A stretch of DNA of 62,938 nt, from assembly GCA_902790495.1 (NCBI GenBank), contig CADASK010000005.1, forward strand, positions 28,486-91,423, in the 5' to 3' direction. A model generated the notes under the pieces. It searched no databases, was not told the origin of the DNA, and saw nothing but the letters and a program-made list of their open reading frames with translations. Positions 1 to 62,938 of the stretch are shown here, in pieces. A program made the position numbers and the translations under genes. Every line of letters begins with the position of its first letter. Within the stretch, counting starts at the first letter, position 1. This DNA is from an uncultured Eubacteriales bacterium. GTDB taxonomy: Bacteria; Bacillota; Clostridia; Christensenellales; Aristaeellaceae.

Positions 1-5
1 CGACA

Positions 6-24
6 GCTCTCCCAGAGGGAGAGC
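6..24. repeat. short perfect hairpin at the window edge
   Basis: An 8-bp perfect inverted repeat (GCTCTCCC / GGGAGAGC) with a 3-base loop. It sits just before repeat copy A and looks like the edge of a further intergenic repeat cut by the window start. No T-tract follows, so it is not called a terminator. Confidence 0.4.
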
Positions 25-35
25 CAAGCTGAAAG

Positions 36-108
36 ACGGCGGGCGAAGGGTTGCAAGGGGCGATCGCAAAGCCCCTTGCCCGCGCCCGCAGGCGCGGAAC
101 CCTGCTGC
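36..108 (-). repeat. two-hairpin GATCG-loop repeat, copy A (short)
   Basis: Read on the minus strand, hairpin 1 (CCGCGCC-TGC-GGGCGCGG) is followed by hairpin 2 with arms GCAAGGGG / CCCCTTGC around the CTTTGCGATCG loop, then CCCTTCGCCCGCCG. It lies upstream of the rhomboid gene's promoter. First of seventeen copies in the window. Confidence 0.85.
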
Positions 109-138
109 ATAAGCAGTCCAACCGGCAAACAATTCCGT

Positions 139-168
139 TTGACAAACAAAGCCTGAAAACGCTATAAT
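139..168 (+). promoter_or_regulatory. sigma-70-type promoter of the rhomboid gene
   Basis: Consensus -35 TTGACA (139-144) and -10 TATAAT (163-168) are separated by 18 bp. The in-frame ATG at 167 overlaps the -10 box, so it cannot be the translation start. This supports the downstream ATG at 230. Confidence 0.85.
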
Positions 169-229
169 GCCCTCGGCGTCCCCGAGGACATCCCCCCACA
201 CCCCGGACGCCAAGGGAGGGCTTCCCATC

Positions 230-823
230 ATGAACCGCCGCCTGCGCGTGACCTTCAATTCCCCGGCCGTGCTCTGCTTTGCCATCGCCTGCGCGGCGGT
301 GACGCTCCTGGGCGAGATCACCGGCCAGACCAGCACGGCGCTGCTGTTTTCCACGCGCACGTCGTCGCTGGCGGATCCGCTGACCTATGTCCGGCTCTTC
401 ACCCACGTGCTGGGCCACTCGGGCTGGCGGCACCTGATCGGCAACCTGAGCTACGTCCTGCTGCTGGGGCCGCTGCTGGAGGAAAAGTACGGCGCAAAAA
501 GCCTGGTTCGGGTCATCCTGATCACCGCCCTGGTGACCGGCGTGATCCACAACCTGCTCTTCCCGCGCACCCTCCTGCTGGGAGCCAGCGGCGTGGTGTT
601 CGCCTTCATCCTGCTCACCTCGTTCACCGATGTGAAGGAGGGCGAGATTCCCCTGACCTTTGTCCTGGTCGCCCTCATCTACCTCGGCCAGCAGATCTGG
701 GAGGGCGTCACCGTGCGGGACAACGTCTCCAACCTCTCCCACGTCCTCGGCGGCCTGGTCGGCTCCTGCGCGGGGTATGTGCTGAATCAGCGGCGCAGGG
801 CCGGGCGCGGCATGAAGGGCTGA
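230..823 (+). CDS. rhomboid-family intramembrane serine protease
   Basis: A 197-residue polytopic membrane protein predicted to cleave transmembrane helices within the bilayer. The rhomboid signature is complete: GASG with the nucleophile at Ser120, the catalytic His171 in the following helix (LSHVLGG), and an HLIGN segment around residues 68-72 supplying the oxyanion Asn. About six hydrophobic segments fit the basic rhomboid core without an added domain. The ATG at 230 follows a GGGAGGG ribosome binding site and lies about 55 bp after a strong promoter. A terminator follows directly, so it is monocistronic. The substrate cannot be inferred from context. Confidence 0.88.
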   Translation: MNRRLRVTFNSPAVLCFAIACAAVTLLGEITGQTSTALLFSTRTSSLADPLTYVRLFTHVLGHSGWRHLIGNLSYVLLLGPLLEEKYGAKSLVRVILITALVTGVIHNLLFPRTLLLGASGVVFAFILLTSFTDVKEGEIPLTFVLVALIYLGQQIWEGVTVRDNVSNLSHVLGGLVGSCAGYVLNQRRRAGRGMKG

Positions 824-824
824 T

Positions 825-852
825 AAGCCTTTCCTGAGATTATAGGCTTTTT
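825..852 (+). terminator. Rho-independent terminator after the rhomboid gene
   Basis: AAGCCT (825-830) pairs with AGGCTT (844-849), followed by a T run to 852. It starts right after the rhomboid stop codon. Confidence 0.65.
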
Positions 853-872
853 GCACCGGAATGACAAGTTCT

Positions 873-1349
873 TCACGCTAATTCCTCGGAAAGAAGATCA
901 ATCCGGATGGTCAGCCGGCCGCCCAGGGCTTTGGCGATGCGCTCCAGCGTCCCTACGGACGGGTTCGCAATGCCCCGCTCGATCTTGGAGATGTCCGACT
1001 GATCGATGCCCGTGGCAGCCGCCAGCTGTTTCTGGGACAGGCCGCTCAGCGCGCGGGCTGCCATGACCGCAGAGGCTGCTGTCAGGCCGCCGCAGGGCTG
1101 GTCTTCCCGGACAGTCACGCCATCCTCATAGATGGTTTCCGTCTCGATGTCCAGGTCATCATTCCACATGATGCCGTAAGCGCCCATGAGCTTCCCGGAC
1201 AGGAACAGCGCTCTGTCCTTCAGGGCCGTGAGCTGCGGGTACTTGTCAAAGAGCGCCGCCATATCATAGCGTTTCACCTTGCCGTCCTGGAATTGAACCT
1301 CCAGGGCCGTCCCCGTCAGAAACCTCAACCCTGTCGCCTTGTGGAACAT
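873..1349 (-). CDS. DUF2442-HTH (XRE) autoregulator, antitoxin-like
   Basis: A 158-residue protein with two parts. Residues 1-80 resemble DUF2442 (FxDGKVKRYD ... GxMWNDDLDIE). Residues about 88-150 are an XRE/HTH_3 DNA-binding domain (GLSQKQLAAATGIDQSDISKIERG). DUF4160-DUF2442 pairs are widespread and behave like toxin-antitoxin or stress modules. Here the DUF4160 gene lies just upstream with a 35-bp gap. The ATG at 1349 is chosen because GGGGAGGTGA precedes it at good spacing; longer in-frame starts lack a site. It probably binds the palindrome at 1669-1688 and represses its own operon. The toxin/antitoxin role is inferred. Confidence 0.8.
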   Translation of the reverse strand: MFHKATGLRFLTGTALEVQFQDGKVKRYDMAALFDKYPQLTALKDRALFLSGKLMGAYGIMWNDDLDIETETIYEDGVTVREDQPCGGLTAASAVMAARALSGLSQKQLAAATGIDQSDISKIERGIANPSVGTLERIAKALGGRLTIRIDLLSEELA

Positions 1350-1384
1350 GGCCTTCACCTCCCCGGCTCCATCATTTCCAAGCA

Positions 1385-1639
1385 TCACACCAGCGGCGGG
1401 AGCTTGACATACCGCTCGGTTTCCCACATCTCGTTCAGTTCTCTCTGGTACTTTAAGACGAATTCCTTCACCAGCGCCCGGGCCTTCGGAGGAAACTCAC
1501 CCTCCATGATTTCGCCCGTCTCGATGAGGAACGGCGCGTCGAAGTCCTGCGTAATCGCGTGAATGTGAGGAGGATTGTGCTCCTTGTTCCGCAGATACAT
1601 GACAATGATGATCCCGTAAAAATGACTGATCGTCGGCAT
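1385..1639 (-). CDS. DUF4160 protein, partner of the HTH protein
   Basis: An 84-residue protein matching the DUF4160 pattern: GIIIVMYLRNKEHNPPHIHA near the N terminus, with the conserved PPHIH, and a helical C-terminal half (KARALVKEFVLKYQRELNEMWE). It is first in a two-gene operon with the DUF2442-HTH gene. GGAGGTG sits 8 bp before the ATG. Its biochemical function is unknown. Its pairing with an HTH partner and the operator in the promoter suggest a toxin-antitoxin-like or conditional regulatory module, not a metabolic enzyme. Confidence 0.8.
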   Translation of the reverse strand: MPTISHFYGIIIVMYLRNKEHNPPHIHAITQDFDAPFLIETGEIMEGEFPPKARALVKEFVLKYQRELNEMWETERYVKLPPLV

Positions 1640-1665
1640 ATCCGCACCTCCGTTTCTCCGCTTAC

Positions 1666-1694
1666 AGTATAGGGGATAAATCCCCTATTGTCAA
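1666..1694 (-). promoter_or_regulatory. promoter with a palindromic operator in its spacer
   Basis: On the minus strand TTGACA (1694-1689) and TATACT (1671-1666) are exactly 17 bp apart. A perfect inverted repeat, ATAGGGGAT-AA-ATCCCCTAT (1669-1688), fills the spacer. A protein bound there would block RNA polymerase. The obvious candidate is the XRE-type product of this operon. The ilvA start lies 40 bp away on the other strand. Confidence 0.85.
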
Positions 1695-1732
1695 CATCCC
1701 GCCCATCTTTCACCGAACAGGAGGCATCCACC

Positions 1733-2926
1733 ATGGTCACCCTGGACAAAATCTATCACGCGGCCTATGTGCTCAAGCCGGTCGCCCGGCGCACCGACCT
1801 GATCGAGGCCGCCGCCCTCAAAAGCCCCTGCCACCTCTACCTCAAGACCGAGAACCTGCAGCTGACCGGCTCCTTCAAGCTGCGCGGCGCGTACTACAAG
1901 ATCAGCCAGCTCACGGAGGAGCAGCGCAAGGCCGGCATCATCGCCTGCTCGGCGGGCAACCACGCCCAGGGCGTGGCGCTGGCGGCCTCCCGCATGGGCA
2001 TCCGCTCCGTGGTGTGCATGCCCGACGGCGCGCCCATCTCCAAGGTGGAGGCCACCAAGGCCTTCGGCGCGGAGGTCTGCCTGGTCAAGGGCGGCTACGA
2101 CGACGCCTACGCCCACGCCTGCCGCCTGCAGGAGGAGACCGGGATGACCTTCATCCACCCCTTCAACGACGACGAGGTCATCGCGGGCCAGGGCACCATC
2201 GGCCTGGAGATCCTCGACCAGCTGCCGGACGTGGAGGCCGTCATCGTGCCCGTGGGCGGCGGCGGTCTGATCTCCGGCGTCTCCTACGCTATCAAGACCC
2301 TGAACCCCGCCGTGAAGGTCTACGGCGTGCAGGCGGAGAACGCCCCCTCCATGGCGCGCAGCCTCCGCTCGGGCGAGCCCATCACCCTCGAGAGCGCCAA
2401 GACCTTCGCCGACGGCATCGCGGTGAAGCACCCGGGCGACATCACCTACGACATGGTCTCCCGCTATGTGGACGAGGTCGTCACCGTGAGCGAGGACGAG
2501 ATCGCCGCGGCCATTCTGGCCCTGCTGGAGCGGCAGAAGGTGGTGGCCGAGGGCGCAGGCGCGGTGTCCGTGGCGGCGGCCCTGTTCGGCAAGGTGCCGG
2601 TGGCGGGCAAGAAGACCGTGTGCCTGGTCTCCGGCGGCAACATTGACGTCAACATCCTCTCCCGCGTCATCGCCCGCGGCCTGATTACCTCCGGCCGCCG
2701 GGTCACCCTGCAGATCGCCCTGGAGGACAAGCCGGGCCAGCTGGTGGATGTCAGCCGCATCGTGGCCGAATGCGGGGCCAACGTGGTGTCCGTGGTGCAC
2801 AACGTGGCCGACGCCGGCACCGCCGTGACCAGCTGCTTCCTGACCCTGGGGCTGGAGACCCGCGACTTCGAGCAGATCGAGGAGATTCGCCGGAAGCTCG
2901 GGGAAGCTGGTTTCAGGGTGGTTTGA
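1733..2926 (+). CDS. ilvA: threonine ammonia-lyase (threonine dehydratase)
   Basis: A PLP enzyme that deaminates L-threonine to 2-oxobutanoate, the first step toward isoleucine or the catabolic route to propionate. The 397 residues carry the PLP lysine in GSFKLRGAYY (Lys49), the phosphate-binding GGGGL near residue 185, and a single C-terminal ACT-like domain (about 325-397, starting VTLQIALEDKPGQLVDVS). This layout is the short ACT-bearing form related to TdcB/IlvA, so allosteric control is likely but its ligand cannot be read. The ATG follows AGGAGGCATCCACC. The gene is monocistronic with its own terminator. Confidence 0.92.
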   Translation: MVTLDKIYHAAYVLKPVARRTDLIEAAALKSPCHLYLKTENLQLTGSFKLRGAYYKISQLTEEQRKAGIIACSAGNHAQGVALAASRMGIRSVVCMPDGAPISKVEATKAFGAEVCLVKGGYDDAYAHACRLQEETGMTFIHPFNDDEVIAGQGTIGLEILDQLPDVEAVIVPVGGGGLISGVSYAIKTLNPAVKVYGVQAENAPSMARSLRSGEPITLESAKTFADGIAVKHPGDITYDMVSRYVDEVVTVSEDEIAAAILALLERQKVVAEGAGAVSVAAALFGKVPVAGKKTVCLVSGGNIDVNILSRVIARGLITSGRRVTLQIALEDKPGQLVDVSRIVAECGANVVSVVHNVADAGTAVTSCFLTLGLETRDFEQIEEIRRKLGEAGFRVV

Positions 2927-2934
2927 ACTGACAG

Positions 2935-2959
2935 AGAGAAGCCTCGCGCTTCTCTTTTT
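2935..2959 (+). terminator. Rho-independent terminator of ilvA
   Basis: AGAGAAGC (2935-2942) and GCTTCTCT (2948-2955) form a perfect 8-bp stem with a 5-base loop, followed by T2955-2959. Confidence 0.85.
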
Positions 2960-3058
2960 CGTTGGGCGAGGATGCCAGGATTTGCTTGGCCTTCAGCTGG
3001 TGTTCATGCGCTTTTCACATACGGGCCTTAGACTGGGGCGCGAAAGGAGGGAAGCGCT

Positions 3059-3412
3059 GTGAAAACGAAGCGCTGGCTGGCCATCGGCTGCGCGGTGGCT
3101 GTGCTGCTGACAGCCGCGATCGCCATGGGATGCCTCAGGTTGCCGTTTGAGCAGGCTGCGGCGGTCGACGCGGCGGATTACGGCCTTGTGCTGGCCGACC
3201 GCAACGGCGAGGTTTATGTGCTGGCCGTGGAAGAGAACTCCTCCGCCTCCTGCGCGGGCGTGGAGCCCGGCGATGTGGTTGCCAGTCTGGATGGAAACCC
3301 GACGGACAGCGTATCCGCCTTCCAGAGGGTGGAGAAGAGCATCACCTCCTCGCCGGTGATGGTGGTGCATCGCAGGGGTGAGCCGATGTCGGTTTTTCTA
3401 AAGAATCCATGA
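3059..3412 (+). CDS. small membrane-anchored PDZ-domain protein
   Basis: A 117-residue protein with an N-terminal hydrophobic segment (about residues 5-25) acting as a signal anchor, then one PDZ-like fold (about 40-115: LADRNGEVYVLAVEENSSAS, GVEPGDVVASLDG, MVVHRRGEPMSVFL). It has no protease domain, so it resembles an isolated substrate-sensing module of the HtrA/CtpA kind facing the outside of the cell. Translation starts at GTG 3059 after AAAGGAGGGA. A Cys follows AIAMG near residue 25, but the sequence is a poor lipobox. Function unknown. Confidence 0.7.
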   Translation: MKTKRWLAIGCAVAVLLTAAIAMGCLRLPFEQAAAVDAADYGLVLADRNGEVYVLAVEENSSASCAGVEPGDVVASLDGNPTDSVSAFQRVEKSITSSPVMVVHRRGEPMSVFLKNP

Positions 3413-3423
3413 TTCTTTATTGG

Positions 3424-3560
3424 GCTGCAGGGTTCCGCGCCTGCGGGCGCGGGCAAAGGGCTTTGCGATCGGTCCGGGGCTGCCGCCCGCTCTCCGCTGA
3501 AAACTCCATAACATGGAGTTTTCCGGGCGCTCCGAGCCCCTTGCAAACCTTCGCCCGCCG
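3424..3560 (+). repeat. two-hairpin GATCG-loop repeat, copy B (long)
   Basis: Long form. Hairpin 1 CCGCGCC-TGC-GGGCGCGG; hairpin 2 left arm GCAAAGGG, loop CTTTGCGATCG, then the inserted module (GTCCGGGGCTGCC ... GGGCGCTCCGAG) carrying AAAACTCCAT-AA-ATGGAGTTTT-type arms, then the right arm CCCCTTGC with one mismatch to the left arm. It lies between the PDZ gene and the response regulator. Confidence 0.88.
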
Positions 3561-3667
3561 CCATAGAGTGTAATAGGGCATATTAGAGAAGAGTGTCGAT
3601 GCTGAGTGCTTGCAAAAGCTGGCATAAAAGGGTATACTGCAAGCATTGAGCAAGGGAGGATTTGTCG

Positions 3668-4339
3668 ATGCGATTACTGGTGGTGGACGACGAGGCGCGC
3701 ATTCGCGACCTCATCCGCAAATACGCCGTGTTCGAGGGCTACGAGGTGGAGGAAGCCTCCGACGGCATGGGCGCGGTGGAGATGTGCCGCAAGCACAGCT
3801 ATGACCTGATTATTCTGGACATCATGATGCCGGAGCTGGACGGCTTCTCCGCCTGCCGGGAGATCCGCAAGTTCAGCCAGACGCCGGTCATCATGCTCTC
3901 GGCCCGCGGCGAGGAGTACGACCGCATCCACGGCTTCGAGCTGGGCGTGGACGACTATGTGGTGAAGCCCTTCTCCCCCCGTGAGCTGATGATGCGCGTG
4001 GGCGCGATCCTCAAGCGCTCCGGCTCCGGCGCGGCGACCCACGAGGAGATCCAGGTGGGCAGCGGCATGGTCATCGATCTGACGGGCCGCCGCGTGCTTA
4101 TCGACGGCCAGCCCGTGGAGCTGAGCCCGAAGGAGTACGATCTGCTCTTCTACATGGCGAAGAACCGCGGCATCGCCCTCACCCGCGAGAAGCTGATCTC
4201 CGAGGTCTGGGGCTACGATTTCTTCGGCGACGACCGCACGCTGGACACCCACATCAAGCTCCTGCGCAAGTCCCTGGGGGCTTACGCCGACCATATCACG
4301 ACCCTCCGAGGGGTGGGATACCGCTTTGAAAAAGACTGA
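3668..4339 (+). CDS. OmpR/PhoB-family response regulator
   Basis: A 223-residue DNA-binding regulator. The receiver domain (1-115) has the acidic pair Asp7/Asp8, the phosphoacceptor Asp51 (LIILDIMMPE), Ser78 in the Thr/Ser position and Lys100 (VVKPF). A winged-helix effector domain follows (about 125-223, ELSPKEYDLLFYMAKN ... TLRGVGYRFE). The ATG at 3668 is preferred over the TTG two codons earlier because GGGAGG is correctly spaced from it. It overlaps the downstream histidine kinase start by 14 bp, so the two are translationally coupled. Target genes are not evident. Confidence 0.93.
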   Translation: MRLLVVDDEARIRDLIRKYAVFEGYEVEEASDGMGAVEMCRKHSYDLIILDIMMPELDGFSACREIRKFSQTPVIMLSARGEEYDRIHGFELGVDDYVVKPFSPRELMMRVGAILKRSGSGAATHEEIQVGSGMVIDLTGRRVLIDGQPVELSPKEYDLLFYMAKNRGIALTREKLISEVWGYDFFGDDRTLDTHIKLLRKSLGAYADHITTLRGVGYRFEKD

Positions 4340-6002
4340 GGCCACACCCGCCGACGGCGCGCGGCCGGGTACCAGGCTGAGACAGCTCAGCCGCCGTTTC
4401 GGCATCCGAAGCCGGGTCATGCTGTACCTGGCTTTCTTTGTCGCGTTTGTGATCCTGATGCTCTGGCTGTTCCAGATCGTGCTGCTGGACGATTTCTACC
4501 GCACCTACAAGACCCGGCAGGTCTCCCGGATGGGCGACACCCTGATCCAGAATGTGGACGCGGAGGATTTCGCGGCCCTCGCCGATCAGCTGGCGGGTCA
4601 GGAGGACGTGTGCGTGGAGCTGCTGGACGCGGAGGGCAACGAGCTGGCCAGCGCGGAGGGCTCCCGCAACTGCTTCATCCACAAGGCGAGCACCGCCTAC
4701 CTGCTCTCCTGGTGCCGCCAGGCGGAGGAGAGCGACACGGCCCTGATCCGCCTGTTCTCCTTCAACCCGACCCTGCCCAGCAGCCCGAACCCCATTGGCG
4801 GCCGGGAGCAGTCCGACGGCGCGCCGCCCGAGGCCACCGCCGCCAACGATGGCAGCTACTGGCGCTCCACCACCGAGACCATCACCGTCGCCCGGGACCG
4901 GGGCCGCGTGACCACCGTGCACACCTGGCGCGGCGAGCGCCGTCTCCTGGAGCCGGACATGGAGGCCGCGCCGGTCACCAGCCTGCTCTACGCCAAGCGC
5001 CTGACCCTGGCCGACGGCACCGCCGCCACCCTGCTGCTCAACACGCAGCTCACGCCGCTGTCCTCCACGGTCAGCGCCCTGCGCTACCAGCTGGTGTGGA
5101 TCACGGTGATCGTGCTGGTGGGCGCCCTGCTGCTGGCGGGCCTTATCTCCCGGCGCGTGTCCACGCCCATCATCGAGACCAACGAGGCCGCCAAGGCCCT
5201 CTCCCGCGCCCAGTACCAGAAGCCTCGCCACGGCGACAGCTACCGCGAGATCTCCGAGCTCAACACCACCCTCACCCACGCGGCGGAGGAGCTGGGCCGG
5301 GTCGAGGAGCTGCAGCATGAGCTGATCGCCAACATCAGCCACGACCTGCGCACGCCCCTGACCATGATCGGCGGCTACGCGGAGGCCATGCGCGACATTC
5401 CCGACGAGAACACGCCGGAGAACATGCAGATCATCATCGACGAGAGCGCCCGGCTCTCCACCCTGGTCAACGAGCTGCTGGACTTCTCCCGCATGCAGAC
5501 CGGCGCGGTGGAGCTGCACCCGGAGCCCTTCTGCCTGACCGCCGCTGTCTCCGCCATCGCCGCGCGCGTGGGCGGCATGACCGCCAAGGACGGCTACACC
5601 GTGCGCTTCGAGCCGGAGGGGGAGCTGTGGGTGACCGCGGACGAGACCCGCGTCAACCAGGTGATCTACAACCTGATCGGCAACGCCCTGACCTACACCG
5701 GCGAGGACAAGCTGGTCACCGTGGCCCAGCGGCGAAACGGCGGCTTTGCCCACATCGACGTGCAGGACACCGGCAAGGGCATCGCGCCGGACGAGCTGCC
5801 GCTGATCTGGAACCGGTACTACCGCACCAAGGAGACCCACAAGCGCGCGATCATCGGCAGCGGGCTGGGGCTGAATATCGTCCAGTCGATTTTGGAAAAG
5901 CACGGTGCACCCTATGGGGTGGAGAGCGAGGAAGGGAAAGGCACCACCTTCTGGTTTGAGCTTCCTCTGGCGGAAGCTCCTGCGTCAGAGGAAATGAACT
6001 GA
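4326..6002 (+). CDS. sensor histidine kinase, partner of the 3668 regulator
   Basis: A 558-residue membrane kinase. TM1 is at about 33-55, followed by an extracytoplasmic region of about 195 residues with no recognised sensor fold, TM2 at about 253-275, a HAMP-like linker (SRRVSTPIIETNEAAKAL), the H-box with the phosphorylated His339 (NISHDLRTPLTM), an N-box (NQVIYNLIGNALTY) and G-boxes (DTGKGIA, GSGLGLNIV). It starts at a TTG inside the regulator gene, a normal coupled arrangement. It probably phosphorylates Asp51 of its neighbour. The signal is unknown. Confidence 0.92.
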   Translation: MKKTEATPADGARPGTRLRQLSRRFGIRSRVMLYLAFFVAFVILMLWLFQIVLLDDFYRTYKTRQVSRMGDTLIQNVDAEDFAALADQLAGQEDVCVELLDAEGNELASAEGSRNCFIHKASTAYLLSWCRQAEESDTALIRLFSFNPTLPSSPNPIGGREQSDGAPPEATAANDGSYWRSTTETITVARDRGRVTTVHTWRGERRLLEPDMEAAPVTSLLYAKRLTLADGTAATLLLNTQLTPLSSTVSALRYQLVWITVIVLVGALLLAGLISRRVSTPIIETNEAAKALSRAQYQKPRHGDSYREISELNTTLTHAAEELGRVEELQHELIANISHDLRTPLTMIGGYAEAMRDIPDENTPENMQIIIDESARLSTLVNELLDFSRMQTGAVELHPEPFCLTAAVSAIAARVGGMTAKDGYTVRFEPEGELWVTADETRVNQVIYNLIGNALTYTGEDKLVTVAQRRNGGFAHIDVQDTGKGIAPDELPLIWNRYYRTKETHKRAIIGSGLGLNIVQSILEKHGAPYGVESEEGKGTTFWFELPLAEAPASEEMN

Positions 6003-6032
6003 TTCGTTCCGATCTTCACCTTTAGTGGTTTG

Positions 6033-6102
6033 CGCTGCAGGGATTTCGCCGCCTGCGGGCGGCGACCAGAGGCTTTCCGATCGCCTCTGGACTCTTCGGC
6101 CG
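6033..6102 (+). repeat. two-hairpin GATCG-loop repeat, copy C (short)
   Basis: Hairpin 1 is the TCGCCGCC-TGC-GGGCGGCGA type. Hairpin 2 has arms CCAGAGG / CCTCTGG, and the loop reads CTTTCCGATCG instead of CTTTGCGATCG. It lies in the convergent gap after the histidine kinase. Confidence 0.85.
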
Positions 6103-6141
6103 CGTGCGTTGACTTTGGGCTTCGTAAATCCCCATCACGCA

Positions 6142-6181
6142 AAAGAGCCTCATGTCTCACAAAAGACATGAAGCTCTTTTT
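6142..6181. terminator. bidirectional terminator between convergent genes
   Basis: AAAGAGC plus TCATGTCT pairs with AGACATGA plus GCTCTTT, a long nearly perfect stem with a 6-base loop. It is flanked by an A run on the left and a T run on the right, so it can serve the kinase (+) and the PstS-like gene (-). Confidence 0.85.
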
Positions 6182-6195
6182 GTTGTCTCTACAGA

Positions 6196-7272
6196 TTATT
6201 TCAGGGTCACATACCCTGCCTGAGCCACGCAGGCCTGGCCTTCTTCAGAGGTCAGCCAATCCACAAACCGTTCGGCGGTTTCATTCCCCTTGCGGTACAC
6301 CGCGTAGTAGTACACCGTGTACGGGTACGCGCCGCTGCGCAGGTTCTCGGGCGTCGGGGCCACGCCGTCGATGGAGAGTACCTTCAGCGAGCCGGACTTG
6401 TACAGGGCGTCCACGTAGTACAGGTAGCTGTACCCCAGGGCGTTGTTCGCGCCGTCGAAGTTGCCCACCTGGGCGATCAGATCCCCCATGCCGTCGGAGA
6501 CAAAGTTGGCCGCCGCGGCGGGCAGCTGATAGCCGTCCATCACAAGCTCCTCCATGGCGGTCTGGCTGCCGGAGCCGTGGGGCCGCTGGTAGGCCTCGAT
6601 GACTTGATTCTCCTCGCCGCCAACCTCCGACCAGAGCCGGGTCACGCCGGTGTAGATGCTGCGGATCTGCTCCGGGGTGAGGGTGTCCACCGGATTCTTG
6701 CTGCCCGCGAGGAAGACGAAGGCGTCGTAGCACACGGGCACCATCACCAGCTCCACGCCCGCGTCCTCGGCGGCCTTGCGCTCGTCGGCGTTGGGGCCCG
6801 TGCCCAACACGATGTCGATGGGATGCCGGTCGTCCATCATCACGCCCCGGGAGGCGATGGTCACCGTCGGGTTGGCCTTGCCCTGCGTCAGCCGGTCGTA
6901 GGCGTAGGGCGTGGTGGAGAAGGAGACGAAGCCGTTCAGATCCTCCTCCGGCAGGTCGAGCCACTGCCGGGCCAGCTCCATCGCCAGCGGCACGCAGACC
7001 GTGGAGCCGTCCATGGACGGATAGGCACCCCAGTCCATCACGCGCAGGTCCGGATAGCCCTCCAGGGCCTTGGCCTCGCCCAGCTGGAAGTCCGCGGGCT
7101 CCTTCACGTAGCGCACCCAATCCTCGCCGCGGGCGATGGACTGGTTGATCTGCGACCAGGAGCCGCCGGTCTGGCTGTCCTGCGCCGCTCCGTCCGTAGT
7201 CTCGGCAAAGCACCAGCATGCAGCGCAGACCAGCGCCAGCGCCAGGCAAAGGCTCTTCTTCATTCTGTTCAT
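6196..7272 (-). CDS. PstS-like extracellular substrate-binding protein
   Basis: A 358-residue secreted protein. An N-terminal signal peptide (MKKSLCLALALVCAACWCFA) precedes a periplasmic-binding-protein fold of the phosphate-binding type, with the anion-binding HGSGSQTAMEE near residue 235 and the usual LTPEQIRSIYTG. No pstCAB genes are nearby, so it may be an orphan binding protein. It is the second gene of an operon with the BspA-like gene, starting 1 bp after that stop codon; the ATG at 7272 is chosen because AGGAGG lies 8 bp upstream. Phosphate as ligand is a family inference only. Confidence 0.78.
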   Translation of the reverse strand: MNRMKKSLCLALALVCAACWCFAETTDGAAQDSQTGGSWSQINQSIARGEDWVRYVKEPADFQLGEAKALEGYPDLRVMDWGAYPSMDGSTVCVPLAMELARQWLDLPEEDLNGFVSFSTTPYAYDRLTQGKANPTVTIASRGVMMDDRHPIDIVLGTGPNADERKAAEDAGVELVMVPVCYDAFVFLAGSKNPVDTLTPEQIRSIYTGVTRLWSEVGGEENQVIEAYQRPHGSGSQTAMEELVMDGYQLPAAAANFVSDGMGDLIAQVGNFDGANNALGYSYLYYVDALYKSGSLKVLSIDGVAPTPENLRSGAYPYTVYYYAVYRKGNETAERFVDWLTSEEGQACVAQAGYVTLK

Positions 7273-7273
7273 C

Positions 7274-8875
7274 TCACTCATCCTCCTGATAGACTTCCTT
7301 GAATTGATCCTCCGGGATCCAGCCCTCGCCGTGGGCCGTCCGCACGTGCAGCCAGCCGTCAGTTTGCTCCAGCACCTCCGCCTGCTCGCCCGCGCCGACC
7401 GTCAGGCACACCGCGCCCTGCGCGCCGTCCCGCAGGGTCACCAGCGCCTGGCCCGGCTCCGGCAGCAGCAGCAGCCCCAGGGTGCGGCTGTCGCCCGTGC
7501 GTCCGCGCAGGAGCGTGACCTGCTCCATCGGCAGGGTCAGGGTCTCCTCCGTTCCCTCGGGAAGGCTCCTCTCCTCGATCGTCTCCTCGTCCACCGGGAA
7601 GCTGAAGCTGACCTGCCGCTCGGCGCAGCGCAGCTCGAAGGCCTGCACCTTCGCCAGCCTGGCGGGTCTGCCCAGGTTCGTGACGCGGTCGCCCTCGACG
7701 AAGGTGGCTTCCTCCACCGTGAAGAGGCTGTTCATGGGCGCGCTGATCAGGCAGTCCAGGTCAAACCATTCCTCCCGGAAAAGGCGCTCCCCCTTCTCCC
7801 AGTCGTAGCCCAGGTCGTCCTGTGTCAAGGCGCGCCCCAGCTCCACCCTGCGGACGGTCACCACGGTGCCGGGCGCGTAGCTGGCGGTCACCTCATCCCC
7901 CGCACAGCCCGCGTAGCCGGGAATCCTCTCCTCGCCCGCGCGGGGCACGAGCACAGCCTCATACCACAGATCCCCATCAGCGGTCTGCTCGGTGTCACTC
8001 TCCAGCCACTCGGCGTACGGCGAACGGCTCTCCCCGTTGTCGCCGTTGAAGCGGTTGTCGTCGGTGAAGATCGACCACTGATCCTTTTCAGCCCGGAGGC
8101 CCGGCGGCAGCGAGAGGCGTTCCAGGCTCACGCAGGCGCTGAAAGCGTTCGGGGCCAGCTCCGTCACCGTCAGCGGCACGGCTAGGCTGTTCAGCCGCCC
8201 GCAGCCGCTGAAGGCATAGACGCCGATGCTTTTCAGTCCCATCGGCAGCGAGATGCTCTGCAGGGGGATTTCCATCAGGTCGTCGCTGAACGCCCGGTCG
8301 GCGATGGTCTCGACCCCAGCGGGGACGTCGTAATGGATCTCCTTTCGGCCGTTCGGGTAGTTGATCAGGGTCTTGCCGTCCGCGGAGAACAGCACGCCGT
8401 CGACGCTGCTGTAGCGCGGATTGCCGGCCTCGACTTTCCACGCGCCGATGGTGCACCGGTCAAAGAGGTCGAGCTCCCCCGTGTAGGCCGCGGGAAGCCG
8501 CACGCAGTCGATCGTACAGGCATAAATCGCGCTGACCGAGACCGTCTGCACACCGGAGGGAATCGACAGCTCATTCAGCTTCGCAAAGAGAATGCTCTCC
8601 GGGCCGATGGCCCGCAGGCTCTCCGGGAAGCGGATGTGCCGCACGCTGCGCGGAATGTCGTCCATGAACTCCAGCCAAGTGATGTTCGGCCCGTCGGGCG
8701 CTTCGCATTTCTCGTCCTCCCCCCACCAGCCGATGGAGGTCACGCCGTCATGGACGACGAGGGTGTCGCCCTCGACGTGCATCAGCGCGGAGTCTTCCGG
8801 CTCCGCGGAGGCCGTGCAAAAAGCTGCCGCCAGCGCTGTCAACAGCGCCAGCAGCATCAGGTATTTGATCTTCAT
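7274..8875 (-). CDS. secreted BspA-like LRR protein with C-terminal SH3 domain
   Basis: 533 residues. A signal peptide (about 1-24) is followed by LRR_5/BspA-type repeats (for example IRFPESLRAIGPES, SLPMGLKSIGVYAFSGCGRL, PLTVTELAPNAFSACVSLERL), a beta-rich region of unknown fold (about 280-460), and a bacterial SH3-like domain at the C terminus (GAGEQAEVLEQTDGWLHV ... GEGWIPEDQ). The repeats suggest adhesion or ligand binding and the SH3 suggests cell-wall attachment. Operon with the downstream PstS-like gene. The ribosome binding site (GAGGC) is weak. Confidence 0.75.
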   Translation of the reverse strand: MKIKYLMLLALLTALAAAFCTASAEPEDSALMHVEGDTLVVHDGVTSIGWWGEDEKCEAPDGPNITWLEFMDDIPRSVRHIRFPESLRAIGPESILFAKLNELSIPSGVQTVSVSAIYACTIDCVRLPAAYTGELDLFDRCTIGAWKVEAGNPRYSSVDGVLFSADGKTLINYPNGRKEIHYDVPAGVETIADRAFSDDLMEIPLQSISLPMGLKSIGVYAFSGCGRLNSLAVPLTVTELAPNAFSACVSLERLSLPPGLRAEKDQWSIFTDDNRFNGDNGESRSPYAEWLESDTEQTADGDLWYEAVLVPRAGEERIPGYAGCAGDEVTASYAPGTVVTVRRVELGRALTQDDLGYDWEKGERLFREEWFDLDCLISAPMNSLFTVEEATFVEGDRVTNLGRPARLAKVQAFELRCAERQVSFSFPVDEETIEERSLPEGTEETLTLPMEQVTLLRGRTGDSRTLGLLLLPEPGQALVTLRDGAQGAVCLTVGAGEQAEVLEQTDGWLHVRTAHGEGWIPEDQFKEVYQEDE

Positions 8876-8903
8876 GGATTCGAGCCTCGATTCTCTGTAT
8901 AAA

Positions 8904-8965
8904 GTTTCGGCCTATGGCCGACCCGGGGGCTTTGCGATCGCCCCCGGGGCCCCTTCGCCGCTTCC
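8904..8965 (+). repeat. two-hairpin GATCG-loop repeat, copy D (short)
   Basis: Hairpin 1 is the short TCGGCC-TAT-GGCCGA variant. Hairpin 2 arms are CCCGGGGG / CCCCCGGG, perfectly paired around CTTTGCGATCG. It lies between the metF 3' end and the BspA-like gene start, opposite to gene direction. Confidence 0.85.
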
Positions 8966-8966
8966 G

Positions 8967-9854
8967 TTAAGTGTTCATCCCAATGATCCCCGAGAGGTTG
9001 CGGAAGATGGCCTCGGCGATCCAGGGCTTGTTCATGGTGTAGAGGTGGATGTGGTTCACCCCGTTGGCCACCAGGTCCACGATCTGCTCCGTCGCGAAGG
9101 CGATGCCCGCCTGGGTCATGGCCTCGGGCTTGTCCGCAAAGCGATCCGCGATGGCCGCGAACCTCGGCGGCATGATGGAGCCGGAGAGCTTCACCACCCG
9201 CGCCACCTGCCGCGCGTCGCAGATGGGCATGATGCCTGCGCACACCGGCACGTGGATGCCCGCCCGCTCCATGCGGAAGAAGAAGTTGTAGAGCAGGCCG
9301 TTGTCGAAGAACATCTGGGTGGTCAGGAAGCTGAGGCCCGCGTCCACCTTGCGCCTGAGGTGCTCCATGTCCAGCGCGCGGGAGGGGCACTCCGGGTGGC
9401 CCTCCGGGTAGCACGCGCCGCCGACGCAGAAATCCCCCTGGGTGTGGATGAAGCGCACCAGATCCTCCGCGTGGGGAAAATCGCCGCAGGGCGCGCCGTC
9501 CTTCGGCAAGTCGCCGCGCAGGGCGAGCACGTTCTGCAGACCGGCTTCATGCATTGAACGAAGCACCCGCGTCACTTGTTCCCGGCTGGACTGCACACAG
9601 GTGATGTGGCACAGGGGCGTGACCTGAGCGGCGCGCACGGCCTCCGCCACCTCGAGAGTCAGGCCGGGCGTGGTGCCGGCGGCTCCGTAGGTCACGGAGA
9701 TGAAGGCCGGGCGCAGGGCCGCGATGGCGGTAGTGACGCGCTTCACCTCGTCGAGGCCGTCGAATTTTTTAGGCGGGAACACCTCGCAGGAGAGGTGGAT
9801 CTTTCCGTCAGAGAGAATGTCTGCGATGCGCATAGCTTTATATGGAGAATCCAT
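8967..9854 (-). CDS. metF: 5,10-methylenetetrahydrofolate reductase
   Basis: A 295-residue TIM-barrel flavoenzyme reducing 5,10-methylene-THF to 5-methyl-THF for methionine synthesis or one-carbon flux. Family marks are the N-terminal SCEVFPPK, the SVTYGAAGTTPG segment, ALRGDLP, the EGHPE-like acidic motif (YPEGHPECPS) and FLTTQMFFDN. The start is uncertain: ATG 9854 has only a weak AAAGAGAA site, and ATG 9833 (MRIADIL) is an alternative. A 17-bp inverted repeat (9840-9856) spans the upstream start codon and could affect initiation. Flanked by repeat copies D and E. Confidence 0.92.
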   Translation of the reverse strand: MDSPYKAMRIADILSDGKIHLSCEVFPPKKFDGLDEVKRVTTAIAALRPAFISVTYGAAGTTPGLTLEVAEAVRAAQVTPLCHITCVQSSREQVTRVLRSMHEAGLQNVLALRGDLPKDGAPCGDFPHAEDLVRFIHTQGDFCVGGACYPEGHPECPSRALDMEHLRRKVDAGLSFLTTQMFFDNGLLYNFFFRMERAGIHVPVCAGIMPICDARQVARVVKLSGSIMPPRFAAIADRFADKPEAMTQAGIAFATEQIVDLVANGVNHIHLYTMNKPWIAEAIFRNLSGIIGMNT

Positions 9855-9880
9855 ATCTATTCTCTTTCAATGCTTCTCAG

Positions 9881-9955
9881 CAGCAGGGGTTCCGCGCCTG
9901 CGGGCGCGGGCAGGGGGCTTTGCGATCGCCCCCTGCACCTCTTCGCGCCTTCGTG
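9881..9955 (+). repeat. two-hairpin GATCG-loop repeat, copy E (short)
   Basis: Hairpin 1 CCGCGCC-TGC-GGGCGCGG; hairpin 2 GCAGGGGG / CCCCCTGC around CTTTGCGATCG. It is preceded by CAGCAGG, like several other copies, and fills most of the gap between metF and the next minus-strand gene. Confidence 0.88.
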
Positions 9956-9992
9956 CGGTGATGGATATAAAAGCATTGATATAAGAATAGAC

Positions 9993-11423
9993 TTAGCGGT
10001 TCCCCCATTCCTCCTCCTTGGTCGTCATGGCCAGGCTGAACAGCTCGCGCCAGCCGGGCATCTCATAGGTCTGGAACCAGCCTGGATGCTCCTGCAGCAG
10101 GGTCTCCCACAGGGCGGTTTCCTCCGGCCAGGGCTCGCCCTGGGCGCGGGCGGTGTCACACAGGCGCTGGATCTCCCGGCAGAGGGCCTCCAGCCGCCCC
10201 GTCGGCACCGCGATCATGCTCAGGTCGGGCTCGCCGCCCACCAGGGCCAGGCTGATCCTGCCGCCGCAGAAGGTCTCCCAGTCCAGGGCTGCGCCCTCGT
10301 AGACCGGGTAGCGCAGGTAGTCGAAGTTGATCCACACATAGTGGGTGTGGCCGGGATAGACGTCCTTCGCCTGCTGCAGCAGGAAGGCCTTGCTCAGCCG
10401 GGTGTAGTTCAGCGCGTTCTGCTGCGTCACCGGCTCGGCGGTGGGCAGGCCGTGGCGCTGGCGGAATTCCAGCACGTTCGGGTGGGTCAGCACCAGCTGG
10501 CGCTTGCTCCGCGCGTCGGCGAAGCAGGTCAGCGTCACGTGGCGCATCGAGGCCAGGCGGCGGAAGCCCGCCATCATCGGCGAGCGCGCCTCCAGGGTTT
10601 CCGGCAGGGTGATCCAGCAGGTGACCAGCATGGGCCGCGCTCGTCTGCCCGGCGGCGTCAGCCACTGATCGGCCCGCCGGAAGCCCTCCTGCATTCGCAC
10701 GGACAGGGGCACGCGGGCCTCCGCGGTCAGGTCGCCCGAGTAGATGCCCACCTGGGCCTTCGCGTCGAGGGTGCGGTTCAGGAAGTCCACGCCGAAGTGG
10801 GTCTCAAAGCGCACGAGCGCCTCGTCCCGCGCGGGCGGCGGGCAGGGCGGCAGCGGGTGATCGTCCACCAGGTGCAGGGCCGGGTCGTCCGCCGTGAAGA
10901 GCGGATAGCGCAGCGTCATGGCCTGCAGCCACAGGGGCTGGCCGTCCTCCGCCCAGGCGCGCAGGGTCTCGCGGAAAAAGCCCACCGGCCCGAACACGAA
11001 ATCCGGGTGCAGGAAGGCGCAGCGCTCCGGCCGCACCGCGTAGCGCAGGGGCGTCCCGCGGTGGAAGCGCAGGCTGCCGTCCGCCTCAAAGCCCTCCGCC
11101 GCCACGGGCGACACGGCGTTCACCGCGTCGTAGGCCCGGGGCAGGTAGCCGGTGAGCACGGCCCGGCCGCCTGCCTGGCCTGTGCGCCGCAGGGAGCGGA
11201 TGAGCCGCCGGTCCCAGCCTTTTCCGAAGCGGACGGAGGCCGGCGCGATCAGCACCCACTGCTCGCCCTGCCAGACCCGCTCGCCCTCCACGGCGCGCCA
11301 GGGGTCGTCCGAGAGCGCCAGGGACACGCGGCCCGGCTCGGCGGCCCGGGCGATGGCCTCCCCCGCCGTCTCCTCGGTGTCCGCCTCGAAGGCCGTGTTC
11401 AGCAATACCAGGATGCGCTCCAT
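9993..11423 (-). CDS. putative glycosyltransferase, GlcNAc-transferase/HtrL-like
   Basis: A 476-residue soluble protein with no signal peptide. The N-terminal half (RILVLLNTAFEADTEETAG ... HPDFVFGPVGFF) recalls glycosyltransferases that act on protein or surface glycans. The C-terminal half (PMLVTCWITLPETLEAR ... YVWINFDYLRYPVYEGA) resembles the HtrL/YibB family, also thought to be glycosyltransferases. It begins 1 bp after the znuB stop, so it belongs to the znuCB transcript, an unexpected partner for metal uptake. The classification rests on motif resemblance only. Confidence 0.5.
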   Translation of the reverse strand: MERILVLLNTAFEADTEETAGEAIARAAEPGRVSLALSDDPWRAVEGERVWQGEQWVLIAPASVRFGKGWDRRLIRSLRRTGQAGGRAVLTGYLPRAYDAVNAVSPVAAEGFEADGSLRFHRGTPLRYAVRPERCAFLHPDFVFGPVGFFRETLRAWAEDGQPLWLQAMTLRYPLFTADDPALHLVDDHPLPPCPPPARDEALVRFETHFGVDFLNRTLDAKAQVGIYSGDLTAEARVPLSVRMQEGFRRADQWLTPPGRRARPMLVTCWITLPETLEARSPMMAGFRRLASMRHVTLTCFADARSKRQLVLTHPNVLEFRQRHGLPTAEPVTQQNALNYTRLSKAFLLQQAKDVYPGHTHYVWINFDYLRYPVYEGAALDWETFCGGRISLALVGGEPDLSMIAVPTGRLEALCREIQRLCDTARAQGEPWPEETALWETLLQEHPGWFQTYEMPGWRELFSLAMTTKEEEWGNR

Positions 11424-11424
11424 G

Positions 11425-12267
11425 TCACTTCTTCCTCCAGAGCCGCCCGGCCAGGGACAGGGCGTAGCAGACCGCCGCGCACAGCACGATGGCCGCGCCG
11501 GCGGAGGTGTCGAAGGCGTAGGACGCGAAGAGCCCTGCCACGCCGCTGACCATCGCGATGCCCACGCTCCACAGGGCGTGCTGGCGGCTGTTGGAGGCCA
11601 GGTTGCGCCCCGCCGCCGCGGGCAGGATCAGCAGCGCGTTGATCAGCATCACGCCGACCCAGCGGATGGCCAGCATCACCGCCACGGCCACCATCACCAT
11701 GAAGGCGATCTCCATCCACCGCGTGTGGACGCCCCGGCTGCGGGCCAGGGACGGGTTGATGCCCGTGAGCAGCAGGCGGTTGTAGATGACCATCCACAGC
11801 GCCACGCCCACCGCCAGCGCGATGAGCAGGTAGAGCAGATCCTGCGGGGTGACCGCCAGCACGTCGCCGATGAGCAGCGAGGAGTACTTGGCGAAGCTGC
11901 CGCCCCGCGACAGAATCAGGAGGCCCAGCGCCACCGAGGTGGACGAGAACACGCTGATGACCGTGTCCGTCGAGGCCCAGCCCGTGTGCTTGATGAGGCT
12001 GATGAGCACCGCCCACAGGATGCCGAACACCAGCATGGACACCAGGTCGTTGCCCACGCCCAGGATGATGCCCAGGCCGATGCCCGTCAGGGCGCTGTGG
12101 CCCAGGGCGTCGGAGAAGAAGGCCATCTGCTGGTTGACCGCCATGGTGCCCAGGAGGCCCAGCAGCGGCGTCAGCAGGAGAATCGCGCAGAAGGCGTTCT
12201 TCATGAAGGAGAAGCGCAGCGCCTCGATGGGCAGCACCGCGTCCAGGAAAGCATAGATCCCGCTCAT
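11425..12267 (-). CDS. znuB: zinc/manganese ABC transporter permease
   Basis: A 280-residue membrane permease of the ABC-3 (ZnuB/MntB/TroC) family with about eight hydrophobic helices. Characteristic segments are FSDALGHSALTGIGLG near the N terminus and GVMLINALLILPAAAGRNLA in the later helices. It is translationally coupled to znuC by a 4-bp overlap. It imports a divalent metal, with zinc the usual substrate but manganese or iron not excluded. No metal-binding lipoprotein gene (znuA) is adjacent, so that component must be encoded elsewhere. Confidence 0.88.
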   Translation of the reverse strand: MSGIYAFLDAVLPIEALRFSFMKNAFCAILLLTPLLGLLGTMAVNQQMAFFSDALGHSALTGIGLGIILGVGNDLVSMLVFGILWAVLISLIKHTGWASTDTVISVFSSTSVALGLLILSRGGSFAKYSSLLIGDVLAVTPQDLLYLLIALAVGVALWMVIYNRLLLTGINPSLARSRGVHTRWMEIAFMVMVAVAVMLAIRWVGVMLINALLILPAAAGRNLASNSRQHALWSVGIAMVSGVAGLFASYAFDTSAGAAIVLCAAVCYALSLAGRLWRKK

Positions 12268-13055
12268 GCCTGCGCCTCCTCTCCGTTCCGCTTCTGTCCG
12301 AACACGCGGTCAAACTCCGGGGACGCGAACACGATCTCCGGCGGCCCCTGCACCAGGATGGTGCCGTCCACCAGCGCCACCTGGTCGGCGTACTCCCGCA
12401 CCAGGTTCAGGTCGTGGCTGACCAGGAGGATGGCCAGGTGATGGCTCCGCTTCAGCGCCGACACCGTGTCCAAAAAGAGCTTCAGCCCGCGCTGGTCCAC
12501 GCCGGAGACCGGCTCGTCCAGCACCAGCAGGTCGGGCAGCGGGCGCAGGGCCAGGGCCAGCAGCACCCGCTGCAGCTCGCCGCCGGAGCAGCGGCCCAGG
12601 GGGGTGCGCATCAGCTCCTGGGCGTCGGCCTGGGCCAGGGCCTCCCGCACTTCCTCGCGGGTGGCCTTGCTGATGCCCGTCCACACCGGCCGGCGCGTGA
12701 AGGCGGCAGCAACGAAGTCCTCCACCGTCACCGGCATCTCCCGGTCGAACTGGAGGTGCTGGGGCACGTAGCCCGTGCGCAGGTGGTGGATGTCCACCCC
12801 CTGCTCGTTGATGTGGCGGATGCTGCCCGTGTGGCCCACCTCGCCCAGCAGCGCGCGCACCAGGGTGGTCTTGCCCGCGCCGTTCTGGCCGATGAGCACA
12901 GTCATCTGGCCGCAGTGGATATGGAGATTCACATCCCGGAGCAGGGTCTGGCCGCCGCGCACCACGCCCACGCCGTTCAGGTCGATATGGCACAGGCGGC
13001 ACATGGGGTCCGGCAGCAGGTAGCGCTTGCCCGGATGATTCCTCGATTTCTGCAT
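12264..13055 (-). CDS. znuC: zinc/manganese ABC transporter ATP-binding protein
   Basis: A 263-residue ABC ATPase of the ZnuC/MntA type energising the neighbouring permease. It shows Walker A GQNGAGKTT, the signature CSGGELQR, Walker B LLVLDEP and the switch His (LLVSHDLN). A short Cys-containing N-terminal extension (MCRLCHIDL) precedes the core. AAAGGAAGA lies ahead of the ATG. First gene of the znuC-znuB-glycosyltransferase operon, with a TATAAT promoter element about 50 bp upstream. Confidence 0.9.
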   Translation of the reverse strand: MQKSRNHPGKRYLLPDPMCRLCHIDLNGVGVVRGGQTLLRDVNLHIHCGQMTVLIGQNGAGKTTLVRALLGEVGHTGSIRHINEQGVDIHHLRTGYVPQHLQFDREMPVTVEDFVAAAFTRRPVWTGISKATREEVREALAQADAQELMRTPLGRCSGGELQRVLLALALRPLPDLLVLDEPVSGVDQRGLKLFLDTVSALKRSHHLAILLVSHDLNLVREYADQVALVDGTILVQGPPEIVFASPEFDRVFGQKRNGEEAQA

Positions 13056-13108
13056 CGTTCGTCTTCCTTTTCCCCGCGGGCAGCTTGCAATCCGTCCGCG
13101 TTCGTATT

Positions 13109-13114
13109 ATTATA
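13109..13114 (-). promoter_or_regulatory. -10 element upstream of znuC
   Basis: A perfect TATAAT on the minus strand about 54 bp before the znuC ATG, set in an AT-rich patch within GC-rich DNA. The matching -35 (TTTATC-like) is poor, which would suit a regulated promoter. No clear Zur palindrome was recognised. Confidence 0.5.
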
Positions 13115-13156
13115 TCACAGAAGGCGTTGGGATAAAAGGGCTGCCTGCGGGGTTCA

Positions 13157-13232
13157 GCGTCGCAGGGGTTTCGCCGCCTGCGGGCGGCGACCCGGGGGCT
13201 TTGCGATCGCCCCCGGGACCCCTTCGCTCTTC
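13157..13232 (+). repeat. two-hairpin GATCG-loop repeat, copy F (short)
   Basis: Hairpin 1 TCGCCGCC-TGC-GGGCGGCGA; hairpin 2 CCCGGGGG / CCCCCGGG around CTTTGCGATCG; then CCCCTTCGC. It lies in the divergent region between znuC and rpiB. Confidence 0.88.
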
Positions 13233-13297
13233 GCTTTTCACGCTGACTGGACTAAACCCGATGATGAATGAGAATGAAGAAAGAAGGACTGTTTCCG

Positions 13298-13756
13298 ATG
13301 ATAGCGCTGGCTTGTGACCACACCGCCCTGGAGATGAAGCAGGGCATCAAGGATCTGCTGGACGAAATGGGTCTTGAGTACAGGGATTACGGCACCCACA
13401 CCCCCGAGAGCTGCGACTACCCGCGCTTCGGGTACCGCGCAGCCAAGGCCGTGGCGGACGGCGTGTGCGACCGCGCCATCATCCTCTGCGGCACCGGCGA
13501 GGGCATCGGCATGGCCGCCTCCAAGGTGAAGGGCACCCGCGTGTGCATCGCCTCCGACGCCTACTCCGCCGAGCTGAGCAAGCGCCACAACAACGCCAAC
13601 GTGCTCGCCATGGGCGCGCGGGTGCTGGGCGTCGAGGCCGCGAAGCAGATTGCCCGGGCCTGGCTGACCGCCTCCTTCGAGGGCGGACGCCACCAGCGGC
13701 GCATCGACATGATCGCCGCCATCGAGAACGGCACCTTTGAGGATCAGGAGGATTGA
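13298..13756 (+). CDS. rpiB: ribose-5-phosphate isomerase B
   Basis: A 152-residue RpiB/LacAB-fold enzyme interconverting ribose-5-phosphate and ribulose-5-phosphate in the pentose phosphate pathway. The substrate motif ACDHTA (Asp7, His8) and the catalytic Cys64 in LCGTGEGIGM are present, and the length is typical. The ATG at 13298 (MIALACDH) matches the usual N terminus and follows AGAAGGA. The next gene starts 2 bp after its stop, so they form an operon with a dipeptidase. Confidence 0.93.
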   Translation: MIALACDHTALEMKQGIKDLLDEMGLEYRDYGTHTPESCDYPRFGYRAAKAVADGVCDRAIILCGTGEGIGMAASKVKGTRVCIASDAYSAELSKRHNNANVLAMGARVLGVEAAKQIARAWLTASFEGGRHQRRIDMIAAIENGTFEDQED

Positions 13757-13758
13757 CC

Positions 13759-14667
13759 ATGTTCATCGCCGACACACACTCGGACACTCTGTGGGCGCTG
13801 GGCGTGCGCCATGAGGCGCCGGAGAACCTGATGATCACCCCGGAGAAGCTGCGCCAGGGCGGCGTCTCGATGCAGACCTTCGCCCTCTGGACCGGCCCCA
13901 AGGGCAACCAGGGCGACGTCGCCGCCATCGTGGCGGGTGAGCTGGCCGCGCGGCCCGTGTTTGAGCGCGCCGGCATCCGCCAGGTGGACGACCCGGACGA
14001 GGTCAAGGAGGGCGAGAACACCTTCCTGCTCTCGGTCGAGGGCGGCGAGGTCTTCGAGGACGGCCTGCACACGGTCGAGGCCTTCCGCGCGAAGGGCGTG
14101 CGCATGGCGGCCCTGCTCTGGAACAACGAGAACGCCATCGGCTACCCTGCCAAGGGCGGCTCCACCCGCGGGCTCACCGCCTACGGCGTGCAGGTGGTGA
14201 AGGAGATGCAGTGCGTCGGCATGGCGGTGGACACCTCCCACCTCAATGAGGCCGGCTTCTATGACATCTTCGCGAAGACGAACCTGCCGCCCATGGCCTC
14301 CCACTCCTGCTGCAAGGCGCTGTGCGGCCACGCCCGCAACCTGACCGACGAGCAGCTGCGCCTGCTCATCCGCGAGGGCGGCTATGTGGGCGTCAACTTC
14401 TACCCCTACTTCCTGAACGACGACGGCCAGGCCACCGTGGAGACCATCGCCGAGCACATCGACCACATCTGCCAGCTGGGCGGAGAGGCCATCGTGGGCT
14501 TCGGCTCCGACTTCGACGGCATCGAGTGCACGCCCGCCGGCATGGAGGATGCCGCCTGCGTGCCCGCCCTGCTCGCGTGCCTGCGCAGCCGCGGTTACGC
14601 CGAGGACGCCATCGAGGGCATCGCAGGGGAAAACCTCAGGAGCTATTTCAGAAGAATTAAGCCGTAA
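13759..14667 (+). CDS. membrane dipeptidase (peptidase family M19)
   Basis: A 302-residue amidohydrolase-fold zinc dipeptidase of the renal-dipeptidase family. Metal ligands are visible in order: ADTHSDT near the N terminus, the glutamate in LSVEGGE, DTSHLNE and ASHSCCKA, and SDFDGIE near the C terminus. No signal peptide is present, so it is probably cytoplasmic and acts on dipeptides. AGGAGG lies 6 bp before the ATG, inside the end of rpiB. A terminator follows. Confidence 0.9.
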   Translation: MFIADTHSDTLWALGVRHEAPENLMITPEKLRQGGVSMQTFALWTGPKGNQGDVAAIVAGELAARPVFERAGIRQVDDPDEVKEGENTFLLSVEGGEVFEDGLHTVEAFRAKGVRMAALLWNNENAIGYPAKGGSTRGLTAYGVQVVKEMQCVGMAVDTSHLNEAGFYDIFAKTNLPPMASHSCCKALCGHARNLTDEQLRLLIREGGYVGVNFYPYFLNDDGQATVETIAEHIDHICQLGGEAIVGFGSDFDGIECTPAGMEDAACVPALLACLRSRGYAEDAIEGIAGENLRSYFRRIKP

Positions 14668-14677
14668 GACAAACAAG

Positions 14678-14718
14678 CCGCCGTGTACGCCCAGAAAGGG
14701 ATGCACACGGCGGTTTTT
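14678..14718 (+). terminator. Rho-independent terminator of rpiB-dipeptidase
   Basis: CCGCCGTGT (14678-14686) pairs with ACACGGCGG (14705-14713), followed by TTTTT. It separates the operon from convergent hemZ. Confidence 0.85.
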
Positions 14719-14727
14719 CTATTCGTT

Positions 14728-16164
14728 TTACGCACGGAACAGCTCGCGCTTCCGCTCGGCCATCTCCTCCACCCGCGCGATGTACTGCTCGATGTTGCTC
14801 ACATTCGGCGCGCGGCCGATGTGGCCCTCGTCCGGGTAGATGCGCTTGGAGATGCCGCCCGCGCCGAAGGCCAGGATGTGGGTGTTCTCCTCCATGATGT
14901 CCACGTTGTAGAGGCAGGCGTGACCGGGCAGGGCGTAGCCCACATTCTCCTGGTTGCCGGCCATGTACTTCTGCCGGTAGAGGTAGTAGGGCGTCATGCC
15001 GAGGATCTTCGCGGTCTCCCGGCCCATCTCCGTCATGCCCTCGGCGGTGGCGGCGTCCGGCAGCGGGGCGTTCTCCAGGTGCAGCCGGCTGGAGCGCTTG
15101 ATGGCCAGGGTGTGCACGGTGAGGCTTTCCGGCCGCAGTTCCCGCGCCGCCGCCATGGTCACGGCGAAATCGTCCGCGTTCTCCCCCGGCAGCCCGGCAA
15201 TCACATCCATGTTGATGTGCCGCAGCCCCTCCGCCCGCGCCATCGCGTAGGCCTCCCGCACCTGCTGGGCGGTGTGGGCCCGGCCGATAACCCGCAGGGT
15301 GCGGTCGTTCATCGTCTGGGGGTTGATGCTGATCCGCCCGACGCCGGCCTCCCGGATCGCCCGCAGCTTCTGGGGTGTGATGGTGTCGGGCCGGCCGGCC
15401 TCCACGGTGTATTCCAGCGCGCCCGGGAACAGGCGCATGGTTGCCTCCAGCAGGCGGGCCAGCTGCTCCTCGTTCAGCGCGGTGGGGGTGCCGCCGCCGA
15501 TGTAGAGCGCGCGCAGGCCGCGGCCCGTATCCGCCAGCAGCCGCGCGCCCTGCTCCATCTCATGGAAAAGCGCCGCGAGGTAGGGCTCCACCAGTTTGCC
15601 CTTGCCCAGCTCCCCTGAGGAGAAGGAGCAGTAGGCGCACCGCGTGGTGCAGAAGGGGATGCCGATGTACACGTCCATCCAGCGGTCGTCCGGCGCAGGC
15701 AGCAGGGCCTGGGTCTGCACGATCTCCGCCAGCAGCTCCGCCTTGTCCGGGCGCACGTCAAACTGGCGCACCACCTCCGCCCGGGCGCGCTCCAGGCTTT
15801 GGCCGGCCTCCAGCTGCTCGTAGATCAGCCGGGTGGGCCGGATGCCCGTGAGGCTCCCCCACGGCGGATGGATGCCGGTGGTCTCCCGGCAAAGCGCGTA
15901 GAGGGTCTGGCGGCAGAGTCTGCGCGCGGCCCGGCGGCGATGCAGCTCGTCCACGCGGGTGTCGCCGGTCGCCTCCGGCACCGGGGTGTCGAGGGTGGCG
16001 GACGCGCGGCCGTCCGTCCAGGCGCAGACATAGCGCCCGTCCCGCTCGTCCATGGTCATGCGGAAGGCCTGGGGGCTGTCCCAGAGGGTGTCCGGCAGGG
16101 CGAAGAGGCGGGTGATGTTTTTCAGATCGGGTTCGATGGTGTCCAGGTAGTCAGTTACGGACAT
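14728..16164 (-). CDS. hemZ: HemZ-type radical SAM protein (coproporphyrinogen dehydrogenase-like)
   Basis: A 478-residue radical SAM protein of the Clostridia HemZ family. The 4Fe-4S site is GIPFCTTRCAYCSF, followed by the glycine-rich LYIGGGTPTAL and the C-terminal YRQKYMAGNQENVGYA stretch typical of HemN/HemW/HemZ relatives. Anaerobic oxidation of coproporphyrinogen III is the annotated role, but no other haem genes are here and HemW-like functions are possible. The ATG 16164 is chosen because GAGGAGG lies ahead of it, overlapping the stop of the upstream hydrolase gene. Confidence 0.85.
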   Translation of the reverse strand: MSVTDYLDTIEPDLKNITRLFALPDTLWDSPQAFRMTMDERDGRYVCAWTDGRASATLDTPVPEATGDTRVDELHRRRAARRLCRQTLYALCRETTGIHPPWGSLTGIRPTRLIYEQLEAGQSLERARAEVVRQFDVRPDKAELLAEIVQTQALLPAPDDRWMDVYIGIPFCTTRCAYCSFSSGELGKGKLVEPYLAALFHEMEQGARLLADTGRGLRALYIGGGTPTALNEEQLARLLEATMRLFPGALEYTVEAGRPDTITPQKLRAIREAGVGRISINPQTMNDRTLRVIGRAHTAQQVREAYAMARAEGLRHINMDVIAGLPGENADDFAVTMAAARELRPESLTVHTLAIKRSSRLHLENAPLPDAATAEGMTEMGRETAKILGMTPYYLYRQKYMAGNQENVGYALPGHACLYNVDIMEENTHILAFGAGGISKRIYPDEGHIGRAPNVSNIEQYIARVEEMAERKRELFRA

Positions 16165-16178
16165 GAAGTGTCGCCTCC

Positions 16179-16739
16179 TCAACCGTGCCCGCCGCATACA
16201 TGGCGCTGGCGCAGCAGGGGCATCAGGCGGCGGAGGGAGGCCTCCATGTCCTCGTCACTGCCGGTGGGCAGGTCGGTGCGGCCGACGCCCTGGGCCATCA
16301 CGGTGTCGCCCGTGAAGAGGGTGTCGCCCGTGTCGTAGCAGACCGAGCCCGCCGTGTGGCCGGGGGTGTGCAGCACCGTGAAGCGCAGGCCGGCGTACTC
16401 GAGGGTGTCGCCCTCCTCCACCAGGCGGGTCGCGGGCGGCGCGGTCACATCCAGCCCCGCCATCCAGCAGGCGTTCAGCTCCATGTCACCCAGCATCGGC
16501 GCGTCCAGGCGGTGGATCACGATCTCCGTGTCCCGCTCCGCCAGCTCCTTCACCGCGCCGATGTGGTCAAAGTGCCCGTGGGTGAGCAGGATGGCCGCAG
16601 GGTGCCGGCCCTCCATCGCCGGGCGGATACGTTCGGGGTTCGCGCCGGGATCGATCAGCACGCAGTCGGTACGGTCCGGCAGGGAGAGGATGTAGCAGTT
16701 GTCGCGGATCGGCCCGACGACGACACGGCGAATGTCCAT
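16179..16739 (-). CDS. metallo-beta-lactamase-fold hydrolase (glyoxalase II-like), short C terminus
   Basis: A 186-residue MBL-fold hydrolase of the GloB/YcbL type. THGHFDH supplies the dinuclear metal site, with further ligands in LHTPGHTAG and LFTGDTV. The protein stops directly after HVCGGHG, so the last conserved His is kept but the usual 20-30 residue tail is missing. The stop codon TGA overlaps the ribosome binding site of hemZ. Thioester hydrolysis is inferred from the family. TGGAGGCAAGCC precedes the ATG. Confidence 0.85.
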   Translation of the reverse strand: MDIRRVVVGPIRDNCYILSLPDRTDCVLIDPGANPERIRPAMEGRHPAAILLTHGHFDHIGAVKELAERDTEIVIHRLDAPMLGDMELNACWMAGLDVTAPPATRLVEEGDTLEYAGLRFTVLHTPGHTAGSVCYDTGDTLFTGDTVMAQGVGRTDLPTGSDEDMEASLRRLMPLLRQRHVCGGHG

Positions 16740-16802
16740 GGCTTGCCTCCAGGGATTTCAGTCTCGATGAGTATCATACCATATTTTTGACCTGATGTCA
16801 TC

Positions 16803-16912
16803 AGGAGGAATTCCGCGCCTGCGGGCGCGGGTCAGGGGCTTTGCGGTCGGTCCGGGGCTGCCGCCCGCTCTCCGCTGAAAACTCCATAACATGGAGTTTT
16901 CCGGGCGCTGCC
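16803..16912 (+). repeat. two-hairpin GATCG-loop repeat, copy G (long, truncated)
   Basis: Hairpin 1 CCGCGCC-TGC-GGGCGCGG, left arm GTCAGGGG, loop CTTTGCGGTCG, and most of the inserted module including the AAAACTCCAT / ATGGAGTTTT hairpin. It ends at CCGGGCGCTG, three bases before the marR stop, so the right arm and CTTCGC end are absent. Confidence 0.85.
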
Positions 16913-16914
16913 GC

Positions 16915-17379
16915 TTAGGTCTCCTCCATCAAATCCATCACCTGAGTCATGGTTGACAGTGCGCTGTTGAGACGCTTCATCTCCGAGTGCGTGATCTGTT
17001 CCGGCCAGTCCTTGATTTGCGCTCTGATGGTCTGCCCGATCTGCTCGATGCAGGCAAGCCCTTCTGGCAGGATGTGCACCATGACGATTCTGCGGTCTGT
17101 GTTGTCCCTCACGCGCTCCACCAAGCCACGCGCATTCAGGGCATCCACAAGGGGGGTGATGTTGGGTTTTGCGACACCCAGCAGAACTGACAGCTGTCCA
17201 ACCGACAGATCCTTCTTGGCCACGAGGGTCAGAACCTGTATGTGAGACAATGGCATGTGGAATGTGTGCACCAATTCATCGACACGCACCAGACGTTTGG
17301 GGAACATGGCGATTGCGCTGACAAGATTGCCGCTCAGGCTGTCAAGCAAGGCTTGATCATCTGTACGACGTTTCGGCAT
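16915..17379 (-). CDS. MarR-family transcriptional regulator
   Basis: A 154-residue winged-helix regulator. The core (about 45-115) includes LSVGQLSVLLGVAKPNITPLVDALNARGLVERV, then the wing RDNTDRRIVMVHI and C-terminal dimerisation helices. It probably senses a small ligand. The ATG 17379 follows GGAGGAGGG. Its promoter has a GGTTTG...CAAACC palindrome overlapping the -10 box, suggesting autorepression. No transporter or enzyme target is adjacent. Its 3' end abuts truncated repeat copy G. Confidence 0.88.
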   Translation of the reverse strand: MPKRRTDDQALLDSLSGNLVSAIAMFPKRLVRVDELVHTFHMPLSHIQVLTLVAKKDLSVGQLSVLLGVAKPNITPLVDALNARGLVERVRDNTDRRIVMVHILPEGLACIEQIGQTIRAQIKDWPEQITHSEMKRLNSALSTMTQVMDLMEET

Positions 17380-17406
17380 GGTCGTGCCCTCCTCCCGTGG
17401 TGGGTT

Positions 17407-17441
17407 GGTTTGATTATAATACAAACCGGAACGAGTTTCAA
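17407..17441 (-). promoter_or_regulatory. marR promoter and operator
   Basis: On the minus strand TTGAAA (17441-17436) and TATAAT (17418-17413) are 17 bp apart. The inverted repeat GGTTTG / CAAACC (17407-17427) brackets the -10 box, as expected for an autorepressed marR gene. The 17442-17658 stretch beyond it holds no gene I can support. Confidence 0.75.
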
Positions 17442-17658
17442 GTATTTTCCAATTGCTTTTGAAAATTTGTATCCTTTCGCTCGGGGGCCTGTTTGTACCG
17501 CACACCCGCGCAGTCCATGGCAACCACCTTCTCCTTCCGCCCTTCGCGTCCCTCGTGTGTGCAAGAATCATTATACCAGATATAGACAGTCCCACACAAT
17601 GCTGTTTCTGGTCGTTTTCGTGGTCTTCCGCTCCCATTAACCCAAAACTGACCCTATT

Positions 17659-18366
17659 TTACGCCTGACGGAGATAGAGCAGCAGCACGGCGACGCCCAC
17701 CAGCGTCAGGCCGGCGAGGACAGTGACGTTCTTCCGGGTGAAGGTCATCTGGTCCATCCCCCGCGGCAGCACGCCCGCCTGCTCCATCGGGCGGATCACC
17801 AGGCGCAGGAAGAGGATCAGCAGCACGGACTCCACCGGGAACATCACCAGGTTCTTGATGATGCGCGGCAGGTGGAAGACCCGGTAGCTCTTGCCCAGCA
17901 TGATCTGGTAATAGGCCATCATGATGGGCGTCTGCAGGACGATGTTCACGAAAAAGTCGATGCAGAAGCGGGACAGGATGACCCGGAGCGCCGTGATCCG
18001 CGCGCGGTAGAGGAACAGCGCGAAGATCAGGGACCCGGCAATCTCCGTGAAGATGAAGGGAAAGAAATAGGCCCCCGTGGGAAACAGCAGCGCCCCCAGC
18101 GTGTCGCTGACCGCCGCCGCCGCGATGGCCACCACCGGCCCGTAGACCATGGAGCCGAAGGCGTTGACGAAGAAGCCCACGCCGATACGCAGATCAGCCG
18201 CGATGGGGATGCTCACCGACTTGAGGGCCACGCGCAGCGCCACCACCAGGGCGGCGAACACCAGCATCTTCAGGCTCCTGAATTCCCCCGCGGCGGCGCG
18301 CCAGTAAGCCCTGGAAAAGGGCGAGGGAAAGAGCTTGCCGCTGGTTGTATCCGGGAATGCGGACAT
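17659..18366 (-). CDS. folT: folate-family ECF transporter S component
   Basis: A 235-residue integral membrane protein of the folate-type ECF S-component family, the substrate-binding subunit that works with a shared EcfAA'T module encoded elsewhere. Typical segments are LKMLVFAALVVALRVALKSVSIPI, RIGVGFFVNAFGSMVYGPVVA and DTLGALLFPTGAYFFPFIFTE. Starting at ATG 18366 after GAGGAGGTG. The upstream region folds as a tetrahydrofolate riboswitch, which independently supports folate as the substrate. Confidence 0.9.
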   Translation of the reverse strand: MSAFPDTTSGKLFPSPFSRAYWRAAAGEFRSLKMLVFAALVVALRVALKSVSIPIAADLRIGVGFFVNAFGSMVYGPVVAIAAAAVSDTLGALLFPTGAYFFPFIFTEIAGSLIFALFLYRARITALRVILSRFCIDFFVNIVLQTPIMMAYYQIMLGKSYRVFHLPRIIKNLVMFPVESVLLILFLRLVIRPMEQAGVLPRGMDQMTFTRKNVTVLAGLTLVGVAVLLLYLRQA

Positions 18367-18393
18367 AAAAACACCTCCTCGGGCAGTCCGTCC

Positions 18394-18440
18394 AAAAAAC
18401 GACCCGCAGAGGCAGCTCCCGTGGCGAAAAAGAGCCACGG
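18394..18440 (-). terminator. riboswitch expression platform (terminator)
   Basis: Minus-strand reading: after the aptamer comes the hairpin CCGTGGC / GCCACGG, with an outer CCCGC / GCGGG pairing possible to the aptamer's 3' strand, ending in GTCGTTTTTT (T run at 18399-18394). This looks like an attenuator responding to ligand. The exact pairing is inferred. Confidence 0.6.
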
Positions 18441-18445
18441 CATCA

Positions 18446-18541
18446 GCAGCGGGATGCGCCCGGGACACCGCGCCAGAGGTTGGCTTCGTCTCATGACAAC
18501 TCCCCGTTCATGAGCACTTGACGCGTCCAGGGCTACTCTGC
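18446..18541 (-). promoter_or_regulatory. tetrahydrofolate (THF) riboswitch
   Basis: The minus-strand leader of folT carries the conserved THF aptamer landmarks in order and spacing: AGAGTAG, GCGTCAAGTG, GAACGGG, TTGTC, GACGAAGCC, GGCGCGGTG and GCATCCCGC. These are the segments that form the junction and pseudoknot of folT-associated THF riboswitches in Bacillota. A terminator-like hairpin follows before the start codon. It should lower folT expression when reduced folate is plentiful. Confidence 0.88.
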
Positions 18542-18620
18542 CAGATGCGAATCGACAAATCCTGCCGGGATGGTCCCGGCATTAGACACATTCTTCCTGA
18601 TTGTCGAAAATCCTTCTTTT

Positions 18621-18654
18621 TTCCAAAAACAAAACAGCGGGGGCCATCCCGCTG
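18621..18654 (-). terminator. terminator of the orphan regulator gene
   Basis: Minus strand: CAGCGGG pairs with CCCGCTG (plus 18648-18654 and 18635-18641), followed by TTTTGTTTTT. It lies 50 bp downstream of the regulator stop and ahead of the folT leader. Confidence 0.8.
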
Positions 18655-18705
18655 CTTTGCCGAGTCCGAAAAGGTGTGCGTTTGTTCAGAGAACCAAGGG
18701 AAGCC

Positions 18706-19347
18706 TTACGCCAGCAGCCGGTAGCCCGTCTTGTAGACGGTCTCGATCTGGGTGGCGCCCAGCTTCTTGCGCAGGCGCTGGATGTGCACGTCCACCGTGC
18801 GGGTCAGTCCGTCGGACTGGTAGCCCCAGGCGGTGCGCAGCAGCTCCTGGCGGGATACGGCGGTGCCCGCCGAGCGCATCAGCGCCCGCAGCAGCTCAAA
18901 CTCCTGGGTCGTGAGACTCAGCTCCTCACCGTCGCGCGTCACCTTGCGCGCGTTCACGTCCATGCGCAGGCCGCCCAGAGCCAGTGTGTTGCCGCTGTAT
19001 TTGACCAGATCGGTCACGGCCTGCACCAGCTCTTCGTCGGTGAAGGGGTTCATCAGCACGTCGCAGCAGGATTGATAGAGCGCGCGCAGGTGGCGCACGT
19101 TTGCCTCCTCGCCCGCGATAAACAGTACAGGGAGGCCCTTCTCCTCCAACAGGCGCAGAAAGGCTCTGCTCTCACGCCAGGGCAGACGCGCGTTCAGCAG
19201 CGTCGTCACGTGCCCGCAGCGGGTGAGCAGCTTCTCCCCGTCCGATACGCAGGAGGCCAGCGCGCTCATGTGCCCGGCTTGGGCAAGCACCTGGGACATC
19301 CGCATTCCCTGGACAGGGTCGGGCTCGAGGATCAAAAGGTCAGCCAT
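18706..19347 (-). CDS. OmpR-type regulator with degenerate receiver domain
   Basis: A 213-residue protein with receiver and winged-helix layout, but the phosphorylation site is lost: the acceptor position is Asn52 (TLLNARLPW), the Thr/Ser position is Ala78 (LFIAGEE), and the switch Lys is Asn100 (LMNPF). One acidic-pocket residue is also displaced (LEPD). The DNA-binding domain (about 120-213) looks intact (SLTTQEFELLRALM ... TVYKTGYRLL). It has its own TATAAT-containing promoter and no cognate kinase next to it. It probably acts constitutively or through another input. AAGAGGTGATTTC precedes the ATG. Confidence 0.85.
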   Translation of the reverse strand: MADLLILEPDPVQGMRMSQVLAQAGHMSALASCVSDGEKLLTRCGHVTTLLNARLPWRESRAFLRLLEEKGLPVLFIAGEEANVRHLRALYQSCCDVLMNPFTDEELVQAVTDLVKYSGNTLALGGLRMDVNARKVTRDGEELSLTTQEFELLRALMRSAGTAVSRQELLRTAWGYQSDGLTRTVDVHIQRLRKKLGATQIETVYKTGYRLLA

Positions 19348-19461
19348 GAAATCACCTCTTGCCCTATTATACGACAAAAGTTTCGTTTTTGTTACGCTTA
19401 TTTCAATTTTTTTAAGAATATTTACAATTATTTCGCAAAATATGACGAATGTTTGTTCCTC

Positions 19462-20100
19462 TTATGTCGTTTCTGCCACATTTTTGCCCGATTCCAGCAT
19501 CAGGAGCAGCAGACGGAGCGCCCGGTCGTCCTCGTCCAGGCGGACGCGGATGCTCACATAGCTGCTCTCGGGCACCTGGCACCAGGCCTTGAGCTGCGGG
19601 AAGGCGCCGATGGGCAGGCCGTAGAGGTGCCGCTCGCCGCTGTCCTCGTCCCGCCGCCAGGCCCGCTCCAGCTGCACGCCCATCTCCTCGCCCAGGGCGC
19701 CCACGTCCAGCTGGTCCTCCAGGGCCATGAAGGCGCCCGACCCCGCGTAGGCCTGGTACTGCTCCCGCGGCAGCACAAACACGTCGCCCTCGTTGGCCCC
19801 CAGGCGCGCCATCAGCGCCATCGGTCCGTAGGTCTCATCGGGCATCAGCGCCGTGGCGGTGAACTTCTTCTGCTCCGGGAACTGGGCCGCGCGCACCTCC
19901 TCCAGCCAGGCGTCCATGGCCTCGGTGTCAGCGTTGCCGTAGATCAGCACGTCCAGCTTCTCGCTGTCGGGGATCCTCGGCTCGGTTACCGTGTAGATCA
20001 GGTTGATGCCGAACACGCACAGCACCACGGCCAGCACGTATTTCCACCAGCTGTACATCCAGTGGAGCTTCAGCGTTTCGCGGTTGATGGGAGTCTTCAA
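19462..20100 (-). CDS. single-pass membrane protein of unknown function
   Basis: A 212-residue protein I do not recognise. One transmembrane segment at about 17-37 (YVLAVVLCVFGINLIYTV) is followed by an external domain of about 170 residues (LDVLIYGNADTEAMDAWLEEV ... YGLPIGAFPQL). The domain loosely resembles an extracytoplasmic substrate-binding fold. It starts at TTG 20100, 9 bp after TTGGAGG; upstream alternatives lack a site. It lies 82 bp downstream of a histidine kinase in the same direction, so it may be an accessory sensor or output of that two-component system. Confidence 0.6.
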   Translation of the reverse strand: MKTPINRETLKLHWMYSWWKYVLAVVLCVFGINLIYTVTEPRIPDSEKLDVLIYGNADTEAMDAWLEEVRAAQFPEQKKFTATALMPDETYGPMALMARLGANEGDVFVLPREQYQAYAGSGAFMALEDQLDVGALGEEMGVQLERAWRRDEDSGERHLYGLPIGAFPQLKAWCQVPESSYVSIRVRLDEDDRALRLLLLMLESGKNVAETT

Positions 20101-20182
20101 GTCGGTCGCCTCCAAAGCATTTGCTGATGGGATGATAGCACAAATCCGCCGCGGGCGCAACACGGCCCGGGCGGATGAGGCT

Positions 20183-21658
20183 TCATGATGCCCTGCGGGC
20201 TTTTTCTTTCTTCGGCGGTGCTGCTTCGGGGATCTCCGCCGCCCGGGGCGCCGGGTCCGCCTGCTGACCGGCGGGCAGCAGGATGCGGAAGACCGAGCCC
20301 TCGCCGGGCTTGCTGCGCACCTGGATGGTGCCCCGGTGCGCCACCACGATGATCCGCGCGATGGACAGTCCCAGGCCGTGGCCGCCGTTAACCTGCTTGC
20401 GCGCCGCGTCCGAGCGGTAGAAGCGCTCGAAGATCTTCGGCAGGTCTTTGGGCGCGATGCCGCTGCCGGTGTCCCGCACGGAGAGGGCGCAGCCGGCGGG
20501 CGTCGCCTCCGCCGACAGGGTCACGGTGCCGCCCTCGGGCGTGTACTTCACGGCGTTGTCGGTCAGGATGCGCAGCGCCTGCTTGATGAGGCTCCGGTCG
20601 CAGGTGATGCGGACGGGTGCGTCCGCGTGCACCTCGATCACGTCCTTCGGCTGCACCATGGCGGTCTCCCGCGCGACCTCCCGCGTCAGCTCGGCCACGT
20701 CGGTCTCCACCATCTCCATCATCAGGCTCTTCTTGTCGTGCCGCGCCAGGAAGAGCAGGTTGTCCACCAGCTCCTTCATGCTGGCGGCCTCCGACGAGAT
20801 GGCGCTGACGCTCTCGTCCAGCACCTCCTTGTCGTCCTTGCCCCAGCGGCGCAGCATGTCCGCGTAGCCCTGGATCACCGCGATGGGCGTGCGCAGCTCA
20901 TGGGACGCGTCGGAGACAAACTGCTTCTGGCTGTTGTAGCTTAGCTCGATGCGGTCCAGCATCCGGTTGATGACCACGGCCAGATCCCGCAGCTCGTTCT
21001 TGGTGCCGGCCACGTTCAGCCGGTCGGAGAGGTTCGCGGCGGAGAGGGCCTCGGCCTGCTCCGTCATCTCGCGGATGGGCGCGAGCACCCGCTTGTCCAG
21101 CCGGTGGTTGTGGGCCACGAAGTAGCCCATGCGGAACAGGTCGGATACCGTGACCGCGCCCAGCAGCGCGACCCAGAGGAGTCCCAGCCCCTCCGTGGCG
21201 ATCCGCACCAGCCAGACCTCCCCCGCCTCGTCCGCCAGGGCGAACACCACGCTGCGGTGCGGCTCCGTGCGCAGGGTCTCCGACGCGCCGCGCTTGAACA
21301 GGGACAGGGTGTCCGTGGCGGGCTTTTCCGCACCTTCCTCCGTCTGCACCTGCACCGCCCGGGTGCGGCGGTCGTAGCCGCCCTCCTCCGTCAGGGCGCG
21401 CCGGGCCTCCGCGTAGAGCAGCGTGCCGCTCACCGCGCAGAAGACCAGGCTCACCAGCAGGATCTCTCGCAGCCAGGTGCGCATCAGCTGCAGGGCGTAG
21501 TGGATGGAAATGCGGAAGCTCAGGGACAGGCGCACGCTGCTCAGCGCCCGCCGGCACAGGCTGTTGACCGCTCCGGAGACGCGGTTGAAGCCCCGGGCCT
21601 CGCGGACGCGGTACTCTGCCCCTCCCCCGCGCTGCTCCGTTTTGCGTTCTTTACTCAT
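20183..21658 (-). CDS. sensor histidine kinase, partner of the 21651 regulator
   Basis: A 491-residue membrane kinase: basic N terminus, TM1 (about 72-92, EILLVSLVFCAVSGTLLYAE), an external loop of about 75 residues, TM2 (about 155-178), a HAMP-like linker (APIREMTEQAEALSAANLSDRL), H-box with His253 (DASHELRTPIAV), N-box (LRILTDNAVKYTPEGG) and ATP lid (DTGSGIA, GGHGLGLSIA). The C-terminal 30 residues are Ala/Pro/Lys-rich. It starts within the regulator gene (ATGAGTAA overlap), so the pair is coupled. Confidence 0.92.
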   Translation of the reverse strand: MSKERKTEQRGGGAEYRVREARGFNRVSGAVNSLCRRALSSVRLSLSFRISIHYALQLMRTWLREILLVSLVFCAVSGTLLYAEARRALTEEGGYDRRTRAVQVQTEEGAEKPATDTLSLFKRGASETLRTEPHRSVVFALADEAGEVWLVRIATEGLGLLWVALLGAVTVSDLFRMGYFVAHNHRLDKRVLAPIREMTEQAEALSAANLSDRLNVAGTKNELRDLAVVINRMLDRIELSYNSQKQFVSDASHELRTPIAVIQGYADMLRRWGKDDKEVLDESVSAISSEAASMKELVDNLLFLARHDKKSLMMEMVETDVAELTREVARETAMVQPKDVIEVHADAPVRITCDRSLIKQALRILTDNAVKYTPEGGTVTLSAEATPAGCALSVRDTGSGIAPKDLPKIFERFYRSDAARKQVNGGHGLGLSIARIIVVAHRGTIQVRSKPGEGSVFRILLPAGQQADPAPRAAEIPEAAPPKKEKARRAS

Positions 21659-22334
21659 ACTGGAACATATACCCCACGGATCGAATGGTGTGCACGCACT
21701 TGACGCCGAAGCGGTCGTCGATCTTGTGCCGCAGGTAGCGGATGTAGACATCCACCACGTTGGTGTCCCCGGCGAAGACATAGCCCCAGACCTCGTTGAG
21801 CAGCTCGTCGCGGGTCATGGCCTGGCCGGCGTGGCGCATCAGGCAGTGCAGCAGGTCGAATTCCTTCTTGGTCAGCTGGACGTTCTCGCCACCGAAGGTC
21901 ACGGTGTAGCTGGCCGGGTCGAGGGCGAGGCTGCCCGCCCGCAGCACGCCGTCCGCCTGGTCGGCGTGGCCCACGCGGTGCTTTTTCAGCCCGACGCGGA
22001 TGCGGGCCAGCAGCTCCTCGATGGCGAAGGGCTTGGTCATGTAGTCGTCCGCGCCCATGTCCAGGCCCATCACCTTGTCGCTCACGTCGTCCTTGGCGGT
22101 GAGCATGATGATGGGCACGTCGCTCTGGTGGCGCACGCGGCGGCAGACCTCCACGCCGGAGAGCTCCGGCAGCATCAGGTCGAGGATGACCAGGTCGGTC
22201 TGCGGGTCGAGGGCCGCGTCCAGGCCGGTGCGGCCGTCGCCGGCGGTGACGACGTCGTAGCCCTCGTGCTTGAGCTCCAGCTCCAAAAAGCGCGCGATGC
22301 GCTTATCGTCCTCAACGACCAGAATGCGGGGCAT
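21651..22334 (-). CDS. OmpR/PhoB-family response regulator
   Basis: A 227-residue regulator with an intact receiver (acidic Glu8/Asp9, acceptor Asp52 in VILDLMLPE, Thr79, Lys101 in MTKPF) and a winged-helix DNA-binding domain (QLTKKEFDLLHCLMRHA ... CVHTIRSVGYMF). ATG 22334 is preferred over GTG 22340 because AGGAAGG is better spaced from it. First gene of a regulator-kinase operon that probably continues into the 20100 membrane protein gene. Confidence 0.93.
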   Translation of the reverse strand: MPRILVVEDDKRIARFLELELKHEGYDVVTAGDGRTGLDAALDPQTDLVILDLMLPELSGVEVCRRVRHQSDVPIIMLTAKDDVSDKVMGLDMGADDYMTKPFAIEELLARIRVGLKKHRVGHADQADGVLRAGSLALDPASYTVTFGGENVQLTKKEFDLLHCLMRHAGQAMTRDELLNEVWGYVFAGDTNVVDVYIRYLRHKIDDRFGVKCVHTIRSVGYMFQYE

Positions 22335-22388
22335 GGACACACACCTTCCTTATCAGATTGATACAAGATGACTTCACCCATCAAGCGA

Positions 22389-22518
22389 GCGCAGCGAAGG
22401 GGTGGAGGGGGCTCGGAGCGCCCGGAAAACGCCATGTTATGGCGTTTTCAGCGGAGAGCGGGCGGGCAGCCCCGGACCGATCGCAAAGCCCCCTCCCCGC
22501 GCCCGCAGGCGCGGAATC
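22389..22518 (-). repeat. two-hairpin GATCG-loop repeat, copy H1 (long, inverted)
   Basis: Minus-strand long copy. Hairpin 2 arms GGAGGGGG / CCCCCTCC remain complementary across the inserted module. The module's own hairpin reads AAAACGCCAT / ATGGCGTTTT, both arms changed relative to the ACTCC / GGAGT of the other long copies. It faces copy H2 with about 30 bp between them. Confidence 0.88.
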
Positions 22519-22548
22519 TCTTGCAAATCAACGATATAGCTATCGCTA

Positions 22549-22620
22549 AGAGGATTTCGCCGCCTGCGGGCGGCGACCAAAGGGCTTTGCGATCGCCCTT
22601 TGGAAACCTTCGCGCGCCGC
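22549..22620 (+). repeat. two-hairpin GATCG-loop repeat, copy H2 (short)
   Basis: Hairpin 1 TCGCCGCC-TGC-GGGCGGCGA; hairpin 2 CCAAAGGG / CCCTTTGG around CTTTGCGATCG. A further GCGCCGCAT / ATGCGGCGC hairpin (about 22614-22633) follows. Together with H1 it fills the gap between the regulator and the DUF4342 gene. Confidence 0.88.
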
Positions 22621-22650
22621 ATGGATGCGGCGCTTTGCTATGAGACTACG

Positions 22651-22680
22651 CAAAACGGACGAGGAAGCTCCTCGTCCATA
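22651..22680 (-). terminator. terminator of the DUF4342 gene
   Basis: GGACGAGGA (22657-22665) and TCCTCGTCC (22669-22677) form a perfect stem with a 3-base loop, followed on the minus strand by GTTTTG. It lies just past the DUF4342 stop codon. Confidence 0.75.
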
Positions 22681-22683
22681 TTT

Positions 22684-23391
22684 TTACCCGATGGTGGCGC
22701 TGCCGTACCCTTCGCTGTCCGTCTCCACCGTGACGCTGCCGTCCTGGCTCTCCACCTTCACCGGCACCTGCATGGTCGGCACATCGACCCCGGTGCGGGG
22801 CGCGGTGTAGCGCGGCGCGGAGGCGCTGGCGGGATTGGACTGGTAGTAGCTCTGCACGGGCTTGCCGTCGGCCTTGGCGGCCTCGTCCTTCTGGGCCGCC
22901 TGCATCTGCGCGAAGCCCTGGGAGACGCCCTTGGCCAGGTCGCCCACGGAGGACTTCACATTGTTCGCCACATCGCGCACCATGGCCTCCAGGTCATCGT
23001 TGGCGAAGTCCCGGTCGGAGCGGGCGAAGGAGATGCTGTAGCCCAGGATCACCGCGACGATCAGCGCGGCGATGGTCATGTGGGGGCTGAAGAGCACGCA
23101 GGCCAGCGCGAAGAGCCAGGACACGTTGAGGATCATCGTGCTGCCCTTGCGCACGTGGACGCGGTTGCGGTACATCTTCTGGAAGAAGCCCGCCGCGCCG
23201 CCTTTGCCGTCCTTCTTCTCGCTCTTGCCGTCCTTCTCGGTCTCGGGGCGGAGCTTGCCGTTGCGCTCCAGGTCGATCAGGGCCCGGGCGACGCTGCCGT
23301 TGTGGTAGTCCAGCAGGGCGACAGCCTCCTGGTAGCTGATGCCGCTCTTGCGGCGGATCAGTTCGATATCCTCCATCGTATAGCTTGCCAT
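22684..23391 (-). CDS. DUF4342 membrane protein with UBA-like N terminus
   Basis: A 235-residue protein. Residues about 6-44 (MEDIELIRRKSGISYQEAVA ... ARALIDLER) form a UBA/TS-N-like helical domain. After a charged Lys-rich linker comes the DUF4342 region with two close hydrophobic helices (about 85-125) preceded by NRVHVRKGSTMILNVS. The C-terminal 100 residues are hydrophilic and low in complexity. DUF4342 proteins are of unknown function and often sit near cell-envelope or stress genes. AGAGGAGAA precedes the ATG. Monocistronic. Confidence 0.78.
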   Translation of the reverse strand: MASYTMEDIELIRRKSGISYQEAVALLDYHNGSVARALIDLERNGKLRPETEKDGKSEKKDGKGGAAGFFQKMYRNRVHVRKGSTMILNVSWLFALACVLFSPHMTIAALIVAVILGYSISFARSDRDFANDDLEAMVRDVANNVKSSVGDLAKGVSQGFAQMQAAQKDEAAKADGKPVQSYYQSNPASASAPRYTAPRTGVDVPTMQVPVKVESQDGSVTVETDSEGYGSATIG

Positions 23392-23517
23392 CTCTTGTTC
23401 TCCTCTCTGCCGGGCTCCTTGTCACCCGGCATCATCAGCATAGCACACCGCGGGGCGCTTTGCTTGAGAATGCGGGGAGAAAAAGATGAGAATCCGATGA
23501 GAAATGCCGGAGTTTTT

Positions 23518-24999
23518 TCACACAAGATCCGTCTCGTCCTCATCCTCCGGGGTCTTGGCGCGCGGCGTGCCCTTGGCCAGGGTGAAGGCGAAGGCCGCGC
23601 CCTCGCGGGAATCCAGCAGGCGGATGCTCTGGCCGTGCATCTCGAGGATGCGCTGGCAGATGCTCAGGCCCAGGCCCGTGCCCTTGCCCGCGGTGTGGGC
23701 CCGGTCGGCGGTGAAGAAGCGCTCGAAGACGTGGGGCCTGTCCTCCGGCAGGATGCCCGTGCCGTTGTCGGCCACCGTGATGGTCATGCAGTCGCCGCTG
23801 TCCTCCGTGATCAGGCGCAGACGGCCGTGCTGCGGCGTGAACTTCAGCGCGTTGTCCACCAGGTTGACCACCACCTGCTCGATGCGGTCGCTGTCCGCGC
23901 GCACCATGCAGGGATCCTCGCGGAAGTCGCAGTCCACCTCCATCTGCTTGCGCTCCAGGTCGCCCATGCGGCGGATGATGGCCCGGCGCAGCATCTCACA
24001 GATGTCGAAATCGTGGATGTCCAGGGTCGCGTCGTCCCGCTCCAGGCGGCTGAGGGCCAGCAGATCCTGGATCAGCTTGGTCAGGCGGCGGGTCTCGTCA
24101 CCCACCAGCTTGAGGTATTTCGGGTGATCCTCCGGCGGAATCGTGCCGTCCTCCATGCCCTGCACAAAGCCGCTGATGGCCGTGATGGGGCTGCGCAGCT
24201 CGTGGGACACGTTGGCCACAAACTCCCGGCGGCTGCGCTCGGTGTCGCCCAGCTGATCCGCCATGGTGTTGAAGGCGTTAGCCATCTCCCGGATCTCCGG
24301 CGCGCTCTGCACACCCTCCACCCGCACGGAGAAGTCGCCGTTGGTCATGGCCCGGGAGGCCTCCGTCAGATCCCTGAGGGGCCGCATGATGCGCCGCACA
24401 TAGAAGAAGATCAGCACGCCCGAGAGCAGCAGGGTGATCAGGGCGATGATGATGACCGGCCGGGTCACGCTCCACACGTCGCCCTCGATGGCCTGGGCCT
24501 TGGTGTGGATGAGCACTGCGCCCAGCACCCGGTCGTTGCGCACGTAGGGCACGCCGACGGTGAAGCTGGCCTCGCCGCCGGTGAAGGTGCGCACGGCGAT
24601 CTCGCCGCCATTGAGCACCTCGTTGAAGGCGTCGTTCAGCTCCTTGCTGTTCAGGGACGCCACGAACTCCGGGTCGTCCTGGCCGGCCAGGTTCATGTTG
24701 TCCATCACGCGCCGCTTGCGGTCTACGAGCATGATGTAGGCGCCCCAGTCCTCGTAGATCTTGCGGGACTTCCACTCGAGGTATTTCTGGGCGTCGGTCT
24801 CCACGCCGAAAAACTCGGAGGCGGCCGAGGTGGAATGATTGTGCGCGGCGAGGTAGGCCACGTCGCGCGCGTCGCTGGTGAGCTGATTGAGGCGGCCCGT
24901 GACCTGCTGGTTGTTGACCGCCACCACGCCCATCACGCTGAAGCCGAGGGTGAGCACCACAATGACGGCGAGCACCACGGCCATGATTCTTGTAAACAT
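23518..24999 (-). CDS. sensor histidine kinase (WalK/ResE-like)
   Basis: A 493-residue kinase with TM1 (about 5-29), an extracytoplasmic domain of about 150 residues that looks like a double PAS/Cache-type sensor (GAYIMLVDRKRRVMDNMN ... FTVGVPYVRNDRVLGAVL), TM2 (about 180-202), HAMP (MRPLRDLTEASRAMTNGDFS), H-box with His266 (NVSHELRSPITA), N-box (VVNLVDNALKFTPQHG) and G-boxes (DNGTGIL, GTGLGLSI). It begins 11 bp after the response regulator stop and forms an operon with it. Confidence 0.92.
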   Translation of the reverse strand: MFTRIMAVVLAVIVVLTLGFSVMGVVAVNNQQVTGRLNQLTSDARDVAYLAAHNHSTSAASEFFGVETDAQKYLEWKSRKIYEDWGAYIMLVDRKRRVMDNMNLAGQDDPEFVASLNSKELNDAFNEVLNGGEIAVRTFTGGEASFTVGVPYVRNDRVLGAVLIHTKAQAIEGDVWSVTRPVIIIALITLLLSGVLIFFYVRRIMRPLRDLTEASRAMTNGDFSVRVEGVQSAPEIREMANAFNTMADQLGDTERSRREFVANVSHELRSPITAISGFVQGMEDGTIPPEDHPKYLKLVGDETRRLTKLIQDLLALSRLERDDATLDIHDFDICEMLRRAIIRRMGDLERKQMEVDCDFREDPCMVRADSDRIEQVVVNLVDNALKFTPQHGRLRLITEDSGDCMTITVADNGTGILPEDRPHVFERFFTADRAHTAGKGTGLGLSICQRILEMHGQSIRLLDSREGAAFAFTLAKGTPRAKTPEDEDETDLV

Positions 25000-25010
25000 A
25001 GAATGATTCC

Positions 25011-25715
25011 TTACTTCACTTCAAACTTGTAGCCCACGCCCCAGACAGTCGAGATGCCCCAGCCGTAGCGGTCGCTGCCCACCAGCTTCTCGCGCAGGCG
25101 CTTGATGTGCACGTCCACGGTGCGGGAGCTCTCACCGGTGAAGTCGAAGCCCCAGACCTGCTCCAGCAGCTGGTCGCGCGTGAAGACCTGCCCCACGTGG
25201 GAGGCCAGGAAGTAGAGCACCTCCAGCTCCTTGGGCGGCATCTCCACGCGCTTGTTCTCGTAGTAGACCTCGTAGTGGCTGAGGCTGACGGAGAGGCCCG
25301 GGAAGGTCAGCACGTCCGTCTTCTCCTCCTCCTCGGTCTCGGTGCCCTGGGTGCGGCGCAGCACCGCCTTCACGCGCGCGACCATCTCCTTGCCGTCGAA
25401 GGGCTTGGTGATGTAGTCGTCCGCGCCCAGCTCCAGGCCCAGCACCTTGTCGAAGGTCTCCTCCTTGGCGGTGAGCATGATGATGGGCATGGAGCTGGTC
25501 TTGCGCACGGCCTTGAGCACCTGCCAGCCGTCCATGCCGGGGAGCATCACGTCCAGCAGCATCAGGTCAGGCGCGGCGCGGCGGAAGGCGGCCACGGCGT
25601 CGTCGCCGCGCTCGGCGATCTGCACGTTGAAGCCTTCCTTCTCCAGGTAGAGCTGCACCACGCGGCGGATGTTCGGGTCATCGTCGACAACGAGAATGGT
25701 GGTTTTGTCCTTCAT
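25011..25715 (-). CDS. OmpR/PhoB-family response regulator
   Basis: A 234-residue regulator with acidic Asp11/Asp12, acceptor Asp55 (LMLLDVMLPG), Thr82 and Lys104 (ITKPF), and a winged-helix DNA-binding domain (MPPKELEVLYFLASH ... STVWGVGYKFE). Strong site AGGAGG ahead of ATG 25715. A perfect 20-bp palindrome lies 43 bp upstream and is a candidate autoregulatory site. Partner of the downstream histidine kinase. Confidence 0.93.
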   Translation of the reverse strand: MKDKTTILVVDDDPNIRRVVQLYLEKEGFNVQIAERGDDAVAAFRRAAPDLMLLDVMLPGMDGWQVLKAVRKTSSMPIIMLTAKEETFDKVLGLELGADDYITKPFDGKEMVARVKAVLRRTQGTETEEEEKTDVLTFPGLSVSLSHYEVYYENKRVEMPPKELEVLYFLASHVGQVFTRDQLLEQVWGFDFTGESSRTVDVHIKRLREKLVGSDRYGWGISTVWGVGYKFEVK

Positions 25716-25757
25716 AAGGCGTTCCTCCTGACATGGTGTCTTTCTTGATGATACTCA

Positions 25758-25777
25758 TAAGCTTATCGATAAGCTTA
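25758..25777. promoter_or_regulatory. perfect 20-bp palindrome, candidate operator
   Basis: TAAGCTTATCGATAAGCTTA is identical to its reverse complement. It lies in a short AT-rich promoter region upstream of the 25715 regulator, with -35/-10-like sequences around it (TTGTTA, TATGAG). OmpR-type regulators more often bind direct repeats, so another factor may be the ligand. Confidence 0.5.
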
Positions 25778-25795
25778 ACAATTCCATTTGTATAT

Positions 25796-25928
25796 GGAGA
25801 TTCCGCGCCTGCGGGCGCGGGCAAAGGGCTTTGCGATCGGTCCGGGGCTGCCGCCCGTTCTCCGCTGAAAACTCCATAACATGGAGTTTTCCGGGCGCTC
25901 CGAACCCTTTGCAAACCTTCGCCTTCGC
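25796..25928 (+). repeat. two-hairpin GATCG-loop repeat, copy I (long)
   Basis: Hairpin 1 CCGCGCC-TGC-GGGCGCGG; arms GCAAAGGG / CCCTTTGC are perfectly complementary although separated by the inserted module with AAAACTCCAT / ATGGAGTTTT. It lies between the regulator promoter and the mutS2 3' end. Confidence 0.88.
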
Positions 25929-25954
25929 CAGCCGCTCGTAATCTCATGCGAGGC

Positions 25955-28324
25955 TTATTTCATCGTGACCACCGTTACGCCGTCCTCGCCTTCGCCGTAG
26001 ACGCCGAGGCGGAAGGACTTGACGTGGGGGTTGCGGCGCAGCTCCCGCTGGATGCCGGAGCGCAGCACGCCCGTGCCCTTGCCGTGGATGATGCTCACCT
26101 CGCCCATGCCGGCCAGCATCGCGTTGTCCAGGTACTGGTCGACCGTCATCAGGGCCTCGTCCAGGGTCATGCCGCGCACGTCGCACTCCATGCGCACGGT
26201 GCGGTCCATGGCGCCGGTCTGGGTGTGCACCACGGTCTTCTTCTTGGGCTTCTCCTCCTGCTTCAGGCGCAGCTGGCTCAGGTGGGCCTTGAACTTCATC
26301 ACCCCGGCCTGCAGCTGCACCTCGCCCTTGCTGTCCGGCGCGGAGAGCACCACGCCGTCCGTGCCCAGGGTGAGGATCTTCACCAGGTCGCCGGGCTTCA
26401 CAGTCTCCGGCGGCTTGGTGCCAGTGTCGATCTCCTGCTTAAGCCCGTCGGAGAGGCTGTCGATGTCGCTCTCCAGCCGCTTGCGCACCGCGTTGATCTC
26501 CGCGTCCGGGGCGGCCATGCTCTTCTTCATCCGCTTCAGGTCGGCGATCAGCGCGTCGGACTCACGGCGGGCGTTCTCCATCAGGCGGCGGGCGTCCTCG
26601 CGGGTCTTGCGCAGGGTGGTCTCACGGCGCTCCTCCATCTCCTTGCGCAGCTTCTCCGCCTCGTCGCGCAGCCGCACGGTCTCCTTCGCGGCCTCCTCGG
26701 CCAGCTTGCGCTCCCGCTCGGCCACCTGGCGGTGGTACTCCGCGTTGGCAATCACATCCTCGAAGCGGATGGATTCGCCGGAGAGCAGGGTCTTCGCGTC
26801 GTCGATCAGGCTCTCGCTGAGGCCCAGCTTGCGGCTGATCTCAAAGGCGTTGCTCTTGCCGGGCACGCCGATGGAGAGGCGGTAGGTCGGGCGAAGGGTC
26901 TCCACGTCGAACTCCACCGAGGCGTTCTCGACGCCAGGCGTGGAGAGGGCGAAGGCCTTCAGCTCGCTGTAGTGGGTCGTGGCCATGGTGCGCACCTTGA
27001 TCTTCACCAGCCGGGTCAGGATGCTCTGGGCCAGGGCCGCGCCCTCCGTCGGGTCGGTGCCCGCGCCCAGCTCGTCGAAGAGCACCAGATCCCGCGGGGT
27101 CACGTCCCGCATGATGGTCACGATGTTCGTCATGTGGCCGGAGAAGGTGGAGAGGCTCTGCTCGATGGACTGCTCGTCGCCGATGTCGGCGAAGACCTGC
27201 TCGAACACCGCCAGCTCCGTGCCCACGTCCGCGGGCACCTGCAGGCCGGCCATCGCCATCAGGGTGAACAGGCCCGTGGTCTTCAGCGTCACCGTTTTGC
27301 CGCCGGTGTTGGGGCCGGTGATGATCAGGGCCGTGAAGTCCTTGCCCAGCCAGAGGCTGCCCGGCACCACCTTCTCGTCCGGGATCAGCGGGTGGCGTCC
27401 GCGGATGACGTTGATATAGCCCGCGTCGTTCAGCTTGGGCTGCACGCCGCGCATCTTCCGGGACAGCAGGCCCTTGGCGAAGATGAAGTCCAATTCGCCC
27501 AGCAGCTCCACGTCCGAGCGCAGCTTGTCCGCGTGGGGCGCGATCTCCTCGGTGAGGGCCGCCAGGATGCGGGCGATCTCCTGCTTCTCCTTCAGCTCCC
27601 ACTGCTTCAGCTCGTTGCCCATCTCCACCGCGGCCATCGGCTCGATGAAGAGGGTCGCGCCGGAGGAGCTCTGGTCGTGCACGAGGCCCGGCACCTGAGC
27701 GCGGTGCTCGGCGCGCACGGGGATCACGTAGCGCCCGTTGCGCACGGTGAGGATCGCGTCCTGCAGGTAGGGTGCCAGGGAGGCCGAGCGGATCATCTGG
27801 TTCAGCTTGTCCTTGATGCGGTCGCTGGCCCCGCGCAGGTGGCGGCGGATGTCCGCCAGGGTGGACGAGGCGCGGTCCGCAATCTCATCCTCGGAGATGA
27901 TGGCGTCGGTGATGTCGCGCTCGATGTTCTCCAGCGGGGTCAGCCCGGCAGCTTTGGCCTCCAGCAGGGGTGTGGTGCTGCGGCCCGTGCACAGGGCGTC
28001 CCGCGCGGCCCGGGAGGCCCGCAGCATACCCGCCACCTGGAGCAGCGCCCTCGGCGGCAGCACAGCGCCTTTCTCGGAGAGGGACAGCGAGGGCCGCACG
28101 TCCTCGAAGGAGACCAGCGGGTTGCCGCCCACATACTGGATGATGACCGTAGCCTCCTCAGTCTCACGCTGCCACAGCTGGGCCTCGGCGAGGTTGGTGC
28201 TCGGCTCCAGCGCCCGGCAGCGCTCAGCGCCCATGGGCGTCAGCGCGAGGGCGGCCATGTCCTCGCGGATTTTGGTGAATTCCAGCACACGGAGGGTGCG
28301 CTGCTGCATGTCGGTCTGGATCAT
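25955..28324 (-). CDS. mutS2: MutS2 family protein (endonuclease / ribosome rescue factor)
   Basis: A 789-residue MutS2: core and lever helices (about 1-310), ATPase domain with Walker A GPNTGGKTVTLKT, Walker B LVLFDELGAGTDP and THYSEL, a long charged coiled coil (about 510-610), a KOW-like segment (KPGDLVKILTLGTDGVVLS) and a C-terminal Smr nuclease domain (MECDVRGMTLDEA ... IIHGKGTGVLR). MutS2 suppresses recombination, and in Bacillus splits collided ribosomes for quality control. ATG 28324 follows GGGAGGCTTG. Flanked by repeat copies I and J. Confidence 0.95.
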   Translation of the reverse strand: MIQTDMQQRTLRVLEFTKIREDMAALALTPMGAERCRALEPSTNLAEAQLWQRETEEATVIIQYVGGNPLVSFEDVRPSLSLSEKGAVLPPRALLQVAGMLRASRAARDALCTGRSTTPLLEAKAAGLTPLENIERDITDAIISEDEIADRASSTLADIRRHLRGASDRIKDKLNQMIRSASLAPYLQDAILTVRNGRYVIPVRAEHRAQVPGLVHDQSSSGATLFIEPMAAVEMGNELKQWELKEKQEIARILAALTEEIAPHADKLRSDVELLGELDFIFAKGLLSRKMRGVQPKLNDAGYINVIRGRHPLIPDEKVVPGSLWLGKDFTALIITGPNTGGKTVTLKTTGLFTLMAMAGLQVPADVGTELAVFEQVFADIGDEQSIEQSLSTFSGHMTNIVTIMRDVTPRDLVLFDELGAGTDPTEGAALAQSILTRLVKIKVRTMATTHYSELKAFALSTPGVENASVEFDVETLRPTYRLSIGVPGKSNAFEISRKLGLSESLIDDAKTLLSGESIRFEDVIANAEYHRQVAERERKLAEEAAKETVRLRDEAEKLRKEMEERRETTLRKTREDARRLMENARRESDALIADLKRMKKSMAAPDAEINAVRKRLESDIDSLSDGLKQEIDTGTKPPETVKPGDLVKILTLGTDGVVLSAPDSKGEVQLQAGVMKFKAHLSQLRLKQEEKPKKKTVVHTQTGAMDRTVRMECDVRGMTLDEALMTVDQYLDNAMLAGMGEVSIIHGKGTGVLRSGIQRELRRNPHVKSFRLGVYGEGEDGVTVVTMK

Positions 28325-28374
28325 GTCAAGCCTCCCGGAGGATGTCAATCATCCTCCTGCTTTCCTCTATGCAA

Positions 28375-28507
28375 GAGATTCCGCGCCTGCGGGCGCGGGC
28401 AGGGGGCTTTGCGATCGGTCCGGGGCTGCCGCCCGCTCTCCGCTGAAAACTCCATAACATGGAGTTTTCCAGGCGCTCCGAGCCCCCTGCACCCCTTCGC
28501 CTCCCGC
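28375..28507 (+). repeat. two-hairpin GATCG-loop repeat, copy J (long)
   Basis: Hairpin 1 CCGCGCC-TGC-GGGCGCGG; arms GCAGGGGG / CCCCCTGC complementary across the inserted module. It fills the gap between mutS2 and the U32 peptidase gene. Confidence 0.88.
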
Positions 28508-28528
28508 ATTGTTTAGGCTGGTTTTGAT

Positions 28529-30805
28529 TTATTCCACCGGCCTCCGCCAATGCCCGGAGGTGGTCTCGCGGCCCTCCAGGTCGGCGAAGCTCCGCTCGTC
28601 GGTCAGCTCGGTCAGCATGGCCCAGCCGGCGCGGGCGACCTCCCGGCGCAGATCCGTCGGGCGCTCGTTGAGCAGCCGCACCTGGCAGCCCTCGGGCAGC
28701 CGCACGCGCTGCAGCGGGTAGCGGTAGCCCCGCGGGTCATCCAGGGTCAGGCCGCGCAGGCTGTCCGGACTGTCCTCGTCGCACATCGCGCAGGCGCTGT
28801 GGCCCCGGCTGAGTCCCAGCAGGGTGCGCGCCGGGCAGTGGTGGAGCAGCATCAGCTGCTGCCTCCCCCAGGCCGGCACCAGGATCGGCGGATCGTTCGC
28901 CATGAGAGTGCGCAGCTCCGCGCCCGCCAGCTCCGGCGAAGCGGTCACAAAGGCGCAGCCCTGCTCAAACAGGAACTGGGCCGCCCGGCGGTTCATCACC
29001 GGGATGCCGGCGCCCGCGCCAAAGGGCAGCTCCCAGGACAGGCCCAGCTGGCCCACGCTGCCCAGCACCACGCCGCCGAGGCGTTCCCTGTGCCGGTGCA
29101 CAAAGCCGTGCAGGGCCTGCAGGGTGTCCTCCTCGCAGACCATGGGCAGCTGCAGCCAGACGCCCTCCGGCATCGTTTCGATCGCCCGTTCCAGGGCGTC
29201 GGGCCGCCAGTCCTCCGGGCACCATACGAGGCGCGCGTCCCCGGGGACGTCGCGGATCTGGCTCAGCTCGCGGAAGACGACGGTATCCGGCACACGGCCC
29301 TGGGGCAGGGTCAGAGTGTCGTTGGGCTTCTCCTCGCCCGGGTCAAGGGCGAAGGCGTCCGCGCGGGCCGCCGTCAGCTTTTCCAGGGCCTCCCGCCGCA
29401 CGCGGTTCAGCTCGCTCACCGGTACGAAGGCGTTGTCAGTGTGCACGGTGATCCGGCGCGGCGCAAAGTCCGTGTCGCCGGTCTTGCCGAGACTGCGCTC
29501 AGCGTCTTCCACGGTCATGGCGCGCTTCTGGGCCTCGGCCACTTCAGCGCTCGTCACGGTCACCGAGGTGGCGCCGTCCGTCACGGTCAGTTCCAGGGCT
29601 TCGCCGGGCATGGCGCGCAGGGTCATATCCACCGGGATCGTGCGCATGGGCAGCTCTTGGGCCCAGCGCATGAGCGCGCTGTCGGTCAGCCGCACCACGC
29701 GGTCGCCCCGGCGCACCCGGGCGTCGTCCCGCAGGCGGACGGTGGCCAGCGCTCCGGCCCCGGCCTCGCTGCCCGCGTAAAGCATCTCATAATCGGCGTG
29801 ATCGCCCTCCACGCGCAGCTGGTCGCCGTCGTGCAGGGGCGCGGCGAGGCGCACCTTCGCCAGCCTTCCGGAGACCTCCGCCACCGTGCCGATCAGCACG
29901 CCGCCGTGGTTCACGCGCTCAGGCGCGATGACGCCCGCGTCCTCCGCGCCGAAGGCATAGCCCTCCATGAAGCCGCCGCGCTGGAACATCTGCAGCAGGG
30001 CGGTTTTCTCCCGCTGATCCGGTGGGGTGAAGCCGCCGCGTTCCAGGCTGTCCAGGCCCCGGCGGTAGCTGTCCGTCACCACCGCGACATACTCCGGGCG
30101 CTTCAGGCGGCCCTCCAGCTTCACGGACACCGCGCCCGCCGCGGCCACCTCGTCCAACCGTCCGCGCAGGCACACGTCTCGCGGGGAGAGCCACGCACCC
30201 TTCTGGCCGCGCAGCAGGTATTCCCGGCGACAGGGCTGGGCGCATCGGCCGCGGTTGCCGCTCCGATCCCCCACCATGGAGGAGAAGAGGCACTCGCCGC
30301 TGACGGAGACGCACTGGGCCCCATGGCCGAAGGTCTCGATCTCCACGCCGGTCCCGGCCGCCCTGCGGATCTCGCCGAGGGAGCACTCCCGGGCCAGTAC
30401 CACGCGCTTCATGCCGACGCGCCCGCACCAGGCCGCGCCCGTGGCGTTGTGGATGGCCATCTGGGTGCTGGCGTGGGCGGGAAGGCCCGGCAGGCAGTGC
30501 AGAGCCGTGCGCAGGACGCCGAGATCCTGGATGAGCACCGCGTCCGCGCCGAGCTGCCGCAGCAGGCGAAGCACCTGCTCCACGCCCTCCAGCTCGCCGT
30601 CCTTGACCAGGGTATTGACCGTGACGTGGACGCGCACGTGGTGCAGGTGGCAGAAGCGGATGGCCGCGGCCAGCTGATCGCGGTCGAAGTTGCCCGCCCC
30701 GGCCCGGGCGCTGTAGGCCGCGTAACCGAGGTAGACGGCGTCCGCGCCCGCCGCGACGGCGCGCTCAAGGGCTTCCCAATTGCCTGCTGGGGCAAGATTC
30801 TCCAT
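28529..30805 (-). CDS. U32 family peptidase (RlhA/collagenase-like)
   Basis: A 758-residue member of the U32 family with the N-terminal TIM-barrel core (MENLAPAGNWEALERAVAAGADAVYLG ... HASTQMAIHN) and the four-Cys Fe-S cluster region AQCVSVSGEC ... GRCAQPCRREY around residues 165-195, followed by a DUF3656-like C-terminal half. Relatives include RlhA, which hydroxylates 23S rRNA, and UbiU/TrhP, so RNA modification fits better than proteolysis. It is 12 bp downstream of zapA and in the same operon. Confidence 0.88.
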   Translation of the reverse strand: MENLAPAGNWEALERAVAAGADAVYLGYAAYSARAGAGNFDRDQLAAAIRFCHLHHVRVHVTVNTLVKDGELEGVEQVLRLLRQLGADAVLIQDLGVLRTALHCLPGLPAHASTQMAIHNATGAAWCGRVGMKRVVLARECSLGEIRRAAGTGVEIETFGHGAQCVSVSGECLFSSMVGDRSGNRGRCAQPCRREYLLRGQKGAWLSPRDVCLRGRLDEVAAAGAVSVKLEGRLKRPEYVAVVTDSYRRGLDSLERGGFTPPDQREKTALLQMFQRGGFMEGYAFGAEDAGVIAPERVNHGGVLIGTVAEVSGRLAKVRLAAPLHDGDQLRVEGDHADYEMLYAGSEAGAGALATVRLRDDARVRRGDRVVRLTDSALMRWAQELPMRTIPVDMTLRAMPGEALELTVTDGATSVTVTSAEVAEAQKRAMTVEDAERSLGKTGDTDFAPRRITVHTDNAFVPVSELNRVRREALEKLTAARADAFALDPGEEKPNDTLTLPQGRVPDTVVFRELSQIRDVPGDARLVWCPEDWRPDALERAIETMPEGVWLQLPMVCEEDTLQALHGFVHRHRERLGGVVLGSVGQLGLSWELPFGAGAGIPVMNRRAAQFLFEQGCAFVTASPELAGAELRTLMANDPPILVPAWGRQQLMLLHHCPARTLLGLSRGHSACAMCDEDSPDSLRGLTLDDPRGYRYPLQRVRLPEGCQVRLLNERPTDLRREVARAGWAMLTELTDERSFADLEGRETTSGHWRRPVE

Positions 30806-30817
30806 GATGCTATCCTC

Positions 30818-31081
30818 TCAGGCTTCCGCCTGCTTTTCCTCCAGCTCGCGGATGCGGCGGCGCAGGCGGGCGTTTTCGTCCTGGGCCTTCAGGGCCTCGT
30901 CGGCCAGGGAGATGGCGGCCATGATGTGCGCCTTCTCCGTGGGCAGGCGGGTGGCCATGGCGGTCTCGCGCAGGGTGCGATCCGCGTAGGCCGCCACGCG
31001 CTGGATGTACTCCGGGGAGTCGGACGAACCGAGGGTGAATTCCTTGCCCGCCACGAACACCGAGATTTTCTGCTTCTCCAT
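30818..31081 (-). CDS. zapA: cell division protein ZapA
   Basis: An 87-residue ZapA that crosslinks FtsZ filaments at the division ring. The N-terminal part (QKISVFVAGKEFTLGSSDSPEYIQRVAAYAD) matches the family, then TEKAHIMAAISLADEAL, and a C-terminal coiled coil (KAQDENARLRRRIRELEEKQ). The gene starts the operon that continues into the U32 peptidase, a common arrangement in Clostridia. Confidence 0.9.
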   Translation of the reverse strand: MEKQKISVFVAGKEFTLGSSDSPEYIQRVAAYADRTLRETAMATRLPTEKAHIMAAISLADEALKAQDENARLRRRIRELEEKQAEA

Positions 31082-31165
31082 AATGGAACCTCTTCCGATT
31101 TTTGAAAAAGCGCCGGTAGGCGGTGTCCCGCCGCCGACGCCATTGCATGGGCTATGCGTTGTATA

Positions 31166-31249
31166 AGGATTCCGCGCCTGCGGGCGCGGGCAAAGGGCTT
31201 TGCGATCGCCCTTTGCAAACCTTCGCCCGCCGCCTTGAAAACGGCGGGC
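31166..31249 (+). repeat. two-hairpin GATCG-loop repeat, copy K (short)
   Basis: Hairpin 1 CCGCGCC-TGC-GGGCGCGG; hairpin 2 GCAAAGGG / CCCTTTGC around CTTTGCGATCG. The trailing CCCGCCG pairs with CGGCGGG at 31241-31249, adding a third hairpin next to the cyclophilin 3' end. Confidence 0.88.
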
Positions 31250-31255
31250 CCTTCA

Positions 31256-31774
31256 TCAGAGCTGGTCGAAGGGGTAGGATTCGCCGTGGGTGTCCACGCG
31301 GATGGAGGCGATGCGCTGGGGCTCCAGGGGCTTGTCGTGCCAGTCGCGCTCCGCGTTCACAATCTCGTCCGCCGCGTCCATGCCCTCGGTCACCTTGCCA
31401 AAGGCCGCGTACTGGCCGTCCAGGTGCGGGGCGTCCGCCACCATGATGAAGAACTGGCTGCCCGCCGAATCCATGCTCATGGCCCGCGCCATGGACAGGA
31501 TGCCGCGCGTGTGGCGCAGCGGGTTGTCCACGCCGTTGGCCGCGAACTCACCCTTGATGGCGTAGCCGGGGCCGCCGGTGCCCGTGCCCTTGGGATCGCC
31601 GCCCTGGATCATAAAGCCCGGGATCACGCGGTGGAAGATCAGCCCGTCGTAGAAGCCGCTGTTGGCCAGCGCGGTGAAATTGCCCACGGACTGCGGCGCG
31701 AGGTCAGGGTACAATTCGCCCTTCATCTCCTTGCCGTTTTCCAGGGTGATGACAAACGTAGGCACCTGTATCAT
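31256..31774 (-). CDS. peptidyl-prolyl cis-trans isomerase, cyclophilin type
   Basis: A 172-residue cyclophilin that catalyses proline isomerisation during folding. It has the core motifs FHRVIPGFMIQGGDP, SMARAMSMDSAGSQFFI and HLDGQYAAFGKVTEGMD. There is no signal peptide, so it is cytoplasmic. The ATG 31774 follows AAGGAGC; the open frame extends far upstream but without a site. Monocistronic; repeat K lies at its 3' end. Confidence 0.93.
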   Translation of the reverse strand: MIQVPTFVITLENGKEMKGELYPDLAPQSVGNFTALANSGFYDGLIFHRVIPGFMIQGGDPKGTGTGGPGYAIKGEFAANGVDNPLRHTRGILSMARAMSMDSAGSQFFIMVADAPHLDGQYAAFGKVTEGMDAADEIVNAERDWHDKPLEPQRIASIRVDTHGESYPFDQL

Positions 31775-31937
31775 TGCGTAAAGCTCCTTCCGTACGTCCG
31801 GCTGCCATGAAGGGTTTGTGCCGGACTGTGCCCTTATTGTACCAATAAAACGCGGGAAATGCAAGAGGCAGCCGCGCCCGGCGGGCCGCCGGCCGGGTTT
31901 TCTGCCGGGTTTTGAGGCAAAAACAGCGAAATGCCGT

Positions 31938-31965
31938 TTGCTTTTCCCTTTTCTTGTGGTATGAT
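31938..31965 (+). promoter_or_regulatory. promoter of the ABC-F gene
   Basis: TTGCTT (31938-31943) and TATGAT (31960-31965) with a 16-bp spacer, about 46 bp before the ATG. Confidence 0.55.
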
Positions 31966-32011
31966 AAGGAAGCGTGACAGCAACGAACCACCAACGTATA
32001 AAGGAGCAGCC

Positions 32012-33607
32012 ATGATCACAGTCAACAACGTCTCCCTCACCTTCGGCGGCCAGAAGCTCTTCTCCGGCGCGGACCTGAAGTTTCTCCCCGGCAACTGCTA
32101 CGGCATCATCGGCGCGAACGGCGCGGGCAAGTCGACCTTCCTGAAAATCCTCTCCGGCGAGCTGGAGCCGACCACCGGCTCGGTGACCGTGCCGCCGAAC
32201 GAGCGCATGTCCACCCTGAAGCAGGATCAGTTTGCCTACGACGCCTACCCCGTGCTGGACACGGTGATCATGGGCAACCAGCACCTCTACGATGTGATGA
32301 AGGAGAAGGACGCCCTCTACATGAAGCCCGACTTCTCCGACGCCGACGGCGAGCGCGCCGCCGAGCTGGAGGGCGAGTTCGCCGAGATGGACGGCTGGAA
32401 CGCCGAGAGCGACGCCGCCACCCTGCTGACGGGCCTGGGCATCCCCACCGAGATGCACCAGGAGCAGATGAGCGAGCTCAAGGGCGGCGACAAGTTCAAG
32501 GTGCTGCTGGCGCAGGCCCTGTTCGGCCATCCGGACATCCTGCTGCTGGACGAGCCGACCAACAACCTGGACAACCGCAGCGTGGACTGGCTGGAGGACT
32601 TCCTGATGGACTTCCCCGGCACGCTGGTGGTGGTCAGCCATGACCGCTGGTTCCTCAACAACATCTGCACCCACATCGTCGATATCGACTACAACCAGGT
32701 CAAGCTCTACGTGGGCAACTACGACTTCTGGTATGAGTCCTCCAAGATGATGCAGTCCCTGATGAACGACCAGAAGAAGCGCCGCGAGGACAAGATCCGC
32801 GAGCTGCAGGCCTTCATCCAGCGCTTCTCCTCCAACAAGAGCAAGGCCAAGCAGGCCACCAGCCGCCGCAAGCTGCTGGACCAGCTGACCCTGGAGCAGA
32901 TGCCCGCCTCCTCCCGCCGCTATCCCTGGGTGGCCTTCACCCCCGACCGCGAGGCCGGCAAGGACATCCTGACGGTGGATCGCATCAACTACACCCAGGA
33001 CGGCCATCAGCTGCTCAAGGACGTCTCCTTCGTGGTGACCAAGGGCCAGAAGATCGCCATCGTGGGCAATGAGCAGGCCGCCACCGCCCTGTTCCGCATC
33101 CTCAACGAGGAGGTCGAGCCGGACAGCGGCAGCTTCAAGTGGGGCGTCACCATCTCCACCAGCTATTTTCCCCACGACAATTCCAAGTTCTTCGACGGCT
33201 GCGACATGACCATGATGCAGTGGTTCGCCCAGTACAGCCCGGAGCAGCTGGAGACCTACATGCGCGGCTTCCTGGGCCGGATGCTCTTCTCCGGCGACGA
33301 CGTGTACAAGCCGGTCAACGTCCTCTCCGGCGGCGAGAAGGTGCGCGTGATGCTCTCCCGCATGATGCTCTCCGGCGCAAACTTCCTCATGCTCGACCAG
33401 CCTACCAACCACCTGGATCTGGAGTCCATCACCGCGGTGAACAACGGCCTGATCAACTTCCCCGGCAACGTGCTGTTCACCTGCCATGACCACCAGTTCG
33501 TCTCCACCGTGGCCGACCGCATCTTCGAGATTCACGACGACGGCACCATGAGCGACTACTACTGCAACTACGAGGATTACCTCGAGCGCAAGAAGGCCGA
33601 GGCGTAA
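32012..33607 (+). CDS. ABC-F family ATPase with degenerate second nucleotide site
   Basis: A 531-residue soluble protein with two ABC domains and no membrane segment, like EttA/YbiT translation factors. Domain 1 is intact (GANGAGKST, LLLDEPTNNLD) although its signature reads ELKGGDKFK. A Lys/Arg-rich linker (DQKKRREDKIRELQAFIQRFS) follows. Domain 2 keeps LSGGEKVR and LMLDQPTNHLD, but its Walker A reads GNEQAATAL, with Ala instead of the nucleotide-binding Lys. AAAGGAGCAGCC precedes the ATG. Role in translation or antibiotic tolerance is family inference. Confidence 0.9.
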   Translation: MITVNNVSLTFGGQKLFSGADLKFLPGNCYGIIGANGAGKSTFLKILSGELEPTTGSVTVPPNERMSTLKQDQFAYDAYPVLDTVIMGNQHLYDVMKEKDALYMKPDFSDADGERAAELEGEFAEMDGWNAESDAATLLTGLGIPTEMHQEQMSELKGGDKFKVLLAQALFGHPDILLLDEPTNNLDNRSVDWLEDFLMDFPGTLVVVSHDRWFLNNICTHIVDIDYNQVKLYVGNYDFWYESSKMMQSLMNDQKKRREDKIRELQAFIQRFSSNKSKAKQATSRRKLLDQLTLEQMPASSRRYPWVAFTPDREAGKDILTVDRINYTQDGHQLLKDVSFVVTKGQKIAIVGNEQAATALFRILNEEVEPDSGSFKWGVTISTSYFPHDNSKFFDGCDMTMMQWFAQYSPEQLETYMRGFLGRMLFSGDDVYKPVNVLSGGEKVRVMLSRMMLSGANFLMLDQPTNHLDLESITAVNNGLINFPGNVLFTCHDHQFVSTVADRIFEIHDDGTMSDYYCNYEDYLERKKAEA

Positions 33608-33665
33608 TCCTCTCCGGCATCGCCCTGCACCGCCGCCTCAGACAGGACTTCAGGAGGCGATACCC

Positions 33666-34991
33666 TTGTCCAACGAAAACACCATGGGCACAGCCCCGGT
33701 CAAAAGCCTGATCCTCAAGACCGGCATCCCGCTGATGCTGAGCCTGCTCATCAACTCCCTGTACAACTTTGTGGACTCCGTCTTCGTCTCCCAGGTGGCG
33801 GAGGACGCCCTGACCGCCCTGTCGCTGGCCGCGCCGGTGCAGGTGCTGGTCTCAGCCCTCGGCCTGGGCAACGCGGTGGGCCTCAACGCGGCCATCAGCC
33901 GGGCCCTGGGCGAAAAGCAGCCGGAGGCCGTCAAGAAGACCGCCAGCGCCGCCATCTTCCTGGCGGTGTGCGCCTGGGCGCTGATCTCCGTGGCCTGCCT
34001 GCTGGGCGTGCGCTGGTACTTCGACTGGCAGAGCGGCGGCAACGAGACCATCGCCGCCTATGGCCGCGACTACCTGAGCATCTGCATGCTCTTCTCCCTG
34101 GGGCAGATGGGCCAGTGGGTCTTCGACCGCTTCGTCATCGCCAGCGGCAAGTCCCACCTGTTCCTCTTCACCCTCTCGGCGGCCTCCGTCACCAACCTGA
34201 TCCTCGACCCGGTGTTCATTTTCGCCCTGGGCATGGGCACGCGGGGCGCGGCCATCGCCACCGTGATCGGCCAGTTCATGGGCCTGTTCGCGGGCATCTG
34301 GATCAACCGCAGGTGGAACAAGGAGATTCCCTTCGCCTTCACCCTGAAGCCGGACTGGCGGAGCGTCCGCACCATCCTGCGGGTCGGCCTGCCCTCCACC
34401 CTGGTGCAGGTGCTGACCTCCTTCGTCACTGTGGCCATGAACTGCATCCTGCTGGCCTTCTCCTCCACGGCGGTGGCTGTCTACGGCGTGTGCGTCAGGA
34501 TGATGGGCCTGTGCACGGTGGGCGTCCACGGCATCGACAACGGCCTGATCCCGATTGTGGCCTACAACTATGGCGCCGGCAAGCCCGACCGCATCCGCGA
34601 GGCGCTGAAGTGGGCGCTGATCGATTCCTTCGCCTTCTTCCTGCCCTTCCTCGCGGTGCTGGAGCTTGCCCCGGCGCTGGTGCTCAGGCTCTTCAACGCC
34701 TCGGAATTCATGATGAGCATCGGCATCCCCGCCGTGCGGCTGATGGCCCTGAGCTGGCTCATCTCCATCCCGAGCCTCGTGGTGGCGGCCGCCCTGCAGG
34801 GCCTCTCCCAGCCCACGCCCAGCATGGTGCTGACCATGCTGCGCCAGGCCATCCTGCCGGTCGCCCTCGCCTGGCTGGTCCGCGGCACCGGACGCCTGGA
34901 GCTGGTCTGGTGCGCCTTCGCCGCGGCGGAGGCCGTCTGCGTGCCCCTGGCGCTGGCCCTCTGGCACAGGCGGGAGCGCGCCCTCCGGTAA
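33666..34991 (+). CDS. MATE family efflux transporter
   Basis: A 441-residue membrane protein with about 12 helices in two similar halves, matching cation-coupled MATE multidrug exporters (MLSLLINSLYNFVDSVFVSQV near the N terminus; GIDNGLIPIVAYNYGAGKPDRI mid-protein). It starts at TTG 33666 after AGGAGGCGATACCC. It lies 58 bp downstream of the ABC-F gene and is probably cotranscribed. Substrate unknown. Confidence 0.9.
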   Translation: MSNENTMGTAPVKSLILKTGIPLMLSLLINSLYNFVDSVFVSQVAEDALTALSLAAPVQVLVSALGLGNAVGLNAAISRALGEKQPEAVKKTASAAIFLAVCAWALISVACLLGVRWYFDWQSGGNETIAAYGRDYLSICMLFSLGQMGQWVFDRFVIASGKSHLFLFTLSAASVTNLILDPVFIFALGMGTRGAAIATVIGQFMGLFAGIWINRRWNKEIPFAFTLKPDWRSVRTILRVGLPSTLVQVLTSFVTVAMNCILLAFSSTAVAVYGVCVRMMGLCTVGVHGIDNGLIPIVAYNYGAGKPDRIREALKWALIDSFAFFLPFLAVLELAPALVLRLFNASEFMMSIGIPAVRLMALSWLISIPSLVVAAALQGLSQPTPSMVLTMLRQAILPVALAWLVRGTGRLELVWCAFAAAEAVCVPLALALWHRRERALR

Positions 34992-35036
34992 CGCTTCCGA
35001 CGCATTGACCCGAATCGAATCCGTTCGTCCCATGAC

Positions 35037-35063
35037 AACCGCGGCGCGTGGCCGCGGTTCTTT
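35037..35063 (+). terminator. likely terminator after the MATE gene
   Basis: AACCGCGGC (35037-35045) pairs with GCCGCGGTT (35051-35059), followed by CTTTATGTT. The T-tract is imperfect. Confidence 0.55.
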
Positions 35064-35091
35064 ATGTTGCTTCCGTTTGGCGGACGATCGG

Positions 35092-35403
35092 TCAGCAGCC
35101 CTTCCGGCCGCTCCTGTGATCCTCCACCGAGCAGGCGCTGGGCGAGCCGTACTCGATCAGCCCCGCGTCCGCCGGGTCCACCGACACGCGGCCGTCCTCG
35201 AACACGAAGGCCGGAACGCCCACGTCCCCGATGGCCTTCAGGTGGTCGAACACGGGGTTTGTGTCCCGCAGCCGGATGAAGGCGCCCATGTTGCGGATGT
35301 TCTCGCCGATGTTGATGTACTCGAATTCGTCCTCGCGGCCCTTGACCTGCTCGTGGACATAATCGCAGTAGGGACACGTCGGCATGCCGTAGATCTTGAT
35401 CAT
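35092..35403 (-). CDS. glutaredoxin-like protein
   Basis: A 103-residue thioredoxin-fold protein with the CPYC redox motif (Cys10, Cys13; IYGMPTCPYCDYV) and the cis-Pro region GVPAFVFEDG. The final 20 residues (GSPSACSVEDHRSGRKGC) add two more Cys beyond the usual fold. It probably reduces disulfides or mixed disulfides in the cytoplasm. Followed upstream by an RpiB-like gene 29 bp away in the same direction, so probably cotranscribed. GGGAGGTGACGGAAG precedes the ATG. Confidence 0.8.
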   Translation of the reverse strand: MIKIYGMPTCPYCDYVHEQVKGREDEFEYINIGENIRNMGAFIRLRDTNPVFDHLKAIGDVGVPAFVFEDGRVSVDPADAGLIEYGSPSACSVEDHRSGRKGC

Positions 35404-35432
35404 CTTCCGTCACCTCCCGGGTGCTGTCCGCC

Positions 35433-36065
35433 TCAGAGCTGCCTCAGGAAAGCGGCGATCGCCTCGTCCTTGCAGTTCGGGTAGAACAGCTCGGCGAAGC
35501 GCTTGCCGGCGATGGTCGCCCGCACGAAGTCCGCGTCCAGATCCTTCAGGATGTCGATCAAGGGCCGATAGGTCAGCGTCTTGATGCCGTCCAGGATCTT
35601 CTTGTTCCGCTGCTCGGGCACCACCCGCTCCTTGGGGTAGCCGTTGCCGTGGCCGAAGCCGAACAGCTGCCGGAAGATCATCTCCAGCTTCAGCTCCGCG
35701 CCCCAGCCGAAGTCCTTGGCGAAGGGCAACGCGACGCAGTTGCCGTCGTTGATCTGGGCGAACATGTAGCCGTCCGAGGGATCGCACAGGTGGCCGCAGA
35801 GCACGCCGGGGAAGCTGTTGCAGGCCAGCATGGCCCCCTCGCCCGTGCCGCAGCCGGTCACCACATAATCCGCCGCGCCGGTGTTGAGCAGGATGGACGC
35901 CAGCAGGCCGCAATTCACGTAGGTCAGCTGGGCCTCGTCGTCCGCGGCGTACATGCCGTAATTGTCCACGGTGTGGCCCATGGGCTCCACCACGCTCCGC
36001 AGGGTCGTCTCGATCAGGCTGTTCTTGGCCGCCTGGCTGTTTTCGTTGATCAGAGCAATCCGCAT
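35433..36065 (-). CDS. RpiB/LacA/LacB-family sugar-phosphate isomerase
   Basis: A 210-residue protein of the RpiB/LacAB family, longer than canonical RpiB (about 150). It has the active-site VTGCGTGEGAML (Cys72), with the ribose-phosphate binding region changed (MRIALINENSQAAKN instead of ACDH). The C-terminal 60 residues (GYPKERVVPEQRNKKI ...) mark the long subgroup. The substrate is uncertain and may be a sugar phosphate other than ribose-5-phosphate. GAGGAGG precedes ATG 36065. Second isomerase of this fold in the window. Confidence 0.82.
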   Translation of the reverse strand: MRIALINENSQAAKNSLIETTLRSVVEPMGHTVDNYGMYAADDEAQLTYVNCGLLASILLNTGAADYVVTGCGTGEGAMLACNSFPGVLCGHLCDPSDGYMFAQINDGNCVALPFAKDFGWGAELKLEMIFRQLFGFGHGNGYPKERVVPEQRNKKILDGIKTLTYRPLIDILKDLDADFVRATIAGKRFAELFYPNCKDEAIAAFLRQL

Positions 36066-36103
36066 ACTGATTCTGCCTCCTCGCAAATCATTCGTTTGAA
36101 TGG

Positions 36104-36400
36104 TTATTTGACGTACTTCTCCCCGTTGACCAGCACCACGTTGAGCGGTTCGCAGGTGATGTTCTTCCAGACGCCCGCGACCACGTAGGGCTCGTGGGCC
36201 AGGTACTCCTTCACGCCCGCCTCGTCGTCGAAATCGACGATGAGCGCGGAGCCCTTCAGCTTGCCCGCCTCGTCGGTCAGGCCGCCGGCGCACACGATGT
36301 GCCTGCCGAGCTTCGCCATCCCCTCCAGGTGCTGCGGCCGGACCTCCATCCGCTTCTCAAACATGTTCGGCCCGTCATAGGCCTTGATGATGAATTGCAT
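36104..36400 (-). CDS. YciI-like protein
   Basis: A 98-residue dimeric alpha-beta barrel (ferredoxin-like) protein of the YciI family. MQFIIKAYDGPNMFEKRMEVRPQHLEGM, GSALIVDFDDEAGVKEYLAHEPYVVAGVW and the C-terminal ITCEPLNVVL match the pattern, including the conserved His near residue 24 and the HEPY motif. The enzymatic role of the family is mostly unknown. It lies 38 bp upstream of the RpiB-like gene and probably shares its transcript. AAAGGAG precedes the ATG. Confidence 0.85.
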   Translation of the reverse strand: MQFIIKAYDGPNMFEKRMEVRPQHLEGMAKLGRHIVCAGGLTDEAGKLKGSALIVDFDDEAGVKEYLAHEPYVVAGVWKNITCEPLNVVLVNGEKYVK

Positions 36401-36623
36401 GGCTTGATGACTCCTTTCTGTTGTTCTCTGCTCTATGATCCAATCTTCTCCTGGTGCCGCCGCGGCGTCCCGCGCAGGGGCGGTTGTACAGCCGGAGATT
36501 TCCCTCTGGGATTCGCCATTGGCGGCAAATAAGTTTACCACAGCTCGGATGAAAAAGCTATGGAAGCTGCGCACCCCTCGCGCGTATCATCAGGGGGAAA
36601 ATGGCATGTTTTTTCCCGCCGCC

Positions 36624-37265
36624 TTACACCGTCCTCCCCGCCAGTTCCTCTCCCATCCGCCTTGCCTTGGCCATCTCCTGGGGGAACACGGTTTCGTGGC
36701 GGCTGTACTTTGCCTCGGCGTTGAAGAACCAGGGCCAGTCCGTTTTGCTGTAGTCCTTCAGCTGTAGCGTGTCGCCGCTGATGAGCACCTCCGTAGGGCC
36801 GACGAAGCCGCTCAGCGTGCGCTGATAGCCGCGCACCAGGTCCAGGTAGGCTGTGTCCGGCGCGTTGCTGGTCATGATCAGCAGCACCGGGATCGGGTGC
36901 GCGTTGCAGCAGGGTGTGTCCACGTTGTAGGTCAGGTTCTGGAAAATCAGCCGCTCGTACAGGGCGCGGAAGGACGCGGTCAGTTCGCCGAGGTAGTTCG
37001 GGGAGCCGATGATCAGCCCGTCCGATGCACGAATGGCGTCCAGCACGGGCGTCAGGCCGTCGCGGCAGATGCAGTGGCCCTTGTTCTTCTCCCGCTTGCA
37101 GCCAAAGCAGGAGATGCAGCCGGTATACTTCTCCAGCCGGAACAGGTCAAAGCGCTCGACCGTCGCGCCGGCACTCTCCGCGCCCCTGGACGCCTCGGTG
37201 ATCAGGGTGTCCGTGTTCCATCCGTGCCTTGGTCCCGCGTTGACTGCGATGATCTTCTTCGCCAT
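36624..37265 (-). CDS. flavodoxin-family NAD(P)H-dependent FMN reductase / Fe-S flavoprotein
   Basis: A 213-residue flavodoxin-fold protein. The FMN phosphate loop is NAGPRHGWNTDTL, a second FMN contact is GSPNYLGELTASFRALYERL, and a Cys cluster (CISCFGCKREKNKGHCICRDG, about residues 50-70) suggests a small iron-sulfur site as in archaeal-type iron-sulfur flavoproteins. It probably carries electrons or reduces quinones/flavins. Monocistronic on the minus strand; AGGAGGG precedes the ATG. The 223 bp on its 3' side (36401-36623) hold no gene I can support. Confidence 0.82.
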   Translation of the reverse strand: MAKKIIAVNAGPRHGWNTDTLITEASRGAESAGATVERFDLFRLEKYTGCISCFGCKREKNKGHCICRDGLTPVLDAIRASDGLIIGSPNYLGELTASFRALYERLIFQNLTYNVDTPCCNAHPIPVLLIMTSNAPDTAYLDLVRGYQRTLSGFVGPTEVLISGDTLQLKDYSKTDWPWFFNAEAKYSRHETVFPQEMAKARRMGEELAGRTV

Positions 37266-37395
37266 ACTTTTGACCCTCCTGTGGTTTGCGGTCTCATTCC
37301 GGAGTGATGCGCGGCCCGCTCGCCGCCGCCCGGGGTCAGGGCTTCACCCACTTTGATTATACCCAACGGAGGGAGGCCGCGTCAAGGGCCGCGCA

Positions 37396-37424
37396 TTGTC
37401 AGAAGCCCGCTTCTGTGTTATGAT
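37396..37424 (+). promoter_or_regulatory. promoter with palindrome, esterase gene
   Basis: TTGTCA (37396-37401) and TATGAT (37419-37424) with a 17-bp spacer. The inverted repeat CAGAAGC-CC-GCTTCTG (37400-37415) lies inside the spacer, an operator-like position. About 100 bp of leader precede the start codon. Confidence 0.6.
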
Positions 37425-37526
37425 AGCGGGGCAGCCCGCCGCCGCGCCGCTGCGGCCGCGGGGCCATTCCGGCGGCAGGACACCGCGCATATCCGAAAGC
37501 TTTCTCAGGAGGCCATTCACCAAGCC

Positions 37527-38294
37527 ATGTTGATCAAGCAGGATTTCTACTTTCACCACCTGGGCGCCAACCGGCCGCTGCACATCCGCGTGCCGGACGT
37601 GCCCGGCAGGTTCCCGGTGATGTATTTCTTCGACGGCCACAACCTCTTCCGGGACGAGGACGCCACCTACGGCAAGTCCTGGGGGCTGGACGCCTTCTGC
37701 GCCGGCTGGGACAAGCCCATCATCATCGTCGGCATCGAGTGCGCCCACGAGGGCAATCTCCGCCTCTCGGAGTACCTGCCCTACGGCAGCGGGTACGGCT
37801 GGCTGCGCGGCATCGAGCCGCTGGGCGAGCAGACCATGCAGGCGCTGATCTACGAGCTCAAGCCCTACATCGACGCCGCCTTCCCCACCATCCCGTTCCG
37901 GGAGTGCACGGGCATCGGCGGCTCCAGCATGGGCGGCCTGATGGCGGCCTACGCGGTGGTGCGGTACAATCAGTATATCTCCAAGGCGGCCTGCGTCTCC
38001 CCTTCCCTCGGCTCGGTCTCCGGCAAGCTCTGGCACGAGATGAACGCGACCGCCCTCAGCCCGGACACCCGCGCCTTCTTCTCCTGGGGCACCATGGAGG
38101 GCTACGGCGGCGTCGAGAATCCCTGGGAGGAGGACCGCAGCAGCTGGCTGTACCGGACGAACCGCACCACGGCCAACAAGATCATCGCCCGGGGCGGCGC
38201 GGCAAGGCTCTACTGCCAGATCGGCGGCCGGCACTGCGAGGAGGACTGGGAGAGGCAGCTGCCCATCTTCATGCCCTTCCTCTGGCAGGAGTGA
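37527..38294 (+). CDS. alpha/beta-hydrolase, putative esterase (YieL/Fes-like)
   Basis: A 255-residue cytoplasmic alpha/beta hydrolase of the putative-esterase family (related to enterochelin esterase and feruloyl esterase folds). The nucleophile elbow is GIGGSSMGGLMA, with a preceding VMYFFDGHNLF oxyanion strand and a terminal His in GGRHCEEDWERQLP. The starting ATG is in MLIKQDFYFHHLG; AGGAGG lies rather far upstream (about 14 bp). Substrate unknown. No partner genes in the same direction. Confidence 0.8.
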   Translation: MLIKQDFYFHHLGANRPLHIRVPDVPGRFPVMYFFDGHNLFRDEDATYGKSWGLDAFCAGWDKPIIIVGIECAHEGNLRLSEYLPYGSGYGWLRGIEPLGEQTMQALIYELKPYIDAAFPTIPFRECTGIGGSSMGGLMAAYAVVRYNQYISKAACVSPSLGSVSGKLWHEMNATALSPDTRAFFSWGTMEGYGGVENPWEEDRSSWLYRTNRTTANKIIARGGAARLYCQIGGRHCEEDWERQLPIFMPFLWQE

Positions 38295-38381
38295 AGCTGT
38301 CTTCCAGCTTTTGGTATTCCCCTATCGGCGGAAATATGCTATCATGCCCCTGAGGCAAGCGTCTCCGAAAGGATGGACCCC

Positions 38382-38891
38382 ATGGACAGCGCAGCAATGC
38401 AGACCTACGATCGGATCCAGGAGGCGTTCGACCGCCGCTACCGGGTCAAGAAGGCGACGAATCTGACGGTCTCCGCGGTGATCGCTCTGCTGGGCGTCAC
38501 CTCCTTCCTGTACGGGCTGCGGCTGGAGCCGATGCCCACCATCTTCCGCTGGATGACGGTGGACGGCACCCTGTTCACGACCTTCGGCGCCATCGTCTAC
38601 ATCGCCGTCAACCTTGTGGAGCTGCTGAGAAAGACCGAGCTGACGCGGGTTTCGGCCTACTATATCCGCCTGTCCTCCGCTGTGGCGGAGTCCGTCATCC
38701 TCTCCGTGGTGCTGGTCAGCCAGCTGCCCTTCTTCCCGGAGCATCCGGTCTGCTGCGCGCTGACGGGCATCCTGATTTCCATCGTGGCCGGAACCCCCGT
38801 GGGCTCCACGATTGTGGCCGCGGATATCGCGGCGTTCCTGGTATGCAGCGCTGTGTCGATGCTGAAGACACACGAAAGGAGAATCGTCTAG
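38382..38891 (+). CDS. small four-helix membrane protein, unknown function
   Basis: A 169-residue protein with four predicted transmembrane helices (about 26-46, 58-80, 98-116, 125-155) and a charged N terminus. I do not recognise a family. ATG 38382 is favoured over ATG 38373 because AAAGG then has proper spacing. Its stop codon TAG is followed in the same frame by a coding-like remnant (38892-39053), so this locus has probably lost DNA downstream. Confidence 0.6.
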   Translation: MDSAAMQTYDRIQEAFDRRYRVKKATNLTVSAVIALLGVTSFLYGLRLEPMPTIFRWMTVDGTLFTTFGAIVYIAVNLVELLRKTELTRVSAYYIRLSSAVAESVILSVVLVSQLPFFPEHPVCCALTGILISIVAGTPVGSTIVAADIAAFLVCSAVSMLKTHERRIV

Positions 38892-39053
38892 GGCGGCGAG
38901 CACGTGTACCCGGACGATTACCCGGCGGAGGGCACCAACATCGTCGTGACGGGACGGCTGGAGAGCTACGAGGAGGACGGCTTCCTGTACCTGCACCTGG
39001 TCAACGCGGAGGTTCTCTGGGAGGACGAAGCGGACGCAGAGGCCGGCGCCTGA
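38892..39053 (+). pseudogene. 3' remnant of a lost gene
   Basis: 54 codons with clear coding character (GGEHVYPDDYPAEGTNIVVT ... YLHLVNAEVLWEDEADAEA then TGA) but no usable start. A good ribosome binding site, GAAAGGAG, lies at about 38875-38882, with no start codon at proper spacing. The simplest reading is a deletion that joined a gene's ribosome binding site to its last 54 codons. The fragment recalls C-terminal OB-like ends of membrane-associated proteins, but this is a guess. Confidence 0.55.
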
Positions 39054-39086
39054 GCGGAAGCCGCTCCGCTTTCCCCCCGCGGGCCC

Positions 39087-39115
39087 TTGTGGTTTCGCGC
39101 GTCTCATGGTATAAC
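39087..39115 (+). promoter_or_regulatory. ispE promoter
   Basis: TTGTGG (39087-39092) and TATAAC (39110-39115) with a 17-bp spacer, about 42 bp before the ispE ATG. Confidence 0.65.
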
Positions 39116-39156
39116 TGTTCCGGTTGCTAACCGAATGAAGGACGGAGGCGGGAACC

Positions 39157-40041
39157 ATGCGGCTGGGAGCGCGGGCGAAGATCAACTGGAGCCTGGACAT
39201 CACGGGCGTGCGGGAGGATGGCTATCATCTGCTGGATATGGTCATGCAGCCCATCACCCTGAGCGATACCTTGACCCTGGAGGCGACAGACGGCGGGGCC
39301 ATCACGCTGGAGGTTGCCGGCAGCGGGATCGAAGGCATCCCGGCGGACGGCCGGAACCTGGTCGTCCGGGCGGCGGAGGCGCTGCGCAGGGCCTGCGGCG
39401 TGCAGCAGGGCGCGCGCATCCGCCTGGAGAAGCGCATCCCCAGCGGCGCGGGCCTGGGCGGCGGCAGCTCGGACGCGGCGGCTGTCCTGCACGGGCTGAA
39501 CCGCCTGTGGGGGCTTGGTCTCTCCCAGGAGCGGCTGGAGGCCATCGGCCTGACCCTCGGCGCGGATATCCCCTTCTGCCTGCGCGGCGGGCTGTGCCGT
39601 GTGCAGGGCATCGGCGAGCGGCTGACCTCCCTCGGCGAAGGCCCGGTCTGGCCGCTGGTGGTCGTGCAGCCCTGCATGGGACTCTCCACCGGCGCGGTCT
39701 ACGGCGCGTGGCGCCAGCGCGCGCAGGACATGGCCATCGACACCGACGCGCTGATCGGCTGCCTCACCGCGGGCGAGCTTGCCCGCCTGCCGGTCTCCCC
39801 CGGCAACGCCCTGGAGCCTGTCAGCCGGGCCATGCAGCCCGCCATCGGCGAGGCGGTGCAGGCGCTGCTCGACGCGGGCGCGGTCTGCGCCCAGATGTCC
39901 GGCAGCGGGTCTGCGGTCTATGGGGTGTTTGCGGATCAGAATAAGGCGCAGGAGGCTGTCGAAGCCCTGCGCCTGAGGTGGGAAAAAACGTATCTGTGCG
40001 AGACTTGCGGCAAAAGCATGTGCATCTGTGATGATGCCTGA
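39157..40041 (+). CDS. ispE: 4-diphosphocytidyl-2-C-methyl-D-erythritol kinase
   Basis: A 294-residue GHMP kinase phosphorylating CDP-ME in the MEP isoprenoid pathway. It has the substrate-side AKINWSLDITGVREDGYH, the ATP loop PSGAGLGGGSSDAAA, and GADIPFC and MSGSGSAVYGVF in the C-terminal domain. It extends beyond the usual end with KTYLCETCGKSMCICDDA, containing four Cys (281, 284, 289, 291) spaced like a small metal site. GGAGG precedes the ATG. Repeat L begins just after the stop. Confidence 0.93.
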   Translation: MRLGARAKINWSLDITGVREDGYHLLDMVMQPITLSDTLTLEATDGGAITLEVAGSGIEGIPADGRNLVVRAAEALRRACGVQQGARIRLEKRIPSGAGLGGGSSDAAAVLHGLNRLWGLGLSQERLEAIGLTLGADIPFCLRGGLCRVQGIGERLTSLGEGPVWPLVVVQPCMGLSTGAVYGAWRQRAQDMAIDTDALIGCLTAGELARLPVSPGNALEPVSRAMQPAIGEAVQALLDAGAVCAQMSGSGSAVYGVFADQNKAQEAVEALRLRWEKTYLCETCGKSMCICDDA

Positions 40042-40054
40042 TGTTGCTGTTTCG

Positions 40055-40188
40055 GCAGCGAGGGTTCCGTGCCTGCGGGCGCGGGGAGGGGGCTTTGCGA
40101 TCGGTCCGGGGCTGCCGCCCGCTCTTCGCTGAAAACTCCATAACATGGAGTTTTCCGGGCGCTCCGAGCCCCCTCCACCCCTTCGCGT
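40055..40188 (+). repeat. two-hairpin GATCG-loop repeat, copy L (long)
   Basis: Hairpin 1 reads CCGTGCC-TGC-GGGCGCGG, so one pair becomes a G-T/U wobble. Arms GGAGGGGG / CCCCCTCC are complementary across the inserted module. It lies between convergent ispE and the zinc-ribbon gene. Confidence 0.88.
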
Positions 40189-40219
40189 GCCTTTTTTGTT
40201 TGGTTGTTTTTATTCTTAG

Positions 40220-41377
40220 TTAGTACCCAAACATCATATCAAAGCTCTCGATGACCGCGCCGCCGTCACCGTTCATCATGAAGAAGTAATAGCCCACGCC
40301 GAGCACCGCCAGGATGAACAGCACCAGGGCCAGCACGCGCCACGGGCTGACCGGGGCCTCGCCGCCGCACTTGCCAGACTGGCCGTTGACCAGCACGTGG
40401 TAGGTTTTGTCCTTCCACTGGAAGGAGCTGAGCCACATGGGCAAGAGCGTCAGCTTGTACCTGACCCGGCTGTGTTTGGAAACGATGGACTTGACCTGCG
40501 CCTCGTCCGCGTGGGAGAGGATATCCCGCATAGCCATGTCGTGCATGACGCTCTCGATGCGCTTCTGCGCGCGGTTCCAGCCGGTGTGCACGTCCACGGC
40601 GGCCTTCTCCGCGGTGAAGCCCGAGAGGAAGCCCGCCTGATAGCGGCACAGCTCGTTCATGTTGTAGGGCTGCACGCGCTGCAGCAGGTTTTCGGGCAGG
40701 CGCTCGCTGCCCGCCACCACCACGTCGTCAAACCGGCGGCTCACCGTGCCGGAGGTCGGCTCCCACCGGGTCTGGCGCTCCTGGTACTGCTCCTGCACCT
40801 GCTTGCCGTCCCGGGTCACCGTGCGGGTTCGGGTCACGTAGTACCAGTGGCCCTCCAGGCCGGTGTACTGGCTCACGGTATCGCTGTCGTAGGTCCAGTG
40901 CGGCAGGTACACGCCGCTGATCTCGCCCAGAGCAGCCAGCTTCTTGGCCTTGCCAGGGGCGAAGGGCTTGCCCTTGAGCCAGGCGCGGAAGCCACTCACG
41001 GCCTTCTCCTTCGGCACGGCGAAGGGCAGCACGCTCTCCGGCGCGATGCCGGCGGCGCTCTGGTCGTCCAGCACGTGGGGGCTGCCACAGAAGGGGCACA
41101 GCGTGGCCGTCTCGTCCTTGCCGAGGATGGTCTGGGCGCCGCAGCCCTCGCAGCGCATCACGCGCTTCACCTCGCCCCAGTCCTGGGCGCTGGCGTCGTT
41201 CGCCTGCTCGATGGGGTATTCGGTGGGCGGGGTCTGATCCAGCTCGATGGCGCTGGCCGTGCCGCAGAAGGGGCACTTCATCTGGCGGGTCGCGGGGTCC
41301 CAGACGGGTCTGCCGCCGCAGCCTGGGCAGGAGAAGGTTTGCGCGCTGCGGCGCCGGGCGTTCAGGAATTCGCTCAT
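40220..41377 (-). CDS. zinc-ribbon membrane protein (TFIIB-type ribbon)
   Basis: A 385-residue protein with two zinc ribbons at the N terminus (CPGCGG ... CPFCG at about 17-40; CEGCG ... CPFCG at about 75-100), a large central domain (about 115-340, YLPHWTYDSDTVSQYTG) and one C-terminal transmembrane helix (about 345-365). Clostridia encode many such TFIIB-type zinc-ribbon proteins of unknown role. AGGGAGG precedes ATG 41377. Monocistronic. Confidence 0.75.
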   Translation of the reverse strand: MSEFLNARRRSAQTFSCPGCGGRPVWDPATRQMKCPFCGTASAIELDQTPPTEYPIEQANDASAQDWGEVKRVMRCEGCGAQTILGKDETATLCPFCGSPHVLDDQSAAGIAPESVLPFAVPKEKAVSGFRAWLKGKPFAPGKAKKLAALGEISGVYLPHWTYDSDTVSQYTGLEGHWYYVTRTRTVTRDGKQVQEQYQERQTRWEPTSGTVSRRFDDVVVAGSERLPENLLQRVQPYNMNELCRYQAGFLSGFTAEKAAVDVHTGWNRAQKRIESVMHDMAMRDILSHADEAQVKSIVSKHSRVRYKLTLLPMWLSSFQWKDKTYHVLVNGQSGKCGGEAPVSPWRVLALVLFILAVLGVGYYFFMMNGDGGAVIESFDMMFGY

Positions 41378-41439
41378 GAGGGAACCTCCCTTCGGGGGTG
41401 TTGCAGATGGTCTTCCGACCTGCAAACGTTAAACGCATG

Positions 41440-41506
41440 CCGCGAAGGGGTCCCGGGGGCGATCGCAAAGCCCCCGGGTCGGCCAGCAGGCCGAAACCCT
41501 TTCTGC
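41440..41506 (-). repeat. two-hairpin GATCG-loop repeat, copy M1 (short, inverted)
   Basis: Minus strand: hairpin 1 TCGGCC-TGCT-GGCCGA; hairpin 2 CCCGGGGG / CCCCCGGG around CTTTGCGATCG. Same subtype as copy D. It pairs with oppositely oriented copy M2. Confidence 0.87.
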
Positions 41507-41527
41507 AGAATGATCATGGTATCTGTC

Positions 41528-41554
41528 AGGCTTGAAAAAGCCTTTTCTTTTTTT
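41528..41554 (+). terminator. strong plus-strand terminator without an upstream plus gene
   Basis: AGGCTT-GAAA-AAGCCT (41528-41543) is followed by TTTTCTTTTTTT, a textbook Rho-independent terminator on the plus strand. Both flanking genes are on the minus strand. It may end a small RNA or stop antisense reading into gluQ. Confidence 0.8.
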
Positions 41555-41566
41555 GCTTTTCACCAA

Positions 41567-41634
41567 CAGCAGAGATTCCGCGCCTGCGGGCGCGGGTCAG
41601 GGGCTTTGCGGTCGCCCCTGACAACCCTTCGCCT
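41567..41634 (+). repeat. two-hairpin GATCG-loop repeat, copy M2 (short)
   Basis: Hairpin 1 CCGCGCC-TGC-GGGCGCGG; hairpin 2 GTCAGGGG / CCCCTGAC; the loop reads CTTTGCGGTCG (one change, as in copy G). It lies at the gluQ 3' end. Confidence 0.88.
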
Positions 41635-41663
41635 CGCCCTTTACGGCGAGTTCTGTAATGTGA

Positions 41664-42602
41664 TTATGATATCGTCAAGCTCTCCGGCCGCCGGACATCC
41701 TCGCGCTTCACCTTGTCCCAGGTGAAATCCTCCGCCAGCTTTTCCAGCGATACGGGGGCCGGGGTTTCCCTCAGGCCGTAGGCGCAGGCCAGCGCGCCGA
41801 AGATGGCCTCGGGCGTGAAGCGCTTCGCCAGGCTGTCCAGGCACAGATCGCCGTCGCGCTTGGCCAAGCGGCGTCCCTGGCTGTCCATCAGCAGCGGGAT
41901 GTGGGCGTAGGTCGGGATCGGCGCGCCGAGCTTCTCCAGCAGGTACATCTGCCGCGGCGTAGACGAGAGAATGTCCCGCCCGCGCACCACCTCGGTGACG
42001 CCGGTCAGGGCGTCGTCCACCACGGCGGCCAGCTGATAGCCCCACAACCCGTCCGAGCGGCGGACAATAAAGTCCCCGCAGTCCCGCGCCAGGTTTTCAG
42101 CGAAGTTTCCCTGCACCCGGTCGGCCACCGTGACCTCCCGCTCCTCCACCCGCACGCGCAGGGCCGGCTTCCTCGTGCGGGAGAGGGCCTCGATCTCGGC
42201 GCCTGTCAGCCGCGCGCAGGTGCCGCGATAGACCACCTGGGTGTCCCCCAGGTTCGGCGCGAGGGCCGCGGAGGCCATCAGCTGCGCCCGCGTGCAGAAG
42301 CACGGGTAGATCAGCCCCTGGGCCCGCAGCCTTCCGAGGGCCTCCTCATAGACCGCGCCGCGCTCGCTCTGAATCAGGAGCGGCCCGTCGAAGGGGATGC
42401 CCAGCCATTCGATATCGCGCAGCATCGCCTGGGTCAGCCTGCTGGGGCAGCGCGGCAGGTCGATGTCCTCAATCCGCAGAAGGCACTTGCCTCCCTGGGC
42501 CTTCGCAGAGACCCAAGCCAGCATCGCGCAGGCGATATTGCCCAGGTGCAGCCTGCCGCTGGGCGTCGGGGCGAAGCGGCCGACCACGGGCACAGCGCTC
42601 AC
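41664..42602 (-). CDS. gluQ: glutamyl-Q tRNA(Asp) synthetase
   Basis: A 312-residue GluRS paralogue lacking the anticodon-binding domain, which attaches glutamate to queuosine of tRNA-Asp. It has FAPTPSGRLHLGN (HIGH equivalent), the zinc ligands CFC ... YRGTC, and LAKRDGD (KMSKS equivalent). It starts at GTG 42602, overlapping the TGA of the upstream acyltransferase-partner gene by 4 bp. It is therefore the last gene of the MBOAT operon, an odd functional pairing. Confidence 0.88.
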   Translation of the reverse strand: MSAVPVVGRFAPTPSGRLHLGNIACAMLAWVSAKAQGGKCLLRIEDIDLPRCPSRLTQAMLRDIEWLGIPFDGPLLIQSERGAVYEEALGRLRAQGLIYPCFCTRAQLMASAALAPNLGDTQVVYRGTCARLTGAEIEALSRTRKPALRVRVEEREVTVADRVQGNFAENLARDCGDFIVRRSDGLWGYQLAAVVDDALTGVTEVVRGRDILSSTPRQMYLLEKLGAPIPTYAHIPLLMDSQGRRLAKRDGDLCLDSLAKRFTPEAIFGALACAYGLRETPAPVSLEKLAEDFTWDKVKREDVRRPESLTIS

Positions 42603-43759
42603 GGGTTGCCCGCCTGGGCGTCGAAGCCCGCCAGCGCATTCTCGATGCCCTCCGGCACACCGCCCAGCATCCGCTCCACGCTCTCGAAGACCACGCAATC
42701 GGGCTGGGCCAGATCGAGCAGCTCGCGGAGGTGTCCCATGTCGCTCACATGCAGCATTGTGACAGAGGAAAAGTAAGGCGCGAGGTAATCCCGCATCTGG
42801 GTGAAATAGCTGTCCCCCACGTAGACCAGCGAGGGTAGACTGCTGTCCCGGTTCACCGTGCGCCAGCGGTAGGAGGCAGGGCTGTCCGCGAAGCGCAGAC
42901 CGGGCAGCTGATCGAAAAACGCATCGTCGCGCGTGATGACACAGCCATCAGGAGCATTCGCTTTCGGATAGCTCTCTGTCATGAGCACAGCGCCGTTGAA
43001 CAGCCTGTCCTCCGTGATCTCCGTCCACGTCGCCTGCTCCGGCGGCGTCGCCTCGATCCCAAAGGCCCTGCACAGCTCCACCGCGCCGATGTAGGCCCCG
43101 TGGGTGTTCCAGTGGGAATCGTCCACGTTGACATAGTAGAGCGTGCCGTCGCCCTTATGGGCCATCAGTGCTTCCCGCCCGTCGATCACGTTGAGCTTCC
43201 CGCCCTGTCTCGCGGCGGCCAGCAGCTGATCGGTGTGGGACGCGCCATCCTGCGCTTTGGCGATGCCATCCGGATAGTATTCCGGATAGATGGTTTTCTT
43301 GTCCGGCAGCAGCAGCCAGCGCACGTCGATGCCGCGCGCCTTGACCAGGCTGTCCAGCGTTTCCGCCTCGCCCACCAGATGGGTGAGCAGCTCTTCGGGC
43401 AGCAGGTTCTCCCCCGTGTAGTCCTTCAGCACGTGCTCCGGCGCGTAGTAGATCCAGTGCTCCTTGCCGATGATGTCATTGGCCCGGGCGCTGCGGTTGA
43501 ACACATGATACTGCAGCCTCGTCCACACATCCGACACCAGCTTGCGGCCACCCACGTTGTCCTTGATCCAGGCATCGGTGGAATCGATCAGCGCGGAGGG
43601 CGTGATGTGGCCCGCCGCGTCCCGGAGGGTCGGATGGCCCGCCAGCACGCGGTTCTCGGTCTCCGAGATCTTGCCGCCCGCGAAGTCCGCAGTCACCAGC
43701 GGCACCAGCACCAGCAGCGCAAAAAAGATGAGCAAGAGCAGATTTCCGGCTTTCTTCAT
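42599..43759 (-). CDS. DHHW/AlgX-AlgJ-like O-acyltransferase partner
   Basis: A 386-residue secreted or membrane-anchored protein with an N-terminal hydrophobic anchor (about 6-24), an AlgJ/AlgX-like SGNH domain and the DHHW-type motif NVDDSHWNTHGA, with a second SGNH element GDSYFTQM. Such proteins take acyl groups from an MBOAT channel and put them on extracellular polysaccharides or teichoic acids. It begins 11 bp downstream of the MBOAT gene, which fits that role. GAGGAGG precedes the ATG. Confidence 0.85.
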   Translation of the reverse strand: MKKAGNLLLLIFFALLVLVPLVTADFAGGKISETENRVLAGHPTLRDAAGHITPSALIDSTDAWIKDNVGGRKLVSDVWTRLQYHVFNRSARANDIIGKEHWIYYAPEHVLKDYTGENLLPEELLTHLVGEAETLDSLVKARGIDVRWLLLPDKKTIYPEYYPDGIAKAQDGASHTDQLLAAARQGGKLNVIDGREALMAHKGDGTLYYVNVDDSHWNTHGAYIGAVELCRAFGIEATPPEQATWTEITEDRLFNGAVLMTESYPKANAPDGCVITRDDAFFDQLPGLRFADSPASYRWRTVNRDSSLPSLVYVGDSYFTQMRDYLAPYFSSVTMLHVSDMGHLRELLDLAQPDCVVFESVERMLGGVPEGIENALAGFDAQAGNP

Positions 43760-43770
43760 ACGCTGCCTCC

Positions 43771-45186
43771 TCAGAAACGGAAATAGATGAACGGGTTGTA
43801 GGTCGAGGTGATGACCAGCACCGCCCCGAACAGCAGCAGCGCACAGGCCGCCACACGGGCGCAGAGGACGCCTTTATCGCTCTCGAGCCAGCCGTTGAAC
43901 CGCTCGCCCAGCACCTCGCGCCAGGGCACGCAGGCCAGCACAGCGGCGATCAGGGTCAGGATCACCCAGCCGTCCAGGTACCAGGCCGCGGTGTAGATCA
44001 CGCGCTCAGGCTGCGCCAGGCCGAACATGATGCCGAGCAGCTGCAGGGTGCCCTGCACGCTCTCCCGGCGGAACAGCACCCAGCCGATCAGCACCCGCAG
44101 CATCGTGAAGAGCCACTGCAGCCAGCCGGGAATCCTGTCCAGCTTCCCGCTCTTAATCAACGGCTTCTCCGCCATCAGCCACAGCCCATGCCACAGGCCC
44201 CACAGCACAAAGCTCCAGGACGCGCCGTGCCACAGGCCGGTCAGCAGGAAGACGGTCAGCTGGTGCAGGTACTGGTTGCCGCGCCGGTTGCCGCCCAGGG
44301 GAATGTAGACATAGTCGCGAAACCAGGAGGAAAGGGAGATGTGCCACCTGCGCCAGAAGTCGGTCATCGTCTTCGCGCTGTAGGGGTGGCGGAAGTTCTC
44401 GAGGAATTCAAAGCCGAACATGCGCCCCAGGCCGATGGCCATGTCGCTGTAGCCGCTGAAGTCGAAATAGATCTGGAACATGTAGCAGATCACGCCCAGC
44501 CAGGTCAGCCCAACGGAGCTGTTGGGCACGGCGGGGTTGAACACGCCGTCCGCCACCTGACCCAGGGTGTTGGCGATCCACGCCTTCTTCACCAGGCCCA
44601 CGGCAAAGCGCTGCACGCCCGAGGCCAGCTTGTCCAGGTCGATCTCCCGGCTGTCGATCTGGGCCTCGATGTCGCTGTAGCGCACGATGGGGCCGGCGAT
44701 CAGCTGCGGAAACAGGGAGATGTACAGGGCGATCTTCAGCGGGTTGCGCTGCACCTTCGCCTTCCCCATGGCCACGTCCAGCACATAGCTCATGCCCTGG
44801 AAGGTGAAAAACGAGATGCCGATGGGCAGGGCGATCTGCCGCACCTCAGCCGTGAAGTGGAACAGCCTTTGCGCCGTCTCCACCGCGAAATTCAGGTACT
44901 TGAAGTAGAAGAGGATGCCCAGGTTGGCCGCCACCGCGCAGAACACCGCCAGGCGCTTCGGCCAGGGGGACGCCTTGCCGGAAGCCGCCCCGACCCACAG
45001 GCCGCACAGGTAGTTGATCAGGATGGAGGCCACCATCAGCAGCGCGGCCCGCGGCCCGCCCCACGCGTAAAACAGCAGCGACATGCCCAGCAAAAACAGG
45101 TTGCGCAGCCGTCTGCCGACCAGATAATATCCCAGCAGCGTGATCGGGAGAAACAAAAACAGGAAGGTGCTGGACGAAAAGACCAT
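43771..45186 (-). CDS. MBOAT family O-acyltransferase (AlgI/DltB-like)
   Basis: A 471-residue membrane-bound O-acyltransferase with about 10-11 helices. The catalytic His lies in LLTGLWHGASWSFVLWGLWHG; FWRRWHISLSSWFRDYVYIPLGGNRRG is the family hallmark. It probably moves acetyl or other acyl groups across the membrane to the downstream AlgJ-like protein for modifying a surface glycan. First gene of the MBOAT-AlgJ-gluQ transcript. Confidence 0.92.
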   Translation of the reverse strand: MVFSSSTFLFLFLPITLLGYYLVGRRLRNLFLLGMSLLFYAWGGPRAALLMVASILINYLCGLWVGAASGKASPWPKRLAVFCAVAANLGILFYFKYLNFAVETAQRLFHFTAEVRQIALPIGISFFTFQGMSYVLDVAMGKAKVQRNPLKIALYISLFPQLIAGPIVRYSDIEAQIDSREIDLDKLASGVQRFAVGLVKKAWIANTLGQVADGVFNPAVPNSSVGLTWLGVICYMFQIYFDFSGYSDMAIGLGRMFGFEFLENFRHPYSAKTMTDFWRRWHISLSSWFRDYVYIPLGGNRRGNQYLHQLTVFLLTGLWHGASWSFVLWGLWHGLWLMAEKPLIKSGKLDRIPGWLQWLFTMLRVLIGWVLFRRESVQGTLQLLGIMFGLAQPERVIYTAAWYLDGWVILTLIAAVLACVPWREVLGERFNGWLESDKGVLCARVAACALLLFGAVLVITSTYNPFIYFRF

Positions 45187-45269
45187 ACTCCACCTCGCGG
45201 TTCAAACTCTTGCCGGAGTGATTATAGCATGATGCGTGCCGGGCCGCAAGCGGGCGGTGTGGATTCCGG

Positions 45270-45992
45270 TCAGGTCAGATTCGTCACCGTTCCCACCGAA
45301 ATACACTGATGGAGGACGGCGTCGAGATCGGAGTTTTCAGCGCCCTGCCAGATCCGTTCGGCGATGTTGGTGATCAGCCATGCGCCCTCACCGGCATCTT
45401 CCTTCAGGTACTGATCGTCGTAAAAGTGCTCCGTCTGCATCACCGTGTTGCGCCGGATCCCCCTGCACGCCTCCGCCGGGCAGTCCGGAATGTTGATGTT
45501 CCAGACCTGGTGGGCCGGCAGCGGCTTCTCCATGTATTCCTCCAAGAGCGCCGGCAGGAAGCGGTCCACAATGTCGGTGGCGCGGAACTCAGGATTTCCG
45601 TAGGAGACCGCGATGGCGGGAACGCCCAGGAAGGCCGCCTCGAGGGCCGCGCCGACGGTTCCGGAATACTGGATATCCGAGGAGATGTTGTACCCGTGGT
45701 TGATGCCGGACAGAACCACGTCCGGCCGGGTCTCCGCCGCCGCGAAGATGCCGACCCGCACGCAGTCGGCGGGCGTTCCGTCCAGGGTGTAGGCTTTTGC
45801 GCCGGCCAGGCCGAAGTCACAGGCCCGCAGGAGCAGTTTTCTGTTGAAGATGCAGTGATGGGACGCGGCGCTTCGCTGGGCGTCGGGCGCCACCACGGTG
45901 ACGTCGCCGAACCTGCAGGCGATCTCCACCAGCTTGCGCAGCCCGTCGGCGCCGATGCCGTCGTCGTTGGTGACCAGGATCTGTTTACGCAT
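45270..45992 (-). CDS. surE: 5'-nucleotidase SurE
   Basis: A 240-residue SurE-type metal-dependent nucleoside monophosphatase. The metal site includes ILVTNDDGIGADG (Asp10, Asp11) and VVLSGINHGYN, with APDAQRSAASH and SGTVGAALEA also present. Housekeeping survival and nucleotide salvage role. GGAGG precedes ATG 45992. It lies 67 bp downstream of the cytidine deaminase gene on the same strand, suggesting a nucleotide-salvage pair. Confidence 0.93.
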   Translation of the reverse strand: MRKQILVTNDDGIGADGLRKLVEIACRFGDVTVVAPDAQRSAASHHCIFNRKLLLRACDFGLAGAKAYTLDGTPADCVRVGIFAAAETRPDVVLSGINHGYNISSDIQYSGTVGAALEAAFLGVPAIAVSYGNPEFRATDIVDRFLPALLEEYMEKPLPAHQVWNINIPDCPAEACRGIRRNTVMQTEHFYDDQYLKEDAGEGAWLITNIAERIWQGAENSDLDAVLHQCISVGTVTNLT

Positions 45993-46059
45993 CTGAACCT
46001 CCATGGACGGTTGTGCTTGTCTCCGCCTGTCCGGCGTCATCAGTGCACGGTATTCGGAT

Positions 46060-46455
46060 TCAGTCAATCCACCACTCCGGCGTCAGGTCGCCTAGCTTCA
46101 TGACGCGGTCCCTGGCATAGTCGAGCATGATCTCGATATCCTTGTAGCGGCCCGGCATCAGCTGCACCATCAGCTCCCTGCAGGCGCCGCACGGCGCGCC
46201 TTTGCCCTCGTTCGGCGGGATGCAGAGCACCCTGTCGATCTCGCTTTCGCCGTTGGTGATCATGTTGAAGATCGCGTTCCGCTCGGCGCAGATGCCCAGC
46301 GTGGAGCAGGTGTCAATGCACACGCCGACGTAGATCTTCCCCGACTTCGAGCGCACAGCGGCGGACACCTCGCCCGCCGTCACATAGTCCGAGATCGACC
46401 GGCCGTTGAGCACCTTCTTCGCGGCGTCATACATATCCTTCCAGATCTGATCCAT
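46060..46455 (-). CDS. cytidine deaminase-family protein
   Basis: A 131-residue zinc deaminase of the cytidine/blasticidin-S deaminase family. The active site is visible as CAERNAIF (Cys56, catalytic Glu58) and PCGACREL (Cys89, Cys92). The conserved substrate-binding FN-type residues of canonical Cdd are not obvious near the N terminus, so substrate could be cytidine, blasticidin-like or another base. It is followed by surE in the same direction. Confidence 0.85.
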   Translation of the reverse strand: MDQIWKDMYDAAKKVLNGRSISDYVTAGEVSAAVRSKSGKIYVGVCIDTCSTLGICAERNAIFNMITNGESEIDRVLCIPPNEGKGAPCGACRELMVQLMPGRYKDIEIMLDYARDRVMKLGDLTPEWWID

Positions 46456-46530
46456 GGTTCTTCCTCCTGTTTGCTGTCCTGAGTCCTGTGCCGTTCATAA
46501 CGATTTCTGCGAATCCGGCAGGGTTACCCC

Positions 46531-47376
46531 TCACGCCTCGTCCAGGCTCTCCTTCATCTCGCGGCCGCGGCGGATCACCCGCTTCAGGGCGTCCTCATCC
46601 CCCGCCGCCAGGGCGTCCCGGTAGGCGCTGAGGTTGCCGATCAGCGTCTCCAGCGCGGGCAGCAGGTCGTCGCGGTTCTCCAAAAACAGCTCCGACCACA
46701 GCTCCTCGCCGACGCGGGCCACGCGGGTCATGTCCGCGAAGGAGCCGGCCGAAAAGCCCTTGTGCTTCGAGGCCAGCGGGCTGTTGACATAGGCGCCGGA
46801 GACCACGTGGGCCAGCTGGGAGGTGTAGGCGATCATCTCGTCGTGCCGGGCGGGCGTGGTGAACACCACCCGCCGGAAGCCGATATCCAGGAAGAACTCC
46901 TTGGCCCGCTGCAGATCCTGCATCTGCTGCAGATCCTCGTCCCCGCGCGGGGTCAGGATCATCGACGCGCGCTCAAACAGATTGTCCCGGCTGTAGCGGA
47001 AGCCGCTGTACTCGCGGCCCGCCATCGGGTGACCGCCGATGAAGCGCCAGGGCCTCCCCTCGGCGATGGGCTGCACGCGCTCCACGATCCAGCGCTTGAC
47101 GCCGCCGCAGTCGATGACCAGCGCGCCCGGGGCGATGCGGTCCGCGTGGGCCGCAATCCACTCCACGATGACACGCGGTCGCGTGGCCACCAGCACGATG
47201 TCGCAGGCGGCCAGCCCTTCGTCCGTCAGCTCGCCGTCGATGGCGTCCATCAGCTCCGCCTGGCGCAGGGCCTCCGGGTCGATGTCCGAGGCGTAGACCT
47301 CATGGTCTGTGTTGAGTTTGATGCTCCGGGCCAGGGAGCCGCCGATCAGGCCCATGCCGATGATGGCGATACGCAT
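46531..47376 (-). CDS. tyrA: prephenate dehydrogenase
   Basis: A 281-residue NAD-dependent TyrA making 4-hydroxyphenylpyruvate for tyrosine synthesis. The Rossmann loop is IIGMGLIGGSLARSI, the catalytic-domain motif is GGHPMAGREYSGF, and the helical dimerisation domain has YTSQLAHVVSGAYVNS. No chorismate mutase or ACT domain is fused. CGGAGG precedes the ATG. Monocistronic; repeat N lies upstream. Confidence 0.93.
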   Translation of the reverse strand: MRIAIIGMGLIGGSLARSIKLNTDHEVYASDIDPEALRQAELMDAIDGELTDEGLAACDIVLVATRPRVIVEWIAAHADRIAPGALVIDCGGVKRWIVERVQPIAEGRPWRFIGGHPMAGREYSGFRYSRDNLFERASMILTPRGDEDLQQMQDLQRAKEFFLDIGFRRVVFTTPARHDEMIAYTSQLAHVVSGAYVNSPLASKHKGFSAGSFADMTRVARVGEELWSELFLENRDDLLPALETLIGNLSAYRDALAAGDEDALKRVIRRGREMKESLDEA

Positions 47377-47420
47377 AGGTGTTTCCTCCGTCAGGTGAAA
47401 TATGAGCCATGTTTGTGGCG

Positions 47421-47483
47421 GCAGGGGGTCCGCGCCTGCGGGCGCGCCAGGGGCTTTCCGATCGCCCCTGGACCCTTCGGGCC
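47421..47483 (+). repeat. two-hairpin GATCG-loop repeat, copy N (short)
   Basis: Hairpin 1 CGCGCC-TGC-GGGCGCG; hairpin 2 CCAGGGG / CCCCTGG with loop CTTTCCGATCG, the same loop variant as copy C. It lies between tyrA and the mannitol/fructuronate dehydrogenase gene. Confidence 0.85.
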
Positions 47484-47506
47484 GTCATTTTATACATATT
47501 GTTGCG

Positions 47507-49114
47507 TTAGAATCTTGCTTCATGCAGCGTGCGGCGCACAGAGCCAGGGCCTGCGAGCATCTGGCGGAAGAGGGTTTCGATTTGCTCGCCGATGCCGGCC
47601 TCGTAGAGGTTCACGCCGAACAGGCCGTTGTCCGAGAGGATCAGCTTCAGCTGACCGGTCAGGGTGGCCGGGTCGTCGGCGCGGACGTCCGCGAGAATCG
47701 CCTGCAGCTCCGCGTTCATCGGGTCGGGCGACAGCTCGTAGGTATCACCCTGGTCGTCCACCGCCAGCAGGTACCGCAGCCAGCCCGCGATGGCCAGCGG
47801 GATCGCCCGCAGCCGCTCGGCGCTGCCGTACTTCGCCTGGTACGCCTTCACCGTCTCGCCGAAGCGCACGCCCACGCCCTGGGAGATGTCCGTCACCAGG
47901 CGCTGCACGGTGTCACCCAGGTAGGGATTCGGGAAGCGCTCGTTCAGGCACTCCTCCAGGAAGGCCCGGGGCGACAGGATGCCCGGGTCAGGTACCGTGT
48001 CCATGCCCTCCTCGCCCACGGCGTGGGCCAGGCGCAGGGAGTCCGCGTCGCGCATCTGGTCGGAGAAGAGCGTGAAGCCCAGCAGGCACCCGAAGGGCCC
48101 CAGGGCGGAGTGGATCGGGTTGAGGCAGGCGGTCACCTTCATCCGCTCGGACTTGTTCACCGTGGCGCGGTCGGTCATGTAGACCCCCGCCAGCTCCAAC
48201 GGCGGCCTGCCGTTGGGGAAGCTGTCCTCGATGACCAGGTACTGCGGCCCCTCCGCGTTGACAAAGGGCGCGATATAGGTCTGCTTCCCGGTGACGATGG
48301 GCTCCATTCCCTCCAGGCCGAGGGCCTCCAGCCGCTCCGCCACAGCCTCGCTGGGCCGCGGGGTGATCTTGTCGATCATCGTCCAGGGGAAGGCCACCCG
48401 GCCCTCGTCGCCGACCCAGGCGAGGAAATCCTCGCCCACAAAGCTGCGCTCGCGCCATGCCTGCGCCACCTGCAGCACCGACGCGCGCAGGCGGGAGCCG
48501 TTCTGGGAGCAGTTGTCCATGGAGACCAGGGCCAGGGGCGTGCCGCCCGCCCGGAAGCGCGCCCACAGCATCGCCGTGACGATGCCCATGGCCGTGCGCG
48601 CCGCGTCGGGGCCGTTGTCCAGATCCGCCCGCACCGCGCCGAAGTACGCGCCCGCGGTGTTGGTCAGGGCGTAGCCCTTCTCGGTGATGGTGAAGGAGAC
48701 CAGCTGCAGGCTCTCCGCGCGGAAGACCTCGCGCAGCCGTTCCATCTGCGCCGGCTCCTCCGGCGCGGCCTTGATGGCCTCGCACATGGAGCCCAGCACG
48801 CGCTTCTCCTCGCGGCCGTCGGCGTGGAGAATCACGCTGAGGCCGAGGTTATCGTAGGGGCGGTAGATGCGGTCCACCACCTCGCCGTCGTAGCACTCCA
48901 CGCAGGTGATGCCCCGGTCCATCGCGCCGCGGCTGAGCAGCTGATCCGCAATGCCGCCCAGGAAGACGCGGAAGATATTGCCCACGCCAAAATGCGCCCA
49001 GACAGGGGCCTCGACGGTGCGGCGGGCAGTGGCCTCGGCGTCATAGGAGGGCAGGATGATACCGGCCTGGTCCCAAGGTGTGCGGTCGGCGATTCCGGCA
49101 TAGGTCAAACGCAT
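47507..49114 (-). CDS. mannitol dehydrogenase-family oxidoreductase (fructuronate reductase-like)
   Basis: A 535-residue NAD-dependent polyol/sugar-acid dehydrogenase. The N-terminal Rossmann part has FGVGNIFRVFLGG; the catalytic region has SERMKVTACLNPIHSALGPFG with the Lys/Asn/His set of the family. Fructuronate reductase (UxuB) or mannitol 2-dehydrogenase activity is likely, but no hexuronate genes are adjacent to decide. ATG 49114 is favoured over ATG 49123 because AAAGG then has 8-bp spacing. Confidence 0.85.
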   Translation of the reverse strand: MRLTYAGIADRTPWDQAGIILPSYDAEATARRTVEAPVWAHFGVGNIFRVFLGGIADQLLSRGAMDRGITCVECYDGEVVDRIYRPYDNLGLSVILHADGREEKRVLGSMCEAIKAAPEEPAQMERLREVFRAESLQLVSFTITEKGYALTNTAGAYFGAVRADLDNGPDAARTAMGIVTAMLWARFRAGGTPLALVSMDNCSQNGSRLRASVLQVAQAWRERSFVGEDFLAWVGDEGRVAFPWTMIDKITPRPSEAVAERLEALGLEGMEPIVTGKQTYIAPFVNAEGPQYLVIEDSFPNGRPPLELAGVYMTDRATVNKSERMKVTACLNPIHSALGPFGCLLGFTLFSDQMRDADSLRLAHAVGEEGMDTVPDPGILSPRAFLEECLNERFPNPYLGDTVQRLVTDISQGVGVRFGETVKAYQAKYGSAERLRAIPLAIAGWLRYLLAVDDQGDTYELSPDPMNAELQAILADVRADDPATLTGQLKLILSDNGLFGVNLYEAGIGEQIETLFRQMLAGPGSVRRTLHEARF

Positions 49115-49167
49115 GGGGATCATCCTTTCGATAGGTTGATCGATCTATGAATTCTTTCCTGTATTTT

Positions 49168-49246
49168 AGCAGCAGGGAGTTTCGCCGCCTGCGGGCGGCG
49201 ACCAAAGGGCTTTGCGATCGCCCTTTGGAAACCTTCGCCCGCCGTC
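49168..49246 (+). repeat. two-hairpin GATCG-loop repeat, copy O (short)
   Basis: Hairpin 1 TCGCCGCC-TGC-GGGCGGCGA; hairpin 2 CCAAAGGG / CCCTTTGG around CTTTGCGATCG, then CTTCGCCCGCCG. It is the last copy seen in the window. Confidence 0.88.
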
Positions 49247-49290
49247 TGTCAAAAGGTATTTGATCAAGTAGATGGATTCCAAATTCCAAG

Positions 49291-49321
49291 AAAACCCCTC
49301 ACGCAGTCAGGCGGAGGGGTT
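49291..49321 (-). terminator. secG terminator
   Basis: AACCCCTC (49293-49300) pairs with GAGGGGTT (49314-49321), followed on the minus strand by TTTTC. It lies just past the secG stop codon. Confidence 0.7.
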
Positions 49322-49346
49322 CATTGATGATGTGTTTCTGATACAA

Positions 49347-49574
49347 TCAGCCGATCATCCACAGAACAAGGGACAGCACCACAAACACGCCGGCGGCGAT
49401 CTTGGTGCCCAGGGCCAGCTTGGCGTCCACAGACGCGGCCTTCGCCTTGTTCATGTTCGCTGTCGCTTCGCCGGCGATGGCACCCAGGCCGCGCACATTG
49501 CTGCTCTGCAGCAGAACGGTCACGATCAGGAACAGCGCCACGAGGATCAGCACGATGGAAAGCACAGTCGTCAT
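49347..49574 (-). CDS. secG: preprotein translocase subunit SecG
   Basis: A 75-residue two-helix membrane protein of the SecYEG channel. The signature runs LLQSSNVRGLGAIAGEA between the helices, and TIAAG-like helix 2 follows DAKLALGTK. The start is ATG 49574, preceded by AAGGGGGT. SecG is the last gene of the housekeeping block; the composition and gene types change immediately beyond it. Confidence 0.85.
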   Translation of the reverse strand: MTTVLSIVLILVALFLIVTVLLQSSNVRGLGAIAGEATANMNKAKAASVDAKLALGTKIAAGVFVVLSLVLWMIG

Positions 49575-49702
49575 TGCTCTCAACCCCCTTGAAGATTGCA
49601 ACCTATTGTAGCACAGCGGCGAACAAAACGCAAGGGCTAATTTTCAGGTTTTCCGGCTTTTGCAGGCTCTTCACAGAAAGCACCTCGTCGACCGGCCTAA
49701 AA

Positions 49703-49867
49703 ATGCCATCGTATGATGAGCCGTTGTATATGCCCCATCCTTTACACGCGAAGCGGTTGATTGAGATCCCACGCCGCATTACGCTCAAGCAGGCAGCACA
49801 ACTGTGCCCCGCTGCTCTGCGGGAGATTTCACTGAAGCAGTTTTTGCAGGAATATCAGCATTTATAA
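49703..49867 (+). other. possible short ORF in the 428-bp gap after secG
   Basis: The 49575-50002 gap is less GC-rich than the flanks. It holds a 54-residue frame (IEIPRRITLKQAAQLCPAAL near its middle) with no ribosome binding site or promoter. It may be a remnant of an older gene. I see no RNA gene here. Confidence 0.2.
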
Positions 49868-50002
49868 CGAATCATCACTTTCAGAAGGCCTTGCTTTGTT
49901 GCACATGGATTGTGCCACGAAACAAGGTCATTCGGAACTGGACAGCAGCGATTTCACTTGGAATGGATAGCATCCTGGACGCGGGAGGAGCTTGAATAGG
50001 CA

Positions 50003-51211
50003 ATGAAAAGAATTCTGGCCTTCATACTGATCCTGGCGGCCCTCTGCACAGGGGCTGCAGCGGAGTCCGCGCTGCCTGAGGGCGGAACGGCCGGCGGATC
50101 GTCTTCCGAAGAAACCGTCATTTTTGTGGCCACGGACCGTCATGCCGCCTACGAGACCGTCAATCCAGCCGGAGACGGAAAGCCGGAAGAAGGGCCGCCT
50201 CCCGAAGGGAGCCGTCCTCCGAAGGACAAGAAGCCGCCCCGGTCCGACAGGATGCCTGTTTACGATGAAAACGGAAGCCTCATCTGGCACAACTATCTGA
50301 CGGATCTGCTGAAACTGATTGAAGCTGACGGCGTTGTGCCGCGGCTTGTGCTGATCGGCGGCGATTTTGTCGGTTCGGGCAGCGACGGCAGCACGGACGC
50401 GACAGGGTATCCGATGGGCGCACCCTATTTCTCCATGACGGCGGTGGACGCGCAGGTTCAGGCGGTTTTCGGCGGGAAAACCCGCACGCTGTATACCTAC
50501 GGCTCCCATGACGTCAACGCGGTGGATGAGTATCGGAAAGCCTTTTTCTCCGGGCCAGCCGACTGCGGAGCCTGCCATGTCTATGGCATCTCCTTCTCCC
50601 AGATGATTCACGATACGGACCGGCAGGCGGCGGCTGGGAAATACAGCGGGAAGGATGTTGCGGATGAGCACGGCCTGTCCGCCCGAAGCGCCTCCGAGCA
50701 CTTCCTGTCGTGGGTGAAAAGCCTGGACGACCACCTTCCGATCCTCGTGATGTCCCACGTGCCGCTTCACGCGCACAGAGGAGACAATTGCGGAGCCAGG
50801 ACATGGATGCAGGCGCTGAACGCTGCCGCTGAGGAGCATGACGTGATTTTCCTCTGGGGCCACAATCATACGACGGAGAGCAGAAAGGATGGCCGTGACA
50901 CGGAACGCGCCCATTATCTGCGTCTGCCCGGAGAGACGCTGACGGTCCAAAGCTGGGAGCTTGATGCCCAGGGCCATGAAACCGGCGCCAGAATCATCCC
51001 GGCGGAGGCAGGCGCGGAAACCAGGGAGCTCGTCACACGGACGGAAACACTCCGCTTTGTCTATCTGAACGCAGGCTATATCACCAACGGCGTCGGCACG
51101 GTTCTCTCATTCCGGGAGGGGCAGATGACCGTGAAAAGGTATGCTCTGCACGAAGAAGAGCGCGCGGTGCCATGGACATACGATCTGCGGTTTCAGGAAA
51201 GCCGGAGATGA
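50003..51211 (+). CDS. secreted calcineurin-like metallophosphoesterase
   Basis: A 402-residue protein with a signal peptide (about 1-20), a Pro/Gly-rich spacer (about 55-85), and a metallophosphoesterase domain. Its dinuclear metal motifs are spread in order as FVATDRH, IGGDFVGS, YGSHDVN, VMSHVPLHAH and LWGHNH. The first motif (TDRH instead of DxH) and third (GSHD instead of GNHD) are divergent. It probably hydrolyses a phosphoester outside the membrane. The start codon has only a weak site nearby (GGAGGAGC is 14 bp off). Confidence 0.75.
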   Translation: MKRILAFILILAALCTGAAAESALPEGGTAGGSSSEETVIFVATDRHAAYETVNPAGDGKPEEGPPPEGSRPPKDKKPPRSDRMPVYDENGSLIWHNYLTDLLKLIEADGVVPRLVLIGGDFVGSGSDGSTDATGYPMGAPYFSMTAVDAQVQAVFGGKTRTLYTYGSHDVNAVDEYRKAFFSGPADCGACHVYGISFSQMIHDTDRQAAAGKYSGKDVADEHGLSARSASEHFLSWVKSLDDHLPILVMSHVPLHAHRGDNCGARTWMQALNAAAEEHDVIFLWGHNHTTESRKDGRDTERAHYLRLPGETLTVQSWELDAQGHETGARIIPAEAGAETRELVTRTETLRFVYLNAGYITNGVGTVLSFREGQMTVKRYALHEEERAVPWTYDLRFQESRR

Positions 51212-51403
51212 TTCGGTCTCCCCGGTCTGATCAGCTAACGCTGATTCCTCCAGTCCCTGATCGATCACCGCCAGCGTTCCAAGAGCAGCATCAGCCAGGT
51301 CGATGCCGGCCAGGCCAACAGAAATGTCTTGTTCGATAGGATTTGCATGCGTTTCGTGGTATCGTGTTGCTGCCACTGAACGCCTTGACTTTTCGGAGGT
51401 CAA

Positions 51404-52144
51404 ATGGGCTTATTTGCGATCGGGGATCTGCATCTCCATTTTCAATCTGAGCTGAAGGCTCCCGGGCAGCTTCATGATCCTGTCTGGCGAAATCACGAAG
51501 CGGTCTTTAGGAGAAACTGCGAAAAGCTAATAGCGCCTGAAGACACCCTCGTCCTCGTGGGCGATCACAGCTGGGGGCGGAATATGTCCGAATGCGAAAA
51601 GGATCTGACGTATATCTGCTCTCTGCCAGGACGGAAAATCCTGCTTCGCGGAAACCACGACATGTTCTGGGATGCCAAAAAGACAGAATCCCTCAACCGG
51701 CAATTCGATGGAAAACTCTTTTTCCTGCAGAACAACTATGCCGGATACCAGGATTACGCCCTGGTCGGCACCAAAGGATACACGTTTGAAGGGCCGTTCT
51801 ATCTGCGCGGCAGAAAGATTGTCGGCTGGGATGATGAAAAAGAGCAGCAGGCTCAAAAGCTCATCGAGCGTGAAGCGGAGCGGCTGAGAATCTCCTTTGA
51901 ATCAGCGAAAAAGGACGGATACAGCAAATTTATCCTGTTCCTGCACTATCCTCCGACCAGTATTCTGGAGCGCAACAGTGTTTTTACCGCCATGGCCGAA
52001 GCGTATCATGCGGAACAGGTGATCTACGCTCACTGCCACGGAGAGCACCGTTTTCATGACAGCATCGAAGGGCGGCATCACGGCATCCTGTACCGTCTGG
52101 TCTCGGGGGATTATCTGAGATGGATGCCGGAGCGGATACTGTAA
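51404..52144 (+). CDS. cytoplasmic calcineurin-like metallophosphoesterase
   Basis: A 246-residue metallophosphoesterase without signal peptide: IGDLHLH, LVGDHSWG, LLRGNHDMFW, FLHYPPT and YAHCHGEH represent the metal-binding motifs, resembling the YkuE/SbcD-like small phosphohydrolase group. The second motif has GDHSW where GDxxD/N is usual. GGAGG lies 4 bp before the ATG. It lies 192 bp after the secreted phosphoesterase in the same direction; a minus-strand frame in that gap (about 51230-51390) may be a gene remnant. Confidence 0.82.
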   Translation: MGLFAIGDLHLHFQSELKAPGQLHDPVWRNHEAVFRRNCEKLIAPEDTLVLVGDHSWGRNMSECEKDLTYICSLPGRKILLRGNHDMFWDAKKTESLNRQFDGKLFFLQNNYAGYQDYALVGTKGYTFEGPFYLRGRKIVGWDDEKEQQAQKLIEREAERLRISFESAKKDGYSKFILFLHYPPTSILERNSVFTAMAEAYHAEQVIYAHCHGEHRFHDSIEGRHHGILYRLVSGDYLRWMPERIL

Positions 52145-52192
52145 TACGCCTTAGCGAAGGCTTTCTGCAGAGGCACACAGGGCGGGACACCG

Positions 52193-52540
52193 CTACGAAA
52201 TCCCTGCAGAATAATAATTCCGGACATAGCTTTCCACGTTGAGGTGCGCGGCGATCTCTTTCGCGGTGGGGCGGTTGGGGTCGCTGCCCATGTAGATCGG
52301 CGCGCAATCAGGCCGCTGCACAAAAAACCGGCCGCTGCTGTCCACAATCAGCGCAGCCGTGTCCTCCGCTTCCTTCTCCCCGGCGGAGCAGGAGATCGAC
52401 ATATGCGGATAGCGCTGCCGCAAAGCGTCCCGCAGCGTGATCAGGCGATCATGGCTGACGAACAGCTCCTGATAGCACTGCGTCGCCCGTCCGTTCCTGA
52501 GCAGACCGTACAGGTGCCAGCCGCGGACTCCGAAACTGGA
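52193..52540 (-). pseudogene. 3' fragment of an unidentified gene
   Basis: About 115 codons of open, coding-like sequence on the minus strand (GWHLYGLLRNGRATQCYQEL ... LIVDSSGRFFVQRPDCAPIY ... VRNYYSAGIS) with no start, directly joined to the truncated MATE gene in another frame. The tail faintly recalls C termini of radical SAM proteins; I cannot assign it. Confidence 0.55.
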
Positions 52541-53009
52541 GGCCCGTAGCCAGTACCGAGTTTATCACCAGCGCGGGAAAGCCTATGCTCAGGCCGGTCA
52601 GGTAGTCTGCCGTCATCTTCAGCAGTCCCGCGGAATTGCCTCTGGCTCCAAAGAGATAGGCGACCGGCTCCGCAAACGCAACCAGTGCAATGCCCGCCGC
52701 GACGGAGAGCGGCAACCCCATCGTCAGACACAGGCTGAGGGTCCGCCGGAAGCCTTCGGCATCCCCTTCCCCGATCTTTCTGGACGCGACGCTTTTCAGT
52801 CCCATGGAGAGGTAGCCATAGACGATTCCGCACAGATAATAAAACGGATAGGCCAAGCCCGCTGCCGCCAGAGCGTCCCGGCCTTCAAACCGGCTGATCT
52901 CGACGGTGTCGATAAAGCCCGCGCCGATCAGCGTAAAGGTGATCATGCTGGAGGTCAGGAACACCCTCTGAAAGATATGCAGTGAAATACTTTCACGAAA
53001 CAGGCGCAT
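52540..53009 (-). pseudogene. MATE transporter, 5' fragment
   Basis: The first ~155 codons of a MATE efflux pump (SISLHIFQRVFLTSSMITFT ... DTVEISRFEGRDALAAAGLA ... PALVINSVLATGL), with a good start (AGGAGGAGCTC before ATG 53009). Homology stops near 52540, about one third of the way through, and the frame then runs out at 52449. It is fused by deletion to the tail of another gene. Confidence 0.75.
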
Positions 53010-53160
53010 GAGCTCCTCCTGAGAAGCGATCATTGCAAGAATACAGCCCGCACATCCGGCCTGAATGACCTCTGAAGCCTTAACAGCCGCCGGCATGCGA
53101 AATATGATACCATGGTTCTATGGACAGTGCAACTGAAATGATCGGCTATGCTCGTAGCGC

Positions 53161-53176
53161 ATTGTAGGACTACAAT
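53161..53176. promoter_or_regulatory. perfect inverted repeat upstream of the BRCT gene
   Basis: ATTGTAG-GA-CTACAAT, 30 bp before the -35 box of the BRCT gene. Candidate operator in the otherwise empty 53010-53306 gap. Confidence 0.4.
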
Positions 53177-53205
53177 TGTCCGCAAGTTGTCTTCGCACTA
53201 TAGCA

Positions 53206-53234
53206 TTGATTTTTCTCCCTTTGTGTGTTATAAT
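53206..53234 (+). promoter_or_regulatory. promoter of the BRCT gene
   Basis: TTGATT (53206-53211) and TATAAT (53229-53234), 17-bp spacer. Confidence 0.75.
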
Positions 53235-53306
53235 TTTAATGTAATCATAGGTTCCTTTTCATACCATCCCATTATTGCTAAAATCAATACGTAAAGGAGA
53301 ATCAGT

Positions 53307-53681
53307 ATGAGGATTGATGACTTTACCCAGGAGCGCATCAAAAGTGAAATCTATGGAATCGTGATGGACAACGCTTCAAAAGAAGCTTTAAAAGCTTATA
53401 AGAATCTGGATTTTGATGTTGACATCGACTTTGTCGACAAGCATTTTGTGTTTTCAGGTTTTAAGCATAACGAACCGGTAGACGAGATTAAAAAGCGCGG
53501 CGGTATTGTTCATGGCTCGATGGTAAAGAAAGCTGACTATCTTGTCATTGACATGTATTCTCCAGGCGTTGTAAAACTGGATAAAGCATTGGAGCTGCGT
53601 AAACAAGGTTATCCAGTCTGTATTATCAGCAGTCACCAGCTTTATGAAGCCTTTAAGCATACTGAGCCGATTGATGCCTGA
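53307..53681 (+). CDS. stand-alone BRCT-domain protein
   Basis: A 124-residue protein whose C-terminal 80 residues form a BRCT domain like that of bacterial DNA ligase LigA (KHFVFSGFKHNEPVDEIKKR, GGIVHGSMVKKADYLVIDM, KALELRKQGYPVCIISSHQLYEAF). BRCT modules recognise phosphate groups or mediate contacts at DNA ends, so a role in repair or defence is plausible. It has its own promoter and AAGGAG site, and less GC than the core genes. It is convergent with the MoxR-VWA-HNH cassette. Confidence 0.82.
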   Translation: MRIDDFTQERIKSEIYGIVMDNASKEALKAYKNLDFDVDIDFVDKHFVFSGFKHNEPVDEIKKRGGIVHGSMVKKADYLVIDMYSPGVVKLDKALELRKQGYPVCIISSHQLYEAFKHTEPIDA

Positions 53682-53715
53682 TCCCGTAAAAGCCGGATGC
53701 GGATCATTCAGGAAA

Positions 53716-53770
53716 CAAGAAAACAGCACCGGTATGATCAATCGCAGGATTGTCACCCCGTGCTGTTTTT
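53716..53770. terminator. bidirectional terminator, BRCT gene and HNH cassette
   Basis: AAACAGCAC (53721-53729) pairs with GTGCTGTTT (53760-53768), with T-rich sequence on both outer sides. It overlaps the last codons of the HNH gene. Confidence 0.75.
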
Positions 53771-54592
53771 GATGAAATTCTTCATTTCATCCGGTGTAAA
53801 CACGCCTTCCTTTTTGCTATGGAGAGCTGTATGACAATTGGAACAAACCGGTATCAGGTCATGTATCGGGTCTACGACATAATTCTCCCGTATATCACTT
53901 AGTGGGATGATATGATGAACCTCTGTTTTCCCCGCGAAGGCGGGACCATATGTCTTCCCGAAGTCGAATCCACAAATCTGGCATACCGTTCCATAATGAG
54001 CAATGCACTTTTCCCGCGCCTCCGCATTTCGTTCAAAGCGGCTTGTGGAAACGCTTATTTCGTTGCCCTCTGCCAATTCCTCAACTTCATCCAATTTGGG
54101 AAACGCACGGATGGAATGCCCATGATCTATCAGCCAGTGGCGAAGCTCCAGCTCAAAGAAGGGCAGCTCATATTTGAAGAACATATCCACAATTTGCTGC
54201 ACGTTCTGAATATCTGCGCCTGTGAGGTACTTCCATTGCCATATAGCGATCATGCCTTCTTTGTTCACTTCATTCTTGGCATTTGCGGCCTGGAGGAGCA
54301 TTTCCATGCACTTCGTTTGCTGCTGGTTAAGGCCGGTTGCACTTAATGATAATTGGAAGAGAAGACACTCCCCTTCGTTGTATACCTCATATTGGAGCAG
54401 GCGGCCTGTTTTCCATACACCTGTCTTGCTTTTCAAACTGGGCAGCACTTCTTCTGTGGTGCGTGTGGTGAATCGGATGCATCTGCTTCCGGAGCAAATG
54501 CTGGGCTCAAACAAAATGCCGGGTTCTTCCTTGCACCTACCGGTAATCATGTTTCCAAGCAGCTGCTGCCGGATTTCAGCTTTCATATTCAT
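53753..54592 (-). CDS. HNH endonuclease of the MoxR-VWA cassette
   Basis: A 279-residue protein. The C terminus (about 200-268) is a full HNH/treble-clef nuclease: CQICGFDF, EVHHIIPLSDI and PVCSNCHTALHS. The N-terminal 190 residues are an unrecognised domain (GSRCIRFTTRTTEEVLPSLK ... LELRHWLIDHGHSIRAFPKL). It begins 11 bp after the VWA gene's stop (AGGGGG ahead of the ATG) and is the last gene of the cassette. A nuclease at the end of an ATPase-VWA operon suggests a DNA-targeting effector. Confidence 0.85.
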   Translation of the reverse strand: MNMKAEIRQQLLGNMITGRCKEEPGILFEPSICSGSRCIRFTTRTTEEVLPSLKSKTGVWKTGRLLQYEVYNEGECLLFQLSLSATGLNQQQTKCMEMLLQAANAKNEVNKEGMIAIWQWKYLTGADIQNVQQIVDMFFKYELPFFELELRHWLIDHGHSIRAFPKLDEVEELAEGNEISVSTSRFERNAEAREKCIAHYGTVCQICGFDFGKTYGPAFAGKTEVHHIIPLSDIRENYVVDPIHDLIPVCSNCHTALHSKKEGVFTPDEMKNFIKNSTG

Positions 54593-54603
54593 AGAGGTGC
54601 CCC

Positions 54604-56022
54604 CTAACGTTCCAGCGCAATGACTATGCCATAAGGTTCCTCAACAGAAAGGTTTCGCACATGATCAAACACAACCCAGATGTTCCGATAGGTTCGGGGC
54701 TTCGGAATCCTGCTCTCTCCATAACCGTCAGTTAAATAAATCATCAGAGCATCGCGATAGTACCGATCGTGATTGATATACTCAATTGCCGGGGAAAACG
54801 CTGTGCCTCCTCGGCCTGCAACTTTTTTCTGTATATCAGAGGGTTTTGTGATGCGGTATACCCGCTGCACCCTGGCATCGCATTCCAGGATTGTGATTTC
54901 ATGTTTGCGTTTGGCAAGAATGGCGAATATCTCATTGATAATCGAACTGATCATCGCGTCATCAACTGATGCGGAGGTATCAATGGCGATGACGATTTTC
55001 AGTACCTTGTTATCCATGCTGCCGGAGAGGTCAAAGCGTCCCGGCTGACGCCTGTTGAGCCGCATTCTGGTTTTTCGTCTCTCGGCTGATATGGTGCCAA
55101 TGTACCTTTTTAGAATCTGCTGCCAGGTGAGCTTTGGCGGGCGGTTCAATAATTCCACCTGAGCCATGAAATGTCCGGGCATCAGTCCTCTGGCTTCGTC
55201 ATTCATCATATCCACAGCGGCATTTACAAATTCCCGGACTACGACGAAGGCATCCTCTTCGTCGCCGTTTCCCTGCCAGTCATGATCGGTCAGGCTGCCC
55301 GCGTTATCGACAGTTATGATCGTCTGACCCTGATTTTCGTCGCCGTCTCCGGAGGAACCCTTATTTCCTGTGTCAGGTAGGCCACCGATGCCTTTTAGCA
55401 TCCTCTGCGGCTGATTCTGCGGCTGTCCTTCCGGGTTCTTTCTGTCTTTGATCAGGTCAAAATAGTAACGATAGTTTTCTGCGTGTGCAATGGATTTCAG
55501 CTTAAACATCTTTGCCAGCACATCGGAGGTAATAACACCTTCAGGCTGGCGGATGAACTTAAAATTCCGCTTTTTGATCTCGTCATTGATGCGGTCGTTG
55601 ACTGCGGCATCGGCGGCGAGATTGAATTTCATCATCAGGTCGGGATCATCATGACCGAGCCTGACCATTTCAGACGGATGGTTCAGCACGATATGGTCGA
55701 TCTCATGGCAAACGATATAGATGATTTCTTTCAGAGAGAACTCGCATAGCAAAAGAGGATTGCTCTGAAACACCGAAGGAAACTCATTCAGCAGGATGCC
55801 TGCGATACCATCAGAGGAAAAAGCCGCACGAAAAGAGAGATTCATCAGGATGAATCCGTAATAGCTGTCACGTTCGGAAATCAGGAAGAGCTTAATCAGC
55901 TCCATCAGCTGATGAAAATCTGAATCGATTTCTTCCAGGATCGGCTGTGCCACCGTGCCGCTTTTGATCGTGCGTATGTTATCCTTGATGCGGAGCAGAA
56001 TCGCGCCGATATCATTGTTCAT
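54604..56022 (-). CDS. DUF2201-type protein: HEXXH metallopeptidase domain plus VWA domain
   Basis: A 472-residue protein with two parts. The N-terminal half carries a zincin motif, CHEIDHIVLNH (His106, Glu107, His110). After an acidic linker (SSGDGDENQG ...) the C-terminal part is a von Willebrand A domain with a complete metal-ion site: IAIDTSASVDD, GGTAFSPAI and YLTDGYG. This is the usual partner of MoxR-like ATPases. The start overlaps the MoxR stop by 4 bp (ATGA). It probably binds the ATPase through the VWA domain. Confidence 0.88.
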   Translation of the reverse strand: MNNDIGAILLRIKDNIRTIKSGTVAQPILEEIDSDFHQLMELIKLFLISERDSYYGFILMNLSFRAAFSSDGIAGILLNEFPSVFQSNPLLLCEFSLKEIIYIVCHEIDHIVLNHPSEMVRLGHDDPDLMMKFNLAADAAVNDRINDEIKKRNFKFIRQPEGVITSDVLAKMFKLKSIAHAENYRYYFDLIKDRKNPEGQPQNQPQRMLKGIGGLPDTGNKGSSGDGDENQGQTIITVDNAGSLTDHDWQGNGDEEDAFVVVREFVNAAVDMMNDEARGLMPGHFMAQVELLNRPPKLTWQQILKRYIGTISAERRKTRMRLNRRQPGRFDLSGSMDNKVLKIVIAIDTSASVDDAMISSIINEIFAILAKRKHEITILECDARVQRVYRITKPSDIQKKVAGRGGTAFSPAIEYINHDRYYRDALMIYLTDGYGESRIPKPRTYRNIWVVFDHVRNLSVEEPYGIVIALER

Positions 56023-57350
56023 GACTTACTGCCCTCTATGGCTGCTCGCGTAGCGTCCGACAGATCCAGCATCTCGATTAGCTCCTGCTCGAAGACATCA
56101 AACAGCATCTCGATCAGGCTGTTTCCGTCCTCGGTTGTCGCAGACGAAAGGTTCTGGGGAAACAGGAGGCGCGAGGAAGAATCCAGTTTTTGTACCAGAA
56201 CAGCAAGCTGTTTCTTTGTCTTCTCAAAGCCTGCCTTGTCCAGCATCATGAATTTGATATTCTCTTTCAGATATTCCAGCATCAGATCGCAGGTTTGAAT
56301 ACGCTTGCCCGTGGACATGCGATCCAGTTGATCGCTGAGCTTGGTCAGATGCTCGTCGTCCGCGAAGATTTCCTCCGGCATGAGGGCCCGGGTCTGCGCA
56401 ACCAGGCTGGCAAAGAACATGGTGGCTACGCTGGAACCGAGCTTGGCGGTGACCAGACTCTTCATGTCCTTTTCCACCACCTTGGGATCGTTTTCCTTAT
56501 CCGTGAAGAAGCCGCGCAGATAGGGTTCACTGGCCAGCAAGGTATCCACCATGTCCCATCCGCGGGGAGAGGGCGTAGGCTTTTCATCGTCGTCCAGCTC
56601 TTTGTCGTTGGCGGACAGGCATTTCGGATTGTCCTTGATGAAGCTCAGGATATCCGGAGAGATCCCTGCTTTCTTTCCGTAGACCAGCCACTCCCGTGTG
56701 TTGTCGCCGACTTTGATCTTGATAAAGCGATCCAGCTGCGCCGGGTCCATTTCATTGGTTGCGTAGACGCTGTTCTGCGTGCTGGGGTTCATTGCGCCGA
56801 CAAAGAAGACCCACCACGGAAACTGATAGCCGTTGACACTGCGGGTCAGCAGGATATTCATCAGTTCCTTATAAACGGTGTTCTCCGTGCGGTTGATCTC
56901 ATCGATAAAGATGATGACCGGCTTCACCGATCCGCTGCGTATGGCATTGATTCTCTCGGCCGGGGTCAGCTCGTTCTGAGCAAACCTGTTTTCATCTCCC
57001 AGCAGCGCATCGCCGGCCGCGGCGTTCCCGTGCGCCTGCTCAAAGAGCCGCCGTTCTTCATTCTGGACGCGCTCCACAGCGTAATAAGGCAGAAAGCGAA
57101 AACGGATCTGACCAGCGTCATCCTTGTACTGGTATGGCAGACCGGTGATCTCGCCTTCCTTCAATGTTCCGCCTTCAACGGTGATGTACACGCCGCCGAG
57201 TTCTTCGGCAATGCTCTTGATCATGGCGGATTTGCCGATGCCGTGCTTGCCTGACACCAGCGGTGTGATGGCCAGATTCTTCTTCTCCGTGACAAGGTTG
57301 GCTAGGATGGCACGTTTCACCAGCCTCTTCGCGTCATTGATGCTGATCAT
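56019..57350 (-). CDS. MoxR-like AAA ATPase
   Basis: A 443-residue AAA+ ATPase of the MoxR class: Walker A SGKHGIGKSAM (Lys40, Ser41), Walker B IIFIDEINRT, and the sensor segment GAMNPSTQNSVYATNEMDPAQLDRFIKI. The C-terminal 200 residues are helical. MoxR ATPases act as chaperones or remodelling motors with VWA partners such as the next gene. It overlaps both neighbours by 4 bp. AAAGGAG precedes its ATG. Confidence 0.9.
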   Translation of the reverse strand: MISINDAKRLVKRAILANLVTEKKNLAITPLVSGKHGIGKSAMIKSIAEELGGVYITVEGGTLKEGEITGLPYQYKDDAGQIRFRFLPYYAVERVQNEERRLFEQAHGNAAAGDALLGDENRFAQNELTPAERINAIRSGSVKPVIIFIDEINRTENTVYKELMNILLTRSVNGYQFPWWVFFVGAMNPSTQNSVYATNEMDPAQLDRFIKIKVGDNTREWLVYGKKAGISPDILSFIKDNPKCLSANDKELDDDEKPTPSPRGWDMVDTLLASEPYLRGFFTDKENDPKVVEKDMKSLVTAKLGSSVATMFFASLVAQTRALMPEEIFADDEHLTKLSDQLDRMSTGKRIQTCDLMLEYLKENIKFMMLDKAGFEKTKKQLAVLVQKLDSSSRLLFPQNLSSATTEDGNSLIEMLFDVFEQELIEMLDLSDATRAAIEGSKS

Positions 57351-57997
57351 AGCTTCACTCCTTTGATGCGCAGGAACACATCCAGCTGTTTCGAGCGCAG
57401 CGATTTATCCCGCCACGGATTGACGCCCCGCGCCAGAACCGTCTCCGCATCCAGATCCGCGTAATGCTTCATGAAGAAGCTCTCCGAAAACTGCTGATGC
57501 AGGGCGATGGCCTTGGGATCCAGTACGGCATAATACTTCTCCAGAAAACCCTCGCTGAAAGGGATACACGCCAGCATGGCGTTCAGCTCCCACTCCTTGA
57601 ACAGCGCGAAATGGGCAACCACGAAATCCTCATTGATGGCGGAGGATACTTTGACATATTTCTTGAAGGCAGACCTGTAATCCTTCTCCGTCCGCATGCG
57701 CTGCAGATCTGAGGCGACCACCTTTTCCAGAGGCACCGGCGAAGGGGGCGGGATTGCGCTCGCGCCCGCGGGCACCAGGCGATCCCTCGGAACCACCACC
57801 CTATCTGGAACAGGTTTGGGCGGATTCTCCTCTGTCTCGGTGGTATGAAACCAGTTGAGGATCTCACTGATGAGCGCCTCGCAGGAGGCTACATAATCGG
57901 CGTCATATTCGCCCGTGTCCAGCTCTGCCTGGAGCAGCTGCAGCTCTTCCGGAAGCAGGTCTGTCCTGTTGTTTTTCAAAATCGATAAGACGTCCAT
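57347..57997 (-). CDS. repeat protein, first gene of the MoxR-VWA-HNH cassette
   Basis: A 216-residue protein with a helical N terminus (1-50), a Pro-rich linker (about 58-90) and three tandem units of about 23 residues (121-144, 147-169, 170-191: INEDFVVAHFALF, FSEGFLEKYYAVLD, FSESFFMKHYADLD). These resemble the SEDFI-type repeats of phage and mobile-element proteins. I know no named function. ATG 57997 is chosen over 58015 because AGGAG is well placed. Overlaps MoxR by 4 bp; probably the cassette's recognition or adaptor part. Confidence 0.7.
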   Translation of the reverse strand: MDVLSILKNNRTDLLPEELQLLQAELDTGEYDADYVASCEALISEILNWFHTTETEENPPKPVPDRVVVPRDRLVPAGASAIPPPSPVPLEKVVASDLQRMRTEKDYRSAFKKYVKVSSAINEDFVVAHFALFKEWELNAMLACIPFSEGFLEKYYAVLDPKAIALHQQFSESFFMKHYADLDAETVLARGVNPWRDKSLRSKQLDVFLRIKGVKL

Positions 57998-58018
57998 GCA
58001 CTGTTCTCCTGACATTGA

Positions 58019-58320
58019 TCACCCAAAGTATTCCTGCATCAAGCTGTCAAACAACAGCTGCGCCTTATCCAGCGCCTTCTGCACGACAACTTTTGATTTG
58101 TCGACCTGAGAGACGAAGGCGGCGAACTCTTTTTGCACATGTAGATGAGGGCAAGGAATGCGAATCTCCCGGAGTTCTGCGAGGCTAATACCTCTCATGG
58201 CTACTCCCTTTACATGTGCTTCAATTTCCCGTTGGACTTCCTCGGACGCAAGTGCATAGCGGATATACTGCGCGTCAAATCTTTCTTGATCTATGCTTAG
58301 CCGCGCTGTATCAGGATCTG
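58019..58320 (-). pseudogene. HsdS (type I restriction specificity subunit), 3' remnant
   Basis: About 95 codons homologous to the end of a type I specificity subunit: IDQERFDAQYIRYALAS, VKGVAMRGISLAELREI, IPCPHLHVQKEFAAFVSQVD and the closing helix LFDSLMQEYFG. The rest of hsdS and all hsdM/hsdR are missing. Upstream sequence changes abruptly near 58320 into the promoter region of the flavin dehydrogenase gene. It ends 21 bp before the cassette's first start codon. Confidence 0.8.
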
Positions 58321-58386
58321 AAGCGGAGGCCCGTTTTTTCGCCGCTCCCATCCCATTTTCTTACTCTGCCCAAGGAGGAAACAGCC

Positions 58387-59277
58387 ATGGCAAACGACCG
58401 TCCCCTGTCCGGCGACTCCGTCGCCATCGCCCGCAGATATATGGACCGGCTGCTGGTGGAAAGCCGCGTCGTCGGCGCACAGCGCCCCACATCCCGCGTC
58501 ACCTTGTTTGGCCATCCGTTTGAAACTCCCATCACCACCGGCGCACTCAGCCACCTAAAGCCCGGTATGACGGCCTTCGCGGAAGGCGCACGGCAGGCCG
58601 GCGCGGCCTGCTTCATCGGCATGGGCAGCTGTGACGAGCTGGAAAATGCGCTGAAAACCAACGCGAAAATCATCAAGATCATCAAACCCTACGCCGATCC
58701 CGACGAAATCTACCGCCGGATCGAGTGCGCCGAACGGGGCGGAGCCATCGCCATCGGCATGGACGTAGAGCACGCCGCGAATGTCCAGGATGACCAGGAT
58801 TCCGTGGTGATGGGCTTCCAGATGAAACAGCCCACCCTGGACGAGCTGCGGCAGTATATCCGCTCCACCCGCCTGCCCTTCGTGATCAAGGGCGCCTTAA
58901 GCGTGACCGACGCCCGGACCTGCCTGGATTTGGGCGCCCAGGGCATCATTCTCAGCCACCACAACGGCCTGATGCGCTGGGCCGTACCGCCGGTGATGCT
59001 GCTGCAGGATATCCGAAAGGCGGTGGGCAGCCAGCTGACCGTCATCGCCGACGGCGGCATACAGGACGGCTTTGACGCCTTCAAGGCCCTGGCTCTGGGC
59101 GCGGACGCCGTCTCCGTCGGCCGGCCGCTGATGGGCCCGCTGGAAGATGGCGGCCCGGAAGCGATGGCAGACACGCTCCGCACCATGACCGGCGAGCTCA
59201 GAGCCATGATGCTGCGGACCGGCTCACGGGACGTCCGGAGCATCGACCCATCCGTCATCCATGAAGTGAACTGGTAA
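58387..59277 (+). CDS. FMN-dependent alpha-hydroxy-acid dehydrogenase-like protein
   Basis: A 296-residue TIM-barrel flavoprotein of the glycolate/lactate oxidase superfamily. Family marks are PFVIKGALSVTDARTCLDLGA, ADGGIQDGFDAFKALALGADAVSVGRPLM and the C-terminal LRTMTGELRAMMLRTG. The usual catalytic SNHGGRQ reads LSHHNGLMR here, and the protein is shorter than the usual 350-380 residues, so the substrate may be unusual. AAGGAGGAAACAGCC precedes the ATG. Confidence 0.8.
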   Translation: MANDRPLSGDSVAIARRYMDRLLVESRVVGAQRPTSRVTLFGHPFETPITTGALSHLKPGMTAFAEGARQAGAACFIGMGSCDELENALKTNAKIIKIIKPYADPDEIYRRIECAERGGAIAIGMDVEHAANVQDDQDSVVMGFQMKQPTLDELRQYIRSTRLPFVIKGALSVTDARTCLDLGAQGIILSHHNGLMRWAVPPVMLLQDIRKAVGSQLTVIADGGIQDGFDAFKALALGADAVSVGRPLMGPLEDGGPEAMADTLRTMTGELRAMMLRTGSRDVRSIDPSVIHEVNW

Positions 59278-59278
59278 A

Positions 59279-59301
59279 GCCGCAGAAAAAGCTTCTGCGG
59301 C
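59279..59301. terminator. hairpin between convergent genes, likely terminator
   Basis: GCCGCAGAA (59279-59287) pairs with TTCTGCGGC (59293-59301) with a 5-base loop. T-tracts on either side are weak. Confidence 0.5.
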
Positions 59302-59330
59302 ATTGTACGTTTCCTTTCAACACGATACGC

Positions 59331-60158
59331 TCACTCTTCCCGCCCCGCGCCCAGGCTCAGCGCTTCCCCCGGGCACAGGGCAAAAATGCGCTCGGGGTGC
59401 GTCACGCGGTCTGTCAGGGCATTTGGGTCGCCGTTGAAGGGCGTCATGGCCGGCGCGTCCACGGTTCCCCAGTGGATGCACAGCAGCTTGGCTTCGGGAT
59501 AGGTGTTGGCCAGGCGCACCGCGCCGTCCAGGGTGATATGCCAGTCGTTGTCCGAAAAATCAAAGAGGATGACATCCGGCTGGGGCATCGTCAGATGGCT
59601 GTCCAGAAGCCGGGAATCGCCCGGCAGCCAGATCGACCCGTCCGGCGTATCCAGCCAGAAGCCGCAGTAATCCTTCTCCTCCCAGCGGCGGAAGGCAAAC
59701 TCGGGCAACCCATTCTGCCAGTTGTGCCTGGCCGGCGTCAGGCGCACACGCACAGGCCCGACGTCAAAGCTCTCGCCGATATCGTGGCCGACGGCAGGAG
59801 CCCCGAGCTTCAGGGCTTCGCCGGCCACGTACGAGGGCGCATGCAGGCTGCGCGTCACCGGCGCCAGGGCGGTGATCGTTTCTCTGCTGAAATGGTCGTT
59901 GTCAATGTGCGTGATGAGGATGGCGTCCACGTTCGGCGTGTGCTCGACCATCAGCGGCGAATCGATCAGCAGCGGCATGTCGAACCCCATCAGCAGTGGG
60001 TCCGCCAGCAGGATAGTTCCCCGGCAATTGATGAGAACGCCGGCTCCGCCCAGCCAGCGAAGCTCCGTATGATCCTTGACGAGGAACGCGTCTTCCCGGA
60101 TTGGGGTGACATGTTCCGGCATCGCCTGCCCCTGATGACTGTAAACGACATGCTTCAT
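59331..60158 (-). CDS. metallo-beta-lactamase-fold hydrolase (UlaG-like)
   Basis: A 275-residue MBL-fold protein of the UlaG/RNase Z-like branch: ILITHIDNDHFSRE is the metal-binding signature, with LTPARHNWQNG, WLPGDSRLLDSH and LLCIHWGTVDAPAMTP giving the other ligands. UlaG is an ascorbate-6-phosphate lactonase; here there are no ascorbate genes and the DNDH core is slightly different (usual DHxDH), so the reaction is open. Monocistronic. Confidence 0.8.
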   Translation of the reverse strand: MKHVVYSHQGQAMPEHVTPIREDAFLVKDHTELRWLGGAGVLINCRGTILLADPLLMGFDMPLLIDSPLMVEHTPNVDAILITHIDNDHFSRETITALAPVTRSLHAPSYVAGEALKLGAPAVGHDIGESFDVGPVRVRLTPARHNWQNGLPEFAFRRWEEKDYCGFWLDTPDGSIWLPGDSRLLDSHLTMPQPDVILFDFSDNDWHITLDGAVRLANTYPEAKLLCIHWGTVDAPAMTPFNGDPNALTDRVTHPERIFALCPGEALSLGAGREE

Positions 60159-60486
60159 GGTGAAGCTCCTCCCTGCTTATTTTCATGCCTGAAAGCGGAG
60201 CTGACTGGATCTCCCGCGTCAGAGCGTTCTCCTATGGATACCGACACCGCGCTTGTCGCTCTCCGCAGCGGCTTCGTCTCATCTGTATTTATCGACCGGC
60301 CTGTTCTCCCCTGACATATTTGGCGAGAATGCCGTTCTGGTCGAGGCCGAGATAGACTGCGCGTTCCAGGCGCTCGGCGAGGGACAGATGCTGTCACCTC
60401 ACAAGATGATTTCCTACGGGCCTTCCGTTCTGACCCTGAGTTTGTCCCGTCCTGTTTCCAGCCCATTCCATCCTTGGGCCCGGCTG
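60159..60486. other. gap of about 330 bp with a possible gene remnant
   Basis: No full gene, promoter or terminator is evident. On the minus strand one frame (about 60297-60400) reads like the end of a protein (HLSLAERLERAVYLGLDQNG ... KYVRGEQAGR then stop), but it has no start, so it may be a decayed gene end. Confidence 0.25.
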
Positions 60487-61224
60487 TCAGGCATCACGGG
60501 AGACCGGTTCAGCGGCGCGTGCGATCGCGCACACCTTCTTGATCGTCCGGATGGTGTACAGAATGCCCAAGGTCAGCATCGCCAGAATCAGAATCCCGCC
60601 GATGACCTGGGCGATGGTCGCTTCCTGCTCCGTGAGCCAGATGATCAGATCCAGTCCGCTGTCCCAGCACCCATGGAAGACAAACGGCAGCGCGGTGGCC
60701 ATCAGCAGCTCCCGGCGCATGCGCGGCTGGTCGTTCCGGGCCTTCGCCTCCTCGTACTCAAACCAGTGGCCGCCCTGGTTGAACTGCCAGGTGATGTGCA
60801 TCGGAATCGCCAGCCCGATGATCACCGCCATGGGATTGCCCAGTACGGCTTTCTCCACCACGCTGTAGACAAGGCCCATCAGCCCCGCAATCATGATGTA
60901 ATCAATCTTTCTCTGGAGCTTCAGCGAGCGCTTCGCCAGCAGGAAGCCGATGAACTTGAAGAACTCCTCCAGCAGCGCCGCGCGGAAAAAGTCGGCGATG
61001 ATATCCCGCGCGAGGCCGGACAGCCCCACGCGGTCGGCGATGCTGTCCCACAGGATCTCCGTGACGATGATCAGCAGGCTCGTGAAGCAGAAGCCGTAGA
61101 CGCCCGCCGACCTCCAATAGTCCTTCCTCGTCAATACACGGTTTTCACCCTGGGCGCGAATCCCCGGCAGATACCACAGCAGCGAAATACCAATAGCCAA
61201 TACCGCACCAATCAAACCGATCAT
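60487..61224 (-). CDS. PrsW-family intramembrane metalloprotease
   Basis: A 245-residue protein with about seven helices and the glutamic-type/CPBP-related PrsW motifs: LLEEFFKFIGF (EExxK), MHITWQFNQGGHWF and VFHGCWDSGLDL. PrsW proteases cut anti-sigma factors in envelope stress responses; no sigma/anti-sigma pair is near. ATG 61224 is favoured over 61233 because AGGAGGG then has 9-bp spacing. Confidence 0.82.
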   Translation of the reverse strand: MIGLIGAVLAIGISLLWYLPGIRAQGENRVLTRKDYWRSAGVYGFCFTSLLIIVTEILWDSIADRVGLSGLARDIIADFFRAALLEEFFKFIGFLLAKRSLKLQRKIDYIMIAGLMGLVYSVVEKAVLGNPMAVIIGLAIPMHITWQFNQGGHWFEYEEAKARNDQPRMRRELLMATALPFVFHGCWDSGLDLIIWLTEQEATIAQVIGGILILAMLTLGILYTIRTIKKVCAIARAAEPVSRDA

Positions 61225-61369
61225 CGATGTCATCCCTCCTGATAAGCCTATGCAGAAGCCCTTCCCCCGGACGTCCGCGGACAGGCAAGGGAGCTTGTGC
61301 TATTGTACACCAAAGTGGGAGGGATTTCCACATGTTCAGAAGATTTCCTGCGTGCTGACACCGGACAGA

Positions 61370-61400
61370 AAAAGCCGCCCCTCCATTGCTGAGGGGCAGC
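61370..61400 (-). terminator. terminator of the BspA-like gene
   Basis: On the minus strand GCTGCCCCTC pairs with GAGGGGCGGC (one mismatch), followed by TTTTTCTG. Confidence 0.75.
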
Positions 61401-61420
61401 CCTTCCTTCTGACATGGGGA

Positions 61421-62938
61421 TTACTTCGTCAGCCTGCTGTACCAGGCGTCGGTCATGGGGATGAACTGGAACTGCGAATGGTACTGATTCACCAGCTCCT
61501 CCGCCGCTGTGCCCGGGTAGCCGTAGATATACTCCACGCTGCTGCCCGCGAAGGGATTGCCGGCGATGGACGAGATTCGCTTCGGGATCAGCACGGCCTT
61601 GGCGGAGATGCCCACAAAGGCGTCCACCTCGATAGAGGTCAGCGCGGAGGGGAGAATGAAGTCCGGCGCGGGGGCCAGCAGCTCGAAGTTGATGGAGTTT
61701 GCGGTGGCGTGGACATGCGCTTTGGAGCCGGCCCAGCCGCGGAGCGTCAAGGTGGGGTCGCAGTCTTCAAATGCTGCGTTGGCGAAGGAACAGTCGGGAT
61801 TCCAGATGACAGCGCTGGTCAGGCCGCTGTTTGCAAACACATCTGCCTGGATTGTGCTTACACTCTTCGGGATGGAGATGCTGGTCAGGCTGGTGCAGTT
61901 CTTGAAAGCATAGTTGCCAATGCTGGTGACGCTATCCGGAATGGTGACACTGCTGAGGCTGGTGCAGCCATAGAAAGTATAGCTGTTTACTACGGTGACA
62001 CTGTCCGGGATGATGATGCTGGTCAGGCTGGTGCAGCCAGCGAAAGCAAAGGAGTTAATTTGGGTGACGCTATTCGGGATGGTGATGTTGGTCAGACTGG
62101 TACAGCCACTGAAAGCATCGCTTCCGATGTAGGTCACGCTGTCCGGGATGGTGATGCTGGTCAGGCTGGTGCAGCCATCAAATGCTTGGCCGTTAATGGT
62201 GGTGACTTTGTCCGGGATGATGACATTGTTCAGGCTGGAACATCCCATGAAAGCACAGCTGCCGATGGTGGTGGCGTTGTTTGGGAGGACAACGCTGGTC
62301 AGGTTCGAGCAGCCCTCGAAAGCATGGTTGCCGACATTTGTCACACTGCTCTCGATGGTGACGGTTTTCACCAACTTGTTGTCGACGAACGGAGATGCGT
62401 TGTTCCACATGTCGCCCGATCCGTAGATGTACAAATTGCCGCTGACGGGAGAGAATTCATAGGTCACATGATCGCCCCACTGGCCGGTCAGGCTGCCGAT
62501 CGACTCAAAACCGCAGGGATGCTCGTCATTGCCCGCATAGGTCTCCGCCGTGGAGCCGTCCCAGCCGCGGAGCGTGAAGCCGGAGGCACACAGCTCAAAC
62601 ACGTCATAATCGGTGTCGCCGATGACGCAGTTGGGGTTCTGGATGGTGGCTCTTTTCAGGTTTTCGCAGTAGGCGAACGCAAGGTAACCGATTTCCGTCA
62701 CGCTGACGGGGATGTCAACGCTTGTCAGCCCTGGGCAGCTGGCGAAGGCGTTTCTGTGGATCGTCGTGGCTCCAGGCTCGATGGAAAGGGATTTGATGTT
62801 CGCACGGAAGGAATGCCAGGGGAATTCGAGCGCATTGGCGTATTCCGTCATCGCGCCCGTGCCGCTGATGCTCAGCGCACCCGCAGCGGGGTCGAAGCTC
62901 CAGGTCAGATCGGAGCCGCAGGAGCCAGTGGTGGCCAT
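61421..62938 (-). CDS. BspA-like leucine-rich-repeat surface protein (5' end outside the window)
   Basis: At least 505 residues of LRR_5/BspA repeats with consensus VTSIGNYAFKNCTSLTSISIPxS, 23 residues each, flanked by GTGAMTEY / GSGDMWNN-type introductory motifs (WSFDPAAGALSISGTGAM; YEFSPVSGNLYIYGSGDM). The first codon in the window is an ATG, but the sequence there (ATTGSCGSDLTWSFD) looks internal, so signal peptide and true start probably lie beyond 62938. No cell-wall anchor is visible at the C terminus. Likely adhesion or mucosal interaction role. A 69-bp DNA repeat underlies the tandem units. Confidence 0.85.
   Translation of the reverse strand: MATTGSCGSDLTWSFDPAAGALSISGTGAMTEYANALEFPWHSFRANIKSLSIEPGATTIHRNAFASCPGLTSVDIPVSVTEIGYLAFAYCENLKRATIQNPNCVIGDTDYDVFELCASGFTLRGWDGSTAETYAGNDEHPCGFESIGSLTGQWGDHVTYEFSPVSGNLYIYGSGDMWNNASPFVDNKLVKTVTIESSVTNVGNHAFEGCSNLTSVVLPNNATTIGSCAFMGCSSLNNVIIPDKVTTINGQAFDGCTSLTSITIPDSVTYIGSDAFSGCTSLTNITIPNSVTQINSFAFAGCTSLTSIIIPDSVTVVNSYTFYGCTSLSSVTIPDSVTSIGNYAFKNCTSLTSISIPKSVSTIQADVFANSGLTSAVIWNPDCSFANAAFEDCDPTLTLRGWAGSKAHVHATANSINFELLAPAPDFILPSALTSIEVDAFVGISAKAVLIPKRISSIAGNPFAGSSVEYIYGYPGTAAEELVNQYHSQFQFIPMTDAWYSRLTK
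61880..62340 (-). repeat. 69-bp tandem repeats inside the BspA-like gene
   Basis: About seven units recur every 69 bp, each with GGTCAGGCTGGTGCAG-like and AAAGCA-like positions (starting near 61881, 61950, 62019, 62088, 62157, 62226 and 62295). Units at the centre are more alike than those at the edges. Confidence 0.75.

Follow-up and report, generated by a model that had tools for sequence, protein, structure and literature searches.

A dispersed two-hairpin intergenic repeat with covarying stems and a putative loop-tail pseudoknot in an uncultured Eubacteriales bacterium

Repeat copies in the window and the hairpin cassette

The window analysed here, a stretch of 62,938 nucleotides from an uncultured Eubacteriales bacterium, contains 17 copies of a structured repeat (Table 1). 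An earlier, sequence-only reading had placed all of them between genes, 14 on the plus and three on the minus strand, and positions and strands were confirmed for every copy. None of the 17 overlapped a predicted gene by more than 20 bases, and two of 116 copies did so in a larger sample of the same genome; genes were predicted with our own hexamer gene caller, no curated annotation being used.

The element is about 58–64 nt long, or about 125 nt with a cassette (see below). It had been described as hairpin 1 and hairpin 2, the latter with a nearly invariant loop, followed by CTTCGC. The loop is indeed mostly constant, except that its fifth base, G or C, changes in concert with the final base of the tail; two copies, at 6073 and 47454, possess the loop CTTTCCGATCG and the tail CTTCGG. 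The simple two-hairpin layout did not extend to six of the 17 copies (2, 7, 8, 10, 11 and 13), which are of a long form, with the loop and the 3' arm of hairpin 2 split by a hairpin of about 65 nt, the cassette.

Table 1. Positions of the repeat copies in the window
Feature	Position	Strand	Description
Copy 1	43..103	-	short form, stem GCAAGGGG/CCCCTTGC
Copy 2	3429..3554	+	long form with cassette, stem GCAAAGGG/CCCCTTGC, one mismatch
Cassette inside copy 2	3472..3536	+	65-nt hairpin; extent from comparison of short and long orthologues
Copy 3	6039..6099	+	short form, loop CCGA, tail TCGG
Copy 4	8901..8958	+	short form, shorter hairpin 1 (TCGGCC)
Copy 5	9885..9946	+	short form
Copy 6	13164..13227	+	short form, stem CCCGGGGG/CCCCCGGG
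Copy 7	16806..16909	+	long form, right-truncated within cassette (cassette part 16850-16909)
Copy 8	22394..22521	-	long form with cassette; head-to-head with copy 9
Copy 9	22551..22613	+	short form, stem CCAAAGGG/CCCTTTGG
Copy 10	25796..25922	+	long form, stem GCAAAGGG/CCCTTTGC closing round cassette 25840-25904; syntenic site in G010 without copy
Copy 11	28374..28500	+	long form, cassette 28418-28482; syntenic site in G010 without copy
Copy 12	31165..31226	+	short form; syntenic site in G010 without copy
Copy 13	40061..40186	+	long form, stem GGAGGGGG/CCCCCTCC, cassette 40104-40168
Copy 14	41442..41501	-	short form, common to G010; head-to-head with copy 15
Copy 15	41571..41632	+	short form, stem GTCAGGGG/CCCCTGAC, common to G010
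Copy 16	47423..47480	+	short form, loop CCGA, tail TCGG
Copy 17	49176..49238	+	short form

The pairing arm of hairpin 2 was kept in five of the six long forms, one of them with a mismatch; the sixth, at 16839, is cut short on its right side. At two orthologous sites only one of the two species had the cassette, and the species having it differed between the sites. Fifty-two cassettes were found inside this element and four in other repeats, and three other repeat families contain it; ten of 11 distinct cassette stem-loops were paired. Most likely, the cassette is a second small hairpin element, which enters the stem apex in this and in other repeat families. If this is true, a hairpin common to several repeat families, which some orthologous copies have and others lack, would represent a tiny parasite of parasites. 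Among the left halves in the own-genome sample, where the 3' arm was sought within 170 nt, none was seen to belong to a longer, autonomous version carrying a gene in its loop.

Covariation of the stems and loop-tail complementarity

Sequence comparison indicated that both stems are conserved by compensatory change. In an alignment of 80 hits, 72 of them distinct (A7), 163 cells were changed on both sides, compared to 46 on average over 500 shuffles, none of which reached 163, and to at most 31 when the partners were slid. The covariation suggested previously exceeded these controls. Further pair types, examined in alignment A8, were not above shuffles (23 vs. 24.4), and the counts of G·U and A·C in the stems of A7 (6 vs. 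4) favoured neither strand.

Two additional structures were considered and rejected: an outer stem AGGGGT/ACCCCT closing the whole element, for which 73% of the cells in A7 were paired and one pair was unpaired in 35 of 66, and a third hairpin beyond the 3' tail, where folding was not in excess over letter shuffles in comparison with regions further away. A search of the whole window against Rfam release 15 returned no family matching the element, and its sole match was to a THF riboswitch at another place; a search with one long copy gave at best a weak match (16.6 bits, threshold 70).

A feature absent from the earlier description is a four-base complementarity between the loop of hairpin 2 (GCGA or CCGA) and the 3' tail (TCGC or TCGG), which would form a pseudoknot. 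Among the 151 distinct copies 145 could be parsed in this way. Their outer (first) pair was G-C in 95 and C-G in 50, with no crossed combination, and both states were present on five stem alleles. The fourth pair was A-T in 117 copies, G·T in 25 and unpaired in three; the third or the fourth pair was broken in six of the 145. Compensatory switching occurs at one of the four pairs only, while one is A-U or G·U and two are nearly constant; in A7 the loop-tail helix was 99.7% paired. The length of the linker equalled that of the stem minus 3 in 129 of the 145 copies, i.e., it increases one-for-one with the stem, as an H-type pseudoknot would need. With loop-tail complementarity, compensatory change and length scaling, the element appears to possess the properties of an H-type pseudoknot, and the wobble at its fourth pair suggests that the plus strand is the one that folds. 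Selection on structure, which had been proposed from the stems, is supported beyond the original case, since loop-tail complementarity was also found.

By eye, the linker looked mirror-like relative to the sequence of the 3' arm, e.g., CCCTTTGC with AAACC and CCCCCTGC with ACCCC; the length part alone was tested.

Copy number, empty sites and orientation

In the genomes compared, the element is present in hundreds of dispersed copies, their numbers are very uneven among related genomes, and many orthologous sites are empty. The core pattern had 239 exact matches in the own draft genome, the same pattern written backwards none; a sample of 457,583 bases (19% of the genome) contained 124 model hits. 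Within the genus, where up to 150 candidates were scored for each genome, at least 150 model hits were obtained in each of the genomes G000, G001 and G002, 82 in G010, 58 in G004 and 23 in G008; the remaining six genomes had 0 to 7, and five genomes of the genus had 0–4. In the family, the element was found in 36 of 200 genomes and in 12 of 50 genera. One strict pattern gave no matches in viral contigs, and one short copy used as query gave no match in plasmids. Five human faecal scaffolds of a phage collection were matched; the proteins of two of them were checked, and both look like mislabelled bacterial DNA, since one carries genes for RapZ and WhiA and the other for RNase J.

For 25 own copies both flanks were found in G010, the closest relative found. 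A copy was present at nine of these syntenic sites, and none meeting a strict pattern at 16, a picture which gain in one species and loss in the other would produce alike. A MITE of a known insertion sequence would have terminal inverted repeats and a target duplication; in this element the outer stem was only 73% paired, and at the empty sites seen the sequences between genes differ too much from one species to the other for a duplication to be defined.

Copies are located downstream of genes. Only four of 112 classified copies were in gaps between divergent genes, though such gaps make up 12.4 of 57.9 kb. In gaps between tandem genes the element was antisense to the genes in 54 cases and sense in 36; the corresponding numbers for G010 were 20 and 12. 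Pairs closer than 160 nt were head-to-head in eight cases, tail-to-tail in three and tandem in two. A bias of gene strand versus replication strand, which would be expected from single-strand transposition, was detected in the genome of the window (76 of 114; permutation test, p 0.003); it was not seen for first codon positions alone and was not reproduced in G010 (19 of 37, p 0.5).

Readings of the element and known systems

The reading we favour, with some reservation, is that of a mobile element which is REP-like and non-autonomous and acts through a single strand in folded form, comprising hairpins 1 and 2 and a pseudoknot marking the 3' end. A REP-like mobile sequence had been one of two earlier suggestions; it fits the spread of copy numbers, the missing orthologues and the head-to-head pairs, but the element is not a strict REP, because the GTAG/CGTC tag is absent and the Y1 transposase does not track copy number. 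A single strand would fold into hairpin 1, hairpin 2 and the loop-tail pseudoknot, and this fold would be read by some trans-acting enzyme; no mobilising enzyme was found among the families searched. The loop tetranucleotide could specify the tail as the end, after the manner of IS200/IS605 guide sequences. Insertion would be tolerated mainly downstream of genes, and transcribed copies may double as mRNA 3' structures.

The other earlier suggestion, a regulatory or processing RNA, is the poorer fit, since 16 of the 25 syntenic own copies are absent from the nearest relative. An RNA element serving the host at the 3' ends of genes, as an mRNA stabiliser or processing signal, duplicated and kept by host selection, would agree with the covarying stems and with the position downstream of stop codons, antisense copies being 18–48 nt from the stop in 35 of 54 cases in the own genome and in 8 of 20 in G010. 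Apart from the missing counterparts, the near or complete lack of hits in five genomes of the genus speaks against it, as does the excess of antisense copies in tandem gaps, whereas the fourth-pair wobble points to folding of the plus strand; we consider it unlikely.

Slightly less probable still is the view that the compensation reflects inheritance of a few subfamilies together with gene conversion, without structural selection. A limited set of stem alleles does recur among the copies, and traces of conversion were found: a mosaic copy (L017:442-501) joins the 5' arm of one allele to the 3' arm of another, and at an orthologous site (L096:6074 vs. L005:1241) the allele had changed while a rare mark in the loop of hairpin 1 had stayed. 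Such processes do not account well for the occurrence of both pseudoknot states on five stem alleles with no crossed copy, for a linker tracking stem length, or for the same pattern of pairing in the cassette hairpin.

It is unlikely that the element is a genuine REP and that a Y1 (RAYT/TnpA-REP) transposase moves it. It resembles REP/RAYT as portrayed in parts of PMC3733652 and PMC8266576 in its abundance, in forming head-to-head pairs, in lying 3' of genes and in the guide-like pairing of a tetranucleotide, and the strand bias in the own genome would agree. However, Y1_Tnp was not found in the genus genomes with at least 58 hits (G000, G001, G002, G004 and G010; drafts, 66–95% complete), and in the family it was present in just 6 of 19 element-rich genomes compared to 77 of 200 overall. 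Neither a GTAG nor a CGTC tag was conserved at either end; flank profiles gave RRGRTT at the 5' end (112 copies) and TTCGC at the 3' end (105 copies). A retro-element copied from RNA by reverse transcriptase is very improbable: the fold is RNA-like and may have a pseudoknot at its 3' end, but RVT_1 had no match in the same five drafts (66–95% complete).

As for an IS110-type (bridge RNA) element, DEDD_Tnp_IS110 passed the cut-off in a single genome, G003, and G000, G007 and G010 had matches below it. Y1/RAYT, reverse transcriptase and IS110 were rejected as mobilisers, none being associated with the element, and the own-genome sample (19% of the genome) contained no gene-length repeated DNA of more than 200 bases and 80% identity.

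Tentatively, the mobile element could perhaps stand for a new class of mobile repeats, with a switchable loop-tail end code, a novel enzyme family and a cassette of about 65 nt parasitising stem apices in at least four repeat families. Selection appears to hold a tertiary-type loop-tail contact in several genera, with no enzyme to match. Should the loop-tail pairing be a recognition code, it would help to track down the mobiliser, and natural variation alone would allow an inexpensive test of whether the pseudoknot forms.

Interspersed repeats of bacteria are often presented as simple palindromes that Y1 transposases move; a Y1 transposase is needed for the movement of IS200/IS605, and BOX elements are of modular make-up. 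REPs are palindromes of 20–40 nt, tagged at one of their ends by GTAG or CGTC, according to the portions of PMC3733652 used here. The same portions report for REP, REPIN and BIME with RAYT (TnpA-REP) several features shared by our element, namely high copy number, intergenic location downstream of genes, head-to-head dimers and subfamilies with complementary changes in the stem (PMC3733652). Unlike REPs with RAYT, the element has two hairpins plus loop-tail complementarity instead of a single palindrome of 20–40 nt, and has neither the GTAG/CGTC tag nor a link to a Y1 transposase. CGTC REPs are palindromic repeats apparently without a dedicated transposase; their terminal motif is a different one, and the excerpted description contains no pseudoknot (PMC3733652). 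BOX, RUP and SPRITE of Streptococcus pneumoniae, compared here by description, are likewise small structured repeats of a Firmicute, parasitic in appearance, with past proliferation and slow insertion now; unlike for our element, no cassette shared among families is described in the part of the account consulted (PMC3049150). In IS200/IS605, an internal tetranucleotide specifies the cleaved end by base complementarity, as outlined in extracts of PMC8266576. Our element likewise contains, within its borders, a tetranucleotide complementary to its end, but the guide of IS200/IS605 is located 5' of the palindrome, whereas the tetranucleotide of this element is in the loop (PMC8266576, same extracts).

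Stems and proposed loop-tail pseudoknot

The element is a real, structurally constrained, dispersed repeat. The 17 copies that the sequence-only reading had placed in the window, 14 on the plus and three on the minus strand, were all located there. Eleven have the short form (about 58–64 nt) and six the long form, in which a hairpin-bearing stretch of about 65 nt, here called the cassette, separates the loop from the 3' arm of hairpin 2. This arm still pairs in five of the six long copies, in one of them with a mismatch; the long copy at 16839 is truncated.

The covarying stems that had been claimed were borne out by compensatory changes in two alignments; since the hairpin model guided their fitting, their hairpin counts are biased towards it. 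In A7, which comprises 72 distinct short copies from the own genome, pairing was 99.6% in hairpin 1 and 98.8% in hairpin 2, with 163 cells changed on both sides versus 46 in shuffles; in A8, with 46 distinct copies drawn from further species and genera within the family, 106 such cells were counted versus 32, and 93% were paired versus 84%, further pair types not being above shuffles (23 versus 24.4). The stems in A7 contained six G·U and four A·C, which gave no strand preference.

The sequence-only reading had missed that the tail TCGC is complementary to the loop CTTT-GCGA-TCG, and that the tail TCGG accompanies the loop CTTT-CCGA-TCG. The predicted pseudoknot helix, absent from the fitted model, reached 99.7% pairing in A7; in A8, whose rows include some with a shifted tail, the figure was 92.9%. 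Among 151 distinct sequences from the alignments A6, A7 and A8, 145 were parsed with a pattern requiring the tail YTTCGN and thus blind to changes at tail positions one to three; two of the remaining six are cut by the end of a stretch, one has the tail TTTGC, two are long forms that the model misread, and one has a short hairpin 1. Pair 1, between the first loop base and the last tail base, is G/C in 95 and C/G in 50 of the 145 copies and crossed in none. Both states were found on five stem alleles and are present in the own genome, in G010 (the nearest relative used for synteny) and in other genomes; thus, the switch occurred, or was recombined, several times. Pair 2 is invariant, pair 3 is broken in three copies, and pair 4 is A-T in 117, G·T in 25 and unpaired in three; any pair is broken in 6 of the 145. 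The wobble at pair 4 without A·C favours the plus strand as the putative folded strand, a change of the tail T being invisible to the parse.

Stem (including the closing C-G) and linker lengths were 7-4, 8-5, 9-6 or 10-7 in 129 of 145 copies; since the linker would cross the stem, this match is what an H-type pseudoknot needs. By eye, the letters of the linker also seem to reflect those of the hairpin 2 3' arm, a T-richer arm going with an A-richer linker and C-run lengths rising together (the length relation only was counted), as would be expected of a linker lying in the groove of the stem.

Abundance and placement

The draft genome (2.47 Mb) contains 239 exact matches to the core pattern and none to the reversed pattern, which served as a chance control. 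The proposed covariance-model search, carried out with a model (R1) built from four short window copies, yielded 124 matches at E up to 0.01 in own-genome stretches totalling 457,583 bases (0.27 per kb, not an unbiased density, since these stretches were picked for pattern matches), and further matches in genus and family. Several hundred copies per genome would be a fair reading. Among 12 genomes of the genus, three had at least 150 matches, the maximum number of candidates scored in any genome, three had 82, 58 and 23, and the others 7, 4, 2, 2, 1 and 0. In the family, 36 of 200 genomes, belonging to 12 of 50 genera, gave a match at 1e-6 in a search with stricter filters than that of the genus and at most 26 candidates scored per genome. 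Titled relatives among the matches listed were uncultured Clostridia/Clostridiales MAGs, including some RUG isolates (presumably rumen genomes). Two human-faecal scaffolds, MT838813.1 and MT839801.1 (L141 and L142), entered as unverified "Bacteriophage sp.", also contain the element; they look like bacterial chromosome labelled as phage, since one encodes RapZ and WhiA and the other RNase J. In G001, a genome of the same genus, head-to-tail arrays whose unit measures about 98 nt (L087, L082, L026) suggest local tandem amplification.

In the window, all copies had been called intergenic, and none overlaps a predicted gene there by more than 20 bases. In the larger own-genome sample, judged by the gene calls made in this analysis, an overlap above 20 bases was seen for 2 of 116 copies. 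Two others lie at an edge, and 112 were classified by neighbouring genes: 90 tandem (54 antisense, 36 sense), 18 convergent and, although divergent gaps make up 12.4 of the 57.9 kb of intergenic DNA, four divergent. Antisense copies were 18–48 nt from the stop codon in 35 of 54 cases. For 37 copies of G010 the numbers were 20 antisense (eight of them 18–48 nt from the stop), 12 sense, two divergent, none convergent, three at an edge and none overlapping a gene. In the own sample there were 13 cases of neighbouring copies no more than 160 nt apart, and eight of these were head-to-head. With GC skew corrected for gene strand, the plus strand was on the C-rich side in 76 of 114 own-genome copies (rho -0.73 over 21 loci, permutation p 0.003); this was absent in the own genome with first-codon-position skew alone, and absent in G010 (19 of 37). 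A strand bias of the element is unproven.

Proposed movement of the element and its cassette

Both 500-nt flanks of 25 own copies were present in the fetched part of G010, with a copy there in nine cases and none, by a strict pattern, in 16; neighbouring copies were counted separately, and for one of the nine (L032) the flanks match weakly, at 72 and 61% identity. In the reverse test, 11 rows, which represent eight distinct G010 copies because some of the loci overlap, gave an own-genome counterpart for seven and absence for one. Alleles at shared sites can differ in a coordinated manner: between L057:6250 and L004:10624 (fetched stretch:position) the 5' arm differs together with the 3' arm and linker, and between L096:6074 and L005:1241 the allele changed while the rare TGTG loop of hairpin 1 was retained. 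Recombination between copies also occurs, since L017:442-501 is a mosaic.

The species differ in form at two orthologous sites, where they share the stem allele and the near flanks are almost identical: the own genome is long and G010 short at L017:8527, and the own genome is short at L016:11989 and G010 long (L064/L103). The forms differ by 65 nt, located where the loop meets the 3' arm. Around L016:11989 the displayed 40 nt or so on either side are identical to those at L064:430 and L103:8430, the 500-nt flanks being 89 and 93% identical; the identical near flanks reflect either recent exchange or strong constraint.

A one-pattern count in the fetched samples of both genomes gave 56 cassettes, 52 inside the element and four in other structured repeats (see table). 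In these cases the cassette occupies a stem's apical end, at or beside a C run, with junction letters varying between families. Uninterrupted copies of two of these families, R3 and R4, also exist. Between the cassette in a G010 R4 copy and one in an own-genome element, 59 of 62 positions agree; a compensatory change within the cassette stem accounts for two of the other three. We infer that the cassette is probably another mobile hairpin of small size. The short/long orthologous pairs would be accounted for just as well by conversion between copies, but cassettes in other repeat families less well.

By eye, loops of R3 and R4 are complementary to their own tails, e.g., GCAA with TTGC in R4. 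At three sites outside the window the element directly follows a GGCTCTCCC-type repeat, without the usual TT before hairpin 1.

Locations of cassettes in other repeats, of repeat families and of other window features
Feature	Location	Strand	Remarks
Cassette in R2 family	L011:15352	minus	GGCTCTCCC...GGGAGAGC
Cassette in R3 family	L111:9840	minus	
Cassette in R3 family	L113:5642		
Cassette in R4 family	L108:7210		
R3/R4 repeats	L103:18495, L113:5596, L005:1107		long G-run/C-run stem, short linker; some copies with cassette
R3/R4 repeat	L087:1092	minus	as preceding line
Second structured repeat family	window 1-30	minus	GGCTCTCCC..GGGAGAGC..GACTGAGAGGG
Second structured repeat family	L006:5562, L007:1775		
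Second structured repeat family	L017:407	minus	
THF riboswitch	window 18445-18542	minus	84 bits, Rfam RF01831
Frame just downstream of riboswitch	window 17659-18366	minus	ECF transporter S component match, slightly under Pfam cut-off
Repeats with 69-nt period	window 61851-62402		six overlapping 207-nt matches, within the following frame
505-aa frame	window 61421-62938	minus	match to BspA-type leucine-rich repeats

The search for a mobilising enzyme covered RVT_1, IS110 and Y1_Tnp, to which the RAYT and IS200/IS605 transposases belong. None of the five genus genomes with at least 58 element matches gave a Y1_Tnp match (drafts, in which a single gene may be missed); it is present in G007, G008 and G009 of the same genus, with 2, 23 and 0 element matches. 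Across the family it occurs in 77 of 200 genomes but in only 6 of the 19 with at least eight element matches, a comparison that assumes the same draw of 200 genomes (the handles agree) and for which the listing of genomes lacking a match is incomplete. Neither RVT_1 nor IS110 was a better candidate than Y1_Tnp in these draft genomes.

Relation to known repeats

No earlier account of the element was found in the open-licence literature on bacterial repeats, a body from which subscription papers are mostly absent; the papers considered were PMC3733652, PMC8266576, PMC8632094 and PMC3049150. The element is not classed as a REP, because defining features of REPs were looked for in it and not found. 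The description that fits best is a REP-like mobile element with a new design, in which two hairpins are combined with a predicted loop-tail pseudoknot.
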